Assembly: GCF_001584165.1 (NCBI RefSeq)
Contig: NZ_CP013233.1
Location: forward strand, 2,550,620-2,614,619
Direction of reading: 5' to 3'
Length of the DNA: 64,000 nt
From: Collimonas arenae
GTDB lineage: Bacteria > Pseudomonadota > Gammaproteobacteria > Burkholderiales > Burkholderiaceae_D
The notes under the pieces are model-generated. The model ran no database searches and was not told where the DNA came from. It worked only from the letters and a program-made list of their open reading frames with translations. How positions within the stretch are numbered: position 1 is the stretch's first letter; each line of letters starts with the position of its first letter. The position numbers and the translations under genes were made by a program. This document shows, piece after piece, positions 1-64,000 of this stretch.

Positions 1-200
1 ACCGATTCAGTATGCAAAGCGGTCATGGTCGCCGCTTCCCACTTCGGTTTCTTCCGATAAGACTGGAAACTGACCCGCTCGCCAGGCAAGGCACCCTCGA
101 CAAAAATGACCTTGCCCTGAGTGCCATCTTCATTTTGTAGATGGCCGATCCCGCGCGCATCCATGTCGAGGGATTTGATATCGATAGTATCTTGTTGCAT
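1..200 (-). CDS. rlmD: 23S rRNA (uracil-5-)-methyltransferase RlmD, N-terminal part, cut by window edge
   Basis: The start codon is at 198-200 and the frame runs open to the window edge. The first 67 residues begin MQQDTIDIKSLDMDARGIGH and include VIFVEGALPGERV, the look of the N-terminal TRAM domain of RlmD/RumA, which methylates U1939 of 23S rRNA with SAM. The catalytic domain and Fe-S cysteines lie outside the window. Position just downstream of rpoS on the same strand is the usual place of this gene in Oxalobacteraceae and Burkholderiales. The identification rests on a short piece plus context, so a related TRAM-domain methyltransferase is not excluded. Confidence 0.75.
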   Translation of the reverse strand, partial: MQQDTIDIKSLDMDARGIGHLQNEDGTQGKVIFVEGALPGERVSFQSYRKKPKWEAATMTALHTES

Positions 201-399
201 AGGAACTAAACGCAGTGATAACCGCCCGACATGCGCGGCGCGGAATTGGGATTGAAAGAAAATAGCCTGAGATTATAGCGCCATGCGCGCCCGAAACAGC
301 GGCGGATCAGGTTTCAGAAGTGCCGGAATGACGTAGGCGGCAAATTATTCCGGCGTGGAGCGATTTGGACCTGCGGTTAACGGCCCCTAAAAACGCCCC

Positions 400-1433
400 C
401 TAAAGGAAAGAGTCCTTGCCGACGCCTTTTGCACCCAGCAAGCGCTTGAGCTTGAGCAACGCTTCCTGCTGGATTTGCCGCACCCGCTCACGCGTGACGC
501 CGATCTCGGCGGCCAGCTCTTCCAGCGTCGACGGATCATCGTTATCCAGACCGAAACGACGCATGATCACATTGCGCTGCTTGTCGGTCAGCTTTTCCAG
601 CCAGACCCGTACCAGGATCGACATTTCCTGCTGCTCGGCACGGGAATCCGGGTTTTCTTCGGTTGCACTTGGCAGTAGATCCATCAGGCTAGCCAGCGGA
701 TCCTGGTCAAGCGGGCATCCAGCGATGCCGCATGTTCCGATAGCGCAAGCACATCCTGTACATCCTCAACCGCACGATCGACCAGATGGGCAATGTCTTC
801 AGCGCTGGCATCCTTGCCGTCATGATGCTGCGCCTCCAGATGATATTTCGCGCGCAGGATCTGGTTCAATTCACGCACCATATGTACCGGCAACCGCACG
901 GTGCGCGCCTGGTTCATGATGGCGCGTTCGATGCTCTGGCGGATCCACCATGTCGCATACGTCGAAAAACGGAAGCCACGCTCTGGCTCGAACTTGTCGA
1001 TTGCCCGCATCAGGCCCAGATTGCCCTCCTCGATCAGATCGAGCAAAGCCACGCCACGGTTGATATAGTGCTTGGCGATCGACACAACCAGCCGCAGGTT
1101 GTGCTCGATCATTTTCTGCCGCGCTTCGAAATTGCCTTGCTTGGCAAGCGTTGCGAAATGCACTTCCTCGGTCACGGACAACAACGGCCGGGTGCCGATC
1201 TGGTTCAGGTAGTGCTGCGTGGTGTCAGTCGACAGCTCCGCAGCCAATACCTTTTTAAGCTCTTCGACGCCATCGACGACAACGACCACCCCGTCGACGA
1301 CAACCTCGTCATCGTCGGCATCGGGTTCTGCGCCAACAGCATCAACATCGTCCTCGTCACGCATATCATCGGAAAGATTTTCCGAGGAGACGTCATGCTG
1401 TTCGTCCTGATGAGCTATCGGCCGTTTTGTCAT
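400..1433 (-). pseudogene. rpoS: RNA polymerase sigma factor RpoS, split by a one-base deletion
   Basis: General stress/stationary phase sigma factor. The first frame (1433 down to 684) gives an acidic N-terminus, then sigma region 2 with [19 protein letters not shown] and [18 protein letters not shown], and region 3. It then runs out in a junk tail after HAASLDA. The second frame (684 down to 400) gives region 4 with TLEELAAEIGVTRERVRQIQ. Reading LDQDPLASL just upstream of that second frame restores the usual SLDAPLD-type linker if one base is added near 711-716. Joined, the protein is about 343 residues, normal for RpoS. The gene follows nlpD directly: the nlpD stop ends one base before the rpoS ATG. 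Either the strain lacks RpoS or this is a sequence error; given the other breaks in the window I favour the error. Confidence 0.9.
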
Positions 1434-2417
1434 TTATCGACTAGGTAAGAATTTTGATGGATCGACAGGTTTGCCTTGCTGACGAATTTCGAAGTGCAAT
1501 TTGACCGCATCGCTATCCGAATTCCCCATTTCGGCAATTTTCTGGCCCTTGCTGACCGTCTGGCCCTCTTTTACCAATATGGTCTTATTATGCGCGTAAG
1601 CGGACAACAAGCTACTGGTATGTTTGATGATAACCAAATTACCATATCCACGAATGCCACTACCTGCGTACATCACTTTGCCGCCGGCTGCCGCGACCAC
1701 CGCCTGGCCAGCCTTGCCGGGAATATCGATGCCCTTCTTGCTGGCATCGAAACCACCGGTCGGCTTGCCTTCGGCAGGCCACATCCAGTCAACCCGTCCC
1801 TCATCGTCACCAGCAGAACTCGATGCCGCTGCACCGGCAGCAGCTGTAGCGGCTGGCGGGACCACCGCCGGAGTAGCCGGCGTCTTGTCGACCGCCTTAG
1901 GCACTTCTACCGACGGCGCAGCGTCCGGCTTCTGCAATTCGGCTAGCGCGCTGTCCGAATAAGGACGCTTGTCGCCGCGCGGCCCACTCTTGTTGCCGCC
2001 GTTGGTAGGCATCGCCGATGGCGCAGAATTCAATGACCTTACCTCTACACCCGAACCGGTCGCCACATTGCCAACCTGCGCACCACCGGCAGGCGCCGAA
2101 CCGGTATCAGGCGGCGCCACCCGCAGCACTTGGTCAACCTTGATATCGTTGGCATTTTCCAGCTTGTTCCAGGCCACAATGTCGCGATAGCTTTGTCCAA
2201 ACTCCAGCGCGATCCGGTAGAGGGTATCGCCTTTCTTCACGGTGTAATAACCACGTCCTTCAGGCGCCTTCGGCGTCTCCGATGCGGTGCCAGGAGTCGC
2301 GGTGGCGGAGCCCGGTCGACGGTCTACGACCGGAGCGGGGGTACGCGGAGTGGTACATGCGGCAAGCGTACCGACCAACACTCCCAGAACTATAAAGCGA
2401 GTTTTCTTCATTCTCAT
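1434..2417 (-). CDS. nlpD: NlpD-type murein hydrolase activator, LysM + M23 lipoprotein
   Basis: 327 residues. The N-terminus has a short basic start, a hydrophobic segment and the lipobox LAAC (Cys about residue 21), so it should be an outer-membrane lipoprotein. A LysM domain follows (YYTVKKGDTLYRIALEFGQ, about residues 57-100), then a long Ala/Pro/Ser-rich linker and a C-terminal M23/LytM domain (about 215-325) with GIDIPGKAGQ and KLHFEIRQ. The HxxxD zinc ligand motif of active M23 peptidases reads GID here, as in E. coli NlpD, which activates amidase AmiC instead of cutting peptidoglycan itself. It lies between pcm and rpoS, the classical context; in many proteobacteria an rpoS promoter sits inside nlpD. 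Confidence 0.95.
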   Translation of the reverse strand: MRMKKTRFIVLGVLVGTLAACTTPRTPAPVVDRRPGSATATPGTASETPKAPEGRGYYTVKKGDTLYRIALEFGQSYRDIVAWNKLENANDIKVDQVLRVAPPDTGSAPAGGAQVGNVATGSGVEVRSLNSAPSAMPTNGGNKSGPRGDKRPYSDSALAELQKPDAAPSVEVPKAVDKTPATPAVVPPAATAAAGAAASSSAGDDEGRVDWMWPAEGKPTGGFDASKKGIDIPGKAGQAVVAAAGGKVMYAGSGIRGYGNLVIIKHTSSLLSAYAHNKTILVKEGQTVSKGQKIAEMGNSDSDAVKLHFEIRQQGKPVDPSKFLPSR

Positions 2418-2483
2418 TACATTTAGTATGTGCGACGTTGTCGCTGATTATTCGTCAATTGATCTTGCCCACTACAACATCGT

Positions 2484-3293
2484 TCAGACCGTCCCAGCGC
2501 GCAACGGCACAAAATGACAGTCTTCCAGTGTAGTGCTGGTCCAATCAAATTTACTTGTCCGCTGGATGAGCTGCAGTACTTGATGACGGGAACCGACCGG
2601 CGCTACCAAGCGGCCGCCGATCGTCATTTGATCCAATAACGCCTGCGGCACTTCAAGGCCGGCTGCAGCCAGGATGATACCGTCGAAAGGTGCTGCTTGC
2701 GGCAGCCCAAGCATACCATCTCCGTAGTGCAAACGGATGTTGGCGATGCGCAGCGGCCGCAAGTTGCTTCTTGCAAGTTCATGCAGCGGCTTGATGCGTT
2801 CGATGGAATAAACCTCTTTTGCAACCTGGGACAGCACAGCCGCCTGGTAGCCGCAGCCGGTCCCGATTTCCAGCACCCGGTTCAACACACCGCCCTGGGA
2901 GTTGGCGCGCATGATTTCAATCATGCGCGCCACGATGTATGGCTGCGAAATGGTCTGATGATGACCGATGGGTAAAGACGCATCGATGTACGCTTGGCTC
3001 GACAAGCCAGGTTCCATGAACATATGGCGCGGCACGCTCTCCATCGCTGCCAGCACTTTGGCATCGGTCACGCCTTGTTTGGCGACGCGCGCCACCATGG
3101 CTTTGCGCACGCCATCGGAGACCATCGAACTGGAGCGATCAACGTGGCTGGCGGTCTCGCTTGGACGCGCCATCGGCTTGCTGATTGCTGGCGTCGCTTT
3201 CGGCGGGGGTGCTGACGGCGTAGCAACGCCACGCGGTGTATTGCGGGAATTTTCCCAGACGACGTTCTTGGTCGCAGTCTGCGGCGTCGCCAC
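2484..3293 (-). CDS. pcm: Protein-L-isoaspartate O-methyltransferase; true N-terminus probably starts at 3376
   Basis: Repairs isoaspartyl residues in aged proteins using SAM. The catalytic domain is complete: [12 protein letters not shown], then [12 protein letters not shown] and the SAM-binding [16 protein letters not shown]. The frame given opens at GTG 3293, with a Pro/Ala/Ser-rich N-terminal extension common in Burkholderiales Pcm. In another frame an ATG at 3374-3376 overlaps the surE stop (ATGA) and gives [19 protein letters not shown]. One more base in the six-base homopolymer at 3320-3325 joins that start to this frame ([12 protein letters not shown]). The real gene is therefore probably 2484-3376 with a one-base deletion in the present sequence. 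Operon: surE-pcm-nlpD-rpoS. Confidence 0.9.
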
Positions 3294-3372
3294 CGTCCGG
3301 TTGGCTCGCTCAAGTGGCGTTTTTTATCGACTACCGATGACAACGACAATGGAAAACGCTTGGCCTTGTCGG

Positions 3373-4110
3373 TCATGACAGGTCTTTCCTTAGCGCAGCC
3401 ATTTGCGCTGCATGTGTCAAATCCACTTGCAGAGGGGTGATCGAGACATGTCCGTTTGCAGTCGCATGGAAGTCAGTGCCGTCGCCGGCGTCACGCGCAG
3501 CGCCTGGCGGCCCGATCCAATAGATGTCGCGGCCGTGCGGATCCTTGTCCCGGATGACAGGTTCCGACTCATGCCGCTTGCCCAGGCGTGTTGCCAAGGC
3601 CGGCTTCAAGCGAGCATATGGCAAATTCGGAATATTCACGTTCAGCAGGTAGGGTTGCGGCAAATGATTGAAGCGCCGCTCGACAATGTCGCGCGCGACC
3701 TGGGCAGCGCTATCCAATTCCTCCCACCCCTTATCCAGTTGAGAGAACGCGATGGCTGGAATCCCGAACAGAAATCCCTCCGTCGCCGCCGCCACGGTGC
3801 CCGAATAGAGCGTATCGTCCCCCATGTTCTGTCCCTGGTTAATTCCCGAGACGATCAGATCGGGGCGGAAATTGAGCAAGCCGGTCAATGCGATATGCAC
3901 GCAGTCGGACGGCGTGCCGTTCACAAAATAAAAGCCGTTCTCTGCGCGTTGCACAGCCAAAGGCCGGTCCAGAGTCAAGGAATTGGATGAGCCCGAGCGA
4001 TTGCTGTCAGGCGCCACAACAACGATTTCTGCAATTGGGGTAAGGGCATTCGCCAAGGCGATGATGCCGGGCGCCAAATAACCGTCGTCGTTGCTGATCA
4101 AAATTTTCAT
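3373..4110 (-). CDS. surE: 5'/3'-nucleotidase SurE
   Basis: 245 residues, the usual length. The N-terminal [16 protein letters not shown] carries the Asp-Asp metal ligands, followed by [16 protein letters not shown] and [13 protein letters not shown], all hallmarks of SurE. The family dephosphorylates nucleoside monophosphates (and short polyphosphate) with a divalent metal and is tied to stationary-phase survival. It is the first gene of the surE-pcm-nlpD-rpoS-rlmD run; its stop overlaps the 5' ATG of pcm by four bases, which implies translational coupling. Confidence 0.97.
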
Positions 4111-4541
4111 ATTTGGATTTTACCTGAAGCAATGTTACCGATTTACGCAGATTCCGGAATTTTAACGAAGCAAGTCTGGCAATGGCATAACAGTAGACAA
4201 GAAAGGCAGAAATATGCGGTTCGTCAAATGCAAGGCACATTATCCGACGAATCAGTTGCCTTTCCACCACGCGTTGCATCGAATTGTAAAATTATGTTGC
4301 AGCGCCGCAAAAAGCCTCCAAACTTAGAACAAAAGCGGGTATTGTTAGCGCTATCAATCGGAGAATTGGCTGGTATGGATAAATTGCCATTCATGCATTT
4401 GCCAAGCAAACAATTGTTCACTCACACCCGCGAGCATCAGCAAGCTCGGTTAGCAAGTTCGAACAGGCATGACACCCCTGCTGCACGACCGTCATCATCA
4501 ATTATGCATGTCACCTGTCGTCAGATTATCAAGGAGTCACC
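4111..4541. other. Intergenic region between divergent surE and the phasin gene
   Basis: 431 bases that must hold the surE (minus) and phasin (plus) promoters. It is more AT-rich than the flanks. I see no convincing coding frame, tRNA or clear terminator. The only firm element is the phasin ribosome binding site, AAGGAG, a few bases before ATG 4542. Confidence 0.5.
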
Positions 4542-5048
4542 ATGAAAACTCATCGAGTTCGCAACACCACCGGCAATCGCGCTGCCCATCCACTGAATGC
4601 CTGGACCGACCTGATGTTCAAGGCCGGAGAAATGATGACTGCATCGGCCCAGGTAATCGGCCACCGCACTGCCCGCATGGCAATGGCCGGTCCGGCGCCA
4701 AGCCAGCGTGACCAACATGAATTCGATCTGATGAGCCGCGAAAAAATCGAGGCAGCGGCGGAATCCGTGCATGCAATGGCGATCCGCATGCTCGGCCTGC
4801 ATCAGGAAGTTGCCGTAATGGCCATTCAGCACATGCTGAGCGGTACGGCAAATCTGATATCGGTTGCGGGCAGCAGCAGCCTGCATCAATCAGGACGCCG
4901 CCAAAGCAAGTTGGCGCACGACACCTTGCTCAACTCCGCCGAAGCGGTGTCACAGTTCAACGCCTCACTGGCAGATATTGCCGAAACCGGGCTGCAGCCG
5001 ATTCATGCCCGGGCAACGGCGAACGCAAAACGACTCACAAATTTGTAA
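4542..5048 (+). CDS. Phasin-like polyhydroxyalkanoate granule-associated protein
   Basis: 168 residues. It has an Ala/Met-rich amphipathic helical character with no signal peptide: an N-terminal segment with LNAWTDLMFKAGEMM, a central REKIEAAAESVHAMAIRM and a C-terminal helix with NSAEAVSQFNASLADIAETG. This composition and length fit phasins that coat PHA storage granules in betaproteobacteria. A strong AAGGAGTCACC site precedes the ATG. It stands alone on the plus strand between surE and the polyene operon. There is no catalytic motif; the name rests on overall character. Confidence 0.65.
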   Translation: MKTHRVRNTTGNRAAHPLNAWTDLMFKAGEMMTASAQVIGHRTARMAMAGPAPSQRDQHEFDLMSREKIEAAAESVHAMAIRMLGLHQEVAVMAIQHMLSGTANLISVAGSSSLHQSGRRQSKLAHDTLLNSAEAVSQFNASLADIAETGLQPIHARATANAKRLTNL

Positions 5049-5073
5049 ATACGGCTATCGGTCACATCTGCAA

Positions 5074-5790
5074 CTAGGCATCGCCCAACTGCCTGGACCA
5101 GGCAGACGGTGTGGTTGCCTGCAGGTGAATCTGCTCGATCGATGCCAGCGGGTGCCGACTACACAGTGAGACAGCAAAATCCGGTAACGCGCAAGCCTGC
5201 GCTTGCCATCCTGGACCAGAGGTTTGCCGCACACTTCCCATCACCAGTTCCGGCAGCTCGGGCCGTTCACCGGTGTGCGACATCAGCTTGTACAGCGCTT
5301 CCTTGTCGCTCCATAAACCATAGAATGCCGCAACCTTGTCCGCCTCTGGAAGATTGGATAACCAGCTGCTTTCACCCGCGGAAAAAGCGGCCAGGCCGAC
5401 AGCATCGATATCCCGGCTTGCGTCCAACGCCTCAATATCCAGCCCCAGCGGCGTATCGAGGCTGGTGGCGCAAGCGACCCAGCCGCGGCTGTGCGAAAGA
5501 CTAAACGCGAATTCGCGCTCGACGGACAAAGGGAATGCCATTGGAAACTGCAACAATGGCGCCAGGCCCGGACGCTCGACGATGTCGATCGCGTCAAAAG
5601 CGATACCTACCGCGCGTGAAGCGGCGAACCGCAATAGAACTCGGCCCAGCAGGAATTCCCGCTGTCGGACCCTCCGCACAAACCGCTGGTAGCGCGACAT
5701 TTCCGCATCGCTTAAACAAGCACTCAAAGCTGCCGCATCGGCGTCCGATACGGCATTGGCATCGACCAACCAGAGCACAGCGGAGCGCAT
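5074..5790 (-). CDS. 4'-phosphopantetheinyl transferase (Sfp-type), last gene of the aryl polyene operon
   Basis: 238 residues. It shows the family motifs in order: RQREFLLGRVLLR, FSLSHSRGWVACA, LGLDIEALDASRD and LWSDKEALYKL; the Asp/Glu of GLDIE and the Glu of WSDKEA are Mg/CoA ligands. The enzyme moves phosphopantetheine from CoA to the Ser of acyl carrier proteins. It starts 8 bases after the stop of the ketosynthase gene upstream, so it very likely serves the two ACPs encoded at 20428-20970. It is also the last gene of the operon. Confidence 0.9.
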   Translation of the reverse strand: MRSAVLWLVDANAVSDADAAALSACLSDAEMSRYQRFVRRVRQREFLLGRVLLRFAASRAVGIAFDAIDIVERPGLAPLLQFPMAFPLSVEREFAFSLSHSRGWVACATSLDTPLGLDIEALDASRDIDAVGLAAFSAGESSWLSNLPEADKVAAFYGLWSDKEALYKLMSHTGERPELPELVMGSVRQTSGPGWQAQACALPDFAVSLCSRHPLASIEQIHLQATTPSAWSRQLGDA

Positions 5791-5797
5791 AGACCGG

Positions 5798-7051
5798 TTA
5801 CTCCACCCGCTTGAAGATCAGCGAGGTATTAATGCCGCCGAACGCAAAATTGTTCGACATAAAATACTCGCATTGTAACTCCCTGCCCTGATCGACGATG
5901 TAATCCATCTCGGCGCATAGCGGATCAAGCTGCGTCAGATTGATGGTCGGCGCAAACCAGCCGGAACGCATCATTTCGATACTGGCCCAGGCCTCCAATG
6001 CGCCGCAAGCGCCAAGCGTGTGGCCGGTGTAGCTCTTCAGTGAGCTGATCGGCGTCTGCTGGCCAAAGACCGCAGCGGTTGCGTGGGATTCGGCAATATC
6101 GCCCTGCTCTGTGCCGGTGCCGTGAGCATTGATATAACCGATAGCCGACGCCGGCAGCGCTGCATCGGCGAGCGCCAATGTCATCGCGCCCTGCATCGTG
6201 TCCGCATTCGGATGGGTGACGTGGCAACCGTCGCTGTTGGTGCCAAAGCCGACGATTTCAGCGTAAATTCTGGCGCCACGGGCGCGTGCATGCTCGAAGT
6301 CTTCCAGGATCAGCGTTCCCGCCCCTTCACCGATAACCAGGCCGTCACGGCTGCGGTCAAACGGGCTTGGCGTCATGGCCGGCGCGTCGTTGCGCACGCT
6401 GGTGGCAAACAGGGTATCGAACACCGCCGCCTCGGTGGCGCACAACTCCTCGGCGCCGCCCGCAATCATGACCCGTTGCCGGCCGCTGCGAATCGCTTCG
6501 TAGGCGTAGCCAATGCCCTGGCTGCCTGAGGTGCAGGCGCTGGACGTCGTGATGACGCGGCCGGTAATACCGAAGAACACGCCGATGTTGACCGGCGCGG
6601 TATGCGCCATCATCTTGATATAAGTGGTGGCATTGATGCCGCGCGTGCTGCGCTCTTCCATCATGCGGCCAAAGTCGCCAATCGCCGATGGCGTTCCCGC
6701 AGACGAGCCATAGGCGATGCCGCAGAGGCCGCTTTTCAGCAGCGGATCATCGATCAGGCCGGCGTCGATCAGCGCCAGCTCGCTGGCGCGGGTCGCCATC
6801 AAGGCAACCCGGCCCATGCTGCGGGTGGTCTTGCGATTGTAGCGATCCGACAAGGTGAACTCGGCGGCGGGCGCGCCTAACTGCGTATTCAAGCCATCGT
6901 AATCCGACCACTCATGCATGCGCACCACGGCGTTGCGATAACTGCCAAGGTGCGCGCGGATGCTGGCCCAGTCGTTGCCGATAGGACTGATGCCGGCCAT
7001 GCCGGTCACCGCTACCCGACGCTCCGTTACTTGTGTTACCACGCGCGTCAT
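5798..7051 (-). CDS. apeR: Beta-ketoacyl-ACP synthase (ApeR-like)
   Basis: 417 residues with start ATG at 7051, which overlaps the stop of the ketoreductase gene (ATGA). The same frame stays open up to 7465, but that extension lies inside the ketoreductase gene and is not protein-like. FabF-type motifs are all present: TSSACTSGSQGIGYAY with the active Cys near residue 170, INAHGTGTEQGD and SLKSYTGHTLGACGA (two His). In the known APE pathway, ApeR condenses malonyl-ACP with the growing chain, mainly in early steps. A fully active synthase is expected. Confidence 0.9.
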   Translation of the reverse strand: MTRVVTQVTERRVAVTGMAGISPIGNDWASIRAHLGSYRNAVVRMHEWSDYDGLNTQLGAPAAEFTLSDRYNRKTTRSMGRVALMATRASELALIDAGLIDDPLLKSGLCGIAYGSSAGTPSAIGDFGRMMEERSTRGINATTYIKMMAHTAPVNIGVFFGITGRVITTSSACTSGSQGIGYAYEAIRSGRQRVMIAGGAEELCATEAAVFDTLFATSVRNDAPAMTPSPFDRSRDGLVIGEGAGTLILEDFEHARARGARIYAEIVGFGTNSDGCHVTHPNADTMQGAMTLALADAALPASAIGYINAHGTGTEQGDIAESHATAAVFGQQTPISSLKSYTGHTLGACGALEAWASIEMMRSGWFAPTINLTQLDPLCAEMDYIVDQGRELQCEYFMSNNFAFGGINTSLIFKRVE

Positions 7052-7827
7052 GCCATGCCTCCGTTGACCGAGATCACCTGGCGCGTGATGTACGCGGCAT
7101 CGGTATGCATCAAGAAGGCCACGGTAGCGGCCACTTCGTCCGGCTTGCCGACCCGGCGCGCCGGTATCAGCTTGAGTGCTTCGTCCAGCGGAACGTCGTC
7201 GATCATGTCGGTCTCTATCAAGCCGGGCGCAACGCAATTGACGGTGATGTTCCGCTTCGCCAATTCGATTGCCAACGCCTTGGTGGCGCCGATAATGCCG
7301 GCCTTGGCAGCGCTGTAATTGACCTGGCCGCGATTGCCGATCAGGCCCGAGACTGACGCCATGGTCACGATACGCCCCGGCGCCCGGCGCTGTACCATCG
7401 GCATGACCAGCGGATTGAGCACATTGTAGAAACCGTCCAGATTGGTCTTGAGTACAATATCCCAATCCTCGCCCGGCATCGCCGGAAAAGCATTATCGCG
7501 CGCCACGCCGGCATTGCACACCACGCCGTAGTAACAGCCGTGCTGTTCGACGTCGGCCAGCAGCGCATCTGCGGTTGCCTGGCGCTGACCGATATCGAAT
7601 TGCAATACCCGCGCCTGCGCGCCAATATCCCGCACTGCTTGCGCCACGGCATCTGCCGCAGCGCGTTGCTGGTGACAATGCAAGACAATGTCATAGCCAT
7701 CGCGCGCCAACCGCAGTGCGATGGCTTTGCCGATGCCGCGGCTGGAACCTGTGACCAGGATGGTCTTCCTTGCCACTGCGGCCGCGCTTTCAATAGTGTT
7801 TTCGACAGTATTCAATTGCAAGGTCAT
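7048..7827 (-). CDS. apeQ: 3-ketoacyl-ACP reductase, SDR family (ApeQ-like)
   Basis: 259 residues. Short-chain dehydrogenase with NADPH loop TGSSRGIGKAIAL (about residues 26-38), the NAG sequence CNAGVARDNAFP, the catalytic Tyr/Lys in VNYSAAKAGIIGA and VAPGLIETDM. It reduces the beta-keto group of the ACP-bound polyene chain at each cycle. It overlaps both neighbours by four bases (ATGA junctions with the dehydratase upstream and the ketosynthase downstream), which shows tight coupling. FabG of fatty acid synthesis is the closest relative, but the context assigns it to the pigment pathway. Confidence 0.92.
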   Translation of the reverse strand: MTLQLNTVENTIESAAAVARKTILVTGSSRGIGKAIALRLARDGYDIVLHCHQQRAAADAVAQAVRDIGAQARVLQFDIGQRQATADALLADVEQHGCYYGVVCNAGVARDNAFPAMPGEDWDIVLKTNLDGFYNVLNPLVMPMVQRRAPGRIVTMASVSGLIGNRGQVNYSAAKAGIIGATKALAIELAKRNITVNCVAPGLIETDMIDDVPLDEALKLIPARRVGKPDEVAATVAFLMHTDAAYITRQVISVNGGMA

Positions 7828-8294
7828 TCAGTACTTCCCTCAAGAAAACCAGCCGCATCGGTCGGCTGAAATACGGTAATAGTCGCGCAAGCCAACTGTC
7901 TCTGCGCGTGATGAATCTGGCATTCGAAGGATCCGATGCCGTTGTCGGCCTGCAAGATCTTTTGCACCTGCACCCGCAATACGCTGCCAATCGGGAAGCA
8001 AGGGGCGGCGGCTTCGTAGCGCCGCGTGCCAAGCAGGAAGCCGATTTTGACTGACTCGCCGCGCAGGCGAGCCGCATAGCCCGCGTAGGCGGCAATTGCC
8101 TGCGCCATGTATTCGACACCGACCCAACTGCCGACGCCGTCCGCATTGGCAAACAGGCTGTCCGGCCGAATCACCACCTCCGCGCACAGATCCTCGGCGC
8201 CGACTTCAAGCACTCGATCCAGCAACACCATGGTGCCGGAATGCGGCAACAAATCGCGAATAGCCGGCAGCGTATCTAAACTTGTCTGCATCAT
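7824..8294 (-). CDS. apeP: Hotdog-fold 3-hydroxyacyl-ACP dehydratase (ApeP-like)
   Basis: 156 residues. The N-terminal LLPHSGTMVLLDRVLE resembles the His-containing FabA/FabZ-like motif PH...M.L.D. SWVGVEYMAQAIAAYAG forms the central helix of a hotdog fold. ApeP-type proteins act with ApeI as a pair to dehydrate the 3-hydroxyacyl-ACP to the trans double bond. In this cluster the ApeI partner is the C-terminal domain of the protein at 18060-19832. Two tandem ATGs are possible at the start (8294 and 8291); the first overlaps the stop of the ketosynthase gene upstream. Confidence 0.88.
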   Translation of the reverse strand: MMQTSLDTLPAIRDLLPHSGTMVLLDRVLEVGAEDLCAEVVIRPDSLFANADGVGSWVGVEYMAQAIAAYAGYAARLRGESVKIGFLLGTRRYEAAAPCFPIGSVLRVQVQKILQADNGIGSFECQIHHAQRQLACATITVFQPTDAAGFLEGSTE

Positions 8295-9466
8295 TCCCGC
8301 CCCAACACCAAAGTCGCGTTAGCGCCGCCAAATGCGAACGAATTGCTTAACGCCCAGCGCAAAGGATGTCCCAGGCTGTCGCCGGCGGCAATCAGATTCA
8401 GGTCAGGCAAGCCAGGATCGCGGACGCCGTCCCATAAATGCGGCGGCAGGCGGCCTGCCGGGTTACTGTCCTGCATCGCTATCCAGCACAAGCCGGCTTC
8501 CACTGCCCCGGCGGCTCCCAGTGCATGGCCGGTAAATGGCTTGGTCGAACTGAGGGTAGTGTGCGCGCCGAACAACTCGGCAATGACGCGGCCTTCCATC
8601 GCATCGTTTTGCACGGTCGCCGTGCCATGCAGATTGATGTACTCCACCTGTTTGGCGCTAATCCCGGCACGTGACAATGCTTGTTCAATGGCGCAACGCG
8701 CACCGCCTCCCGCTGGATCAGGGGCGGAAATGTGGTGACCATCGGAGGACTCCCCCCAGCCGCGCAAGGTCACGGTCGAGGCTTCGTTGCTCATCAAAAA
8801 CAAGGCTGCGCCCTCGCCGATATTGATGCCGTTGCGATTGGCGCTAAATGGATTGCAGCGCGCAGCGCTAACCGATTCCAGCGCCGCAAAGCCTGCCACG
8901 GTAAAGGAGCACAAGGAATCTACTCCGCCAGTCAGCACGGCGTCGCACGCGCCCATCCGAATCAGGCGCGCCGCACTGGCGATGGCCTTGCTGCTGGAGG
9001 CGCAGGCGCTGGAATGTACATAGGCTGGGCCGGTAATACCCAGCACGGCTGCCAGCATCGCTGCAGGTGATCCCATCTCTTGTTGCCCATAACTGAACTC
9101 GGCAGGAAACCGGCCGTGCGCGGAACGATGCCGAAATGCCGCTTCGCTTTGCGCGATGCCGGACGTGCTGGTGCCAAGCACGACTGCCACCCGATCCGCG
9201 CCAAAGCGTTCTATCGCGGCATCGACTTGCGGGCGAATTTGCGCCAGCGCCGCCAACGCCAGTTGATTGTTGCGACTGCGCTGTTCAGGCGGCAATTCAT
9301 CAACGCCGGGAAGGATCGCGTCGACACAGCCCAAGGCCAACTCCCGGTCGGCCGAATAGCGCGCCGTTGCGGCGACACCGCTCTCGCCTTCAAAAAGGCG
9401 TCGGCTGATCTCAGCGTGGTTGTCGCCGAGCGGGCAAATCATGCCGAGGTGGTTAAGATAAAGCAT
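8291..9466 (-). CDS. apeO: Beta-ketoacyl-ACP synthase (ApeO-like)
   Basis: 391 residues. Ketosynthase fold with VHSSACASSSKAIASA (active Cys about residue 155), INLHGTATVQNDAMEG and STKPFTGHALGAAGA, so the Cys-His-His set is intact. Spacing and the SACASSS nucleophile context differ from the ApeR-like synthase of this cluster, as expected for ApeO, which forms a heterodimer with the chain length factor ApeC in the characterised APE system. The stop overlaps the dehydratase start. Confidence 0.9.
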   Translation of the reverse strand: MLYLNHLGMICPLGDNHAEISRRLFEGESGVAATARYSADRELALGCVDAILPGVDELPPEQRSRNNQLALAALAQIRPQVDAAIERFGADRVAVVLGTSTSGIAQSEAAFRHRSAHGRFPAEFSYGQQEMGSPAAMLAAVLGITGPAYVHSSACASSSKAIASAARLIRMGACDAVLTGGVDSLCSFTVAGFAALESVSAARCNPFSANRNGINIGEGAALFLMSNEASTVTLRGWGESSDGHHISAPDPAGGGARCAIEQALSRAGISAKQVEYINLHGTATVQNDAMEGRVIAELFGAHTTLSSTKPFTGHALGAAGAVEAGLCWIAMQDSNPAGRLPPHLWDGVRDPGLPDLNLIAAGDSLGHPLRWALSNSFAFGGANATLVLGRE

Positions 9467-9468
9467 GG

Positions 9469-10059
9469 TTATGGCGCAGTGGTTGGTTCGGCAACATCAT
9501 CGCTGACCGATTCAATCGTCAAATGATAGTGATAACGCAAGTTGGTCAGATCAATCTTGCCGCCCCACGGTAATGCCGTACTATAATCGATCACCATCAC
9601 AGGCTCCCCTTGCAGCGACAGCGTGCGCCGCAAACCTTGCTGCTGAATTTCCCAGCCGGTCGGCAACGACTGCCGAATGGCGTCGAGCGGCCACAGTGTC
9701 AATTGCGTATCTTCGAGCACATCTTCGGCACGTACCTGCGACGGCAACATCGGATGTCGCCAGGATTGCAGCGTAACGCCATCATAGTGCAAGGTCAGCA
9801 CGCGCTGGCCGAAAGCCAGCCCGACCATATTGAATTGCTGTGGATCGATTTCCAGCGCCGCATCCAGTTGATCTGTGCGACCGTTGCGTTCGACCGTCAG
9901 ATGCTGCTGCAGGCTGATGCTGGCGCCCAGCGTCGCAGGCGCCAGTTTCAAGCCCAGGCGTGCTGGGGGTGGCGCCGACGGCGTAGCAGCACAGCCGGCC
10001 AGCGCCAGCGCGGCCAACAACGTGCCAAGGCGACGATGAGCCGATCGACCTAGCTGCAT
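9469..10059 (-). CDS. apeN: DUF3261 lipoprotein (ApeN-like)
   Basis: 196 residues with a lipoprotein signal ending LALAGCA (Cys about residue 23), then a mainly beta mature part with LTLHYDGVTLQSW and LRRTLSLQGEPVMVIDY. This matches the DUF3261 lipoproteins found in APE clusters. The molecular role is not established; a part in outer-membrane placement of the pigment together with the LolA-like protein and the MMPL exporter is inferred from co-occurrence. It ends 3 bases before the ApeO-like start and overlaps the flavoenzyme gene by 10 bases. Confidence 0.85.
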   Translation of the reverse strand: MQLGRSAHRRLGTLLAALALAGCAATPSAPPPARLGLKLAPATLGASISLQQHLTVERNGRTDQLDAALEIDPQQFNMVGLAFGQRVLTLHYDGVTLQSWRHPMLPSQVRAEDVLEDTQLTLWPLDAIRQSLPTGWEIQQQGLRRTLSLQGEPVMVIDYSTALPWGGKIDLTNLRYHYHLTIESVSDDVAEPTTAP

Positions 10060-11282
10060 ATTTCCTCCAGCGTCGCCAGGCGCCGTTTGCTTTCCCTGAC
10101 ATAGGGATTGCTTTCGTCCCAGGCGTAACCGGCCAGGATCGCCGCAATCATGCGCCGTACTTCCGGTTGCTGGCGCTCATAGAAAATCACTTTCTGGAAC
10201 CCGCCTGAGTACCAGGATTCGACAAAGGTACGGAAAGCATCCACGCCCTTTTTCAAGGGCGTCGCATACTCGCTCTGCCAATCGACTTCTTCATCGGCAA
10301 ACTGGCGCTTCAATGCCGCCGCGGCGAGGCTGGCCGATTTGACCGCAATGGTAACGCCGGAAGAAAATACCGGATCGAGGAATTCACCGGCGTTGCCGAG
10401 CAAGGCATAGCCCTTCCCCCAGAGCGACTTGACGTTGGCCGAATAACCGACAATCTGCCGCGCCGGCGTGTCCCAGCGCGCATTTTTCAACAGTTCACGT
10501 GAAGCTGGGTCCTGCATGACCAACGTCTGCAAGCGTTCGGTTTCGCTGCCCTTGAACTGCTCCAGGAAAGCGGTTTCCGCCACCACGCCGATTGAGCAAC
10601 GGCCGCCGGCAAATGGAATCAGCCAGTACCAGACATCGCAATGTTCAGGATGCACGGTGATGCGGATCTTGTTTCGATCGAAACCCGGCGTCGCAATGCC
10701 GTCTTCGATATGGGTAAAGATGGCGCCGCGTACCGGGAAATTCGATGGTGTTTCCAATTGCAACAGACGCGGCAGGACGCGGCCAAAGCCGCTGGCATCG
10801 AGCACGAAACCGGCTTCCACCACGTATTCCGTACCGTCTTCACGGCGCACAGTAACGCGCGGTTTGACGCCGCCCTGATCGAACGCCGTCACCGCGTGAC
10901 GGTAACGTACTTCAGCCCCCTGGCGCTCGGCTTCGTTGGCCAGCACCTGGTCGAAATGGGCGCGCTGCACCTGATAGGTGGTACCCCAACCAGCCGAGTG
11001 CTTGTCGCGGAAATCGAAATCGGTGTAGCTGTCGCCGCGGACAAAGGCGGCGCCGTTCTTGAACTGGAACCCGGCTTCGACCACCGCTTGCAGCATGCCC
11101 GCTTCCTGCAGGTATTCCATGCTCTGCGGCAGCAAACTTTCACCGATGCTGAAGCGCGGGAACTGTTCGCGCTCAAGCACCAGCACTTGCCTACCCTGTT
11201 TCAACAATAACGCCGCCGCCACCGCGCCAGCCGGACCGGCGCCGATCACCAACACATCACATTGTTCAACTTGTAATTGCAT
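10050..11282 (-). CDS. FAD-dependent oxidoreductase, flavin-halogenase-like
   Basis: 410 residues. The N-terminal Rossmann motif is VIGAGPAGAVAAALLL (about 12-27), followed by FPRFSIGESLLP, a GEs/tLLP element shared by tryptophan-halogenase and geranylgeranyl-reductase type flavoproteins. At residues 218-223 it reads WYWLIP, which fits the WxWxIP signature of flavin-dependent halogenases. Such enzymes are known in xanthomonadin/APE loci, where the aryl head can be halogenated. Whether this one halogenates, oxidises or reduces the polyene cannot be told from sequence: the halogenase lysine needs alignment to confirm. The start lies inside the 3' end of the exporter gene (17-base overlap). Confidence 0.8.
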   Translation of the reverse strand: MQLQVEQCDVLVIGAGPAGAVAAALLLKQGRQVLVLEREQFPRFSIGESLLPQSMEYLQEAGMLQAVVEAGFQFKNGAAFVRGDSYTDFDFRDKHSAGWGTTYQVQRAHFDQVLANEAERQGAEVRYRHAVTAFDQGGVKPRVTVRREDGTEYVVEAGFVLDASGFGRVLPRLLQLETPSNFPVRGAIFTHIEDGIATPGFDRNKIRITVHPEHCDVWYWLIPFAGGRCSIGVVAETAFLEQFKGSETERLQTLVMQDPASRELLKNARWDTPARQIVGYSANVKSLWGKGYALLGNAGEFLDPVFSSGVTIAVKSASLAAAALKRQFADEEVDWQSEYATPLKKGVDAFRTFVESWYSGGFQKVIFYERQQPEVRRMIAAILAGYAWDESNPYVRESKRRLATLEEICS

Positions 11283-13671
11283 TTTTTTCTTCTTCCTGTT
11301 GTGAATCCTGGCTAAAACACGGCGCGATCATCCAGACAACCGCAATCCCGATCAACATCGTCAATCCAAATGCATGCAGCGGCGGTGTGCCGGACAAGGC
11401 CAGCAAACCAAATGACAGCAACGCGCTCGCCGCCGACAACCCTACCGTCAGCCAGGCAAAGCGATCGCGTTGCATTCCCTGCTCCTGCAAGAAAATCCCG
11501 TAGTCGACGCCCAGGCCGAGGACCAGCATCAAGGCCAGCACATGAAACAACTGCAGCGGCTGGCCGCTCCAGCCGAGCACTGCGAGTATCGCCAACGTAG
11601 CCAGGGCCGGCGACGCCAGCACACGCCAGGCCGCCAGGCGATAGCGCATGAACAGCAGCAGGTAAATCGCCGCATACGCGCATAGCAACACCCAGCCCAT
11701 GTATTGCCGATAATGTCCCAGCACAGAAGATATCTCGCTAACCTTGTCGACCCACTGCACGCCATCCAACTGGTCAGCGGCCCGTTTCAGGATCGGCAGA
11801 TCGGCATAATTGTTGACGCCGCGCAGGGCGACAATGCTGGCGTATACATTGCCCTGCGCTCCCGTCACCTGGCCCAGCCATAGATGACGCGAAGGCTCGC
11901 TGGCGGCGCTTTTCAAGAACTCTGCCGGGGTCAGTTCGTGCCCTGCACTCCCGCCGGCCAGTGCGCGATTGCGCATTTGCGTTACCCAACCGGCATCTTC
12001 GCCCAGTTGCGCGGCCAACATCTTCAGCGGCCCATCGTCGCCCAGCAATGCCTGGCTGACCAGCGCGCGGTTGGCGTTTTGCGCCTGCAGCGATGGAGTC
12101 CAGTTAGACATCGCCTGATAACCGCTAATAATGTGCCGTGCCACCAGCGGCTCCAGTTTCAGCTTCAATGCTTCCTCGCGCTGCAATACCTGCTCCGCGC
12201 TGGCGCCGCGTACCAGGTAGAACTGCACCGGGGTCGGCGCGTCGAGCAACTTGCCGAGCTTGATCTGCTCCGCCAGCAACTCTTTCGGCGGCGTTTGCAA
12301 CGACCGGATATCGTCATTGACCTGCAAGCGCGCAATCCCGATCGATGCGAAGGCAGCAAACAATACCGCCGCCAGTAGGCTGGCGCGATTCCAACCTAGC
12401 AACGGCCAATGCCGCCGCGTACGACCGATCCAACCGGCAAAGCTGGAGCTTTTCAGCGTCGCCGGCTTTAGCAGCGCCGGAAACCAGAAAATCACTGTCA
12501 ACCAGGCGAACACCAAGCCGAGCACCGAAAACAGCGCCATTTGCCGCAATCCGGGAAACGGCGTCAGCGCCAGCCCAATGTAACCAATCACCGCCGCTGC
12601 CAACGTCAGCGTCAGGCCGGGCATCAGGCGTCGCAGCAATTGCTGGGAATTGAGCGACTGGTCGGCCGCGACTCGGCTGCACAGGAAATAAATGCCATAG
12701 TCCTGCGCCACGCCGATCAGGCTGGCGCCAAATACCAGCGTCAGCAGATGTACCTGACCGAAAATAATCCAGCACAATGAAAACGCCGCCAGGCAGCCGA
12801 CTCCGATTGACAGCACGATCATCGCGATCGGCCGCAGCGAGCGGAACGTCAGCCACATCAGCAACACGATGCCCAGTAACGAGCCGATGCCGATGGTCGA
12901 CATCTCGCGGCTGGCCTGCGCGCTGCCGGCGCCGGCATGCAGCACCACGCCGGCACGGATCAGTTCAACCGACGGCACCGTATGGCGAGCCGCCGTAGCG
13001 GCCTGCTCCAACAACGGCAGCAGCGCCTGCTGGGTGGCCATCGAGAAGGCCGGCTGGCGCAAGTTCAGCAGCAACACGATGTAGGGACGTCCCTTCTCCT
13101 CGACAAACAAATAGCCATCGCGCGGGCGTACCGGCGTTTCCTGCGCACGCGCCTGCACCCAGCCGCTGAACAGGCCGAATGGATCATCCTGCCATGCGCC
13201 CAGCTTGGGACCGGAGAATGGGCTGTACAACTGCTGCAATGCGCTGTCGGCCCAATACTTGGCTGGCTGTTCGCGCAGAGCCTGTTGCTGCGCCGGGGTC
13301 AGCAAACCGAGACGCATCTGTTGCGCCGGCGCTAGCCAGTCCTGCTGGCTTTGCGCACTCAGCTTGACGCTGCTTTGTAATAGCTCCGGATGTTTGGCCA
13401 GTACCGCGCTGTAACTGTCCGCAGCAGCTCGGGCTTGATCCCAATCGTCGGCGCCGACCATGACGATCAGGCGCTGCTGGGCGGCGTCGACCATATGCGT
13501 GAACGCCTGTTGCAAAACCGGATCACGCTGTTCGACCGGCAACAGGGCCAGGATGTCGGTATCCGGCACCACGCCCTTGACCAGCCACAGGTAGCCGTTG
13601 TGCGCCAGCAGCAAGCCGACCACCAGCGCCCAGACCAGCGCCATGCGCTTGGGCCAGACAAATTTACTCAA
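11266..13671 (-). CDS. apeM: MMPL/RND-superfamily exporter (ApeM-like)
   Basis: 801 residues. The membrane layout is typical of MMPL proteins: a TM helix near residue 10-30, a large periplasmic domain, a block of five TM helices (about 260-430), a second periplasmic domain and a second TM block at the C-terminus (about 660-790). GVAQDYGIYFL and LGLGVDYGIFLQ are the paired GxxxDYG motifs of the proton-relay helices. It is probably a proton-driven inner-membrane exporter that hands the aryl polyene or its lipid conjugate to the periplasm. It overlaps the LolA-like gene by 8 bases. Confidence 0.9.
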   Translation of the reverse strand: MSKFVWPKRMALVWALVVGLLLAHNGYLWLVKGVVPDTDILALLPVEQRDPVLQQAFTHMVDAAQQRLIVMVGADDWDQARAAADSYSAVLAKHPELLQSSVKLSAQSQQDWLAPAQQMRLGLLTPAQQQALREQPAKYWADSALQQLYSPFSGPKLGAWQDDPFGLFSGWVQARAQETPVRPRDGYLFVEEKGRPYIVLLLNLRQPAFSMATQQALLPLLEQAATAARHTVPSVELIRAGVVLHAGAGSAQASREMSTIGIGSLLGIVLLMWLTFRSLRPIAMIVLSIGVGCLAAFSLCWIIFGQVHLLTLVFGASLIGVAQDYGIYFLCSRVAADQSLNSQQLLRRLMPGLTLTLAAAVIGYIGLALTPFPGLRQMALFSVLGLVFAWLTVIFWFPALLKPATLKSSSFAGWIGRTRRHWPLLGWNRASLLAAVLFAAFASIGIARLQVNDDIRSLQTPPKELLAEQIKLGKLLDAPTPVQFYLVRGASAEQVLQREEALKLKLEPLVARHIISGYQAMSNWTPSLQAQNANRALVSQALLGDDGPLKMLAAQLGEDAGWVTQMRNRALAGGSAGHELTPAEFLKSAASEPSRHLWLGQVTGAQGNVYASIVALRGVNNYADLPILKRAADQLDGVQWVDKVSEISSVLGHYRQYMGWVLLCAYAAIYLLLFMRYRLAAWRVLASPALATLAILAVLGWSGQPLQLFHVLALMLVLGLGVDYGIFLQEQGMQRDRFAWLTVGLSAASALLSFGLLALSGTPPLHAFGLTMLIGIAVVWMIAPCFSQDSQQEEEKNAITS

Positions 13672-14299
13672 GCGCAGCCCCTTCTTCAGCCGTCATCGCG
13701 GTCGGACCGCTTTGCAGGCCGGAGAACGTAATTTCAGTGCGATCGCCGCTGGCCTCATCGATCGTCACGGTCTTGACATAGGCGCCGCCAGTCAGCGCCA
13801 GCGTACCGATGGCCTTGGCTAACGCCGGTTCACGCGCCTTCAGCGCCACCTTCCAGCTATTGCCCTGCACGCTGCCATCCAGTTCAAACAGTTTGTCCAG
13901 CTGGCTCAGATCGCCCGCCAGCAGTGAAAACAACACGCCGTTAATCATGCGCACCACCGGTTCCTGCTTGGCGTCCATGCGCATCGCGACGCGGTCGCCC
14001 TGCATCTGCACAATTTCATCGCGCTTCAGGCGAAGTGTGTTCGGGAAAGGCTGCAAGGTGCGCCACAACACGCCCTTGCCGTTGACCACGCAAAAGCGGC
14101 CGTTGGAAAGCAGTGGCTTCTTGATGCCGACCAGTTGCTTGCTCTGGTCAAAGCGACCGCAAAGTATAGGCGGCCGCGCCAGCATGGCCTGGATCTTGTC
14201 GACCGGCGCTGCGGCGTGCGCCGGCAAACCCGCGCATGCCAGAAGAGCGATCACGGTCAGGCGGCGAGCAGTTCTGATCACTTTGATTAAATGCTTCAT
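13664..14299 (-). CDS. apeL: LolA-like periplasmic carrier (ApeL-like)
   Basis: 211 residues with a Sec signal peptide ending near GLPAHAAAP. The mature part has the half-barrel LolA-type pattern (ILCGRFDQSKQLVG, FCVVNGKGVLWRTLQP, LFSLLAGDLSQLDKLF). LolA carries lipoproteins; LolA-like proteins in APE clusters are thought to carry the polyene lipid across the periplasm. A possible disulfide is offered by two Cys in the mature N-terminal half. The gene overlaps the thioesterase gene upstream by four bases. Confidence 0.85.
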   Translation of the reverse strand: MKHLIKVIRTARRLTVIALLACAGLPAHAAAPVDKIQAMLARPPILCGRFDQSKQLVGIKKPLLSNGRFCVVNGKGVLWRTLQPFPNTLRLKRDEIVQMQGDRVAMRMDAKQEPVVRMINGVLFSLLAGDLSQLDKLFELDGSVQGNSWKVALKAREPALAKAIGTLALTGGAYVKTVTIDEASGDRTEITFSGLQSGPTAMTAEEGAALE

Positions 14300-14736
14300 G
14301 TTTCAACGATTCCCAATTTTTGAAAGAGCACCGGCGGCGAAGCAAAGCACATTTCGCGCGTCGCCATATCCACCGCCACTTGCGTGGTGGTACCGCGCGT
14401 TAGCCGCTGGCCGCTGTGGATATCGGTGATGACATATTCGATCTTCAGGCGATTTTCCCATTCGATGATGTCGGCGCGTACTTTGATGTGCTGGCCGAAA
14501 GTCGCCGGATGCGCATAGCGCAGATGCAGGTCGATCACCGGCCAGCTGTAACCGGATTCCTGCATTTGCGGATAGTTGTAGTTGATCGATTCCAGCAATG
14601 CGCAACGCGCCACTTCCAGATATTTGACGTAATTGCCGTGCCAGACGATTTCCATCGGATCGAGATCATAGAACTGAATCTGCAGTTCGACCTCTGCCGA
14701 CCAGCGGCTGCGCGGTTTGTCTTTTAGCGTGCTCAT
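14296..14736 (-). CDS. apeK: Acyl-CoA/ACP thioesterase, 4HBT hotdog family (ApeK-like)
   Basis: 146 residues. The N-terminal motif QIQFYDLDPMEIVWHGNYVKYLEVAR is the 4-hydroxybenzoyl-CoA thioesterase active-site element with catalytic Asp, here quoted as the stretch near residues 20-45. The rest is a single hotdog domain. In APE pathways ApeK is placed as a thioesterase that may release or proofread acyl-ACP. It is coupled to the LolA-like gene by a four-base overlap and starts 5 bases after the ammonia-lyase stop. Confidence 0.88.
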   Translation of the reverse strand: MSTLKDKPRSRWSAEVELQIQFYDLDPMEIVWHGNYVKYLEVARCALLESINYNYPQMQESGYSWPVIDLHLRYAHPATFGQHIKVRADIIEWENRLKIEYVITDIHSGQRLTRGTTTQVAVDMATREMCFASPPVLFQKLGIVET

Positions 14737-14740
14737 GGCG

Positions 14741-16351
14741 TTACGCGTACAACTGCCAGTGTTTGAGGCGGATGCGCTCCAGCAGCAAGCGCAAATCCGG
14801 CTCCAGCATGCGGTCTTCCTGAATCACGGCAATATCGGCACCCAACTGCTCCATCATGTCTTGCAGATTCTGTTGCGGCTGTGCGGCGCCATCCACGCGA
14901 GAACGTAGCCATACGCCTTGGCGCACGCTGATCAGCAGCGCGGCAACCACCTGCTCGGTCAGCTGCAATACCCGCATGCAGTCGCGAGCGGCAATCGTGC
15001 CCATGCTGACCTTGTCCTGATTATGGCACTCGGTGGAACGCGAAAATACCGACGCCGGCATGGTCTGCTTGAGTGCTTCGGCGGTCCAGGCCGAAGCACT
15101 GATCTGCAAGGCTTTCAAGCCGTGGTTGATGCTGGCGCGCGGCCCTTCGGCGCCCGACAAGTTCGCTGGCAAGCCATGGTTGTAGCGGCTGTCGACCAGC
15201 AACGCCATTTGCCGATCTAGCAGATCGGCAACGTTGGCGACAGCGTTTTTCATGCTATCCATAGCAAATGCAATGTGACCGCCATAGAAGTGGCCGCCAT
15301 GCAGCACGCGCTCATTCTCGGCATCGATGATCGGATTATCGTTGGCGCTGTTCAATTCGTTTTCAATCGATTGCCGCATCCAAGGCAAGGCGTCGGCCAG
15401 CACGCCGATCACGTGTGGCGCGCAACGAATCGAATAGCGGTCTTGCAGGCGCTTCTGGTTACGTGGCGCATCGTCGACCGGCAAATCCTGGCGCAGCCAG
15501 GCCGCAACCTGTTGCTGGCCGCCATGCGGCTTGACGGAGAACAGCGTGGCATCAAAGTGATGGGCGTTGCCATCCAACGCAAAACTGGCCATCGCCGTGA
15601 TCCTGGTTGCGATCTGCACCAGATACTGAGCCCGATCATAGGCCAGGCAGGCCAGCGCCGTCATCACCGCGGTGCCGTTCATGATCGCCAGACCTTCTTT
15701 CGGCCGCAGGCGCAGCGGCGTAATGCCGGCTGCGGCCAGGGCTGCGGCAGCCGGCACCTTGCTGCCGTCACGCCAGACTTCGCGCTCGCCGCACAGTACC
15801 GCCGCGAGATAGGACAGCGGTGTCAGGTCGCCGCTGGCGCCGACCGATCCTTCGGATGGAATCAGCGGCAGCAAATCCTCTTTCAGCAAACGTGCAATCT
15901 GCTCCAGCAGGCCGACACTGACGCCGGAATAACCTTTGCTCAGCGATGCCAGCCGGGCTGCCAGAATGGCGCGCGTCTGCGCCGGGGTGAACAATTCCCC
16001 CAGGCCGCAGCCGTGGTAGGTGTACAAATGATGCGGCAATTCGGCGATGAGTTCCGGCGGTACAGTCACGGTACAGGAATCGCCGTAACCGGTGGTCACG
16101 CCATAGATGGTGCCATCTTCGCGCAGCAGGCGGTCGAGAAAATCGGCGCCGCGGGTAATGGCAGCGCGGAAAGTCGGCTCTTCGGACAGCTTGACCTGCG
16201 CGGCGCCTGATGCGATATCGACAATATCTTCAATCGTCAGTCGGCCCTGGTCAAAACAGACGGCGCGGCGGCGATCAAATGCAGCAGTGGAAGGCGGGTC
16301 TTTCAATTCAGCGAGATGCATCTTGGTATCCAGATAAATGCCAGAAATCAT
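14741..16351 (-). CDS. Aromatic amino acid ammonia-lyase, HAL/PAL/TAL family (MIO enzyme)
   Basis: 536 residues. GSVGASGDLTPLS holds the Ala-Ser-Gly triad (about 172-174) that cyclises to the MIO prosthetic group. The catalytic Tyr loop YGVTTGYGDS (about 83-92) and NDNPIID are also present. It is likely to deaminate Tyr, Phe or His to the unsaturated acid. In a polyene cluster the useful product is 4-coumarate or cinnamate, the aryl starter. The selectivity site reads TYHGCGLGE, which is neither the classical HutH nor the Rhodobacter TAL pattern, so the substrate is open. Start 16351 or the internal ATG 16321; both overlap the acyltransferase gene. Confidence 0.9.
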   Translation of the reverse strand: MISGIYLDTKMHLAELKDPPSTAAFDRRRAVCFDQGRLTIEDIVDIASGAAQVKLSEEPTFRAAITRGADFLDRLLREDGTIYGVTTGYGDSCTVTVPPELIAELPHHLYTYHGCGLGELFTPAQTRAILAARLASLSKGYSGVSVGLLEQIARLLKEDLLPLIPSEGSVGASGDLTPLSYLAAVLCGEREVWRDGSKVPAAAALAAAGITPLRLRPKEGLAIMNGTAVMTALACLAYDRAQYLVQIATRITAMASFALDGNAHHFDATLFSVKPHGGQQQVAAWLRQDLPVDDAPRNQKRLQDRYSIRCAPHVIGVLADALPWMRQSIENELNSANDNPIIDAENERVLHGGHFYGGHIAFAMDSMKNAVANVADLLDRQMALLVDSRYNHGLPANLSGAEGPRASINHGLKALQISASAWTAEALKQTMPASVFSRSTECHNQDKVSMGTIAARDCMRVLQLTEQVVAALLISVRQGVWLRSRVDGAAQPQQNLQDMMEQLGADIAVIQEDRMLEPDLRLLLERIRLKHWQLYA

Positions 16352-17324
16352 AAAAATTGAACCATTGCAGCGGAGCCTTCAGGCAAAAGTGCTCCAGCCT
16401 CGCCGCATAAGCAGCAGCCAGTTCATCGAGAATCTGATCGCGGTTCTTGCGCGGCAGTTGGACCACTTCACGGAACAATTCGAAATGGCATTCGGAGCGG
16501 CCATTCTTGGTCAACGAAAATAACAGATAGACAGGACACTGCAGCAAGCTGGCCAACACATACGGCCCCACCGGAAAAGCAGCGGTTTCACCGAGGAAGG
16601 AAGCGCGCGCCACGCGCGGCGATGGCGACACCGGAATCCGATCGCCGGCAATGGCGACAAATTCACCGCGACTGACTTTCTCCGCCAATATCATCGCGGT
16701 GGCAGGCGTCATCTCGGTCACCTGCATCAGATTCAGCTGGCTTTGCGGGTCAAGCTGCGCCAGCAGACGGTTGAACGCCTGCGCATGTTTGGTGTGCACC
16801 AGTACGGTAATACGCAACGCGCTGCGTTGACGCGACAGCACTCGACATAGTTCAAGATTGCCCAAATGTGCGCAAATCAGCAGCCCGCCGCGCCGTGCCT
16901 CGATGTTTTCCAGCATCTGCTCGCGACCGTACGACACCACATCCGCAGTCTTGAACAAGCCGCCCCACAACAACATCTTGTCGAGAATGTTTTCTGCAAA
17001 AGCGCCAAAGTGCTGGAACACGCCAGGTAAGCCTGGCTGTATGCGGTTTTTGCGCGCTGCCGCCGGATCGTAAGCTTGCAACCGCTGCAGGTACTTCTGC
17101 GACGCCTGCCGCGCCGCCGGTTTGCTGAGCAAGTACCAGCCAAGCACTGGATACAAGGCAATACGAAACGGCCAACGTCCGGCGATCCGGTATATCCAGA
17201 ACAGCAGCCGCATGCCGACCACGAAGCTGGCTTCGTTGATCTGCGCCCAATGGAGCTTGCCTGCGCTCAACGAACACCCCGCGGTGCCAGCAGACGGCGC
17301 CCAAGCAACCGTGGTGCCCGCCAT
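16308..17324 (-). CDS. LpxL/LpxM-type lipid acyltransferase
   Basis: 338 residues as drawn. It resembles lipid A biosynthesis lauroyl/myristoyl acyltransferases: LLICAHLGNLELCRV carries an H(x)4E-like catalytic motif, and VAIAGDRIPVSPSPRVARA and FLGETAAFPVGPYVLA follow. It probably transfers an acyl or polyene acyl chain to a lipid anchor at the inner membrane; membrane-bound aryl polyenes are known to be lipid-linked. The first 18 residues overlap the glycosyltransferase gene and look unlike the family. A TTG at 17270, which overlaps the glycosyltransferase stop, gives a better start (SAGKLHWAQINEASFV). Confidence 0.85.
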   Translation of the reverse strand: MAGTTVAWAPSAGTAGCSLSAGKLHWAQINEASFVVGMRLLFWIYRIAGRWPFRIALYPVLGWYLLSKPAARQASQKYLQRLQAYDPAAARKNRIQPGLPGVFQHFGAFAENILDKMLLWGGLFKTADVVSYGREQMLENIEARRGGLLICAHLGNLELCRVLSRQRSALRITVLVHTKHAQAFNRLLAQLDPQSQLNLMQVTEMTPATAMILAEKVSRGEFVAIAGDRIPVSPSPRVARASFLGETAAFPVGPYVLASLLQCPVYLLFSLTKNGRSECHFELFREVVQLPRKNRDQILDELAAAYAARLEHFCLKAPLQWFNFYDFWHLSGYQDASR

Positions 17325-18073
17325 AACATGCCGAAAAACAAGGTCGCATGCAAGCGCGATATCAGCAGGTTATCGAGACCGGCACGGAAATGTGAAATTC
17401 CGTCCGTCGGATAGGCGACCCGGGTCGGCAGATTGACGATGGCTACACCATCCCAATACAGGCGCACAAGCACTTCAATATCGAAATTCATACGCTCGCC
17501 GAGCTTGGTCCGTTGCACCAGACGCACCAGCGAAGGCAACGGATAGACCCGGAATCCGCACATGGAATCCTTGATATCCAGCGACAAAGTATTGATCCAC
17601 ACCCAAACATGGGTCAAATAACGTGCATACAGGCGCACCGATGGCACGCTATCGTCATATTGCGGGCAACCGGCGATCAGACTCTTAGGCTTGGCGGCGG
17701 CCTGTTGCAGAAAACGTGGAATGTCATCGGTGCAATGCTGACCATCGGCGTCGATCTGCAGCGCATGGGTATAGCCCGCCGTGGCGGCGTACTGGATGCC
17801 GGTCAGCACCGCACCGCCTTTGCCTCGATTGACGGCATGCCGCAGCAAGGTAACCCGGTCTGGATCCGCGGCCGCCAGCGCGTCGAGCACAGCAGCGCAA
17901 GAAGTCGAGCTGGCGTCGTCGACCAATATGCAAGGCAGATCGCGAGCCAGGACTGCGGCCACGACGGCACCGATGGCATGTTCATGGTTGTAGACCGGAA
18001 TTACCGCACATGGCCTGAACGCGGCACGCGGTTGGTTTTGCATGGGCTCGGTCGTGCACTCAGGCTGATGCAT
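17267..18073 (-). CDS. apeJ: Glycosyltransferase family 2 (ApeJ-like)
   Basis: 268 residues from ATG 18073, which overlaps the ligase stop by 14 bases; the frame is open to 18127 but that part lies within the ligase gene. GT-A fold motifs: CAVIPVYNHEHAIGAVV, CILVDDASS, VNRGKGGAVLTGIQYA and the DxD-type ALQIDADGQH. MNFDIEVLVRLYWDG follows. No C-terminal membrane block is seen, so it is a cytosolic or peripheral enzyme like dolichol-phosphate mannosyltransferases. In the cluster it presumably attaches sugar to the lipid anchor of the pigment. Confidence 0.88.
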   Translation of the reverse strand: MHQPECTTEPMQNQPRAAFRPCAVIPVYNHEHAIGAVVAAVLARDLPCILVDDASSTSCAAVLDALAAADPDRVTLLRHAVNRGKGGAVLTGIQYAATAGYTHALQIDADGQHCTDDIPRFLQQAAAKPKSLIAGCPQYDDSVPSVRLYARYLTHVWVWINTLSLDIKDSMCGFRVYPLPSLVRLVQRTKLGERMNFDIEVLVRLYWDGVAIVNLPTRVAYPTDGISHFRAGLDNLLISRLHATLFFGMLWRAPRLLGRRLLAPRGVR

Positions 18074-19832
18074 CAATGACTCCAAATGTGATACGCCCGC
18101 TGGCATGCTGGCCAGCAGCCGATGCAATGCGAAATGTCAGACAATTTTTTTGCGTATCGTTAATCAATTCCAACTGCACCACCATCCCGGGTGTGATCAC
18201 GCGCTGGAATTTCAGCGCCTGCACACCCAGGAATTGCGGCGCCAAGGCGAAGTATGCGCGACCATAGTGGATCGCCCAATCAAGCTGCGCGACGCCGGGC
18301 AAAATGGGAGCGCCGTCGAAATGGCCATTGAAATACAGCAAATCTTTCGGCACAGTCAATTCAAGCAGCACCCGCCCCGCTTCCTGCTCCAATAGCCGCC
18401 GCTCCGGCTTGGTGGGTGGCGCATGCAATGGCTCGCTAGCCGCTGATCGCGGCTCCAGCAAAGCCAGCAGGTCGGCGCGTGTGGTCTTGCCTTGTGCATT
18501 CACAGGCAGCGCATCCAGGTAGCGCCAGCTGCGCGGCAGCGCAATCGCTTCCACAGCGTGGGCTACGCCATCTCGTAACTGTCGATTCAGGGCCAACTTG
18601 CCCTGTGCCACCAACATTTTCCGACCGGCGGCAGAGAGCACGACGAAGGCGGCGATACGTTGACGTTGCTGATCGTCGACGCCATCGAGCAGCAAGACGC
18701 GAGCATCCGTTACCGCCCCAAGCATCTTGAGCTGCCGTTCAATTGCGTCCAGGGAAATACGCTTCTCTTCGACCTTGACGATGCGATCGATTCGGCCTTT
18801 TAACTGGAAACGTTGCTCGTCAACCGCCTGAATCTGATCCGCCATGGCAAACCAGTCCATGTCAGGAAGATGCGGCGAACGTATTTCCAGTACGTTGCCG
18901 ACCGCGCCGATGCGCCATGTAACGGCTGGCATCACCTGCCAGCTGTCATCATTCCCCGCCTCGCGCTGACGCCAGGCAACACCGCCGGTTTCCGAACTGC
19001 CGTACACTTCGACCGGCACAGTACCCAATACGCGTCCGGCCTCCATTGCCACTTCCGGCGGCAATGGGCCACCGGAAGAAAACACTGCTCGGATAGACGA
19101 GAATAAAGATGGACCAGCAGGCAATCGTTTCAGATGAGCCGGACTCGATATCAAGACCGATTGCCGCTCACCTAGCTGGGCCGGCAACTCTTCCAGATAG
19201 CCGAGATGCCGTGCATGAATGACACGTCCGCTGGTCAACGGCCACAATATCTTGAACAACAATCCGTAGATGTGCTGATGCGATACCGTTGCGATAATTT
19301 CGGCCGCGCCAATCCTGGCGCCAAATAATTGTTCAAGTGAGGCGACTTCGGTTGACAGCTGCGCCAGGCATTTCGGCACTGCTTGTGGCTCGCCGGTACT
19401 GCCGGAGGTGTAAATCACTAGCCCCGGGAAATCCGGCAACAACACCTTGAAATCCTGGCTTGTGCTCACATCATCGTTGCTTGCGCAGGCGGCTGGCGCC
19501 AGCGGCAAATACTCGACTGGAAAATCACCCAAATACCCGTCTACCACTGCACTCAGGTTGGCACAGGTAGCCGGCAGCATGTCCCCGGGTAGATAAACGG
19601 TTTTGCCGGCCTGCCATGCACCGAACAAGGCCGCGGCAAAGATAGCGCTATCGGCGCAATACAAGGCAAAGCGTGATCCAGGCTGGAGCAGCAACAAGTC
19701 GCGCCAGGCTGCAACCTGCGCCAGTAGCCAGCGATAGTTCAACACTTCGCCGTCACGCCAGGCAAATGGCTGCTCGCGATCCCCCTCGGAGAGCGCACTC
19801 AACGCAGTCAGCATATTGCGAGTATCAACCAT
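18060..19832 (-). CDS. apeH: Acyl-ACP synthetase fused to a 3-hydroxyacyl-ACP dehydratase domain (ApeH-ApeI fusion)
   Basis: 590 residues. Residues about 1-465 are an adenylate-forming ligase: the P-loop YTSGSTGEPQAVPK (141-154), VYGSSETGGVAWR and LKGRIDRIVKVEEKRI near the hinge. Residues about 480-590 are a separate hotdog domain with YFNGHFDGAPILPGVAQLDW, the FabZ/ApeI-type motif with its catalytic His. In characterised APE clusters these are two genes, apeH (loads the aryl acid onto the ACP) and apeI (dehydratase paired with ApeP). Here they are one open frame without a break. It overlaps the membrane protein gene upstream by 8 bases. Confidence 0.9.
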   Translation of the reverse strand: MVDTRNMLTALSALSEGDREQPFAWRDGEVLNYRWLLAQVAAWRDLLLLQPGSRFALYCADSAIFAAALFGAWQAGKTVYLPGDMLPATCANLSAVVDGYLGDFPVEYLPLAPAACASNDDVSTSQDFKVLLPDFPGLVIYTSGSTGEPQAVPKCLAQLSTEVASLEQLFGARIGAAEIIATVSHQHIYGLLFKILWPLTSGRVIHARHLGYLEELPAQLGERQSVLISSPAHLKRLPAGPSLFSSIRAVFSSGGPLPPEVAMEAGRVLGTVPVEVYGSSETGGVAWRQREAGNDDSWQVMPAVTWRIGAVGNVLEIRSPHLPDMDWFAMADQIQAVDEQRFQLKGRIDRIVKVEEKRISLDAIERQLKMLGAVTDARVLLLDGVDDQQRQRIAAFVVLSAAGRKMLVAQGKLALNRQLRDGVAHAVEAIALPRSWRYLDALPVNAQGKTTRADLLALLEPRSAASEPLHAPPTKPERRLLEQEAGRVLLELTVPKDLLYFNGHFDGAPILPGVAQLDWAIHYGRAYFALAPQFLGVQALKFQRVITPGMVVQLELINDTQKNCLTFRIASAAGQHASGRITFGVIDASA

Positions 19833-20406
19833 GCCGGGAGTCCGCCTGACGATGATGACGCTTGACGATTATCCGCACCAGATATTCGCCGATGAACAAG
19901 ATGCCCATGAGTAGATAGGCCAGTACGCCGTTATACAGCGACCAAACCGCTTCCGATGCCCATCCGGCGGTATAGAGCGCCAACAATCCATTGACGATGA
20001 AGAATCCGCACCATACTTGGGTAACGCGACGCGTGTACGCTACCGCGTAAGCCGGCAGCGCCGGATCGGTCAGGCGCGCCATGCGCTCAATCACCGATGG
20101 CGGCGCATACAAACTGTAAGAAAACACCGCCAGCATGCCAAGATTAACCAGCACCGGATAGAGCTTCAGCGGCAGCAAAGCATTGTTCCAGATGGCTGCG
20201 GCGGCCAGCAATAACGCGCCAGCCAGCCACCAGCGGCTGCTCTTGTTGATTTTCAAGGTCGGCAAGCGAGTAGCCGCCGCCAGCACCAGCAGCAACGCGA
20301 GCAGACGCGGCTCGACCCGGCCATGTCCGAACCAGATCGCGAGCGGATACAGCAAGGTGACGAGCAAGGTCAACACAGTGGGCAGCCAGCGCCTGATATT
20401 CTGCAT
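19825..20406 (-). CDS. apeG: Small integral membrane protein, COG4648 family (ApeG-like)
   Basis: 193 residues with about five to six hydrophobic segments (for example WLPTVLTLLVTLLYPLAIWF, WWLAGALLLAAAAIWNNALL, WCGFFIVNGLLALYTAGW, GVLAYLLMGILFIGEYLV). No catalytic motif is recognisable. Proteins of this type lie next to ACP and ligase genes in aryl polyene clusters and are known only as ApeG. The basic C-terminal tail IVKRHHRQ should face the cytoplasm. It is translationally coupled to the ligase gene. Confidence 0.8.
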   Translation of the reverse strand: MQNIRRWLPTVLTLLVTLLYPLAIWFGHGRVEPRLLALLLVLAAATRLPTLKINKSSRWWLAGALLLAAAAIWNNALLPLKLYPVLVNLGMLAVFSYSLYAPPSVIERMARLTDPALPAYAVAYTRRVTQVWCGFFIVNGLLALYTAGWASEAVWSLYNGVLAYLLMGILFIGEYLVRIIVKRHHRQADSRHG

Positions 20407-20427
20407 CCTGGAGAATAACCCTTGCGC

Positions 20428-20700
20428 TTACTTGGCTTCTTCCGCCAGCAGCGCGGACAGTGCATCGACTACGTCCTGCACTGTCCGGACCGCCTTGAAG
20501 ACATCCGGCTGCAGGCGCTTGCCGGTCAGCTGCTTGAGCTTGACCACCAGGTCGACCGCATCGATGCTGTCGATATCCAGATCGGTATACAAGTTGGCTT
20601 GCGGCGTCACCTTATCTTTGTCGATCTCGAACATGTCATGCAGCACATCCACCAGCCACAGATAAATTTGTTCCTTGCTCATTGAAGCTGTCAACATCAT
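20428..20700 (-). CDS. apeF: Acyl carrier protein (ApeF-like)
   Basis: 90 residues with the phosphopantetheine site DLDIDSIDAVDLVVKL, where the Ser of DSID is modified. This is the second of two adjacent ACPs. Starts at ATG 20700 and at 20682 (MSKEQIYLWL) are both possible; the shorter one matches ACP length better. In the APE system the two ACPs have different tasks, starter loading versus extension. Confidence 0.92.
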   Translation of the reverse strand: MMLTASMSKEQIYLWLVDVLHDMFEIDKDKVTPQANLYTDLDIDSIDAVDLVVKLKQLTGKRLQPDVFKAVRTVQDVVDALSALLAEEAK

Positions 20701-20709
20701 GTCACACCG

Positions 20710-20970
20710 TCATTTCTTTCTATTGCTGGCAATCATCGCGGCTAGCGTTCGTACCGAAGCAAAATGGTTACGTGTCTCAGCCGAATCGGCCGATAATGAA
20801 ATCCCGTAGCGTTTCTGAATCGCCACGCCCAGTTCAAGTGCATCAATCGAGTCGAGGCCAAGGCCATCCACGAACAAAGGGGCATCGGTAACAATATCCG
20901 CCGGCGTCATATCTTCCAACTGCAGGACATCAATGATGACCTGTTTGACTTCCTCTTCAAGCTGCTGCAT
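20710..20970 (-). CDS. apeE: Acyl carrier protein (ApeE-like)
   Basis: 86 residues, acidic, with the phosphopantetheine attachment site GLGLDSIDALELGVAI. It overlaps the acyltransferase gene by 14 bases and is followed 9 bases later by the second ACP gene. It should be primed by the Sfp-type transferase at the far end of the operon (5074-5790). Confidence 0.92.
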   Translation of the reverse strand: MQQLEEEVKQVIIDVLQLEDMTPADIVTDAPLFVDGLGLDSIDALELGVAIQKRYGISLSADSAETRNHFASVRTLAAMIASNRKK

Positions 20971-21739
20971 TGACTTGACTTTCCTTCCTAAAATAATCCT
21001 GCAAATAGGCGGTTAAATGCCTCGCCGCCATCACTTCGCTACCGCTGTCGGCAATAAATCCGCTGACGTCAATATCATCTTTCACCTCGATGCTGAAATG
21101 CGCCATCACTGGCGGCACCTGCCACCATTTGACGCCCTTGCCCAACGTCGGCGGCAGGCAGCGAATCACCACCGGCGTCACATTCGACATGCTGCGCACG
21201 GCGATGTTAGCGGCACCGCGCTTCAGGTTGATCTGGCCGTCGCCGGCAGTCCGCGTACCTTCGGGGAAAATAATCAGGTTGCTGCCGCGCCGCAGTGAAG
21301 TGATGCAGTCGTCCAGCAAGCCGTTGCCATCATCGTCGTTGCTGATATATCCGGCGGCGCACACCGGACCGCGCGTGAAAGGGTTGTCCCAGAGGCGTCC
21401 CTTGACGATGCAATCGGCGCGTTTGACGAAGGCCATCAGGAATACCGTATCAATCAGCGTCGGATGGTTGGCCAGGATCAGCAAACCTCGCCGTTCCAGC
21501 CGCTCCAATCCACTGATATCGTAGTTCAACACGCCAATCCTGCGCATGAAACCGACAAACGCGCGAAACACCAACCGAATCACGCGCCGCGCCACCATCA
21601 CGCGTAATTGTCGCTCCCAGATCAGCAGATTCAAAACAGGGAAAACCGACACGCGCAGGATCAGTCCGCCAACTGCAAATACAACAAAGCTGACTCCGGT
21701 AGCAATGACGCGCCAATGACGATTCAAGCGATTAAGCAT
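20957..21739 (-). CDS. apeD: PlsC-type 1-acylglycerol-3-phosphate acyltransferase-like protein (ApeD-like)
   Basis: 260 residues. An N-terminal hydrophobic region (about 10-40) precedes the PlsC motifs: LILANHPTLIDTVFL (HxxxxD), IIFPEGTRTAGDG and a third block with ANIAVRSMSNVTPVVI. It probably moves the ACP-bound polyene onto a lipid or glycerol acceptor at the inner face of the membrane. It overlaps the chain length factor gene by 8 bases. Confidence 0.88.
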   Translation of the reverse strand: MLNRLNRHWRVIATGVSFVVFAVGGLILRVSVFPVLNLLIWERQLRVMVARRVIRLVFRAFVGFMRRIGVLNYDISGLERLERRGLLILANHPTLIDTVFLMAFVKRADCIVKGRLWDNPFTRGPVCAAGYISNDDDGNGLLDDCITSLRRGSNLIIFPEGTRTAGDGQINLKRGAANIAVRSMSNVTPVVIRCLPPTLGKGVKWWQVPPVMAHFSIEVKDDIDVSGFIADSGSEVMAARHLTAYLQDYFRKESQVNAAA

Positions 21740-22487
21740 GACGCTCCCAGCGCCAGCGACGCGAATCGACCGTATGCAACAGTTCGCGGTCGCCCCGCAG
21801 ATAAAAGGCTAGCACCTCCAATCCGCCAGGTTGCAACTCAGTCGACGTTGCCGCAACGTCCTGCGTATCGGAATTCCCCCAGGACAGCGAGATCGTATCA
21901 GCAGCATTTCCCGACGCCGGCTGCATCAGCCATGCCCAGGCAAACGGCTGCTCCTGGCAGTCTTGAAACGCATGGAACACCTCCGGCAATACGCCGTCAT
22001 AGACCACCAGCAGTACTGAAGGCGCACCGTCAGCGAGCAGGCCGCAGGCCTCAATCACTGCATGCTCGACCCCACCATGTCCGGCGGCCAAGGCTGAGTG
22101 GCTGGCCCGGTCGTGACGGGCGATTGAAAACAAGCCAGCGGCAGCATTATGTACCGACAAGCTGAAACCGGCCGGGGACAATGGCAGTCCCTGCGCCAGG
22201 TCCGACAGCAACTCCACCGAGCGCGTACATTCGCCGTGACGTGAACAGAATATGGTAGGTATAGAAGTTTGCCCGTCAAGGCAACAATAGGCGACTTCAA
22301 GGGCCATTTTGCCGACAAATCCCGCTCGTCGACGCAACATGGCCGGCATGGACGAAACTGCGGCGTCGGCTTGGCCCGCAATCGTGAATGGGTTGCGAGC
22401 CCATGCCTGCCAGGCTGCCTCGGTATCCAGACCGGGCGCCCATGCCGCATGAGATGCAACTGAAAAACTGACTCCCCGGTACTTCAT
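21732..22487 (-). CDS. apeC: Beta-ketoacyl synthase chain length factor (ApeC-like), first gene of the operon
   Basis: 251 residues from ATG 22487, which has GGAGAG upstream; a TTG at 22502 is the longest possible start. It matches the N-terminal half of a ketosynthase, about 250 instead of 400 residues. The site that holds the nucleophilic Cys in true synthases reads LSVHNAAAGLFSIA, with Asn in place of Cys, so it cannot condense by itself. In the known APE system ApeC pairs with ApeO and sets chain length. As first gene of the run it should be preceded by the operon promoter. Confidence 0.88.
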   Translation of the reverse strand: MKYRGVSFSVASHAAWAPGLDTEAAWQAWARNPFTIAGQADAAVSSMPAMLRRRAGFVGKMALEVAYCCLDGQTSIPTIFCSRHGECTRSVELLSDLAQGLPLSPAGFSLSVHNAAAGLFSIARHDRASHSALAAGHGGVEHAVIEACGLLADGAPSVLLVVYDGVLPEVFHAFQDCQEQPFAWAWLMQPASGNAADTISLSWGNSDTQDVAATSTELQPGGLEVLAFYLRGDRELLHTVDSRRWRWERHA

Positions 22488-22809
22488 TTCACAACTCTCC
22501 AACGCCCATTGAATCGATCTTCATGTCCTGCCAACAATCTAGGGAGTTGAGCCGACTATTATTTTTATAATTCTTTACATTTCGGGCGGCATTATAAACT
22601 ATATGCCACACGGAAATGTTGCAAACAACACACGATCACCTCGATTACATTGCCGCCCCTGTTTTCCTATGAAAACCTGCAGCAAAAACAGTTCCCGACC
22701 ATACAGTTCACGCTCGCGGCGGCTAACGGCACGGCGGAATATACAGCAAGTTTTGGCATTACAATATGTCACAAAACCCGAAAAAACGATCGATTTCAAC
22801 ACATTTTGA
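22488..22809. promoter_or_regulatory. Upstream region of the aryl polyene operon, AT-rich, probable promoter
   Basis: About 320 bases without a gene between the operon start and the galE relic. On the minus strand a perfect TATAAT (22591-22596) lies about 100 bases before the apeC ATG, but no good -35 TTGACA is found 16-18 bases upstream of it. The stretch 22555-22600 is strongly AT-rich against GC-rich flanks. The promoter call is an inference; no operator palindrome stands out. Confidence 0.35.
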
Positions 22810-23411
22810 CGACTCAGAACAAAACCATCCTGGTAATCGGTGCAGCGGAGTATATCGGCTCTCCTACCTGTGTTGCGCTTTTGATACAGAAATACACCGT
22901 CGTCACTATCGACAATCTATCAAGCAGCCCCTAGAAGTAATTCGACGGATCGAGCGCTGCGGACAGGATGATGTGCTTTTTCAGCAGATGGGCATTGACG
23001 ACCGGTCGGCACTGGATCATCTACTCGCCACCCATAACGTTGCTGCGGTCAGCCATTGCGCCGGCCTCAAGGTCATGAGCGAATCGGCGCAACAACCTTT
23101 GCGCCACTTCCAGAACAACGTGAGCGCAACGGTATCATTTCATGGACGTTGCTGATGCGCATATCTCTGCCTTACGCTATCTGTTTAGCTATCGCTGCGG
23201 TTTCACTGTGAACCTCGGCACCGGTGGCGGCTACAGCGTGCTCAAGATGCCAAGTGCATTCGAAGAAGCCAGCGCACACCGTATCTCGCACAAAATCAGG
23301 CCGCGCCCTACCGCAGACACCGTAATCTGCCATGCCGATCCGACGCAAGCAGCGGCGGGCTCGGACCACCGGGCTGGCAATGCCAGAACCCGCAGTATGG
23401 TTATGCCGCAT
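22810..23411 (+). pseudogene. galE: UDP-glucose 4-epimerase relic with internal deletion
   Basis: Two galE-like pieces lie in line. The first reads NKTILVIGAAEYIGSPTCVA and TVVTIDNLSSS (the NAD-binding start), shifts frame at a stop near 22931, then continues EVIRRIER, MGIDDRSALDHLLATHNVAA and SESAQQPLRHFQNNVSATVS. It then jumps straight to a C-terminal piece, MDVADAHISALRYL, FTVNLGTGGGYSVL and DPTQAAA, and in another frame GWQCQNPQYGYAA before a stop at 23411. The middle of the enzyme, with the catalytic Ser and YxxxK, is missing (roughly 150 residues). The GxGxxG motif is also worn: GAAEYIG instead of GGAGYIG. This is real decay, unlike the one-base breaks elsewhere. Confidence 0.85.
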
Positions 23412-23427
23412 GAGACGGCAAGCCGAT

Positions 23428-23619
23428 CTATCCCTGGCGGCGCGGGTAACCTTCCGCAGTGATCCGTTCCCACACCTTGGTTTTCTCTTCCTCGGTCATG
23501 AAGACCCAATGTGCTACCTCGTTGACGGTACGACCACAACCGCGGCAGACATCATCGAAAGTGGTGGAGCAAACGGCAACGCACGGGGTATCGGGGCGTT
23601 CGGGAGGAGACTCTGACAT
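23428..23619 (-). CDS. DUF1289 small Cys-rich protein
   Basis: 63 residues starting at ATG 23619 (MSESPPERPDTP), with AAAGG upstream; the frame extends further to 23697 but that part is not conserved in character. Pattern: PCVAVCSTTFDDVCRGCGRT, i.e. four Cys in a CxxxC...CxxC arrangement, then HWVFMTEEEKTKVWERI. This is the DUF1289 signature, probably a small metal-binding or Fe-S protein of unknown role. It stands alone, convergent with the galE relic. Confidence 0.85.
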   Translation of the reverse strand: MSESPPERPDTPCVAVCSTTFDDVCRGCGRTVNEVAHWVFMTEEEKTKVWERITAEGYPRRQG

Positions 23620-23860
23620 GCTTACCTTTGAATAAAATGACGAGGTCAATGCATTTCCTGCCAAGCCGACAGGATACATTGCCATGATGTCCGTCATTTT
23701 ATATCAGGCGCCGCCCTTGGCCGGGTAACGAATGCGAGTCCTATCATTTCAGCAATGGATTTGCATGAACAGGTACGAAGCAATATACAATCTTCACTGA
23801 GCAATTTACCGGATTGGTAAAACCTGCATTGCGGTCTGGATATCAGAAAGAAAATAAGTC

Positions 23861-24526
23861 ATGGAGCAGAAGGCGCCACGTCGCACTCGCGAAAAAATCA
23901 TGGATCTGTCGCTGCGACTCTTCAACGAGTTCGGCGAACCGAATATCACTACTACCATCATCGCCGACGAGATGAAAATTTCGCCGGGAAATTTGTATTA
24001 CCATTTCCGCAACAAGGATGATATCGTCAATTCGATCTTCGTCACATTTGAAGAAGAAATCAGCCGCATGCTGGCCATGACGCAGGGCCAACGCCCGACC
24101 ATGCACGATGTCTGGCACTACCTGCATCACATGTTTCAGCTGATCTGGCGCTATCGTTTCTTCTATCGCGACCTGAACGACCTGCTGTCGCGCAACCGTA
24201 CGCTGGAACTGCACTTCAAGGAAATCTTCGGCCACAAGATCGCGGTGGTCAAGGAGCTGTGCCAGGGCCTGCATGAAGGCAAGACACTGGAAGCCAGCCC
24301 GGCGGAAATTGATGCACTGTCCAGCAATATGGTGGTGGTCGCCAGCTACTGGCTGTCATACCAGTATGTCCTCAATCCGCGCCAGTACACTGAACAAGCG
24401 GTGGTCGAGCATGCACTGGCGAGCGGCTGCTACCAGGTGCTGTCGCTGATGCATCCTTACCTGCGTGGTGAAACGCTTTTGCATTTTGAACAGTTGAAGA
24501 CCAAATATTTGCAAACCAATGCCTAA
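23861..24526 (+). CDS. TetR/AcrR-family transcriptional regulator
   Basis: 221 residues. The N-terminal helix-turn-helix is typical: TREKIMDLSLRLFNEFGE, then ITTTIIADEMKISPGNLYYHFRNKDDIV. The C-terminal ligand/dimer domain is helical (FQLIWRYRFFYRDLNDLL, VVASYWLSYQYVLNP). The DNA-binding part SPGNLYYHFRNKD is strict TetR. The ligand and targets are unknown; the gene is followed by the LOG-family gene 78 bases later on the same strand, and it faces away from DUF1289. Confidence 0.92.
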   Translation: MEQKAPRRTREKIMDLSLRLFNEFGEPNITTTIIADEMKISPGNLYYHFRNKDDIVNSIFVTFEEEISRMLAMTQGQRPTMHDVWHYLHHMFQLIWRYRFFYRDLNDLLSRNRTLELHFKEIFGHKIAVVKELCQGLHEGKTLEASPAEIDALSSNMVVVASYWLSYQYVLNPRQYTEQAVVEHALASGCYQVLSLMHPYLRGETLLHFEQLKTKYLQTNA

Positions 24527-24603
24527 TGTACCCACATGCCGTCGCGGCTCCATCGCGACCGCTACCGGGCAATCTCGCTCCCTAACTCGACGACATTGAA
24601 TAC

Positions 24604-25184
24604 ATGAAATCTCTCTGCATCTATTGCGGCTCTTCCCCCGGCGCATCGCCAGTCTATGCGCAGGCCGCGCGTGTGCTGGCACAAGCGATGGTCAACGACG
24701 ACATTGCACTGGTATACGGCGGCGGCAATGTCGGCCTGATGGGCGTTATCGCCGACGAAGTCATACGCTTGGGCGGCCGCGCCACTGGCGTGATTCCGGA
24801 AGCGCTGCTGCAAAAGGAATTGGGACACAAGGGCCTGACGCAACTGCACATCGTCAAAGATATGCATGAGCGCAAGGCGATGATGGCGGATTTGTCGGAT
24901 GGCTTTATTGCCATGCCGGCGGCGTCGGCACCTTGGAAGAATTGTTCGAAGTTTTCACTTGGGCGCAGCTAGGATTTCACAAGAAACCGATCGGCTTACT
25001 CAACGTCGACGGCTTCTATGACGGTTTGCTGCAGTTCATCCAACACATGGTGTCACAACGCTTCCTCAAGGGTGAACAGGCCGAACTGCTGATGGCGGAA
25101 GCGCAGCCTGAAGCGCTGCTGCAGCGCTTCAGGTCGTTCGTGCCGTTGCAAGTGACCAAATGGCTGGACCGCACCACCATCTGA
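24604..25184 (+). pseudogene. LOG-family Rossmann protein (TIGR00730, cytokinin-activating phosphoribohydrolase type), split by a one-base deletion
   Basis: The first frame (24604 on) gives MKSLCIYCGSSPGASPVY, ALVYGGGNVGLMGVIAD and DMHERKAMMADLSDGFIAMP. The second frame, up to 25184, gives TLEELFEVFTWAQLGFHKKP and later GFYDGLLQFI. The break is inside the family motif PGGxGTxxE: the sequence has CCGGCGGC near 24916-24923 where CCGGGCGGC would read PGGVGTLEE. Joined, the protein has about 193 residues, the normal LOG length. LOG enzymes release free base from nucleoside monophosphates; the bacterial role is varied. Loss of one G in a G-run suggests a sequence error. Confidence 0.88.
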
Positions 25185-25250
25185 ATCTGAAATGCAAACG
25201 GGTGACCGCCTGACAATCACCCCGCCCTCTTCTTCCTGCCGGCTGCCTGC

Positions 25251-26486
25251 TCAGGCCTGCAATGCCTGCTTGAAATCCGCCACAAGATCAGCCGTATCTT
25301 CGATCCCGATCGAGACCCGGATCAGCGACTCACCGATACCCATGGCAGCGCGCCGCTCTGCACCCATCTCGTAGAAAATGGTATGCGCAACGGCAATCAC
25401 CAGCGTCCGGTTATCGCCCAGGTGGGTGCCAGAAATCGCCAGCTTCAAACGATTCAGATAATCGAAACAATCGATTTCCGGCTTCAATTCAAAACTGAAC
25501 AAATAGCCGCTGCTGCGGAATAATTCGCTCGCCAAGGCATGCTGCGGATGCGACTCCAAGCCTGGATAGTGGACGGCGGCGACGCGTGGGTCGGCTTCCA
25601 GCATTTGCGCTACCGCCAGCGCACTGGCGCTGCTGCGCTCCATGCGCAAGGCGATGGTTTCCGAGCCGACGGCAATATGATGCGCCGCTTCAGGCCCGAG
25701 CGAAGCGCCGAAATCACGCAGGCTCTTGGCGCGGATTTGCGCCAGCGCCCACTGCGCTTCCGGGTTGCGTTTGTAGGCATCGTAAATATTCGGAAAACGG
25801 GTCCAGTCAAACAAACCTGTATCGGTGACTGCACCGCCCAGCGCATTGCCATGGCCGCTGATCGATTTGGTCAGCGAGTTGATCACCAGGCCGGCGCCAA
25901 CCGTTTTGGGTTGGAACAGGTAAGGCGAAGTCATGGTGTTGTCGACCACGAACAGGATCCCCCGAGCGCGGCACAGCTCGCCGATCCGCTTGAGATCTGC
26001 AACCTGGGTGCGCGGATTTGCGATGGTTTCGACGAACACCATGCAGGTCGCCGGCGTCAACGCAGCTTCCACTTGCGCCACATCAGTAGCGTCAACCATG
26101 CTTACCTTGCCGCTCTGAGCGCCAAAGGTTTGCCACATGCTGGCGGTATTGCCAAACAAAAATGCCGATGACACTACGTGGTCGCCTTCGCGCAGCAGGG
26201 CCTGGATCAGTGCGCCGATGGCCGCCATGCCGGACGCGAAACAGATGGTGGCAAGACCGCCCTCCATCTTGGTAACCTTGTCTTCCAATGCGGAGACAGT
26301 CGGATTACCCTGGCGCCCATAACGATAACCCGATTGTTTACCCTGGAACACCTCAGCCAACTGGCGTGCATCGTTATAGCCCCAGGTAACTGAGGTATGG
26401 ATCGGCTTATGCGGTGCGCCATGCTCGATAGTCTTCTGGCGGTCGCTGTGCAGGATGGTGGTGGTGAAACCGTATTTTTGAGTCAT
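25251..26486 (-). CDS. Cystathionine gamma-synthase family PLP enzyme (Cys/Met metabolism)
   Basis: 411 residues from ATG 26486 (MTQKYGFTTTILHSDR); a TTG at 26525 would add 13 residues. PLP-fold hallmarks: YRYGRQGNPTVSALEDKV, ICFASGMAAIGAL, FVVDNTMTSPYLFQP and the Schiff-base Lys in INSLTKSISGHGNALGG. The C-terminal SIGIEDTADLVADFKQAL is typical of the family. It could form cystathionine or homocysteine from an activated homoserine; in many Burkholderiales an O-succinylhomoserine sulfhydrylase follows purF, but this protein looks like the less studied 'cystathionine gamma-synthase family' branch. The exact reaction is not assigned. Confidence 0.88.
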   Translation of the reverse strand: MTQKYGFTTTILHSDRQKTIEHGAPHKPIHTSVTWGYNDARQLAEVFQGKQSGYRYGRQGNPTVSALEDKVTKMEGGLATICFASGMAAIGALIQALLREGDHVVSSAFLFGNTASMWQTFGAQSGKVSMVDATDVAQVEAALTPATCMVFVETIANPRTQVADLKRIGELCRARGILFVVDNTMTSPYLFQPKTVGAGLVINSLTKSISGHGNALGGAVTDTGLFDWTRFPNIYDAYKRNPEAQWALAQIRAKSLRDFGASLGPEAAHHIAVGSETIALRMERSSASALAVAQMLEADPRVAAVHYPGLESHPQHALASELFRSSGYLFSFELKPEIDCFDYLNRLKLAISGTHLGDNRTLVIAVAHTIFYEMGAERRAAMGIGESLIRVSIGIEDTADLVADFKQALQA

Positions 26487-26531
26487 GTTTGGATTTTTAC
26501 TTGTCAGGCCTTTTGTCTCGCTCAAAACATA

Positions 26532-26588
26532 AAAGGCACAAAAACAAACCGAATGAGAGAAATCATTAACGGATATTTTCGTGCCTTT
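26532..26588. terminator. Hairpin between purF and the cystathionine gamma-synthase-type gene
   Basis: AAAGGCACAAAAA (26532-26544) and TTTTCGTGCCTTT (26576-26588) form a 12-of-13-pair stem with a loop of about 31 bases. On the minus strand the stem ends in a T-rich arm, so it may stop purF transcription or act on the mRNA leader. The long loop makes it a weaker terminator candidate. Confidence 0.45.
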
Positions 26589-26646
26589 CGTGCTTTGCTT
26601 GGCCCAGTTTCTTAAGCTGAATATTGCATACGTTCAGAAAGCAAAA

Positions 26647-28164
26647 TCAGTCGACTTGTGCCAAGCTCAGATTCAATTGCGAACGCACACCTTCTTCAGC
26701 CTCAGGCTTCGGATTATTCCGTGCGAACTCGATACGATCAAGGTAATCGCGCGAAATATCGCCGGTGATGTAATTACCGTCAAAGCAGGATGCTTCGAAA
26801 TTCAGCAGCAATGGATTGACGTCAGAGATCGAACGCTTCAGCGCGTCGATATCCTGATATACCAGCGCATCGGCAGTAATTTCACGGCAAACTTCTTCAT
26901 CGGTGCGGCCGTAGGCAATCAGTTCGCCACGGGTCGGCATGTCAATGCCGTAGACGTTGGGGAACTTGACTGGTGGCGCAGCCGAGGCAAAGATCACGCG
27001 CTTGGCGCCGGAATCGCGCGCCATTTGCACGATCTCGCGGCTGGTGGTGCCACGCACGATCGAATCATCGACCAGCAACACTGTCTTGCCCTTGAACTCG
27101 GAGCCGATCGCATTCAGTTTCTGACGTACTGATTTCTTGCGGATCGCCTGCCCTGGCATCAGGAAGGTGCGGCCGATGTAGCGATTCTTGATGAAGCCTT
27201 CACGGTATTCGATACCCAGCTTGAGCGCCAGCTGGATTGCCGCCGGACGCGACGAATCCGGAATTGGCATGACTACGTCGATGTCGCCACTGCGAAATTC
27301 ACGCTTGATCTTGTCCGCCAGGTATTCGCCCATTTTCAGGCGGGTGGCGTACACTGACGCGCCGTCAATGATCGAATCCGGACGAGCCAGATAGACAAAT
27401 TCAAACGCGCATGGATTCAGCGTCGGATTCTCAGCGCACTGCTGGTTGTACATCTTGCCGTCGATATCGATGAAGATCGCTTCGCCCGGCATCACATCGC
27501 GCAGGAAACGGAAGCCCAGGCCTTCCAGCGCAACCGATTCGCTGGCGACCACGTATTCGGTGCCCTTGTCGGTTTCGTTGGCGCCGATGCACAGCGGACG
27601 AATGCCGTAAGGATCGCGGAAAGCCAGCAAACCGTGGCCGGCGATCTGCGCCACAACGGCGTAGGAGCCACGCACCCGCTTGTGAACGTTGGCGACCGCC
27701 TTGAACAGCACGCCCGGATCCAGCGAGTAGCCGATCGTGGCTTGCTGGATTTCGTGCGCGAGCACATTCAGCAGCACTTCAGTATCGGAGTCGGTGTTGA
27801 TGTGCCGACGATCGTTCTTGAACATCTCGATCTTCAACTGCTCGGCGTTGGTCAGGTTGCCGTTATGCGCCAGGATGATGCCGAACGGCGCATTGACGTA
27901 GAACGGTTGCGCCTCTTCCGCGCTCGCAGTACCGGCGGTTGGGTAGCGCACTTGGCCGATGCCGTAGTTACCCGGCAGCGAGCGCATGTTACGGGTACGG
28001 AAAACGTCGCGCACCAGGCCGTTGGCCTTGTGCATGAAGAATCCGTTGCCGTGGTTGGTTGCAATGCCCGCCGCATCCTGGCCGCGATGTTGCAAAAGCA
28101 ACAATGCGTCATAAATGAGTTGATTGGCGGGATTTTGGGAAGCGATGCCGACTATGCCACACAT
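26647..28164 (-). CDS. purF: Amidophosphoribosyltransferase
   Basis: 505 residues, normal length. The mature N-terminal nucleophile Cys2 is in MCGIVGIASQNPANQ, followed by LLQHRGQDAAGIAT of the class II glutaminase domain. The C-terminal PRPP-binding domain has VLLVDDSIVRGTTSREIV and GIDMPTRGELIAYGRTDEE. It makes phosphoribosylamine from PRPP and glutamine, the first step of purine synthesis. It lies downstream of cvpA as in E. coli. Confidence 0.98.
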   Translation of the reverse strand: MCGIVGIASQNPANQLIYDALLLLQHRGQDAAGIATNHGNGFFMHKANGLVRDVFRTRNMRSLPGNYGIGQVRYPTAGTASAEEAQPFYVNAPFGIILAHNGNLTNAEQLKIEMFKNDRRHINTDSDTEVLLNVLAHEIQQATIGYSLDPGVLFKAVANVHKRVRGSYAVVAQIAGHGLLAFRDPYGIRPLCIGANETDKGTEYVVASESVALEGLGFRFLRDVMPGEAIFIDIDGKMYNQQCAENPTLNPCAFEFVYLARPDSIIDGASVYATRLKMGEYLADKIKREFRSGDIDVVMPIPDSSRPAAIQLALKLGIEYREGFIKNRYIGRTFLMPGQAIRKKSVRQKLNAIGSEFKGKTVLLVDDSIVRGTTSREIVQMARDSGAKRVIFASAAPPVKFPNVYGIDMPTRGELIAYGRTDEEVCREITADALVYQDIDALKRSISDVNPLLLNFEASCFDGNYITGDISRDYLDRIEFARNNPKPEAEEGVRSQLNLSLAQVD

Positions 28165-28244
28165 GGTGGACTCCTAAACAATAAACAATTCGTTACGGCT
28201 CAATGGCGGCTGCATAAAGATGCAGGCAATCCATTACAGCAAAT

Positions 28245-28733
28245 TCAAAACTTCAGATGGCTCGCAAACTCCCCTGGCAAATAGGGGATGACGGTTCGCG
28301 CTGCGGTTTCCGCCAGCGGGCTGAGCATCGCATCGCGCCAGAAAGGCTGTTGCGGTATTGCCGTAGCACCACACACCAGAACTGCCGCCAGCACGATCAC
28401 CAGGCCACGGGCCAGTCCAAACATCACACCAAGCCCATGATCCACCACACCCAGGCCACTGGCCTTGATCACGGCATTGAGCGCCATGCTCAATAACATC
28501 ATTAATAACCTTACGCCAATAAACAGCGCCAGGAAAGCCACGATTAATCGCGCTACATGTCCCGGAATCGCATCGGGGAGCAATTCTGCCAGATTTTCAC
28601 CATATGCGTTGGCGATCACCAAAGCAATCACCCAGCTCGCCAGCGACAGAATTTCCTTCACCAAGCCACGCAAAGTGCTGATCACCACCGAGCAGATCAG
28701 CACGAACAACACCAGGTAATCGAAAATTGTCAC
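28245..28733 (-). CDS. cvpA: CvpA family membrane protein
   Basis: 162 residues with four hydrophobic helices (MTIFDYLVLFVLICSVVIS, LASWVIALVIANAYGENLA, LIVAFLALFIGVRLLMMLL, GLARGLVIVLAAVLVCGA). The N-terminal DYLVL..I and GxxRGxxKE-like GLVKEILSL fit CvpA, named for colicin V production, with roles in biofilm and envelope stress. It sits between the SPOR-domain gene and purF, the conserved cvpA-purF order. Confidence 0.93.
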   Translation of the reverse strand: MTIFDYLVLFVLICSVVISTLRGLVKEILSLASWVIALVIANAYGENLAELLPDAIPGHVARLIVAFLALFIGVRLLMMLLSMALNAVIKASGLGVVDHGLGVMFGLARGLVIVLAAVLVCGATAIPQQPFWRDAMLSPLAETAARTVIPYLPGEFASHLKF

Positions 28734-28823
28734 GCGGCTCAGGGGTTTCTGATCAGTAATCCATATGGCGCAAATAACGCGAAAATCAAGCCACGCATAT
28801 CAAGCACACTTCGGGCCATTCAT

Positions 28824-29783
28824 TTAGCCTGGGATCAAACTGCCGTTGAGGCCTAGCTTGGCCAGCTTGGCGCGTGTTTTTTCGGCCTCTTCCTTGCTGC
28901 TGAACGGACCGACACGGATGCGAATGCGCTCGCCGCTGGCAGTCGGCACTTTCTGCGTATAGGAACGAATACCGGCGCCTTTCAGCTTGCCCTGCAGTTC
29001 ATTGACCCTGTCCTGGGACTCCAGCGCGGCGACCTGCAGCACGAATTTACCAGGCTTCTTCTCTGGCGCTGGCGTGGCATCGCTGTGACCATCCAGAATT
29101 GCCAGCGCACGGGCTGAATCGTCATTCTTGTCGGCCATCGGGTCGGACTTGGCCTTGGCCTCTACTTTCGGCTTGGCTTCCGGCTTTGGCTTCACTTCAG
29201 GTTTAGGCGCAACCGGCTTCGGCGTCGGCATCGGCATCGGCGGCGTTACAGCAGCCAGACTATCGGGCGTGGCAGGCTTGACGGTGGCGCTTGCCGGCGG
29301 TGTCGTTATCGGCGCAGGCGCTGCGACGGCTGGTGGCGTGACGGCCGCTGCGGCAGGCGGGGTGCTGCTGGCAGGATCAACGATTTCTTCCTGCTTATCG
29401 AGGCCGCTGCTGCTGACCGATGCAGCGGAGCTGGCAGACGCGCTGGCTTCCGGCTTGTCGCGCGAAGGAATCTGGATGGCGATATCTTCCGGCAGCGGTT
29501 TCGGTTCGGAATCGAGGATCATCGGCAGCACGATCACCACCGCCAGCACCAGCGCGATGGCACCGACCAGGCGGCGACGGGCGCGCTTCTTTTCCGGCAG
29601 TACCGGATCTACCGCTTCGTTCTGCTGATTGGCAGCCTTGCTGGCCCGGGCTTTGCGGGTCCGCAAAGGCAGTTCCGCCTGCTCGGCGCCGGGGCCGATT
29701 CCAGTATCGTCCCTGGAACGATAAACGCCCTGATCAGGGTCTGTTTGCTGCTTGTTTTTGCGAAGAAAAGAGAACAAACCCAT
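28824..29783 (-). CDS. SPOR-domain protein (DedD-like)
   Basis: 319 residues: a basic cytoplasmic N-terminus (KKRARRRLVGAIALV), one TM helix (about 72-90), a long Ala/Pro/Lys-rich periplasmic linker, and a C-terminal SPOR domain (about 243-319) with GKFVLQVAALESQDRVNELQ and RIRIRVGPFSSKEEAEKTRA. SPOR domains bind denuded glycans at the division septum. Gene order folC-SPOR-cvpA-purF parallels folC-dedD-cvpA-purF of E. coli. Confidence 0.92.
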   Translation of the reverse strand: MGLFSFLRKNKQQTDPDQGVYRSRDDTGIGPGAEQAELPLRTRKARASKAANQQNEAVDPVLPEKKRARRRLVGAIALVLAVVIVLPMILDSEPKPLPEDIAIQIPSRDKPEASASASSAASVSSSGLDKQEEIVDPASSTPPAAAAVTPPAVAAPAPITTPPASATVKPATPDSLAAVTPPMPMPTPKPVAPKPEVKPKPEAKPKVEAKAKSDPMADKNDDSARALAILDGHSDATPAPEKKPGKFVLQVAALESQDRVNELQGKLKGAGIRSYTQKVPTASGERIRIRVGPFSSKEEAEKTRAKLAKLGLNGSLIPG

Positions 29784-29834
29784 GCGATATATTTTGCTAG
29801 TTGGCGGATCCGAATCGAATCCGCTTGAAAATCG

Positions 29835-31145
29835 TCAGTGGAATCCGAATTTCCTGGCTTGCATGACACCAGCCACCGTCAGGAATGATCCGAAAACCAC
29901 AATTCTATCATTCTCACCTGCCCTGCTTAAGGCATTTGCGTAAGCTTCTGCAGGAGAATCAAAGGAAAGCACGCTGGACTCGGCATTGGCGCCATCCCCT
30001 GTACGGACACCAGCCTCGGACAAACGTTCTTTCAATTGCTCGCCGGAGGCCGCGCGCGGTAACGGCAATGCGGTCAGGCACCAGTGGTCGATGCGGCCCT
30101 TCAGTTGGGTGACGATGCCTTCAATATCCTTGTCCAGCATGGCGCCGAATACTGCATAGGTGTAAGGATGGAAGCCCATGTTGTCGAGATTCTGCGCCAG
30201 CGTCGCCGCCGCATGCGGATTATGTGCAACGTCCAGGATCACCAGCGGCTGTCCAGGCAGCACCTGGAAACGCCCCGGAAGATCCATCATGGCGAAGCCG
30301 TTGCGCACTTCCTGCGCGCCTACCGGCAAACGATCGCGCAACACTTCCAGCGCAGCCAGTGCGGCCGAGGCATTCAGCAACTGATTAGCACCGCGCAAGC
30401 TGGGGTAACCCAGTGAATTACGGCGCTGGCCGCGGCCGCCGTAGTTCCATTGTTGCTTGTCGCCGGTATAGTTGAAATCACGCCCCATCAGCCACAGGTC
30501 GGCACCGATCGCGTTGGCGTGATCGATCAGAGATTGCGGCGGCACCGGGTCGCTGCAAATGGCCGCTTTGCCTGCGCGGAAGATGCCAGCCTTTTCAAAG
30601 CCGATTTTCTCGCGCGTATCGCCCAGGTAATCGGTGTGATCGATATCAACGCTGGTGACAATGGACACATCCGCATCGACAATATTGACCGCATCCAACC
30701 GCCCACCAAGGCCAACTTCAAGAATTACCACGTCGAGATTGGCATTGGCCAGCAAATGCATGATGGCCAAGGTCGTGAATTCAAAATAGGTCAGCGAAAT
30801 ATCGCCGCGCTGCGCTTCCACTGCTTCAAAACTGGCAATCAGCGCCGCATCCGACGCCGATTCGCCGCCTATGCGGGCACGCTCGTTGAAATCCAGGAAA
30901 TGTGGCTTGATATAGAGACCGACCTTGTAACCGGCGCGCAGCAGTATCGACTCCAGCATGGCACAGGTCGATCCCTTGCCGTTGGTACCGGCTACCATGA
31001 TGACCGGACAGGTGAATTGCAGCCGCAGCCGCTCCTTCACCTGCACTACCCGGTCCAGGCCCATATCGATGGTCTTGAAATGACGCGACTCTAGCAATGT
31101 GAGCCAGTCGGCGAGCGTTACCGGTTTAGACGGCATATTTGGCAT
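29835..31145 (-). CDS. folC: Bifunctional dihydrofolate/folylpolyglutamate synthase
   Basis: 436 residues from ATG 31145 (MPNMPSKPVTLADWL). The frame is open to 31253 but that part crosses the accD terminator. Mur-ligase-type ATP loop VIMVAGTNGKGSTCAM, then SPH-equivalent YIKPHFLDFNERARI, ILEVGLGGRLDAVN and LDVAHNPHAA. It adds glutamate to dihydropteroate and to tetrahydrofolate. It follows accD and precedes the SPOR gene, as in many proteobacteria. Confidence 0.96.
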   Translation of the reverse strand: MPNMPSKPVTLADWLTLLESRHFKTIDMGLDRVVQVKERLRLQFTCPVIMVAGTNGKGSTCAMLESILLRAGYKVGLYIKPHFLDFNERARIGGESASDAALIASFEAVEAQRGDISLTYFEFTTLAIMHLLANANLDVVILEVGLGGRLDAVNIVDADVSIVTSVDIDHTDYLGDTREKIGFEKAGIFRAGKAAICSDPVPPQSLIDHANAIGADLWLMGRDFNYTGDKQQWNYGGRGQRRNSLGYPSLRGANQLLNASAALAALEVLRDRLPVGAQEVRNGFAMMDLPGRFQVLPGQPLVILDVAHNPHAAATLAQNLDNMGFHPYTYAVFGAMLDKDIEGIVTQLKGRIDHWCLTALPLPRAASGEQLKERLSEAGVRTGDGANAESSVLSFDSPAEAYANALSRAGENDRIVVFGSFLTVAGVMQARKFGFH

Positions 31146-31203
31146 ATGAAAACCCAGCGGAAAGCCTGCTCCGGCAACTGCAATTGCAATCCGAAGCCGG
31201 CCT

Positions 31204-31239
31204 AAAAAACAAAAAGCCCGAACCGACGACAGTTCAGGC
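31204..31239 (-). terminator. Rho-independent terminator after accD
   Basis: On the minus strand GCCTGAAC and GTTCGGGC pair (one G-T wobble) around a GTCGTCG-like loop and are followed by TTTTTGTTTTTTAGG. It lies 20 bases past the accD stop and ends before the folC ATG, so folC must be read from readthrough or its own promoter. This is the clearest terminator of the window. Confidence 0.85.
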
Positions 31240-31259
31240 CGTGACCAGCACACTTCACA

Positions 31260-32132
31260 TCAAGCGATGGATTCGGCCGGCTGATCTTGCAACAACGCCA
31301 ACAAACGCGCGATTTCTTCACGCATCTTGCGACGATCGACAATCATGTCGACGGCCCCCTTGGTGACCAGGAACTCGGCACGCTGGAAACCTTCCGGCAA
31401 TTTTTCACGCACGGTATTCTCGATCACGCGCGGGCCGGCGAAGCCGATCAGCGCTTTCGGTTCAGCGATCACAACGTCGCCCATGAAGGCAAAGGAGGCA
31501 GACACGCCACCCATGGTCGGGTCGGTCAGCACGCTAATGAAAGGTAATTTCTTTTCCGACAACTTGGTCAGCATCGAAGTGGTCTTGGCCATTTGCATCA
31601 GCGACAGCAAGCCTTCCTGCATCCGCGCGCCACCAGTGGCGGTGATGCAGATGAACGGCACTTTTTGCTCCAGTGCAACCTGGGCGCCGCGCACAAAGCG
31701 CTCGCCCACCACGGAACCCATCGAGCCGCCCATGAATTCGAATTCAAAGCAGGCCACGACGACCGGCAGGCTCATGATGGAGCCGCCCAACACGATCAGT
31801 GCATCGGTTTCGCCGGTGGCGTCCATTGCCGCCTTCAGGCGGTCCGGATACTTCTTGCTGTCCTTGAACTTGAGGGTATCGATCGGCAGTGCTTCCTGGC
31901 CGATTTCGTAACGACCGCCGGCATCCAGCAAGGCGTCCAGACGTTCGCGGGCACGAATGCGCATGTGATGGCTGCATTTCGGGCAAACGTGGATATTCGA
32001 TTCGAGATCGGTGCGATACAAAACCGCCTCGCAAGACGGGCATTTGACCCACAATCCCTCAGGGATGGACTTGCGCGTTGCCGACTCGTTGCGCTGAATA
32101 CGTGGGGGCAGTAATTTTTCTAGCCAGCTCAT
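31260..32132 (-). CDS. accD: Acetyl-CoA carboxylase carboxyltransferase subunit beta
   Basis: 290 residues from ATG 32132 ([10 protein letters not shown]), chosen because GAAGGAGG lies about 8 bases upstream; the frame is open 96 bases further. The N-terminal four-Cys zinc ribbon is [12 protein letters not shown]...HVCPKCSHH. The carboxyltransferase domain follows with [31 protein letters not shown] and [16 protein letters not shown]. With AccA it transfers carboxyl from biotin to acetyl-CoA to form malonyl-CoA, which also feeds the polyene pathway of this window. Confidence 0.97.
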
Positions 32133-32433
32133 GGAGCGACCTCCTTCAGATTTTTTCTTGCCGAATTGTACCTTCAACCCCAAAACGGCGAAACAATAAA
32201 TACATTTGCGGGACAGGGCTCGACCCACTGTAGGACAGAGTTTAAGTGCCGCGATGGCGCGGCAAGCGGCTCTGCCCCAGCAAATCAGACAACAATTTTC
32301 AAATTTACAATAAAAATAGTCGGGCTGAATTCAAAAACCACGGCAGCAGGACGAATTACCTACCCACAACCAAAGCCAGACATTATCGGCAATTTGCTAC
32401 GAATTCCGATTAAATTGCAATTTCAACCACAAA
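32133..32433. other. Spacer between trpA and accD
   Basis: About 300 AT-rich bases. A 6-bp hairpin GCCGCG-ATGG-CGCGGC lies at 32248-32263 but has no T-run behind it on either strand. Apart from the strong accD ribosome binding site I see nothing else. It presumably contains the accD promoter. Confidence 0.4.
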
Positions 32434-33231
32434 CTACTCGTCCAGCGCCTTGCGAATTCCAGAAAGAAAATTTTCCACGGCGGCGACCGCCTGCTCGCGC
32501 GGAGTATTTTCCAGTTCTTGGATGATCCGGCTGCCGATCACTACTGCATCCGATACCTGCGCCACCGCCTTGGCTGTGGCCGCATCGCGAATGCCAAAAC
32601 CGACGCCGATTGGCAATTTGACATGTTTGCGGATCGCCGCCACACGTGCGGCGACTTCAGTCGTATCGATGTTGGCGGCGCCCGTCACCCCCTTCAACGA
32701 CACATAATACGTGAATCCGCCGCCGACTTTGGCGACCTGCTGGATCCGCTTTTCGGTCGAGGTCGGCGCCAGCAGGAAGATCGGATCCATGCCGTTCGCC
32801 TGCATTTTGGCCGCAAATTCCTCGCACTCCTCGGGCGGATAATCGACCACGATACTGCCGTCGACGCCAGCTTCCTTGGCTGCGGCAATAAAGGCATCGA
32901 CTCCCATCCGCTCGAGCGGATTGGCATAGCCCATCAAGACCACCGGCGTGGTGCTGTTGTCCTGCCGGAATTGCCTTACATAACCGAGCACGTCATGCAG
33001 GCTGACGCCGAATTTCAGCGCCCGCTCACAGGCACGCTGAATGACCGGCCCTTCCGCCATCGGGTCGGAGAACGGCACGCCCAGTTCAAGGATGTCGGCG
33101 CCGCCGCGGACCAACGCGTGCATCAGCGGCACAGTCAGTTCCGGCGCCGGATCGCCGGCGGTGATGAAGGGAATCAAACCCTTCTTGTTGTTTGCGGCAA
33201 GAGCGGCCAATGTGGCTTGGATTCGGGACAT
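32434..33231 (-). CDS. trpA: Tryptophan synthase alpha subunit
   Basis: 265 residues from ATG 33231 ([11 protein letters not shown]); the frame upstream to 33330 is not conserved in character. Motifs: [17 protein letters not shown] (catalytic Glu near the next helix), [20 protein letters not shown] (catalytic Asp) and [18 protein letters not shown]. It cleaves indole-3-glycerol phosphate and channels indole to TrpB, encoded about 100 bases upstream. Confidence 0.97.
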
Positions 33232-33330
33232 AGTATTCTTTGATATGAGTTGCGTATGACGGATTACGTGTTGTTTAGTCCGCAGCAAACTTTGACAGCC
33301 ACTGCGGACAAGGCCGGCAACTGATCGCAA

Positions 33331-34602
33331 TCAGCCCAGTTTCAAACGCTCCGCTACGGTATGCATGTCCTTGTCGCCGCGGCCGGACAGATTGGCGAGG
33401 ACGATCTTATCCTTCGGCAAGGTTGCCGCCAACTTGGCGGCATAAGCCAGCGCGTGGCTCGATTCCAGTGCAGGGATAATCCCTTCAATGCGGCAACAGG
33501 TATGGAATGCCGCCAATGCCTCGTCGTCGGTCACGGTTTCGTAGGTGGCGCGACCGGAATCCTTCAACCAGGCGTGTTCAGGGCCGACACCCGGATAATC
33601 GAGACCAGCGGAAATCGAATGAGTCTCGATAATCTGGCCATTTTCATCCTGCAACAGATAAGTGCGGTTGCCATGCAGTACGCCCGGCGAACCCAGCGTC
33701 AGTGAAGCCGAATGCTTGCCGCTGGCCAGGCCCTCACCGGCAGCTTCCACGCCGACCAGACGTACATCATGATGATCGATGTAGGGATAGAAAATTCCCA
33801 TTGCATTGGAGCCGCCGCCGACGCAGGCGATCACGTGGTCCGGCTGACGCCCGGTCATCTCCGGCATCTGCACCAGGCATTCGTTACCGATCACCGATTG
33901 GAAATCGCGCACCATCATCGGATACGGATGTGGGCCGGCGACAGTGCCGATGATATAGAACGTATCTTCGACGTTGGTGACCCAATCGCGCATGGCTTCG
34001 TTGAGCGCATCCTTCAAGGTTTTCGAGCCGGACTCGACCGGTACCACTTTGGCGCCCAGCAGATTCATCCGATAGACGTTCTGCATCTGCCGCTTGACGT
34101 CTTCGCTACCCATGTAGACCACGCACTCCAAGCCAAAACGGGCGCAGATGGTTGCCGTGGCAACGCCGTGCTGGCCGGCGCCGGTTTCCGCGATCACACG
34201 CGGCTTGCCCATGCGTTTGGCCAGCAAGGCCTGGCCAATGACGTTATTGATCTTATGGGCGCCGGTATGGTTCAGGTCTTCACGCTTGAAATAGATCTGC
34301 GCGCCGCCCATCTGCTCAGACCAGCGCTTGGCGTGATAGATCGGGCTGGGACGGCCGACGTAGTGCTTCAGCTCGCTATGAAATTCGGCCAGGAATTGCG
34401 GCTCATTTTGATATTTGGCATAGGCCTGTTGCAGTTCGGACAGCGCCAATGTCAGCGTTTCCGAAACAAAACTGCCACCATACATGCCGAAATGGCCGGT
34501 TGCGTCCGGCAGGTTGTATTGCGCGCTTTGACGCAAACTGGTGCTGGTGCTGGCGATGGCTTGGCGCTCGGCGTATTGCTCGAGCGAGTTGAATTCTTTC
34601 AT
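33331..34602 (-). CDS. trpB: Tryptophan synthase beta subunit
   Basis: 423 residues from ATG 34602 ([14 protein letters not shown]). The PLP Lys is in [13 protein letters not shown] (about residue 115), with [13 protein letters not shown] and the phosphate-binding [14 protein letters not shown]. It condenses indole with serine. It lies between trpF and trpA. Length is about 25 residues above E. coli TrpB because of an N-terminal extension usual in betaproteobacteria. Confidence 0.98.
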
Positions 34603-34667
34603 GGTATTTCTCTCTGTATGATGTGCTGACTCTGTCGTGCCGCGCACATGATGCGCGGCTATCCGGA

Positions 34668-35342
34668 CTATAAGCCGCCGATTTCGGCGTCTGCCTGCCG
34701 TACCGCATCGATGAATGCGCGTATCTTGGCGGCGTCCTTGATGCCCTTTTCCTGTTCGACGCCACTGCTGATGTCGACCGCAAAAGGACGTACGCGTTTT
34801 ACCGCGTCAGTCGCATTGTGCACGCTCAAGCCACCACTTAAAACGACCTGAGGCGCGAGTTCTTTTGGGATGAGAGACCAATCAAATACCTTTCCACTAC
34901 CACCGTAACCTTCCACCAGCGTATCCAGCAGCAAACCTGCAAACAACCGGCTGCCGGAGCGATAGGCCTGAGCGTATTCTAGCAAATCGGCGGCAACATG
35001 AGCAGTTCCGACGCGCATTGCCTGGATGAACGGTCGATTGACCCGTTGTGCCAATGCAGCGCCATGTGCCACGGTTTCGTCACCATGGAATTGCAACAAT
35101 GACACCGGCGCCTCGGCGACGACATCCGCCAGTTGCCCCGGCTCGGCATTGACGAACAGGCCGACGGTCGTGATGAACGGCGGCACGGTGGCCAGCAAGC
35201 GTGCCGCCTGTTGCGGCGTCACGTAGCGCGGACTCTTTGGATAAAAAACGAAACCAAGCGCATCTGCGCCTGCGACGATGGCCGCCTGAACATCCTGCTC
35301 ACGGGTCAGGCCGCAGATCTTGATTCTGGTACGGTGGCTCAT
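34668..35342 (-). CDS. trpF: Phosphoribosylanthranilate isomerase
   Basis: 224 residues, TIM barrel. [16 protein letters not shown] carries the catalytic Cys, with [23 protein letters not shown] and [16 protein letters not shown], then [16 protein letters not shown] (catalytic Asp). It converts phosphoribosylanthranilate to CdRP. First of the trpF-trpB-trpA run; it is separate from trpC, as in most betaproteobacteria. Confidence 0.97.
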
Positions 35343-35451
35343 GGTGCACTATATTTCATCTGGGTGATTGAATGGCAAGCAAGTTGCCGCACGCAGTCAA
35401 TATACCACTTTGAGAGACATGATAAATCAATAACAAAAATGGTTAACCCGC

Positions 35452-36261
35452 TTACAGCCACGGCAGCAACGCTGTCGGTTGCTGCGGTAATTGCCATTTT
35501 TGGTCATATGCGACCTGGGCCAGGTACAAGCCATCCGGCATGAAGGTCGGCGCCGCGCGACTTCGATCACGTTGCTGCAGCAAATCAGCTATCCATTCCG
35601 GCGGTTTGCTGGCGCTGCCAGTGTAGATCAGAGAACCGACGATATTGCGCACCATATGATGCAGAAAGGCGTTGGCCCGCAGGCTGAAGACGATCAGGTC
35701 GCCACGTCGCTCGATACGGATCTCTTCCATCGTGCGGACCGGTGATTTGGCTTGACACTCCACCGCGCGGAACGCGGAAAAATCGTGGGTGCCGATCAGA
35801 TGCGCCGCCGCTGCACGCATCAGGTCAACATCAAGCGAGCGAAATACCCAGCCGGCCTTTCCCTCCAATAGTGGTGAACGGACTGGATTGTTGTAGAGAA
35901 GATAATGGTAGGTGCGGGCTGTCGCACTGAAACGGGCATGGAATTGATTTTCCTGGTCAGCATCGGTGGCCTGCGGCAATTCGCAGGACCAGCGCACCGC
36001 AATCGACGGAGGCAGGAAGGCATTCAGGCCACGCACCCAGGAAAACGATTCGCGCGACAAATCGGTGTCGAAATGCACCACCTGCTCCAACGCATGTACC
36101 CCGGAGTCGGTACGGCCTGCACAAGTCGTGTCGATCGACGTCAGGGTGAATTTTTGCAAGGCGGCCTCCAGTCTGTCCTGCACGGTCTTGCCGCTAGGCT
36201 GAGTCTGCCATCCCTGCCAGGGAGTGCCATCGTACTGCACGCCGAGAACGATCCGCTTCAA
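35452..36261 (-). CDS. truA: tRNA pseudouridine(38-40) synthase TruA
   Basis: 269 residues from TTG 36261, the E. coli TruA length. An ATG at 36303 would add 14 residues but lies in the loop of the fimV terminator, and TGGAG sits right before the TTG. Motifs: [32 protein letters not shown] with the catalytic Asp, and [16 protein letters not shown]. The enzyme makes pseudouridine in the anticodon stem-loop of several tRNAs. It lies between fimV and trpF, as truA does in pseudomonads and Burkholderiales. Confidence 0.95.
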
Positions 36262-36276
36262 TGCAACTCCAGTCGT

Positions 36277-36316
36277 AAAAGAAATGAAAACGGGCGCTAG
36301 CATAACGCTGCGCCCG
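36277..36316 (-). terminator. Terminator between fimV and truA
   Basis: On the minus strand CGGGCGC and GCGCCCG (36310-36316 and 36291-36297) form a 7-bp GC stem with a 12-base loop, followed by TTTTCATTTCTTTT. It should end fimV transcription and lies over the in-frame ATG sometimes taken as the truA start. Confidence 0.75.
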
Positions 36317-36376
36317 CCAAAAGCAAATACTAAGCTATTTTTCTATACTGCTGTTTTACTGTTTATCCTCTACGGC

Positions 36377-39300
36377 TTACAGCTTGGCCAACAGGGCCTT
36401 GGCTGCCTCAACCTGCTCGCCGCTGCCGCCCTTCAAGACCTCTTCCAGCAATTCACGCGCACCTTCCTTGTCGCCGATTTCCTTGTAGGCGACGGCCAGG
36501 TCCAGCTTGGTTGCCATTTCCGGATTGGCGACTGCCGTGGAGATGTTGTCGACTGCCACATGTGCAGGCGCCGCAACTGCCGCCGGAGCATGTGCCTGAA
36601 CGGCATTGTCGAGATCCAGGCTCATGCCTGACAAGTTGAATTCCAGCGGCGCCACCATCGGCTCCGAATGCTGGGCGTACGTTGGTGCCGCGGGCGCCTT
36701 GATTACCGGCTTGGTTTCAGCAGGGATATCAATGTGCGCTACCGTTGGCTCGTAGTTCGACGGCTGACCGCTTACCGGAAACTCAAGATCAGTGAACAAT
36801 GGCGCTGCAGCAGGCGCCGCAGCTGCCTTTTCAACAACCTTAGCAGGAGCAACCGGCGCTGCGTGTGCTTTGGTGTCCAGTTCGAAATCCAGCGAATCCA
36901 GCATCGACTTGCCAGCATCATGGGCAGCCGACAACAGTACAGTATTCTGGTTGGCAGAACCTTCGGCTCCAAGCTCTTCCAGATCGAAATCCATGTCGTT
37001 GCTGTGCACAGGAGCCGATGTCGAAGCAGTATGCTTGCCAAGTTCATTATCAGTCAGAGGCTCCAGCAATTGCACCGGGGCAGTATGGACCAGCTCCGGA
37101 ATCGGTGCCGCCTGCGGCTCGGTCGGCGCAGTCAGGGAGTTGAAGTCGAGACCATCCATCGGCTGGGTCGGCGCGGTAATCGAGTCGGCTTTCGCAATCA
37201 CCTGCTCCTGCAGTTTGCCGCCGCCATACAAAGGATTGCTCGGATCAACGTTCAGGCCGAGCGCTGCCGCCTGCTGCCAATCTTCGCCTTCGCCGCGGGT
37301 CAGGCTGTACAACTCGCTGGCCAGGATTTCAAACGCGCGCGGATCCTTGCGGTTAGCATAGATTTCCAGCAACTTGACGCGAATCGCGTTGCGGCTTGGC
37401 TGGCTGCGCAAGGCTTCCTTCAGGATTTCCTCGGCTTGCGCATCGCGGCCATAGGCAATGTAGACATCTGCCTCTGCGACCGGATCGACGTTGGTGTCGA
37501 GATGGCTGACCGATGGCACGAAATTCGAATTGAAGATGCTGTTCTTGGTATCGACGCTTTGACCGCCGGTAGAACCGAACAGCGAATTGCCCTTCAGGCC
37601 GGAATTGGTGAGCGGCGCACCGCTGCTATCCAGGAACGCTTGTTGACGCGCACGATTGCGACGATAGCGGAACAGGCCGAGCCCCGCCAGCAATGCCACC
37701 AGCACACCACCGACCGGCAGCAGCAATGGGTTTTCGGTGATGCTGTCCATAAAGCTTGGCTCGGCCGGGGCTGGCGTTGCCACCTTCGGCTTGGCTACGG
37801 CTGGAGCCGCAGCAGGCGCAGGCTTGGCCGTAACCACCGGGGCTGCCGGCGCAGCGGCGCTGGCATCTGCGGAAGCTGCCTGTGCTGCAACTGGCGCAGC
37901 CGGTTCAGCAGCAACCGATGCCGCCGAAGTAGCCGCCGCTGCAGCCGCTGGGGTCGCAGCAGCAGGAGCAGGGGTTGTCGTTGCTGCAGGTGTTGCTGCC
38001 GGCGCTACGGCAGGAGCCGCAGCTGCCGGAACCGCCGCAGGCGTTGCCGGCGCAGCTTTCACACTGCTAGCCTGGTTCTGCAGATCAGCCAGGTTCTTGT
38101 TCTTCAATTCCAGCGTCTTTTGCAGATCGCTGACATTCTTTTCGAGTTCCTTGACGCGCGACTGCGCTTCGGCTGCAGCTTTTTCACGCGCAATTTTTCT
38201 TCGGTCGCTGCAGTTGCGGCGGCTTCCTTGTTACCTGCAACGCCAGCCGCTACACCTGCTGCGGCAGCACCACGCGACAGTTTCAGCTTATCCTTCGATT
38301 CGCTGGCGGGCGTGGCCTGCTCTTCCACCTTGGCTGTAATCTTGCCACCGCCACTTTGTTTCGATTCAGCGGCCTGGTTCGGTGCAGCTGCTTCAACCTG
38401 GCTAGCCAAAGTGTTGCGATAGCTCTTGAAATCCTTCGATTGCGCCAGTACCACATTGCGCGCTTCCGACTTGCTGATGCTACGCGCACTATCGGCGTCA
38501 GGGATCGACAGAATCTGGCCCGAGCGCAAACGGTTCATGTTCTTGCCGACGAAGGCTCCTTCGTTGCTGCGGTACAGGGCTACCAGCATCTGGTCGAGCG
38601 AAATGCCCGATGGCAGATTGGCATTGGCGATACCTACCAGCGTGTCGCCTTTCTTCACATGGTAATCACCACTGGAAGCCGTTGCCGCCGGGGCTGCTGC
38701 GGATGGCTTAGCAACGGCCGTGTTGCCGGAAGTGTTCGCCACACTCTGCTTGGCAGCACCTCCGCCAGCAGAATTGGCGACTGCTCTGGCTGCTGCTGCG
38801 CGAGTCGCATCAGTGATGGTCGAGCCGGGTACCGGTTGGAACGACGACGCCTGAGACACCGGCGCTGTCGCACTACGGCTGGCACTTGCATTGGCGGGCT
38901 GGCGTGCAGCCGGCGCTGGCGCTGCCAGCTGGACCGGTTGATTCTGACGCTGGCCGGCAGGGTCGAGCAATAAGGTGTATTCACGGACCAGGCGCGATTT
39001 GGTGCCGCCGAGTTCCATCAGCATATCGACGAACGGTTCGTTCATCGCCTGGTTCGACGTCACGCGGACGAATTTGCGGCCGTTGCGCTGTTCGATAGCG
39101 AACTGCAGCGACAACAAGGCGGGATTGAAGTCGATATTAGCTTGTTGATAAGTTTCAGGACTGGCCAGCTTGGCGACCAAACCGTCCGCCTCATCCGGGC
39201 TAACCGCTGTCAGCTCGATCTCTGCCCGTAACGGTTGTCCCAGCGAGGACAGCACGGTTAATTTGCCCAACCCGGCGGCTTCTGCAGTGGAGATCAGCAT

Positions 39301-39387
39301 TAACGCCGAGACCACGGCTGCAGTGAGTGTCTTTAAACCGGTGGAAATTAATGTATTCGAAGAATTCGTGTGCATGTTGTGTGGCAT
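36377..39387 (-). pseudogene. fimV: FimV/HubP-type polar peptidoglycan-binding protein, split by a one-base deletion
   Basis: The N-terminal frame (39387 down to about 38200) has a signal peptide, GLGKLTVLSSLGQPLRAEIE (FimV N-terminal domain), YTLLLDPAGQ and a LysM domain (YHVKKGDTLVGIANANLP). The C-terminal frame has a coiled coil LEKNVSDLQKTLELKNKN, an Ala/Pro-rich stretch, a TM helix (LLPVGGVLVALLAGLGLF) and the conserved FimV tail LDLAVAYKEIGDKEGARELL. The two join as EEKIAREKAAAEAQSRVKEL if one base is added to the five-base homopolymer at 38194-38198. FimV controls polar localisation, type IV pili and twitching. Full length is about 1000 residues, normal for the family. ATG 39375 is an alternative start. 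Confidence 0.9.
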
Positions 39388-39532
39388 TAGGACTATCCGT
39401 TGGCGTCTATGGAATAACAAAGCTTGCTGAAAGCAAATACTGTACCCAGTTTTTCTAAAAATCAATACCTAGATTGACATGCTGTCGTAACAATAGCCGG
39501 TAGATTATTAGTTATACCGACAAGATACGGCA

Positions 39533-39572
39533 AGCCCGCTAAGAGCTTCATTGGGGAAGTACTTAGCGGGCT
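39533..39572. repeat. Perfect 11-bp inverted repeat between asd and fimV
   Basis: AGCCCGCTAAG (39533-39543) and CTTAGCGGGCT (39562-39572) flank an 18-base loop; AAGAT/ATCTT outside extends the symmetry with a bulge. No T-run follows on either strand, so it is either a Rho-dependent or degenerate terminator for asd or a structured element in the fimV leader. Confidence 0.6.
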
Positions 39573-39613
39573 ATCTTGCAAGTCGGCAACAATATCACAA
39601 CTACCGCGACAAG

Positions 39614-40750
39614 TCAGGTATCAAGGACGATCCGCAACATGCGGCGCAGTGGCTCGGCTGCACCCCACAATAATTGGTCGCCGACGGTAAATGCTGACAA
39701 ATATTCGCCACCCATCTGCAATTTACGCAGACGACCGACAGGAATTGTCAGGCTGCCAGTCACAGCGGCAGGCGTCAGGTCACGCATCGAGGCCTCACGC
39801 TCATTCGGCACCAGCTTGACCCATTGATTGTTGCTGGCAATGATGTCGTTGATTTCATCCAGCGGCACATCTTTCTTCAGCTTGATGGTCAGGGCTTGGG
39901 AATGACAGCGCATGGCGCCGATGCGGATGCACAGACCGTCCACCGGAATTGCCTTGCCGCCATTGCTGAAGCCTTCGCCGCGGCCGAGGATCTTGTTGGT
40001 TTCGGCACCGGCTTTCCACTCTTCCTTCGACAGGCCGCCGCCCAGGTCCTTGTCAATCCATGGAATCAGGTTGCCGCCCAGCGGCACGCCGAACTGCTTG
40101 GTTTCATCTGCCGACATCGAATGCTGCTTGCCGAGCACCTTGCGATCGATTTCCAGGATGGCCGATTTCGGATCATCCAGCAATGCCTTGACTTCGGCAT
40201 TGATCGAACCGAACTGGGTCAGCAGCTCACGCATGTGCTGGGCGCCGCCGCCGGATGCCGCCTGATAGGTCATGGAGGTCATCCACTCGATCAGGTCGTG
40301 CTGGAACAGGCCGCCCAGGCCCATCATCATGCAGGACACCGTGCAATTGCCGCCGATGTAGTTCTTGACGCCGCGCTTCAGGCCGTCCTTGATCACGTCC
40401 AGGTTGACCGGATCGAGCACGATGATGGCGTCGTCCTTCATGCGCAGCGTCGAAGCGGCGTCAATCCAGTAGCCGTTCCAGCCGGCCGCGCGCAACTGCG
40501 GGAAAATCTCGCTGGTGTAGTCGCCGCCTTGGCAGGTAATAATGATGTCGCATTTTTTCAACGCTTCAATATCGGTGGCGTCTTTTAACGTTGTTTCGTT
40601 TTTCGCCAGTGCCGGTGCTTTACCGCCGGCATTTGAAGTTGAGAAAAATACCGGCTCGATATGGGCGAAATCGCCCTCTTCTTGCATACGCTGCAACAAG
40701 ACCGAACCCACCATGCCACGCCAACCGACCAAACCAACCAGTTTCATCAT
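39614..40750 (-). CDS. asd: Aspartate-semialdehyde dehydrogenase
   Basis: 378 residues (or 377 from the second ATG). N-terminal NADP loop [18 protein letters not shown], catalytic Cys in [18 protein letters not shown], and [14 protein letters not shown]. Length and the WRGMVGSVL variant are those of the Gram-negative enzyme. It makes aspartate semialdehyde for Lys, Met, Thr and diaminopimelate. It follows leuB and precedes fimV, a common betaproteobacterial order. Confidence 0.97.
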
Positions 40751-40756
40751 GATTCC

Positions 40757-40781
40757 CTAACAAAATCGGGGAAAAGCCCCG
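40757..40781 (-). terminator. Short hairpin terminator between leuB and asd
   Basis: Minus strand: CGGGG-CTTTT-CCCCG followed by ATTTTGTTAG. A 5-bp GC stem with T-rich tail; weak to moderate, so partial readthrough from leuB into asd is likely. Confidence 0.6.
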
Positions 40782-40813
40782 TACTCCACGGCAGACCCAC
40801 CTGCCAAATTCTT

Positions 40814-41884
40814 TTATCCCAGCGCCTTGACCACTGCCGCACCCATTTCGATGGTGCCGACCTTGGTAGTACCTGCCTCATAAATGTCAGCAGTACGCAA
40901 ACCTTGCGCCAGTACTTTCTTGACCGCGTTGTCGATACGATCGGCCTGCTCCGCCTTGTTCAGCGAGAAGCGCAGCATCATTGCCGCCGACAGGATGGTC
41001 GCCAGCGGATTGGCGATATTCTTGCCGGCGATATCCGGCGCCGAACCATGCGACGGCTCGTACAAGCCCTTGTTGTTGGCGTCCAGCGAAGCCGACGGCA
41101 GCATGCCGATCGAGCCGGTCAGCATGGCAGCCTGGTCCGACAAAATATCGCCGAACATGTTGCCGGTGACGATGACGTCAAACTTCTTCGGCGCGCGCAC
41201 CAACTGCATCGCGGCGTTGTCGATATACATGTGGTCCAGCGCAACGTCAGGATATTCCTGATGTACTTCAGTGACGATATCTCTCCAGAACTGGAAAGTT
41301 TCCAGCACATTGGCCTTATCGACGCTGGTCAGGCGCTTGTCGCGCTTTTGCGCTGCCTGGAAGGCAACGTGGGCGATACGGCGGATTTCCGGCTCGGCGT
41401 AGCGCATGGTGTCGAAACCTTCGCGTTCGCCCTTGAAAGCGCCGTCCGGCGCAGTGCGGACACCGCGCGGCTGGCCGAAATAAACGTCGCCGGTAAGTTC
41501 ACGGATGATCAGGATATCCAGGCCGGACACCACTTCCGGCTTCAATGTCGATGCATTGGCCAGTTCCGGATACAGGATCGCCGGACGCAGGTTGGCGAAC
41601 AGACCGAGGTGCTTGCGCAGGCCGAGAATCGCCTGCTCCGGGCGCAACGAGCGCTCCAGGTTATCGTACTGCCAGTCGCCGACAGCGCCAAACAGGATCG
41701 CATCGGCTTCCTTTGCCAGCTTCAGGGTGCCCTCCGGCAGCGGATGACCATGCGCGGCGTAGCCTGCGCCGCCGACCGGGGCGGTTTCCAGTTCGAATTT
41801 TTCGCCAAGTGCATTCAACACATTGACCGCTTGATCAACGATTTCCGTACCGATGCCATCGCCTGGCAAAATTGCTATCTTCAT
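40814..41884 (-). CDS. leuB: 3-isopropylmalate dehydrogenase
   Basis: 356 residues. [23 protein letters not shown]-equivalent [30 protein letters not shown] and [16 protein letters not shown] with the Mg/NAD-binding Asp residues, then [18 protein letters not shown]. It oxidises and decarboxylates 3-isopropylmalate in leucine synthesis. Downstream of leuD on the same strand. Confidence 0.97.
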
Positions 41885-41945
41885 TTTTTCCCGAGATTGA
41901 AAAATTCAAAAAAAATATTGGTTATCGATGTTGCGCGATACCGGC

Positions 41946-42593
41946 TTAAATAGTATTGGCCAGCCAGGGCTGAGCGAATAGATGCCGCTCTTCAAAATCG
42001 CGAATCTTGTCGGCCTGGCGCAAGGTCAAGCCGATATCGTCAAGGCCATTGAGCAGGCAGTATTTGCGGAATTCGCCGATTTCGAACGGATAGCTGATGT
42101 TGCCGTTAGCGGTAGTGACCAGCTGTTTTTCCAGATCAACCAACAAGCGGAAGCCCGGGAACGCCTTGACTTCATCGAATAGCCGATCGATCTGGGTTTC
42201 CGGCAGCACGATAGGCAACAAGCCGTTCTTGAAGCAGTTGTTGAAAAAAATATCGGCGAAGCTCGGCGCGATTACAGCACGGAACCCGTACTGATCAAGG
42301 GCCCATGGCGCATGCTCACGCGATGATCCGCAGCCAAAATTCTTGCGGGTCAGCAAAATCGACGCCCCTTGGTAGCGCGGCTGGTTCAGCACGAAATCCG
42401 GATTCAACGGACGACGCGAATTATCCATGCCGGGTTCACCGTGATCCAGATAACGCCATTCGTCAAACAAGTTAGGGCCGAAACCGGTGCGTTGAATCGA
42501 TTTCAGGAACTGCTTCGGGATAATCGCATCGGTGTCGACGTTGGCGCGATCCAGCGGCGCCACCAAACCATCCAGCACAGTAAATTTATTCAT
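41946..42593 (-). CDS. leuD: 3-isopropylmalate dehydratase small subunit
   Basis: 215 residues, family length. Motifs: [37 protein letters not shown] and [17 protein letters not shown]. It forms the swivel domain that pairs with LeuC to isomerise 2- to 3-isopropylmalate. It lies after leuC with a small entericidin-type gene in between. Confidence 0.97.
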
Positions 42594-42670
42594 ACTATTT
42601 CATTCCAATAATGGTGCGCCACATCAACAGCGGCATCACATGCGGCAATCTTGCCTGCCGATCCGCCAGC

Positions 42671-42796
42671 TTACTTGCCTTGAATTTTCTCGCCGACCCG
42701 TTCCATGTCCTGGCCAAAGCCATGAACTGTATTGCATGCCGACATCACCATTCCAGCAACCAGCAATACACACAACGTCGCTACTTTTCTCATCAT
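42671..42796 (-). CDS. Entericidin A/B-type small lipoprotein
   Basis: 41 residues. Translating the minus strand from the ATG pair at 42791-42796 gives MMRKVATLCVLLVAGMVMSA followed by the lipobox Cys, then CNTVHGFGQDMERVGEKIQG and a Lys before TAA. The short signal, Cys and the GxGxDxxxxGxxI pattern are those of entericidins, toxin/antidote-like lipoproteins first known from ecnAB. GAAGGACTCG precedes the start. It sits in the leuC-leuD gap; this place is common in Burkholderiales genomes. Function here is not known. Confidence 0.88.
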   Translation of the reverse strand: MMRKVATLCVLLVAGMVMSACNTVHGFGQDMERVGEKIQGK

Positions 42797-42829
42797 TTCG
42801 AGTCCTTCTGTCACTGTTCTATAGCAAAA

Positions 42830-44229
42830 TCAAAGTGCACGCACATCGACGAAATGGCCTGCAATACCGGCCGCTGCCGCCATCGCCGGGCTGACCAGAT
42901 GGGTACGGCCGCCGGCGCCCTGACGCCCTTCGAAATTGCGGTTCGAGGTGGAAGCACAGCGTTCACCCGGTTCGAGGCGATCAGCATTCATGGCCAGACA
43001 CATCGAGCAACCAGGCTCACGCCACTCGAAGCCAGCGTCCTTGAAAATGCGATCCAGGCCTTCACGTTCAGCCTGCTCCTTGACCAGCCCGGAACCTGGC
43101 ACCACCATCGCCAACTTGACGTTGGAAGCGCGGAACTTGCCGCGCACCACCGCCGCTGCCGCGCGCAGATCTTCGATCCGCGAATTGGTGCATGAACCGA
43201 TGAATACCTTGTCGATTCGGATGTCTTCGATCGCGGTGTTTGGCTTGAGCGCCATGTAGGCCAATGCCTTTTCCATGCCGTCGCGCTTGGTTGGATCTTT
43301 TTCCTTGTCCGGATCCGGCACTCGGCCGTCAACCGCCACCACCATCTCGGGCGACGTGCCCCAGGTGACCTGCGGCTTGATTTCGGCGGCGTTCAGGGTT
43401 ACCACCATGTCGAATTTGGCGCCCGGGTCGGAATGCAGTGTGCGCCAGTACGACACGGCACGCTCCCAATGCGGCCCCACCGGCGAAAACGGCCGGCCCT
43501 TGACGTAGTTGAGCGTAGTGTCGTCAACCGCGATCATGCCGGCGCGTGCGCCTGCTTCAATCGCCATGTTGCAGACCGTCATGCGGCCTTCCATCGACAA
43601 CGCGCGAATGGCCGAGCCGGCGAATTCGATCGCATAGCCGGTGCCGCCGGCGGTACCGATCTGGCCGATCACGGCCAGCACGATATCCTTGGCAGTAACA
43701 CCGTTGGGAATTGCGCCATCGACTTGCACCAGCATCGATTGGATTTTTTGGCCAGCAAGGTTTGCGTCGCCAGCACGTGCTCGACTTCGGAAGTACCGAT
43801 GCCATGCGCCAGGCAGCCGAAGGCGCCGTGGGTCGAAGTATGAGAATCGCCGCAGACCACGGTCATGCCGGGCAGCGTAGCGCCCTGCTCAGGCCCGATC
43901 ACGTGGACGATGCCCTGGCGGTGGTCGTTCATGCCGAAATAGGTCAGGCCGTAGCTCTTGGCGTTGGCGTCCAGGGTTTCAACCTGCAAACGCGAAATCG
44001 GATCGGCAATACCGTTGGCACGATCGGTGGTCGGGACGTTATGATCGGCCACCATCAGGTTGGCCGGCAGTCGCCATGGCTTGCGCCCGGCCAGCTTTAG
44101 CCCTTCGAACGCTTGAGGGCTAGTGACCTCGTGCAAAAGATGCCGATCAATGTATAGAATTGCCGTGCCATCCGGTTCGGTATGGACGACGTGGGATTCC
44201 CAAAGTTTGTCGTAGAGCGTTTTAAGCAT
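42830..44229 (-). pseudogene. leuC: 3-isopropylmalate dehydratase large subunit, split by a one-base deletion
   Basis: The N-terminal frame from ATG 44229 gives [32 protein letters not shown] and [20 protein letters not shown] (Fe-S Cys is elsewhere), ending wrongly after TLLAKKSN. The C-terminal frame gives [36 protein letters not shown] (first Fe-S Cys) and [11 protein letters not shown] (the other two Cys). One more base at 43739-43740 restores [12 protein letters not shown]. Total about 466 residues, normal. Since leucine synthesis is otherwise complete here, a sequence error is more likely than auxotrophy. Confidence 0.92.
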
Positions 44230-44438
44230 GATCCGGGGCGGGTTCGAGGCCGCGCAAAACAGTGAATTTAGCTCTTGATTATGCCATAGAAGCCGGCCTC
44301 TAATAGCCCTCGAGCCTCGAAAACCACATCTGGATGCATGAGGCGTTGCAGATCATCACGCGACGGACCATCCGCGAACAGGGGAAAAGCAGGCTGGAAG
44401 CGGGAAAATCCCGGCATTGCAGCACGAACAAACGCGAC

Positions 44439-45311
44439 TCACGACTTGAGCAGGCGCATCGGATTAAGCTTGCCGGTCGCCAAGGCAGTACCGAACAGCA
44501 CGATCAGGCAGCCCAGCAGCATGGTAGCGGTAACCTGCTCTTGCAGGAACAACGCCCCCCAGATCACGCCAAAGATTGGAATCAGGAAAGTCACCGATGC
44601 CGCATAGGCCGCACCGGCATGCTCCAACAAACGGTAAAAAATCGCATACGCGACGCCGGTACACACTACGCCGAGCGCCAGCACCGCATACCAGGCAGTG
44701 GCCGACACCGCAGCACTTGGCCAATACCAGAGCGCCAGAGGCAGCAGCACCAGGGTCGCAAAAAACTGGCTGCCGAACGCCACCACGAACGGCGGCACGC
44801 CGGCCAGCCGGGTTTTCGAATAGTTGATCGCGAAGCCGTACGACAAGGTTGCCAGCAATACGGCGCCGATCGCCAGCCAGACACTGGGCAAGCCCTCGCC
44901 GATCTTGTCCCACACCAATGTGACGACTCCAGCCATGCCGACCAGTAGGCCAAGCACTTGCGCCCTGCTCATCGGCGCTTTCAGCCACAGGAATGCAATC
45001 AGACCGGTCCACAACGGTGTCGTAGCATTCAGGATCGAATCGAAGCCGGCGCTGACATGCAAGGTCGAGTAGGCGAACAAGGAAAACGGCAATGCCGAAT
45101 TGGCGATACCGACGATCAGCAGCGGCCAGAGTTTGCTGCGCATGTGGCTGCGGGCGACAGCGGAACGCATCACCGGCAGCAGCACTAGCGCCGCGATCCC
45201 GACGCGCAATGCAATCAACGGGACCGGACCAAACTCCGGCGCTCCTATGCGCATGAAAAGAAATGATGCGCCCCAAATGGCGGCGAGAAAAAGCAGTTCA
45301 GCGATATTCAT
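44439..45311 (-). CDS. EamA-family (DMT superfamily) transporter
   Basis: 290 residues from ATG 45311 (MNIAELLFLAAIWGASFLF); the frame is open to 45368. Ten hydrophobic segments in two EamA halves; the first half has the AIWGASFLFMRIG start and the second IGAVLLATLSYGFAINYSK. Probable drug/metabolite exporter; the substrate cannot be told. It is convergent with nothing and lies downstream of no operon; it is read toward leuC's upstream region. Confidence 0.9.
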   Translation of the reverse strand: MNIAELLFLAAIWGASFLFMRIGAPEFGPVPLIALRVGIAALVLLPVMRSAVARSHMRSKLWPLLIVGIANSALPFSLFAYSTLHVSAGFDSILNATTPLWTGLIAFLWLKAPMSRAQVLGLLVGMAGVVTLVWDKIGEGLPSVWLAIGAVLLATLSYGFAINYSKTRLAGVPPFVVAFGSQFFATLVLLPLALWYWPSAAVSATAWYAVLALGVVCTGVAYAIFYRLLEHAGAAYAASVTFLIPIFGVIWGALFLQEQVTATMLLGCLIVLFGTALATGKLNPMRLLKS

Positions 45312-46062
45312 GGGAGGGGTGTCGGTTGGAGTTGGATGTCGGAGAGGCGCTGCATTCGCATGCGGCAATATATACGATTATGTGCAATGCGTAAAAAATT
45401 CGCCTCGACGTCGGCAGTCCGGCATTTCCACGCCAACCGTGAGAGCCGCCATGGCGCTGGCGTTGCGGCTTTCTGGCGCAACCGATCCAGCCATCAAATA
45501 CGCACCGACACGCCATCACCTCTTCCAAATCTGGACAAGCGATTAGTTATTTTCGGCACCTTGTCAAAATCAGACATCGCATATCGCGATTAAATTTCCA
45601 CACATCACTAATGAAATCGTCGGCCTTAGAGAGGCTACGAATGTACTGTCATTTTTTACATTTTTTGTTAGCGCTCACATCGCGCAAACATGGAAAAAAA
45701 TATCCATCTCCGCCAAACGCAGTGTCCGAACCAGACAAGGTTTTGTCGTAAACACTCTGTTTTGCAATCCTATTATCAGATCAACGCAAATGTGCTCGCT
45801 CCTCGAGTCCAGCGCCGATCAGTTTCTTCATCTCACGATTCGATCACGCTCGGCCTTGTCGAAAAAAGACATTTTCGTTCTGGCTTGATGAGACATCCGC
45901 AATGTCTGTTGTCGCAAGGGAAGCTAGCTCCAATAAAACGGAGCTTCGCGACGCAACACGTTGCTGGCATGCACTTCATCTGTGGTAACGCTTGTTTGTG
46001 GCTAGGGGCGCACAGACAGGACACTCTAGTGAATGATGCCCCCACTCCAAGGAGAAACAGAA
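45312..46062. other. Long spacer upstream of the Gly-rich gene
   Basis: About 750 bases with no believable gene. GC falls toward the right, with a T-rich stretch at 45650-45675. Frames that stay open here have no signal peptide, motif or ribosome site. The right end holds AAGGAGA, the ribosome binding site for ATG 46063. It likely contains the divergent promoters of the transporter and the Gly-rich gene. The size is large for this genome and may carry worn DNA. Confidence 0.4.
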
Positions 46063-46680
46063 ATGAAAAAGCAAATTATTGCCGCATCAATAGTTTCACT
46101 GTTCGCCGTCTCCGCATTTGCTCACTCATGGGGGCCATCCGGCTCAAAAACCACTAACACCACCAGCACCGCAGTTGGCGTATCGATTGGCGGCAACGGT
46201 GGCGCCGGCGGTTCGGCAACTTCGGGCAATGCAACCGGCGGCTCGGCAACTGGCGGCAAAGCAACTGGCGGCAGTGCATCCCAAACCATTACCGGCGGCA
46301 CAGCAACCAGCGGTAACAATCTGACAGCCGCAGGCGGCGGCAAGGCAACTGGTGGCGCCACTTCAGCCGGCTCTACAACTGGCAGCAGTTCCACCGGCGG
46401 TAACGGCGGCGGCGCCCTGTTTGGCAGCGCTAATGGCGGCGGCTCAAGCTCCGGCGGCACAACAGGAAGCGGCCAACTTGCAAACGGCAATGCACTTGCC
46501 GGTGGCGGTACAGCCACATCCGGCACAGGTAGCTCCAGCGCCAATACCGGTGGCTACAACGCTGGTGGCTCTGCTGGCAACTTCGTGTTCGCGGGTGGCG
46601 GCACATCGGGCAATGCTTCAGCTGGCGATGGCGGTGCAGGCGGCAATGCAAGCTCGCATGTAAGTGCCGGAAACCATTAA
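46063..46680 (+). CDS. Secreted Gly/Ser/Thr/Ala-rich low-complexity protein
   Basis: 205 residues from ATG 46063 (AAGGAGA upstream); the frame opens at 46033. Signal peptide MKKQIIAASIVSLFAVSAFA then HSWGPSG. The mature part is almost only Gly, Ser, Thr, Ala and Asn, with short repeats of the type GGSATGGKATGG and SSGGTTGSG. No Cys and hardly any charge. Such chains may form a surface or extracellular matrix material, but no family is recognised. Followed by a hairpin and a second secreted Gly-rich gene. Confidence 0.75.
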   Translation: MKKQIIAASIVSLFAVSAFAHSWGPSGSKTTNTTSTAVGVSIGGNGGAGGSATSGNATGGSATGGKATGGSASQTITGGTATSGNNLTAAGGGKATGGATSAGSTTGSSSTGGNGGGALFGSANGGGSSSGGTTGSGQLANGNALAGGGTATSGTGSSSANTGGYNAGGSAGNFVFAGGGTSGNASAGDGGAGGNASSHVSAGNH

Positions 46681-46718
46681 TAACAACGGCAAGCACCGGC
46701 TCGGTTACCGATGAGTTG

Positions 46719-46750
46719 CGAGGGGGAGGAAATTCTTCCCTCTCGTTTAT
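46719..46750 (+). terminator. Hairpin after the Gly-rich gene
   Basis: CGAGGGGGAGGAA and TTCTTCCCTCTCG pair over about 11-13 bases (two G-T wobbles), then TTTATCAAACC. It may end or attenuate transcription between the two secreted protein genes. Confidence 0.55.
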
Positions 46751-46777
46751 CAAACCAACCATTACGATGGAGAAGCC

Positions 46778-47584
46778 ATGAAACGCAAACTTATAGGTAT
46801 CCTGATAGCCTCGGCCTTCACATTACCAGCGATAGCGCAAACGACCACGCCTTCGACCTCATCCACAGCAACCTCGGTCGCGGTTGGCGGCGGTGGCGGC
46901 ACCGGCGGTTCTGCAGCTGGCGGTACGGCAGCTGGCGGTACAGCAACGGCCTCAAGCGGTGGCAGCGCAACCGGTGGCAGTTCGACCGTCAGCCTGTCAG
47001 TCACTCTACCGAGCTCATCCACATCTGGAACATCTGGAACCTCCGGCACTTCCGGTACCTCAGGAACGACAGCGGGTACAGGCACCACCTCAGCTGCAGG
47101 CGATCCAGCCGGCACTACATCCACGGTGAATTATGGCGGCACTTATACCGTCAAGACCGTTCCAAACATTGTCGCGCCCTCTCTGACGACCACCTTATCC
47201 GACACCTGCATGGGTTCGGCATCGTTCGGCCTGTCCTTCACCGGCTTCGGCGCTACCGGAGGCACCACCATGGTCGACCAGGCTTGCGTGCGTCGGCTCG
47301 ACTCCAGAGAATTTCGTGCAATGGGTTTAAACGACGTTGCACTGGCATTGCTGTGCCAAAGCGAAGCCAACCGAAAAGCGGTTGAATCGACCGGACGTTC
47401 GTGCCCCGGCATGGAGAGAGCTGCAGCACCTGCCGCTCCTGCCGCACCAGCAGCCGCGCCATCGGCATCATCGACAGGCACCATCGGTCAGAACAGCATC
47501 AATAACATCGGCGATCAGTACAAGGATCCATTGATACGCGCACGACTTGGTCTGGACACACTGTCTGCCCTAACGGCCCGTTAA
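46778..47584 (+). CDS. Secreted protein with Gly/Thr-rich repeats and a Cys-containing C-terminal domain
   Basis: 268 residues with signal peptide ending PAIAQTTTP. Residues about 35-110 are low complexity (GGTGGSAAGGTAAGGT and a TSG tandem, SGTSGTSGTSGTSGTT). The C-terminal half is a real domain: TLSDTCMGSASFGLSF, then DQACVRRLDSREFRAMGLND, LLCQSEANRKAVESTG and SCPG, four Cys that may form two disulfides. An Ala/Pro linker and a short helix end the protein. I do not recognise a named family, though similar Cys patterns (CMGS...CVRRLD) occur in Burkholderiales secreted proteins. It is in line with the Gly-rich gene upstream. Confidence 0.75.
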   Translation: MKRKLIGILIASAFTLPAIAQTTTPSTSSTATSVAVGGGGGTGGSAAGGTAAGGTATASSGGSATGGSSTVSLSVTLPSSSTSGTSGTSGTSGTSGTTAGTGTTSAAGDPAGTTSTVNYGGTYTVKTVPNIVAPSLTTTLSDTCMGSASFGLSFTGFGATGGTTMVDQACVRRLDSREFRAMGLNDVALALLCQSEANRKAVESTGRSCPGMERAAAPAAPAAPAAAPSASSTGTIGQNSINNIGDQYKDPLIRARLGLDTLSALTAR

Positions 47585-47605
47585 GCTGAAACGCGAGGGG
47601 ATGCC

Positions 47606-47908
47606 ATGAAGCGCACGCCATTCTCAAGCGATCAGATTGCTGCTGCTCTCAAACAGGAAGAGCTGGGCATGCCGGTGGCTGACGTGATAAGGCAGGCTGG
47701 GATTACCGAACGCACCTTCCTCAACTGGAAGAAGCAGTACGGCGGTCTACCAGGCTATCCGCACGATTTGAAATGCCTGCAGGAAGAGAATGCCAAGCTG
47801 AAGCAAATCGTGGCCGAGCTGACACTGGAAATTCTCGCTTGCAGGATGCGCTGGACGACAAGAGAGGTAAACATGAACACTACAGTTCTTCGAATTGAAG
47901 GCAACTGA
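47606..47908 (+). pseudogene. IS3-type transposase OrfA relic
   Basis: MKRTPFSSDQIAAALKQEEL, GITERTFLNWKKQYGGL and EENAKLKQIVAELTLE form the helix-turn-helix and leucine zipper of an IS3-family OrfA. The frame then leaves the family; adding one A in the AAA at 47829-47831 gives LENSRLQDALDDKRGKH. No OrfB with the DDE domain follows, and I see no terminal inverted repeats. It is thus an inactive remnant only 22 bases behind the secreted protein gene, a mark of past mobile DNA in this accessory stretch. Confidence 0.75.
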
Positions 47909-48205
47909 ATCGAACGACTGACGATGACGCCAAAGCAAGGCGTGATAGGAACAAGATGGAAAAAAGCTACCGTACATCAACTAAATACTCGACGGAAATT
48001 AACATTGGTGCACAGCATCAATTCCTTCGAGAAACTTCTTATTACTATGAAAAAGCTTGTGCAAACACGCCACATAACTGACCATATTTAACAATCAATT
48101 GCTGGACAAATTTCAGTTTTGTAGCAGAATGAGGAATAACAATTTACCAATAAAAAATTGCGTTCCGGCAATGCAAAACGGTAAGTTAGTTGCAGGGAGA
48201 GTCTC

Positions 48206-49228
48206 ATGGATATCGAGTGCGTAAAGACACTTGAAGTGATAGACGACAGCAGCTCAATCAGGCATATCGGTATTATCGTTTTCGAAGGGGTCGTACTCGC
48301 TGATGTGGTCGGCGCGGCCGACGTCTTCGGTATCGGCGACAAACTGATATCCACGGTATTTCCTGGCACGACGCGTTACGCTGTTTCGGTTCTTTCCATA
48401 TCAGGCGGCATGATCATGTCATCCGCTTCCGTACAGATCATGACGTCGCCACTGGCCTCTTTCGACGAACACCAATTCGATACACTACTCATCGCCAGCG
48501 GCACCGGCAATTTCGATGCTTACCGCGACCCGGATCTCATCGCTTGGCTACAGCGCATGCGCAGCAGTGTCCGCAGGATCGCCGCGATTTGCACCGGCGT
48601 ATTTGTCATCGGCGCTGCCGGCTTTCTCAACAACCGCCGCGCCACCACACATTGGGCACTACTGGACAAACTGGCACGCGAATTCCCGCTGGTGAAAATC
48701 GATCGCGAATCGCAAATCAGCGAAGACGACGGTATCTTCACATCCTGCGATGTCGGCATGGCTGCCGATCTCGCATTGCGCCTGCTGGAAAACGATCTCG
48801 GTCCGGCAGTTGCGCAACGTGTCGCACAAAGCCTTGTGGTGTGCCAGCGCCGACGCGACAATCCGCCGGCCAAGCACGCCACGCGCTCGGCCGACCCCGC
48901 CAAGAGCAGCAAGATCCACAAGGCGTCGCTATGGTTTGTCGAGCATCTTGCCGAATCAATCAGCGTCGTCGATGCAGCAAATCATGTCTCCATGAGCGAA
49001 CGCAATTTTGTCCGGCAGTTCAAGCGCGAAACCGGCCAGACGCCGCACGATTTCCTGCTGAACCTGCGCCTGGAAGCGGTGCGTCAGCAACTGACCGAGA
49101 CCGACCTGCCGGTCGACAAAATTGCGCGCCGCTGCGGCCTGTTCAGCGGCGAGCATGTCGCCAAACTATTCCGCAAACACATGTGGACTTCTCCGACGGA
49201 GTATCGCAAAGGCATACGGTCCTCCTGA
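48206..49228 (+). CDS. GlxA-family transcriptional regulator (DJ-1/PfpI + AraC HTH)
   Basis: 340 residues. The N-terminal half (about 20-190) is a DJ-1/PfpI-like domain with IGIIVFEGVVLADVVGAADV and RIAAICTGVFVIGAAGFLN. The C-terminal half (about 235-335) has two AraC-type HTH: ISVVDAANHVSMSERNFVRQ and LPVDKIARRCGLFSGEHVAK. GGGAGAG precedes the ATG. Targets unknown. The next gene, a diguanylate cyclase, begins 30 bases later on the same strand, so the two may form an operon. Confidence 0.92.
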   Translation: MDIECVKTLEVIDDSSSIRHIGIIVFEGVVLADVVGAADVFGIGDKLISTVFPGTTRYAVSVLSISGGMIMSSASVQIMTSPLASFDEHQFDTLLIASGTGNFDAYRDPDLIAWLQRMRSSVRRIAAICTGVFVIGAAGFLNNRRATTHWALLDKLAREFPLVKIDRESQISEDDGIFTSCDVGMAADLALRLLENDLGPAVAQRVAQSLVVCQRRRDNPPAKHATRSADPAKSSKIHKASLWFVEHLAESISVVDAANHVSMSERNFVRQFKRETGQTPHDFLLNLRLEAVRQQLTETDLPVDKIARRCGLFSGEHVAKLFRKHMWTSPTEYRKGIRSS

Positions 49229-49258
49229 AAACAATGCCAAGCACCGGTGGACACTCCG

Positions 49259-50821
49259 ATGAATACCCCCATCGCGATAGCGCCCCGCCAAGTGCGCTTT
49301 ACTCTCAAGCCCCTGCCGATCACGCTTCTGGCAACGGTCTTTGTCGTGCTGGTCTGCACATCCCTGATGATGATCGAAATATGGCGCAGCTGGAACGCAC
49401 GCAGCCTGCAGTTGCACGAAACCGAAATCGCCACCTCCAACCTCGCCCGCGCCCTGTCTCACATGCCGATGACACGCTCAAGGAAGCCGATACGGTATTG
49501 GTCGGCGTGGTTGAGCGGCTGGAAATGGAAGGCACGGGCAATGTCGCGCTGGAGCGCTTGCATCGATTGCTGGTCCAGCATATCGGCGAACTACCGCAGC
49601 TAAATGACTTGTCGATTTACGACGAAACGGGGCTATGGCTGGCCAACGCAAAGAACGGACCTCTTCCTTACCTCAACAACTCGGATCGCCAATACTTCAT
49701 CCATCACCTTGGCTCAACCGACCGAGGTCCTTTCATCGGACGCCCGTGCGCAGCCGTTATGATGGTGATTGGATCGTCACGGTATCGCGCCGCTTCAATC
49801 ATCCGGACGGTAGTTTTGCCGGACTCGCACTAGCAACCATCAACATCAGCTATTTCAAGAATTATTACGACAGTTTCGACATCGGCCGCGCAGGCTCGAT
49901 TATTCTAAGCCTCAACGACGGCACCATGCTGGTCCGACGCCCGATGAGCGACGACACCATCGGCAAGAACCTGGCGAATTATCCGATCTATCGCGACTAC
50001 GCCGCCAAGAATGCCGAAGGTACGGCGATCGTCGCTTCTGGCCAGGACGGCGTGGAGCGCTTGATTGCGTATCGCCACCTGCAGGAATATCCGCTGTTTG
50101 TCACAGTGGCGCGCTCAAAGGATGAAGTACTGAGTGGCTGGCTCGCCGATTCTTATCTGCATCTATTCGGCGCCTTGCTGCTGACGATTGCCCTCGGCCT
50201 GCTGGGCTGGCGGCTGATCCATCAAATCCGGCTACGACTTCTGGCCGAAGCCGATTTGCTGCAGGTCCAGGCCTCGCTGAAAACCCTTAACCAGCATCTG
50301 GAGCAACTGGCGCTGCAGGACAGCCTGACCGGGCTCGCGAACCGTCGCCAATTCGACAGCGCGCTGCGCGACGAATTCAGCCGCGCCATGCGCACGGAGA
50401 ATCCGCTGGCGCTGGTCATGATTGATGTGGATTGCTTCAAGCAATATAACGACCTCTACGGCCATCCTGCCGGCGATGAATGCCTGCGGCGCATCAGTGA
50501 TGTCGTCAAGGCCAGCAAAAAGCGTCCCGGAGACCTGGCAACACGCTACGGTGGCGAAGAATTGGCGGTCTTGCTGCCGGATACCAACCTGGCAGGCGCC
50601 ATCGCTGTCGCTGAGAAAATCCGACTGGCAATCTATAACCTGCATATCGAACATCCGCACGGCCGGCAGGAGTGGTAACGATCAGTGCTGGGGTCGATGC
50701 CTTCGTCCCTGTGAGAGATGGCAATATTCCATTCGAACTGGTACAGGCGGCCGACAAAGCCTTGTACGCGGCAAAATCCGCCGGACGCAATCGAGTATGC
50801 TCCAATGCCGATTTACATTAG
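49259..50821 (+). pseudogene. Membrane diguanylate cyclase with periplasmic Cache-like sensor, three one-base deletions
   Basis: From ATG 49259: a TM helix (LPITLLATVFVVLVCTSLMM), a periplasmic sensor (DDTLKEADTVLVGVVERLEM, LSIYDETGLWLANAKNG, YFIHHLG, LALATINISYFKNYYDSFDI), a second TM (LFGALLLTIALGLLGWRLI) and a GGDEF domain (DSLTGLANRRQFDSAL, DVDCFKQYNDLYGH, and RYGGEELAVLLP with an active GGEEL). The frame breaks near 49460, 49745 and 50670; one added base at each restores QHADDTLKEA, GRPVRSRYDGDW and GVVTISAGVDAF...ADKALYAAK. Joined, about 520 residues and complete. It should make cyclic di-GMP from GTP. Three like breaks in one gene support sequence error. Confidence 0.88.
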
Positions 50822-51018
50822 GAATCACGCCCGTCCGCGCCGCCCCGTTCATAGACCAATGCGCCAACGGCGATCAAGCGGTACAGTTCCTGCTCGGTGA
50901 GTTTGTACGACAGCGCTGCAATTTCGCGCGCCAGCATCCCGATCAGCAAATCATTTCCAGGCACCTGCGCCTGTGGGCTTGCGCATGCAATCAAATCGAC
51001 TATCTGTTCCGCTCTCAT
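50818..51018 (-). CDS. Small hypothetical protein
   Basis: 66 residues with GAGGTGG 5-6 bases before ATG 51018. The sequence has normal codon and residue use (MRAEQIVDLIACASPQ, LLIGMLAREIAALSYKLTEQ, ELYRLIAVGALVYERGG), probably two or three helices, no signal. Its end overlaps the diguanylate cyclase stop on the other strand. Family not recognised. Confidence 0.55.
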   Translation of the reverse strand: MRAEQIVDLIACASPQAQVPGNDLLIGMLAREIAALSYKLTEQELYRLIAVGALVYERGGADGRDS

Positions 51019-51260
51019 GATCCCACCTCGGAAAAATTAACTGTAAGACCTCAGCCAGTGCATCGCAGGAAACGTAATACCTTATTGCCGTTTCCAGGAA
51101 GCCGGCCTTGAAGTAGGATTTGCCTCGGCGCCTCATGGTGAAATGTTTTGTCGACCCTCGGTGGAAGCTGCCACTGTCATGCGCCTCTCCATCAGATCAA
51201 GAAGCCGGAAGCGAGGCATGCAGCCCACGCTTCCTTCCAACTGGGCCGATCTCTACACCA

Positions 51261-52935
51261 TTATTTCTTGCCGCCTCCCAGCAAGCCGCCTAACAAGTTA
51301 GTAACGGGGGTCAGTAGATTGCTGTTTGTGCCGGTTGTGCCGGTTGTACCATTAGTGCCAGTTGTACCCTTGCCGCCGGTCAGGCCTGCGACCAGGTTCG
51401 TCACCGGTGCCAGAGGATTGGCAGTCGAACCAGTTGTACCACCGACGGCGCCAGTCAAGCCTGCCACCAGATTCGTCACCGGCGCCAACGGATTGCTGGC
51501 AGCTCCGGTCCCTGCTGCGCCGCCGACTGCACCAGTCAAACCGCTCAACAAACCGGTAACCGGCGCCAATGGGCCGCTGCCCGAACCAGTTGCGCCGCCG
51601 ACTGCACCAGTCAAGCCGCTCAGCAAACCGGTAACCGGTGCCAATGGGCCACTGCCCGAACCAGTTGCGCCACCGACTGCGCCGGTCAAGCCGCTCAGCA
51701 AACCGGTAACCGGTGCCAGTGGGCCACTACCGCCAGCCGCTCCGCTCAGTCCACCAACTAGGCCGGTCAGCACATTATCCACAGGCTGCAGCAGGCCGCC
51801 GGTCTTGTTGCCCAGCAAAGGCTGGCCTGTGCCCACCAAAGCATTGGTGCCGAGACCGGCCACCGTAGCGCCAACATTGTTGACTACCGGCCCCAGGCTA
51901 CTAACCACAGGCACATTGGCGCCGGTCAGTGCATTGCCCAACGTATTGACTCCACCGCCGACAGCCGCCAGCAAACCGTTCACCGGCTGGTTCAAGCGGT
52001 CGCATTACCTACCGTCTGCGTCAACGTGGTGACGGTGCTGGTCAACGGCACAATTGCCTGGCCGACGGTTTGTGTGATCTGCTGTACCGGGCCGGTTGAC
52101 AATACATTGGTCAGCGGGGCTCCCAGCGCAGAAACGGCGCTGCCCACTTGCGTGACCAAGCCACCTACGGGCGTAGTCACAGCTCCCAACGGCGCCAACG
52201 GTCCGGTGCCAAGGCCGGCCACCAATTGTCCGGCGCTTTGCACCGTATTGCCGACTTGCGTGACCACACCGCCGACACTGGCGACCGTGGTGCCGACCGC
52301 GTTCGGATTGCTGCCGAGCTGACCGAGCCCATTAGTGACGCCCGCGCCCAGCGTGGTAACGATCCCGCTAGCGTTATCAACCACCCCGGTCAGGCCGCTC
52401 TTGGCTTGCGGCGACAACAACGGCACGTTGTTGATGACCGTATTGCCTATCGCAGCAACTGCAGTTCCCGTGGTGGATACGGTAGTGCCGGCGTTAGACA
52501 GGAATTTGCTGATGCGCCTGTACCGCCACCTGTACCGCACCTGTACCGCCACCTGTACCGCCACCTGTACCGCCACCTGTTCCGCCGCCTGTTCCGCCAC
52601 CTGTTCCGCCGCCTGTTCCGCCACCTGTTCCACCACCTGTTCCACACCTGTTCCACCACCTGTTCCACCACCTGTTCCACCACCTGTTCCGCCGCCTGTA
52701 CCACCACCATCAGTCCCGCCACCCGTGCCGCCACCATCGGTCCCACCACCAGATCCGCACCGGCACCCCCACCATCTGATCCACTGCCAGCTCCTGTACC
52801 GCCAGTACCTTGCGTGGTACCCGATGTTGATCCGAGCGATTTCCCTAAACTTCCGCCACCGCTGGCGCAACCGGCCAGCAAGGCTGTCAACAGTACGGAT
52901 ACGGCAACAACGCCACTTTTACGCGATGCTTTCAT
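51261..52935 (-). pseudogene. Collagen-like repeat lipoprotein, repeatedly frameshifted
   Basis: Start ATG 52935 with GGGGA upstream. MKASRKSGVVAVSVLLTALL and AGCASGGG form a lipoprotein signal. A Gly-Gly-Gly-Thr tract follows, encoded by 12-base units such as GGTGGCGGAACA (about 52530-52760), then a Val/Gly/Thr-rich region (LTGVVDNASGIVTTLGAGVT, VGGVVTQVGNTVQSAG). The C-terminal part holds tandem 25-residue units (GPLAPVTGLLSGLTGAVGGA, three near-identical and two diverged). The frame must be moved at about 52757, 52646, 52555, 52515 and 52003, each time by adding one base, to keep the Gly tract and the body in one protein of about 560 residues. It is likely a surface-exposed or periplasmic matrix lipoprotein. 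Confidence 0.7.
51400..51735. repeat. 75-bp tandem repeats within the collagen-like gene
   Basis: Near-identical 75-base units encode the 25-residue block GPLAPVTGLLSGLTGAVGGA plus TGSGS: three close copies at about 51510-51735 and two diverged copies (NPLAPVTNLVAGLTGAVGG type) at 51400-51510. Copy number could vary between strains. Confidence 0.75.
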
Positions 52936-53532
52936 GATGTATTCCCCTTTAGTGAAATTTAGAACCACACGTTCCTGTAGTGCTATTTCGCAAAGAACAT
53001 GCCAGTCAAAAAACAGGGGTTCCAGGGGATTGAAAGTATCCGGCATCAGCATCAAAAAAAGGAAATAATCCTTATGAATCAATGACTAACAGCGTCGTCG
53101 TGAATTTTCAAAGCAATTGCCGGCAGCGCTGTTTGCGGCGATTGATACGTTACATGTAACGTAACGTCGGGCGTATGGACGACATAAACAACGCTCTAAA
53201 CAGCCTCAAGGCGGGTCTGAAAACGAAGGTTTGCACGAAGCCTTCACGGCAGTCTGCGGCCGGTCGCAAGACACGCACGGCGACGCCATTTACCTCATCG
53301 GTAAATTTGAGATATCCTCGTGCATCTAGAAAAAACGGCAACACAATCGGTTGCTTGCGACGTTTCCGGCGACTCCCGCAACTAGTTGCCATCAACGTAG
53401 TCAGACGATGCGCCGTCGCAACAGGCGCGTCGGCGAACTTCATTGAAATTGGATCAAAAGAGATTGATTGAACAGAGGAATGTCATTGTCGGTACAGAAT
53501 CCCGAGGGCTAGGCCCGCAAAAACACAAGCAA
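52936..53532. other. Spacer between the collagen-like and NlpD-like genes
   Basis: Nearly 600 bases between divergent genes. No frame with signal, motif or ribosome site is seen. It contains the 18-bp palindrome at 53146-53163, listed separately, and must hold the two promoters. AT-rich part 52960-53060. Confidence 0.45.
53146..53163. promoter_or_regulatory. Perfect 18-bp palindrome, possible operator
   Basis: TACGTTACATGTAACGTA is its own reverse complement over all 18 bases, with a further TAACGT half after it. No loop, no T-run: a dimeric regulator site is more likely than a terminator. It is about 210 bases upstream of the collagen-like ATG (minus) and 370 bases upstream of the NlpD-like ATG (plus). 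Confidence 0.5.
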
Positions 53533-54252
53533 ATGAAATTTGCCGGCTACTTGTTGTCGCTTGTCCTGACCGCCGCGCTCGCCGCTTGCGGCACACCGTC
53601 CGGATCTGGCGGCGCATCGCAAACTCCCAGCGGACCGGGCTATTACACAGTACAAAAGGGCGACACGCTTTCCAGCATCGCCCGTAAATTCCGTCGCAGC
53701 AATGGCGAAATCATCGCCTGGAACAAACTGGCCGATCCGAATGACATCAAGGTGGATCAGGTACTGCGGGTCGTTCCGCAAGGTACGCGCAGCAGCGCCC
53801 CAAGCACAGCCGACAGTGCCAAAAGCCCTGCCCGCGGCAATAGCAGTGCCGATAGTAACGACAACGACACGGGAGCCGATGCCAAAGATGCAATCGACTG
53901 GGGCTGGCCAGCAAGCGGAAAATCCAGCAACGGCGCCGGCCAGGGCAAAAAGGGAATCGACATTTTTGGGCAGCTCGGGCAGCCGGTACTGGCCGCCGCG
54001 AGCGGCAAGGTGATGTACGCCGGCAGCGGCATACGCGGCTATGGCAACCTGGTGATCGTCAAGCACAACAGCAACCTGCTTTCGGTCTACGCGCACAACA
54101 AGACCATCACCGTCAAGGAGGGGCAAATGGTCAGCAAGGGTCAGCAAATTGCTGAAATGGGTAAATCCGACAGCAACGCCGTCAAGCTGTATTTCGAAAT
54201 ACGCCGCCAGGGCAAGCCAGTCGACCCAACGCGCTATCTGCCCAGCCGTTGA
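53533..54252 (+). CDS. Second NlpD-like LysM + M23 lipoprotein
   Basis: 239 residues from ATG 53533 (MKFAGYLLSLVLTAALAACG, lipobox LAAC); the frame opens at 53443. LysM (YYTVQKGDTLSSIARKF) and a C-terminal M23 domain (GIDIFGQLGQPVLAAASGKV, YAHNKTITVKEGQMVSKGQQ). Close to the nlpD product at 1434-2417 but about 90 residues shorter in the linker. The last zinc-ligand motif reads KLYFEIR where the paralogue has KLHFEIR, and the HxxxD motif reads GID, so it must be inactive as a peptidase and may regulate an amidase. It stands alone. Confidence 0.9.
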   Translation: MKFAGYLLSLVLTAALAACGTPSGSGGASQTPSGPGYYTVQKGDTLSSIARKFRRSNGEIIAWNKLADPNDIKVDQVLRVVPQGTRSSAPSTADSAKSPARGNSSADSNDNDTGADAKDAIDWGWPASGKSSNGAGQGKKGIDIFGQLGQPVLAAASGKVMYAGSGIRGYGNLVIVKHNSNLLSVYAHNKTITVKEGQMVSKGQQIAEMGKSDSNAVKLYFEIRRQGKPVDPTRYLPSR

Positions 54253-54257
54253 TCTCA

Positions 54258-54302
54258 CAAAAGAAAATGCCCAGAGGCGCCTGATTGCGCGCTCCGGGCA
54301 TT
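54258..54302 (-). terminator. Terminator between convergent NlpD-like and DUF3443 genes
   Basis: AATGCCC and GGGCATT arms with an imperfect inner GC stem. On the minus strand the hairpin is followed by TTCTTTTGTG, so it best serves the DUF3443 gene; the stem may also stop the plus-strand gene. Confidence 0.7.
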
Positions 54303-54322
54303 CCTGGAATCAGTCCCCTGAC

Positions 54323-55561
54323 TCAATACGCTACATAAGGCCCCACCGTTCCGGCAGCTGTGGCGCCTTCAATCGCGGTATACACCGAACGACCGAAGAA
54401 GAACGGCAATCCCCAGTCGAAATACGATGTGAAGGCCGGGCCACCGGCGAGATTGTTGAACGCCGTGTTGTTTGGATTCGACTGGAACAAGGCATCGGCA
54501 TTGGCCACATTGAAATTCACCGTACTGCTGCGGCCGTTAATGCCGGTATTGACGACGCTGCGGCTCAATGTCGAAATCGGGCAATAGAACCCTTGGCTGA
54601 CGCTGCAATTCGGAATCGTGCTGTCGGCAAAAAACAGACCGTTCGAGCCACTGTCGAAAAACGCCTGCATCACCGTGCCCTGGTACAGGGCGCTCAGGTT
54701 GCCCGAACTGTTCAGCGTGTATATGGTGGCGCTGCCTAACGCATTATTGGCTTGCGTGCCGATCCCGAAAATCAGCGTACCGGTTACCCCGGCGGCGCCG
54801 CTGCTGCCTATCGCCGGCAACTGAATCGCCGTCCCGTTATTATCCTGCGGAAAGGCCGCGACCGGATTGCCAACCTGTTTGGCAACACCCAGAGCCGCCG
54901 CCGCACATGTGCCACCAGGGCAGGTGTAGTACCAGCCTTCCAGCGCTTGCGAGGCGCAGGCACTGCCGCAATCCTGGGCAAAGGAACTGATCCCGATCAC
55001 TCCGTTGGCACGGAATGCGGCTACCGTATTTTCCGCCACCAGGCTGCCCGAGCAACCACTCGGCACGTTGGGAAATGCGTTGTCGCCGATGATCTGGACC
55101 GATATTCCTTTGGCCACTTCGCCCGCCACACGCAAATCTGCCTGTTTGATCGAGCCCCAGCTATAGCCATCGGCAAAGCGCGCACACTCGGCGATCGCAT
55201 TGCCGCCGGCGTCGGTGAGCGCTGGCAGTGCAGCCGTTCCCGACAGCACCGACGAGATGAGACGCAAACCGCTGGAGCCCGTGTCGACCAGGATGTGGTC
55301 GATGGTCTGGCATTGCGTGCTGCTGCCAGGCTGACAGATGGTTACCGAGACATACGGGGAATTCACTGCGCCGACCGATTGGCCGGACGAGGTGTTGGGT
55401 CCGCTATCAACCACGATCGACACAGAGTTTTGTACACTCGGGGCTACCACCGGCGGAGTAGTCGGCGTCGTACTAGCGCTGGAACCGCCACCGCCGCCGC
55501 AGGCAACTAACAACAGGCTGCTGAGCAGGCAAACAAGATACGTCAAAGGGCGCATGGTCAT
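54323..55561 (-). CDS. DUF3443 lipoprotein with pepsin-like DTG/DSG motifs
   Basis: 412 residues. Lipoprotein signal ending LLLVACGGGGG. The mature protein has two similar elements: ILVDTGSSGLRLI (about residue 90) and AFFDSGSNGLFFA (about 300), each an Asp-Thr/Ser-Gly followed by a hydrophobic-Gly stretch. This is the arrangement of the two catalytic lobes of pepsin-type aspartic proteases. Several Cys (CSGSLVAENT, CGSACASQA, CPGGTCA) suggest disulfides in the periplasm. The family is DUF3443; protease activity is an inference. The DUF2844 gene lies 6 bases upstream in the same operon. Confidence 0.85.
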   Translation of the reverse strand: MTMRPLTYLVCLLSSLLLVACGGGGGSSASTTPTTPPVVAPSVQNSVSIVVDSGPNTSSGQSVGAVNSPYVSVTICQPGSSTQCQTIDHILVDTGSSGLRLISSVLSGTAALPALTDAGGNAIAECARFADGYSWGSIKQADLRVAGEVAKGISVQIIGDNAFPNVPSGCSGSLVAENTVAAFRANGVIGISSFAQDCGSACASQALEGWYYTCPGGTCAAAALGVAKQVGNPVAAFPQDNNGTAIQLPAIGSSGAAGVTGTLIFGIGTQANNALGSATIYTLNSSGNLSALYQGTVMQAFFDSGSNGLFFADSTIPNCSVSQGFYCPISTLSRSVVNTGINGRSSTVNFNVANADALFQSNPNNTAFNNLAGGPAFTSYFDWGLPFFFGRSVYTAIEGATAAGTVGPYVAY

Positions 55562-55567
55562 CTCCGG

Positions 55568-56044
55568 TCAGCGAATGTCGTCAGGGGTCACGCCTTGCGG
55601 CAACAAGGCCGGCACGTAGGCGCTGCCGGCAAATGAACGCATATGGCCACCGGAACGCAATACCAACTGATCGGACTGGATCGCTACCGCCCGTCGCCCG
55701 GCATGGGGCACGCTAGCCGCGGCAACGTACTGTTCTGAGTAGCTGCCTAGCAATTGCTGCAAATTAGGCATACTCGGGCCTTGCCAGCTCACCGCAAAGA
55801 CAATGTTGTCGGCTGAAACGTATTCCTTGACCGTCGTGCCAGACGGCTCCAAGGTCTCACTGACCGAGTAACCGTTGTAATTGGTGACGCGCGCAGCTAC
55901 CTTGGCGCGCACGCTGTCAGCTTGCGTGCTGCTGGCTTGAGGATTGCTGGCTTGTGCAGCACCAGGAGCGCCGCCGAGTGCGGCAAACGCCGGCAGCGAC
56001 TGCGCCAGCAACATGGCGCATAGACAGGAAACGGGAAATCTCAT
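55568..56044 (-). CDS. DUF2844 secreted protein
   Basis: 158 residues. Signal peptide ending PAFAALGGAP. Mature part: YNGYSVSETLEPSGTTVKEY, VFAVSWQGPSMPNLQQLLG, and a C-terminal part with GGHMRSFAGSAYVPALLP. This is the DUF2844 pattern, a small periplasmic protein usually next to a DUF3443 gene. Role unknown. The close spacing makes it the partner of the DUF3443 product. Confidence 0.85.
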   Translation of the reverse strand: MRFPVSCLCAMLLAQSLPAFAALGGAPGAAQASNPQASSTQADSVRAKVAARVTNYNGYSVSETLEPSGTTVKEYVSADNIVFAVSWQGPSMPNLQQLLGSYSEQYVAAASVPHAGRRAVAIQSDQLVLRSGGHMRSFAGSAYVPALLPQGVTPDDIR

Positions 56045-56205
56045 GACTCACCTCTGTTCGATTGACAATGACCTTGTGAAATCATAACCGATGCCGCCGG
56101 GCAATTTACAAAGATGTTTTAGAATCTTTCCATGCCATTCTCATCGATGATGTGCTAGCAATTTCAATCCGCAACCATGACGGCAAGCCCTCAGATTAGG
56201 ACACT

Positions 56206-57557
56206 TCAGCTCCGATTGACAAGGCGCGATCGCACGAAACCTATGTGCTCCCGCAACACATAAAACTGATCGGCAAAAGCCAACGGCATTTTCATGCGGT
56301 TCACCGCTTCCTCGATATGGTCAAGCCGCTTGAGCAGATGCGCCTGTTCCTCCGGCGTATGCGTCACCGCGGCACGTTCCAGCGCAATCAGGGTGCCATA
56401 CCAGCGATAGATGCGCGACTTGATGCGCCAGCCATATAGCAGCGGCACCAGTTTGAAACCTGGTATCAGCAACAGGATGATCGGCAATACCACCACCAGC
56501 GTGCGATCAACCAGGCTGGCCAGCCAGAATGGCAAGGTGCGATAGAAGAAGCCTTTGCCGGATTTGTAATAGCGCGTGGCGTCGTCGCTGATACGGAATT
56601 CGTGGGCCAGTGGCGCCGGGAATTCGCCGGCGCGCTGCAGCACGTTGGCGCCGCCGTTGACTTCCTTGGCGGCATCAATCAACAGGTCCGATAGCGCCGG
56701 ATGCAGATCCTCGCGCGCCACCAATTCGGCAGTCGGAGCGATCAAGCGCATGTCGCGATTTGGAATGTTCTTGCCGAAATCAAACATTCCTTTCGGAATC
56801 TGCAATTCGTTCAGATAGCTGAAACGTCGCGCATAGGCGCTGGCCTGGGCGAAATCGAGCAGCCGCACGCCGGGCGTGCGCAACAACTTGCCCATGGTCG
56901 GTGGCGACGCTGAATCGCCCATCAGAAAAGCCGCGTCAATCTTGCCGTCGGTCAGCGCCTGGCGGCCTCATCGCCGCCCATATCAAGTAGTTCGGTCTTG
57001 CCGCCCGGCTCAATGCCGTTTGCTTTCAGCAAGGTCAGCGCCAGCACGCGTGAACCGCTGCCTTGCAGGCCGATAGCGACACGCTTCCCCCCCAACTCGG
57101 ACAAGCGATCGAGCACTTTATGGCCGCGATAGAACACCGACACCGGCACGTAGGCAACGCTGCCCAGTGACACGAGTTGATCGATCGGCATATCCCCTGC
57201 CACCCCTCCCTGCACAAAACCGACATCGACGCCGGAATTCGGATCGTTCAATTTGCGCAGGTTATCCAGTGACCCTTCCGATGTGACGATCTTCAGCTTG
57301 ATGCCGTTGCGCGCCATGATCTTGCGGTATTTGTCGGCGGTATTCCAAAAGTTGCTGTGTTCCGGCCCGGTAGCGATGGTGATGGTTTTCGGTGGCGCCG
57401 GATGGATGAACCAGATTGCCAGCCACACCGCGATGATCGCCAGCAGCGCAATCGGCCCGAAGCTGATGGCCAGGTCGCGCCAGGAGATCGCAACGAAACG
57501 GGTCTTGATATTGATCGCAGACTGCTTTAGTTCAGCGGGATTAAGCGGAGTTGCCAT
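56206..57557 (-). pseudogene. TAXI-family (TRAP-type) solute-binding protein with C-terminal TM helix, split by a one-base deletion
   Basis: The N-terminal frame (57557 down) has a TM anchor (ISFGPIALLAIIAVWLAIWF), then TITIATGPEHSNFWNTADKY and VDVGFVQGGVAGDMP, ending after DEAARR. The C-terminal frame has DGKIDAAFLMGDSASPPT, a second TM helix (TLVVVLPIILLLIPGFKLVP) and a cytoplasmic helical tail. One added G at about 56958 restores EAARALTDGKIDAAF. Joined, about 450 residues. TAXI proteins normally feed a TRAP permease; none is found next to it, and the membrane-anchored form may be a sensor or partner of a remote permease. Confidence 0.88.
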
Positions 57558-57618
57558 GAGAATTAGTCTATCGTTGAAGAATTTGGCGTGATTGCCGGGA
57601 CACGATTCACACTCTGAC

Positions 57619-57831
57619 TCACTTTCCGCGCAAAGGCGCCAGCAGGTGCGTCAACGCATTGTGATCCAGTTCGTACATCAGGGCGATCAAACCGCCCAAC
57701 TCGCCTGACGGGAAACCTTCGCGCGCAAACCAGGCCAGGTAATCACCAGGCAGGTCCGCCAGCAGCCGTCCCTTGTATTTCCCAAAAGGCATCTGACGCG
57801 TCACCAGCAGTTGTAAGTATTCGGGATTCAT
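57619..57831 (-). CDS. DUF3820 protein
   Basis: 70 residues from ATG 57831 (MNPEYLQLLVTRQMPFGKYK); the frame extends to 57924. Conserved pattern MPFGKYKGRLLADLPGDYL and AWFAREGFPSGELG is the DUF3820 family (putative quorum-sensing-regulated virulence factor of Pseudomonas), likely a small nucleic-acid-associated protein. It is in line upstream of the TAXI gene and divergent from the ABC operon. Confidence 0.88.
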   Translation of the reverse strand: MNPEYLQLLVTRQMPFGKYKGRLLADLPGDYLAWFAREGFPSGELGGLIALMYELDHNALTHLLAPLRGK

Positions 57832-58056
57832 GTATTCGTTGTTGATAAGGGCCGAGGCCAGCGCGGGCGGCCAGAGGAAAATAAAAGCAATAAATAAAGC
57901 CAGTAAAGGCGCGTATTGTGCCAAAAATTCCTGACGTCATGCGATTTTGATTGAAATGGCGGCCTCCGCGCAATTGTCCGTGGCGGGCATCCGCAGCCAA
58001 AGGGAAAATCCTCTACACTGTCGACGGTCAGCCAATTTCCCTCCCATCGGCCCTGC

Positions 58057-58761
58057 ATGCATATCACCAATACCACATCCGCCATCAACGCCGACATCCC
58101 GGCATTGGAATGCCGCGGCTTGCGCAAATCCTATGGACACGGCCGTGTAGTACTGCACCATCTGGATTTCACGTTAGCCGCCGGCGAATACGTTGCCATC
58201 ATGGGCGATTCTGGGGTCGGCAAATCGACGCTGCTGAACCTGATCGCCGGCCTCGACAACGTCAACGGCGGCGCGATACTGATAGACGGCGTCGCCATGT
58301 CGAGCCTGGACGACGATGCCGCCACCCGTTTGCGCCGGCAAAAGCTCGGTTTCATTTTCCAGGCTTTCCACGTGCTGCCGCACCTTACCGTGCAGCAGAA
58401 TGTCGCCCTGCCGCTGCTGCTCAACGACGAACCGCAGGCGCGTGCGCTGGAACTACTGGCAGCGGTCGGCCTGGATGGCCGCGGCAACGATTTCCCGCGC
58501 CAGTTGTCGGGTGGTGAAATGCAGCGGGTCGCCATCGCCCGCGCACTGGTGCACCGGCCGACGCTGATCCTGGCCGACGAGCCGACCGGCAATCTCGATC
58601 CCGATACTGCGCACGAAGTGCTGGCCCTGCTGCGCCAGGAAATCAAGGCCAACGGCGCCTCGGCCATCATGGTCACCCATTCGGCAGCGGCCGCAGCCAG
58701 CGCCGACCGCATCCTGCTGATGACTGCCGATGGCTTGCACCCGCTGCCGGCACAGAGTTGA
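58057..58761 (+). CDS. ABC transporter ATP-binding protein, LolD/MacB type
   Basis: 234 residues. Walker A GDSGVGKST (about 50-58), Q-loop FIFQAFHVLP, signature LSGGEMQRVAIARAL, Walker B LILADEPTGNLD and the switch His in MVTHSAAA. This is the MacB/LolD/FtsE subclass that drives FtsX-like permeases, which is just what the next gene encodes, starting 7 bases on. First of a three-gene operon. Confidence 0.95.
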   Translation: MHITNTTSAINADIPALECRGLRKSYGHGRVVLHHLDFTLAAGEYVAIMGDSGVGKSTLLNLIAGLDNVNGGAILIDGVAMSSLDDDAATRLRRQKLGFIFQAFHVLPHLTVQQNVALPLLLNDEPQARALELLAAVGLDGRGNDFPRQLSGGEMQRVAIARALVHRPTLILADEPTGNLDPDTAHEVLALLRQEIKANGASAIMVTHSAAAAASADRILLMTADGLHPLPAQS

Positions 58762-58768
58762 ACTGTTG

Positions 58769-61351
58769 ATGCAAGCCGCCGATCCGACCACCAAGAAACC
58801 CGCTAATCCAATGCGCACTCTCGCGCGCTGGCTACTGCTGGGCGAATGGCGCGCCCATCCGGTACGGGCGCTGGTGGCAATTATCGCCATTGCACTTGGT
58901 GTGGCACTCGGCTACGGGGTCGAACTGATCAACGGCGCTGCCTTCAATGAATTTTCCGCCGCTGCGAGAAGTTTGTCCGGCCAATCCGATCTGCAGGTGC
59001 GCGGCGCACAAGGTTTATTCGACGAAAAAATCTATCCGCAACTGGCGACCCACGACGGCGTTGCGCTGGCCAGCCCGGCGCTGGAACTGGACGTCACCGT
59101 GCCCGGCCAGCACGCGCCACTCAAGGTGCTTGGCATCGATGTCATGCGCGCGGCACATATTGCGCCTGACCTGATCGGCGTGCCGGACAGCCAACGACCT
59201 TTCGACACTCTCGCCGACGATGCGATTTTTCTGTCCCCTGCTGCGCAGGAATGGCTGCAAGCGCAGCCGGGCGGACAACTGGCGCTGCAGAACGGCACCG
59301 GCATCGTTACCCTGCGGGTGGCCGGCGGCCTGGTGCGCGCACGGCCCGGGCAACGCATCGCAGTGATGGATATCGGCGCCGCCCAATGGCGCTTCCAGCG
59401 CCTTGGAAAATTGTCGCGCATCGACATCAAGCTGCAGCAAGGCGTTAATCGTTCCGCATTCAAACAGGCGTTGCAGGCACAGCTGGCGGACACCTTTCAA
59501 GTCTCGGAGAGCCAGGACCAGGACAGCCGCACCAACAACATGTCGCGCGCCTATCGCGTCAACCTCAGCGTGCTGGCGCTGGTAGCCCTGTTCACTGGCG
59601 CTTTCCTGGTGTTTTCGACCCAGGCGCTATCGGTCATCCGGCAGCGCCCGCAATTTGCGTTGCTGCGCGTGCTGGGCTGGCAGCGTGCCCAATTGCTGCG
59701 CCAGGTGCTGTTGGAAGGCAGCTTGCTCGGCGTACTGGGCGCCCTGCTGGGGCTGATGCTGGGTTATGCATTGGCGGCCACGGCGCTGCATTTTTTTGGC
59801 GGCGACCTCGGTGGAGGCTACTTCCGCGGTGTGCAGCCGAGCGTGCAGTTTGATTTGCCAGCTGCCCTATTTTTCTTCGCGCTCGGCACCGGCATTGCCC
59901 TGCTGGGCAGCCTGGCTCCGGCATTGGAAGCCGCACGTGCACGCCCGGCGGCAGCGTTGAAATCAGGCAGCGAAGAGGCCGCTCTGACCCGACTGGCAAC
60001 TCCTTTTCCCGCACTGGCTTGCCTGTTGCTGGGCGGGCTGCTGACACAATTGCCGCCTGTGTTCGACCTGCCGGTATTCGGCTATATCGCAGTGGCGTTG
60101 CTGCTGATCGGCGGCATTGGGCTTATGCCACGCGTGGCCGCACTGGCTTTCACAGCGCTGCAAAGAGTGATGCTGGGACGTCATCTCAGTGCAGTGCCTA
60201 CCTTGGCGTTGGCGCGCCTGGCCAACGTTCCCGGACAGGCTTCGATTGCGCTGGGCGGCGTGCTGTCGAGCTTCAGCCTGATTGTGGCCATGGCGATCAT
60301 GGTCTCTAGTTTCCGCGTCTCGGTCGACGATTGGGTGCAACAGCTTCTGTCAGCGGATATTTATGTGCGCACCGCCGGGGGCGGTGAAACCGGCGCCATG
60401 GGCCCGACCGAACAGCAAGCGCTGGCCGCAGTGCCAGGCGTGGCGCACGCCACATTCCTGCGCAGCGCGAGCTTGGCCCTTGATCCGGCCAGGCCGCCGG
60501 TAACCCTGATCGCACGCATGATCGACGCCGGCGATCCGGGCCGCACCTTGCCGCTCAGCGGCGCACCGTTAACGCCGGCCGCCCTTGCTTCCGCCAGCGC
60601 TGCCGGCGCCCTGCCAATCTGGGTTTCTGAAGCAATGGTCGACTTGTATGGTTACCGGCTCGGCCAGCGTGTCATGCTGCCGATCGGCGGCCAGCGCCAT
60701 GCCTTCGTGGTGGCTGGCATCTGGCGCGATTATGCGCGGCAGACCGGAGCGATTCAATTGCGCCTGTCTGACTATCAGCGACTCAGCGGCGACAACCAGG
60801 TCAGCGATGCCGCGCTTACCCTGCAACCAGGCGCCGATGCAAACACCGTTATCGGCGCCATGCGCCGCCTGCCGTTCGGCGCCGCGCTCGAGTTTTCCCA
60901 ACCCGGAGACATCCGCGCCACCACCTTGAAGATTTTCGACCGCAGCTTTGCCGTCACCTACCTGTTGGAAATCGTGGCGATCGTGATCGGCCTGTTTGGC
61001 GTGGCCGCGACTTTTTCGGCACAAACCCTGGCGCGTACACGGGAATTCGGCATGTTGCGTCATGTTGGCATCACCCGCCGCCAGATACTGGCAATGCTGG
61101 CGCTGGAAGGCGGTTTGCTGACCGCGCTCGGCATGGCAGTCGGTTTCGTGCTCGGTTGGAGCGTCAGCCTGATCCTGGTATTCATCGTTAATCCGCAATC
61201 GTTTCATTGGACCATGGACTTGCACATGCCGTGGCGCGGCCTCGGCGCGGTGGCGCTGCTGCTGTTGCTGTCGGCCGGAGCCACGGCATTGCTGGCTGGG
61301 CTACGGGCAGTATCGATCGATGCGGTGCGTGCCGTGCGGGAGGATTGGTGA
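58769..61351 (+). CDS. FtsX-like ABC permease
   Basis: 860 residues from ATG 58769 (MQAADPTTKKPAN); ATG 58811 also possible. An N-terminal TM (VRALVAIIAIALGVALGYGV), a large periplasmic domain, a three-TM FtsX block (about 280-410), a second set with a periplasmic loop, and a final three-TM FtsX block (YLLEIVAIVIGLFGVAATF onward). Two FtsX domains in one chain put it with the COG0577/AttF-AttG-like permeases that move lipids or peptides out of the inner membrane instead of importing solutes. Confidence 0.92.
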   Translation: MQAADPTTKKPANPMRTLARWLLLGEWRAHPVRALVAIIAIALGVALGYGVELINGAAFNEFSAAARSLSGQSDLQVRGAQGLFDEKIYPQLATHDGVALASPALELDVTVPGQHAPLKVLGIDVMRAAHIAPDLIGVPDSQRPFDTLADDAIFLSPAAQEWLQAQPGGQLALQNGTGIVTLRVAGGLVRARPGQRIAVMDIGAAQWRFQRLGKLSRIDIKLQQGVNRSAFKQALQAQLADTFQVSESQDQDSRTNNMSRAYRVNLSVLALVALFTGAFLVFSTQALSVIRQRPQFALLRVLGWQRAQLLRQVLLEGSLLGVLGALLGLMLGYALAATALHFFGGDLGGGYFRGVQPSVQFDLPAALFFFALGTGIALLGSLAPALEAARARPAAALKSGSEEAALTRLATPFPALACLLLGGLLTQLPPVFDLPVFGYIAVALLLIGGIGLMPRVAALAFTALQRVMLGRHLSAVPTLALARLANVPGQASIALGGVLSSFSLIVAMAIMVSSFRVSVDDWVQQLLSADIYVRTAGGGETGAMGPTEQQALAAVPGVAHATFLRSASLALDPARPPVTLIARMIDAGDPGRTLPLSGAPLTPAALASASAAGALPIWVSEAMVDLYGYRLGQRVMLPIGGQRHAFVVAGIWRDYARQTGAIQLRLSDYQRLSGDNQVSDAALTLQPGADANTVIGAMRRLPFGAALEFSQPGDIRATTLKIFDRSFAVTYLLEIVAIVIGLFGVAATFSAQTLARTREFGMLRHVGITRRQILAMLALEGGLLTALGMAVGFVLGWSVSLILVFIVNPQSFHWTMDLHMPWRGLGAVALLLLLSAGATALLAGLRAVSIDAVRAVREDW

Positions 61352-61352
61352 C

Positions 61353-62435
61353 ATGCACTTGAGATTACGCGACTGCTTGCTTGGTCTGCTTTTTTTATCG
61401 TTTGCGTCCCTATTGCAGGCTGCACCGCCGCAATTCGCGCAAGTAACGCCGCAGCGGCCATTGACGCTGCCTCATGATAGCGGCTCCCATCCCGACTTCC
61501 GCACCGAATGGTGGTACGCAACCGGATGGCTGGCGACGCCGGACGGCAAGCCGCTCGGATTCCAGATCACTTTCTTCCGATCCGCCACCGATCACGACCG
61601 CGCCAATCCCAGCGCCTTCGCCCCAGATCAACTGATCATCGCCCATGCTGCGCTGTCCGACCCTGCTGTCGGCAAACTGCTGCATGACCAGAAAAGTGCG
61701 CGCGCCGGCTTCGGCCTGGCCTATGCAAAAGAAGGCAACACCGATGTAGCCCTCGACAATTGGCGCCTGCTGCGCCAGGCCGACGGCAGCTACCACGCCA
61801 GGATCGACGCCAACGATTTCACGCTCGACATCAAACTGACGCCAACCCAGGCGCCGCTCTTGCAGGGCGACCGCGGCTATTCCCTCAAAGGACCGTTACC
61901 GACACAAGCCAGTTATTACTACAGCGAACCGCAGTTGCAGGTCAGCGGCAAGTTAAGCCGCGCCGGCCGCGAACAAACTGTTAGTGGCAGCGCCTGGCTC
62001 GATCATGAATGGTCAACCAGCGTGCTGGGCGCCGACGCCGTCGGCTGGGACTGGCTAGGCGCCAACCTGGACGACGGTTCGGCCTTGATGGCGTTCCAGA
62101 TCCGCAACCGCAACGGTGAGCGGATCTGGTCCCATGCAACATTGCGCGACGCCAGCGGCAACGTCACTCAGTTCACCCCGGACCAGGTTGCATTCCAGCC
62201 GCAACGCAACTGGCGCTCGCCGCGCACCGATGCCAGCTATCCGGTGCAAGCCATGTTGCGCACCGGGGCTATCGATTGGCAATTGATCCCGTTGCAGGAC
62301 GACCAGGAACTGGATTCACGCGGCTCAACCGGCTCGGTATATTGGGAAGGCGCAGTGACCGTCAAGCGCGACGGCAAGCGCACCGGGCGCGGGTATCTGG
62401 AATTGACCGGCTATCTAAAGCCGCTGAAATTCTAG
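61353..62435 (+). CDS. CrtC/AttH-family lipocalin-like exported protein
   Basis: 360 residues, ATG 61353 starting 1 base after the permease stop. Signal peptide ending LLQAAPPQF. Motifs: SHPDFRTEWWYATGWL (EWWY, a hallmark of carotenoid 1,2-hydratase/AttH), FQITFFRS, SGSAWLDHEWSTSVLG, WDWLGANLDDGSALMAFQIR. The two lipocalin-like beta domains likely bind a hydrophobic ligand in the periplasm. Linked ABC ATPase-permease-AttH genes occur as the att-type export set; the ligand is unknown. Hydratase activity is not implied. Confidence 0.9.
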   Translation: MHLRLRDCLLGLLFLSFASLLQAAPPQFAQVTPQRPLTLPHDSGSHPDFRTEWWYATGWLATPDGKPLGFQITFFRSATDHDRANPSAFAPDQLIIAHAALSDPAVGKLLHDQKSARAGFGLAYAKEGNTDVALDNWRLLRQADGSYHARIDANDFTLDIKLTPTQAPLLQGDRGYSLKGPLPTQASYYYSEPQLQVSGKLSRAGREQTVSGSAWLDHEWSTSVLGADAVGWDWLGANLDDGSALMAFQIRNRNGERIWSHATLRDASGNVTQFTPDQVAFQPQRNWRSPRTDASYPVQAMLRTGAIDWQLIPLQDDQELDSRGSTGSVYWEGAVTVKRDGKRTGRGYLELTGYLKPLKF

Positions 62436-62546
62436 GAACTGACGTATCGCGGCCGCATCTAGGCGCACGGAAAGCCGTTGTTGCTTTTCAAAAAACAAGT
62501 TATGGGCCACTATGTTGCCACTCTCTTACCTAAATGGAGTTTGACG

Positions 62547-63566
62547 ATGAATGCACGCAGCATTCTTGATCATTGGCATGACACCGGCGCATTGGATCAA
62601 CAAGGCTATCGCCAGGCCTTGCGTGCGCTGCATCTGGCGCCGGACGCTGCGCGCTGGCGTCAGCTTGCGGCACGCCTTCTGCTGATCGGCGGCGTGCTAT
62701 GCGTGCTAGCCGGCACCCTGATGTTGTTCGCATCCAACTGGCTCGCCTGGCCGCGATTGGCGCGGGTCGGCGCCGCCGAAACCGGCTGGCTGGCCTTGCT
62801 AGTGTGGGCCTTCATGACGCGACCGGACAACCAAGCCCGACGCTGGGCGCTGTTTGCTGTCGCCACCATGACAGGCATCTGGCTAGCGGTAATCGGCCAG
62901 GCTTACCAGACTGGCGCAGATGCCTGGCAGTTGTTCGCACTGTGGGCTGCGCTAGCGCTGCCATGGGCGCTGCTCGCCAATTTCGCGCCATTGTGGGGCT
63001 TATGGATCGTCATCGTCTCGCTAGCGCTACAACTTTGGCTGCCGCACGCGCCGTGGCGCTCCGCCCTCTCGGCATGGGATCCGTTCGACAATGCCAACCT
63101 GCCTCTGATCGGCTTCTGGCTGGCCGCGCTGGCCGTTGCAGAATGGCGGCAAAACGCAGCTGCACCATGGACTGCGCGTATCCTGCCGCGCCTGTTGGGA
63201 CTCGGATTGGCGCTGCTGCTGACAATCCAGGCCTGCATGATCCTGGCCGGCGAGCATCTGCATGCATTCGGTGAATATTCTCCGACTACTAACGGCCTGG
63301 TCCTGCTGCTGTGGCTGGCCTGCGTAGGCGCAGCGCTGTATTTCTATTCGCTGCGGCGCGACCTGTTGATGCTAGCCTTGCCGCTGTTTTCAGTGTGGGT
63401 CGCAGTGCTGGCCTGGATCGCCAATTTCACGCATGACAGTGGCTGGCTGTATCCGACAGCCTTGCTGGCCATCGGCGGCCTGGGCGGCATCGCCTGGTGG
63501 CTGCATGCACGGCACCGGCAATGGCAAACCGCATCGCGGTCGGCATTACAGGAGCTGGCGCCATGA
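62547..63566 (+). CDS. DUF2157 membrane protein
   Basis: 339 residues from ATG 62547 (MNARSILDHWHDTG) with TGGAG upstream. A soluble N-terminal helix region is followed by about ten TM helices (LAARLLLIGGVLCVLAGTLM and onward). The pattern WL..G.LD..GY..AL at the N-terminus and a GA.L...G..L..ASNW motif is typical of DUF2157. Function unknown. Its stop overlaps the start of the next gene (ATGA). Confidence 0.85.
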   Translation: MNARSILDHWHDTGALDQQGYRQALRALHLAPDAARWRQLAARLLLIGGVLCVLAGTLMLFASNWLAWPRLARVGAAETGWLALLVWAFMTRPDNQARRWALFAVATMTGIWLAVIGQAYQTGADAWQLFALWAALALPWALLANFAPLWGLWIVIVSLALQLWLPHAPWRSALSAWDPFDNANLPLIGFWLAALAVAEWRQNAAAPWTARILPRLLGLGLALLLTIQACMILAGEHLHAFGEYSPTTNGLVLLLWLACVGAALYFYSLRRDLLMLALPLFSVWVAVLAWIANFTHDSGWLYPTALLAIGGLGGIAWWLHARHRQWQTASRSALQELAP

Positions 63567-64000
63567 GCCAATCAATCAATGAGCTTGCGGGCTGGGACAG
63601 CGTGATAGCTGGCTTGCGCGACAGCGGCGCGTTGCGCCAGGATGCCGCGCTGCCTGAGCACGATGACAGTCTGCCCTGGTCCGTGATGATCCTGCAAACC
63701 ATTGCGGCCTGGATTACTGCCGCACTGCTGGTGGCGGCCGTGGTGGTGCCGGCCTTCATCGCCAGCAACGAAAGCGCGTGGCTGGTTTGCGGCGTGGTGC
63801 TGATGGCGCTTGCCATCGCCGTGATGCACTTCAACCAAAAATCGTTTTTCCTGCCGCAGATGGCGGTGCCAGTGGCGATTGCCGGCGCCGTGCTGGCCGG
63901 CTTTGGTCTCAAGCCGGATTCGTGGCAACTGACGACTTTCATACTGGCGCTGATCCTCTTCGCACTGGCCAGCCATCGCTTGCTGCGCTTCATTGCGGCC
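63563..64000 (+). CDS. DUF4401-type membrane protein, N-terminal part, cut by window edge
   Basis: 146 residues in the window, open at the right end. Soluble N-terminus (MSQSINELAGWDSVIAGLRD), then at least four TM helices (SVMILQTIAAWITAALLVAA, WLVCGVVLMALAIAVM, VAIAGAVLAGFGL, LILFALASHRLLRF). DUF2157-DUF4401 pairs are a known neighbour arrangement; the product name follows that. Four-base overlap with the DUF2157 gene shows coupling. Confidence 0.75.
   Translation, partial: MSQSINELAGWDSVIAGLRDSGALRQDAALPEHDDSLPWSVMILQTIAAWITAALLVAAVVVPAFIASNESAWLVCGVVLMALAIAVMHFNQKSFFLPQMAVPVAIAGAVLAGFGLKPDSWQLTTFILALILFALASHRLLRFIAA

Follow-up and report, generated by a model that had tools for sequence, protein, structure and literature searches.

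Few bacterial pigments are as widespread as the aryl polyenes (APEs), and the 64,000-nucleotide stretch of DNA analysed here (the window) raises the question of whether its pigment operon makes an ordinary APE or one with a new head group. A preliminary description had proposed an APE-type operon of nineteen genes in one direction. We found the operon to be complete in this Collimonas relative, with nineteen co-directional open frames running from 22487 to 5074 on the minus strand. With the starts chosen here, 12 of the 18 junctions overlap and 6 are gapped by 2–21 bases. The first gene begins at ATG 22487, with a TTG also present at 22502, and a promoter-like site with a weak consensus match lies upstream (22598–22625, minus strand); the stretch scanned contained 13 such sites, compared with a mean of 8.8 after shuffling. 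The same gene order was found again in dozens of species, so the operon is beyond chance.

Pfam matches name 18 of the 19 products, all encoded on the minus strand; percentages below are blastp identities to the E. coli CFT073 Ape proteins. The first gene (21732–22487) encodes an ApeC-like chain-length factor (PF13723; 30%) with the motif VHNAAAG and no active-site cysteine. It is followed by an ApeD-like lysophospholipid-type acyltransferase with an NHPTLID motif (20957–21739; 42%), the ApeE-like and ApeF-like acyl carrier proteins (20710–20970, 62%; 20428–20700, 52%) and an ApeG-like membrane protein (19825–20406), the one product without a Pfam match, assigned through its similarity to E. 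coli ApeG (55% over 99 residues). By Pfam and homology, the next gene (18060–19832) is a fusion of apeH and apeI, joining an AMP-forming acyl-ACP ligase to an ApeI-type dehydratase. A family 2 glycosyltransferase (GT2) occupies 17267–18043; its frame extends back to 18127, and ATG 18043 agrees with the ApeJ alignment. An LpxL-type acyltransferase lies at 16308–17270. If it begins at TTG 17270, a codon shared in part with the GT2 stop, the overlap of the two genes falls from the 58 bases given by the other start, ATG 17324, to 4 bases. An aromatic amino acid ammonia-lyase with an intact ASG (MIO) motif comes next (14741–16351).

Downstream of the lyase are an ApeK-like thioesterase (14296–14736; 56%), an ApeL-like LolA-type carrier (13664–14299; 26%), an ApeM-like MMPL exporter (11266–13671; 30%), a halogenase-like flavoprotein (PF04820; 10050–11282) with WxWxIP, FQFK and FLDPVFSSG motifs, and an ApeN-like DUF3261 lipoprotein (9469–10059; 30%). 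The ApeO-like ketosynthase (8291–9466; 47%) has the cysteine and two histidines and passes model NF006618 (488 bits, cut-off 407). The operon ends with an ApeP-like dehydratase (PF22817; 7824–8294; 33%), an ApeQ-like ketoreductase (7048–7827; 57%), an ApeR-like ketosynthase (5798–7051; 63%), whose frame extends back to 7465 and where ATG 7051 fits, and a 4′-phosphopantetheinyl transferase (PPTase) identified by database matches (5074–5790).

We compared these genes by blastp with the genetically dissected E. coli CFT073 cluster (c1186–c1204), taking gene roles from Table 1 of PMC8253772. Every E. coli gene from apeC to apeR has a counterpart in the window, as had been claimed. The ApeO ketosynthase is paired with a cysteine-less ApeC; two carrier proteins, a ligase, a ketoreductase and the ApeI and ApeP dehydratases are present; and so is the attachment and export set of ApeD, J, K, L, M, N and G, with ApeJ as two genes. 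ApeJ residues 5–242 match the GT2 protein (56%) and residues 249–556 match the LpxL-like protein (42%). The preliminary description had counted the latter as an added acyltransferase, but because both halves of ApeJ are accounted for by the GT2 and LpxL proteins, it carries no extra role. ApeJ is thus split in the window and fused in E. coli, whereas ApeH and ApeI are fused in the window and separate in E. coli. Real differences in gene content remain. ApeA and the methyltransferase ApeB of the E. coli cluster are missing from the window operon, and no ApeB homologue was found in the Collimonas genome at E ≤ 1e-20, in agreement with the suggested lack of a methyltransferase. Conversely the lyase, the flavoenzyme and the PPTase, correctly listed as additions, are all absent from the E. 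coli cluster. With apeC to apeR all matched and the key motifs present in the translations, this is almost certainly an APE-type operon, whose product is very probably a yellow membrane pigment of a type common among bacteria.

The gene set had also been called unusual, and this did not hold. Among the best 80 loci with the same lyase (L054–L133), picked by similarity to the window lyase, 75 sit in APE clusters and 64 of the clusters are complete. Of the complete clusters, 46 combine the lyase and the flavoenzyme with no methyltransferase. The gene order is kept across Beta- and Gammaproteobacteria and at four Myxococcota loci. The PPTase at the 3′ end is found mainly in an Oxalobacteraceae-like clade (17 of the 22 loci of this clade that reach ApeR). 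The gene set therefore belongs to a widespread APE subfamily. A lyase in APE clusters is moreover already in print, since a paper on Pseudomonas compares its APE cluster with that of Vibrio fischeri and notes ammonia lyase genes in the former.

Less expected was the relation between the flavoenzyme and ApeB. At the 64 complete loci, a sample picked by similarity to the window lyase, the flavoenzyme occurs alone at 46, ApeB alone at 15, both at 1 and neither at 2. Eleven tree-independent contrasts, drawn on a quickly built tree with five long end branches, gave 8 changes in opposite directions, 0 in the same direction and 3 with no difference (p = 0.0078). ApeB occupies the same slot as the flavoenzyme, between ApeM and ApeN, at 6 loci and lies between ApeHI and GT2 at 8; L108, with a second GT2 match beyond the cluster, was counted elsewhere. 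At the genome level, both enzymes occur in 7 of 62 genomes that carry the lyase, and neither in 5; six of the 7 belong to one Vibrio-like genus in which the two genes lie side by side, so strict exclusion was rejected. Of 46 genomes that have ApeO but lack the lyase, 29 gave no match to either the flavoenzyme or the ApeB query. The flavoenzyme and ApeB behave as alternatives, though not strictly, and it is likely, judging from gene content, that the flavoenzyme takes the place of ApeB in the head-group role. We found no description of this alternation in those parts of the literature on APEs with a halogenase, an ammonia lyase or coumarate that were accessible. The proposed new head-group variant is possible, and the alternation lends it some support, but it would be a trait of a whole large clade, and the brominated xanthomonadins are already known as halogenated members of this pigment family.

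That the flavoenzyme tailors the head group is likely; that it does so by halogenation is an even call. The WxWxIP motif and active-site lysine, which we take to be marks of flavin-dependent halogenases, are kept together with FLDPxFSSG in 50 of 50 flavoenzyme proteins, and a homologue (34%) lies in the xanthomonadin-type cluster of X. bonasiae. Both observations weigh against the alternative in which the pigment is the same APE but the flavoenzyme performs another oxidation, such as hydroxylation, on the head group or polyene. Flavoproteins sharing these motifs may nevertheless carry out other oxidations. The best NCBIfam match, the CmlS halogenase, reaches 164 bits, far below its cut-off of 900, and the match list also includes monooxygenases and reductases. 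The closest solved relative is 3nix, described in the PDB only as a flavoprotein/dehydrogenase, followed by the halogenases 3e1t, 8zop, 5bul and CmlS. We regard a non-halogenating flavoenzyme as a serious, if less probable, explanation.

The lyase bears on the other end of the pathway, and suggests an aromatic amino acid as the source of the pigment's ring. As expected of a tyrosine ammonia-lyase, it has the MIO motif. Active-site positions set it apart from a histidine ammonia-lyase: the glutamate of the NQED motif in the genome's own HutH, presumably an active-site position of histidine lyases, aligns with Gln, and the selectivity pair is Tyr-His rather than the Ser-His of that HutH, which we take to be the histidine-lyase pair. 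HutH is the NCBIfam model that scores it highest (403 bits, cut-off 524), and it lies beneath every curated lyase cut-off, whereas the genome's own HutH (731 bits) exceeds both HutH cut-offs. The His-Leu pair, which we assume to be that of the Rhodobacter tyrosine ammonia-lyase, was absent among 11 aligned lyases, 4 of which have Tyr-His and 7 Phe-His; an apparent His-Leu pair in the window lyase was a misalignment, the pair aligning as Tyr-His. The best NCBIfam match of the fused ligase, 4-coumarate ligase, was dropped as starter evidence and gives no support for coumarate, because E. coli ApeH matches the same model best.

A 4-hydroxybenzoate starter derived from chorismate would leave the lyase another job, such as phenylalanine or histidine deamination or the making of a diffusible phenolic. 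The E. coli and Xenorhabdus clusters are stated to use, or are predicted to use, 4-hydroxybenzoate (PMC8253772). Such a lyase is also missing from 46 of 88 ApeO-positive genomes in a phylum sample. At 5 of the best 80 loci, all Stenotrophomonas, a XanB2-type chorismatase with confirmed domain is encoded next to the same lyase cluster, divergently from apeC, so the lyase is not necessarily the starter source everywhere. Against a chorismate-derived starter, the lyase gene is immediately flanked by those of ApeJ and ApeK at 72 of the best 80 loci, the lyase has no histidine-lyase glutamate, and the genome has a separate HutH. In favour of the lyase as the starter source, no XanB2-type chorismatase turned up in the Collimonas genome, and in X. 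bonasiae a lyase of the same clade neighbours genes for an AMP ligase and for a type I polyketide synthase. We consider this explanation unlikely; the balance tilts towards a lyase that supplies a cinnamate-type starter, which would probably be 4-coumarate.

In the pathway that we favour, the lyase would deaminate tyrosine to 4-coumarate, which the ApeH-I ligase, by homology, would load onto an ApeE/F carrier protein activated by the co-encoded PPTase. Chain extension to a conjugated polyene would follow the E. coli route, through ApeO/ApeC, ApeR, ApeQ and the two dehydratases ApeI and ApeP. The flavoenzyme would halogenate the phenol ring, in the place taken by ApeB in other clusters, so that the ring may carry a halogen in place of a methyl group. 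The acid would be joined to lipid by ApeK, ApeD and the two halves of ApeJ (GT2 and LpxL), and ApeM, ApeL and ApeN would carry the product to the outer membrane, where it would act as an antioxidant pigment. Taken loosely as a whole, this chain is as easily right as wrong. On this view the operon is an ordinary case within a widespread subfamily of APE clusters, and its product would be an aryl polyene lipid primed by coumarate and perhaps halogenated on the ring. The broader generalisation is more tentative: that lyase-containing APEs form a large subfamily with a halogenated 4-coumarate ring, in which halogenase and ApeB are interchangeable, were swapped about eight times independently and predict a halogen or a methyl group from gene content. 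By itself the Collimonas locus is ordinary. If flavoenzyme and ApeB are alternatives, however, the head group of many uncharacterised clusters becomes predictable from one gene, and the halogen/methyl swap could be read directly and cheaply from the isotope pattern.

Comparison with other systems makes a different pigment class, either a flexirubin/arcuflavin-type ester of a polyene with a dialkylresorcinol or a genuine xanthomonadin, very improbable: the core genes are in common and flexirubin also has a lyase (FlxA, a tyrosine lyase by model name), but DarB, the dialkylresorcinol gene, has no match in the genome at E ≤ 1e-30 (a cut-off used without a control), a chorismatase search that was positive in 2 of 6 genomes (Xanthomonas and Stenotrophomonas) detected no XanB2-type enzyme in this one, and the gene order is that of APE clusters. 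Xanthomonadin clusters of Xanthomonas and Lysobacter depend on XanB2 for 3-hydroxybenzoate (PMC3691225 and PMC3949708). The X. bonasiae xanthomonadin-type cluster has related ketoreductase, dehydratase, MMPL, LolA, LpxL, acyltransferase, carrier protein and flavoenzyme genes, flexirubin and arcuflavin clusters share the polyene core, and the FlxJ methyltransferase family gives the best match to E. coli ApeB (470 bits, below the cut-off of 560). The E. coli CFT073 cluster has all roles from C to R in the same order as in the window. Clusters of the lyase-containing APE type in Collimonas, Glaciimonas, Herbaspirillum, Stenotrophomonas, Pseudoxanthomonas and Archangium have the same genes in the same order, with the lyase between ApeJ and ApeK and, in most, the flavoenzyme between ApeM and ApeN; some carry ApeB instead.

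The operon carries an aromatic amino acid ammonia-lyase gene (14741–16351, minus strand), and the preliminary description had called its gene set unusual, a view that its distribution does not bear out. Sampling the phylum evenly (398 genomes), we found the lyase at E ≤ 1e-80 in 42, all of which fell within the 88 genomes with ApeO above the NF006618 cut-off, our proxy for an aryl polyene (APE) cluster. In each of 28 loci drawn from this sample (L026–L053), genes for a family 2 glycosyltransferase (GT2), LpxL, the lyase, a thioesterase and LolA lie in identical order. Among 14 genomes of the same genus searched, 13 have the lyase at ≥90% identity, one match being shorter, and it is absent from one, of 1.7 Mb. 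We then refer to the best 80 of at least 583 lyase relatives on named genome contigs (L054–L133) as the relatives set. Within it, an APE cluster surrounds the lyase in 75 loci (exceptions L070, L075, L110, L111 and L129) and the lyase lies directly between ApeJ and ApeK in 72, the departures with an APE cluster being L077, L108 and the cut L125. The order recurs in Oxalobacteraceae, Stenotrophomonas, Pseudoxanthomonas, Iodobacter, Archangium and others. Of the named loci in this set, those from Collimonas sp. OK307 and C. antrihumi are nearest to the window operon, which is 84% identical to L054 over five joined core proteins; the host is thus a relative of Collimonas. The available text of a 2018 Pseudomonas paper places ammonia lyase genes in its own APE cluster, compared with the V. 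fischeri cluster (PMC5851621).

The likeliest role of the window lyase is to supply 4-coumarate. Its ASG motif is intact, and it is 62–83% identical to ten other aligned members of its group and 34% identical to the host's own HutH (histidine ammonia-lyase, HAL), a protein above both HutH cut-offs. HutH is also the top NCBIfam model for the window lyase, with a score below cut-off. When the two proteins are aligned, the HutH stretch NQED corresponds to HNQD, replacing the HAL glutamate with Gln, and Tyr-His stands opposite Ser-His at the positions that we take to govern substrate choice. Across 11 aligned members this pair is Tyr-His in four and Phe-His in seven; the window lyase does not have the His-Leu selectivity pair of Rhodobacter tyrosine ammonia-lyase (TAL). 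The closest solved structures are tyrosine aminomutases, and automatic labels of close homologues vary between histidine ammonia-lyase, HAL/PAL/TAL family and, for some UniRef entries, tyrosine ammonia-lyase. The ligase adds no support for 4-coumarate, since its best NCBIfam model is also that of E. coli ApeH.

No XanB2-type chorismatase, the enzyme of xanthomonadin clusters, was found in the host genome by searches that were positive in X. bonasiae and S. rhizophila. Such a gene lies beside the lyase cluster, divergent from apeC, in five loci of the relatives set (best 80 of at least 583), all Stenotrophomonas (L081, L084 at 2755–3807, L107, L112 and L125), and the two starter routes may therefore coexist there. 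Elsewhere, an APE-clade lyase in X. bonasiae (L110:7427–19014) lies beside an AMP ligase, a thioesterase, a FabD/nitronate-monooxygenase-type protein and a type I polyketide synthase of 1843 residues, where the family seems to have been co-opted to provide the starter for a different polyketide. In two same-family genomes the lyase is outside any APE cluster and adjoins an AMP-ligase-like gene (L142:10311–13548; L143:9515–12823).

A specialist might be surprised by a single finding, the alternation of the halogenase-like flavoenzyme (10050–11282, minus strand) with the methyltransferase ApeB. Of the 80 loci in the relatives set (best 80 of at least 583), 64 span ApeC to ApeR; these have the flavoenzyme only (46), ApeB only (15), both (1) or neither (2). 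A quick tree was built from five concatenated core proteins for the 64 loci, the window operon and the E. coli cluster (66 rows; five long end branches flagged). It gave 11 independent pairs differing in the flavoenzyme, with ApeB differing the opposite way in eight, the same way in none and not at all in three (sign test, p = 0.0078). Of the 48 loci in which its flanks were found, 47 have the flavoenzyme between ApeM and ApeN. ApeB occupies exactly this slot in six loci (two Paucibacter, two Burkholderiales MAGs, Ideonella and Microbulbifer) and the ApeHI–GT2 slot in eight (Massilia, Janthinobacterium and an Undibacterium MAG).

Genome-wide searches agreed in part with the locus counts. Of the 62 genomes with the lyase, 42 came from the phylum sample and 20 were nearer relatives; 44 had the flavoenzyme only, six ApeB only, seven both and five neither. 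The alternation is thus strong within the lyase subfamily and not strict. A single Vibrio-like genus accounts for six of the seven genomes with both; in these the two genes are neighbours and run divergently from the lyase, which shows that both enzymes are possible in one pathway. A seventh member of the genus has ApeB only. The operon arrangement in this genus was seen for one genome, where homologues of ApeA, ApeB and the flavoenzyme are grouped as a block of three genes running divergently from the APE operon (L141:15401–18138). The remaining genome with both has ApeB on another contig, and in two of the five with neither the lyase is outside an APE cluster. Among the 46 genomes positive for ApeO but lacking the lyase, 12 had a flavoenzyme match (ten at ≥48% identity, one of these far from ApeO), five an ApeB match (two partial), none both and 29 neither.

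E. coli ApeB, whose nearest family is the FlxJ methyltransferases (score below the cut-off), is assigned to head-group methylation in the available text of PMC8253772. As a repeated replacement of ApeB, the flavoenzyme most likely also tailors the head group. Among solved structures, it is closest to 3nix (E = 2.3e-110), followed by the halogenases 3e1t, 8zop, 5bul and CmlS. All 50 flavoenzymes (window and 49 loci) retain the GESLLP stretch, WxWxIP, FLDPxFSSG and the Lys of FQ[YFH]K. The same motifs occur in the sole X. bonasiae homologue at 1e-20 (35% identity), which adjoins a chorismatase match within a xanthomonadin-type cluster of KR, DH, MMPL, LolA, LpxL, ACP and ligase genes. The available text of PMC3691225 reports a halogenase gene in Xanthomonas clusters, whose pigments are brominated, and a Lysobacter cluster with no halogenase gene and a pigment without a bromine pattern.

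The operon product is likeliest an outer-membrane aryl polyene lipid. The polyene would be built as in E. coli, with 4-coumarate instead of the E. coli starter beginning the chain, and the ring would perhaps be halogenated. The genes present, their order, conservation and motifs, and the alternation were observed directly; all substrates, halogenation, anchoring to a lipid and an antioxidant role are inferences.

The 19 genes run in one direction, as first described, from 22487 to 5074 on the minus strand of the window (2550620–2614619 of the single 4.72-Mb host contig), with surE downstream. Upstream, two to three short overlapping plus-strand frames (22766–23616), the first of which is similar to part of a GDP-mannose dehydratase/epimerase, are possibly a decayed gene; a divergent TetR-type regulator follows (23861–24526, plus strand; PF13972), and farther upstream are a Cys/Met-metabolism enzyme and an amidotransferase/phosphoribosyltransferase.

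Genes were identified with Pfam and NCBIfam models and by blastp comparison with the ape genes of E. coli CFT073, whose roles are given in Table 1 of PMC8253772. Every E. coli gene from C to R has a counterpart, confirming that these roles are kept, and by the same searches apeA and apeB have none within the operon. In line with the reported lack of a methyltransferase, the host genome has no ApeB homologue at E ≤ 1e-20. In contrast to the E. coli cluster, ApeH and ApeI are fused and ApeJ is split: its residues 5–242 match the GT2 protein (56%) and 249–556 the LpxL-type protein (42%), which is therefore not the addition it had been taken for. The halves are in separate frames in 72 of the 74 L054–L133 loci with both found, and fused in two (L130 and L133). 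Three genes are true extras over the E. coli cluster, all correctly listed before: those for the lyase, the flavoenzyme and a phosphopantetheinyl transferase; for the last, the available text of PMC8253772 describes an E. coli cluster without a dedicated enzyme, which the orphan AcpT is able to serve.
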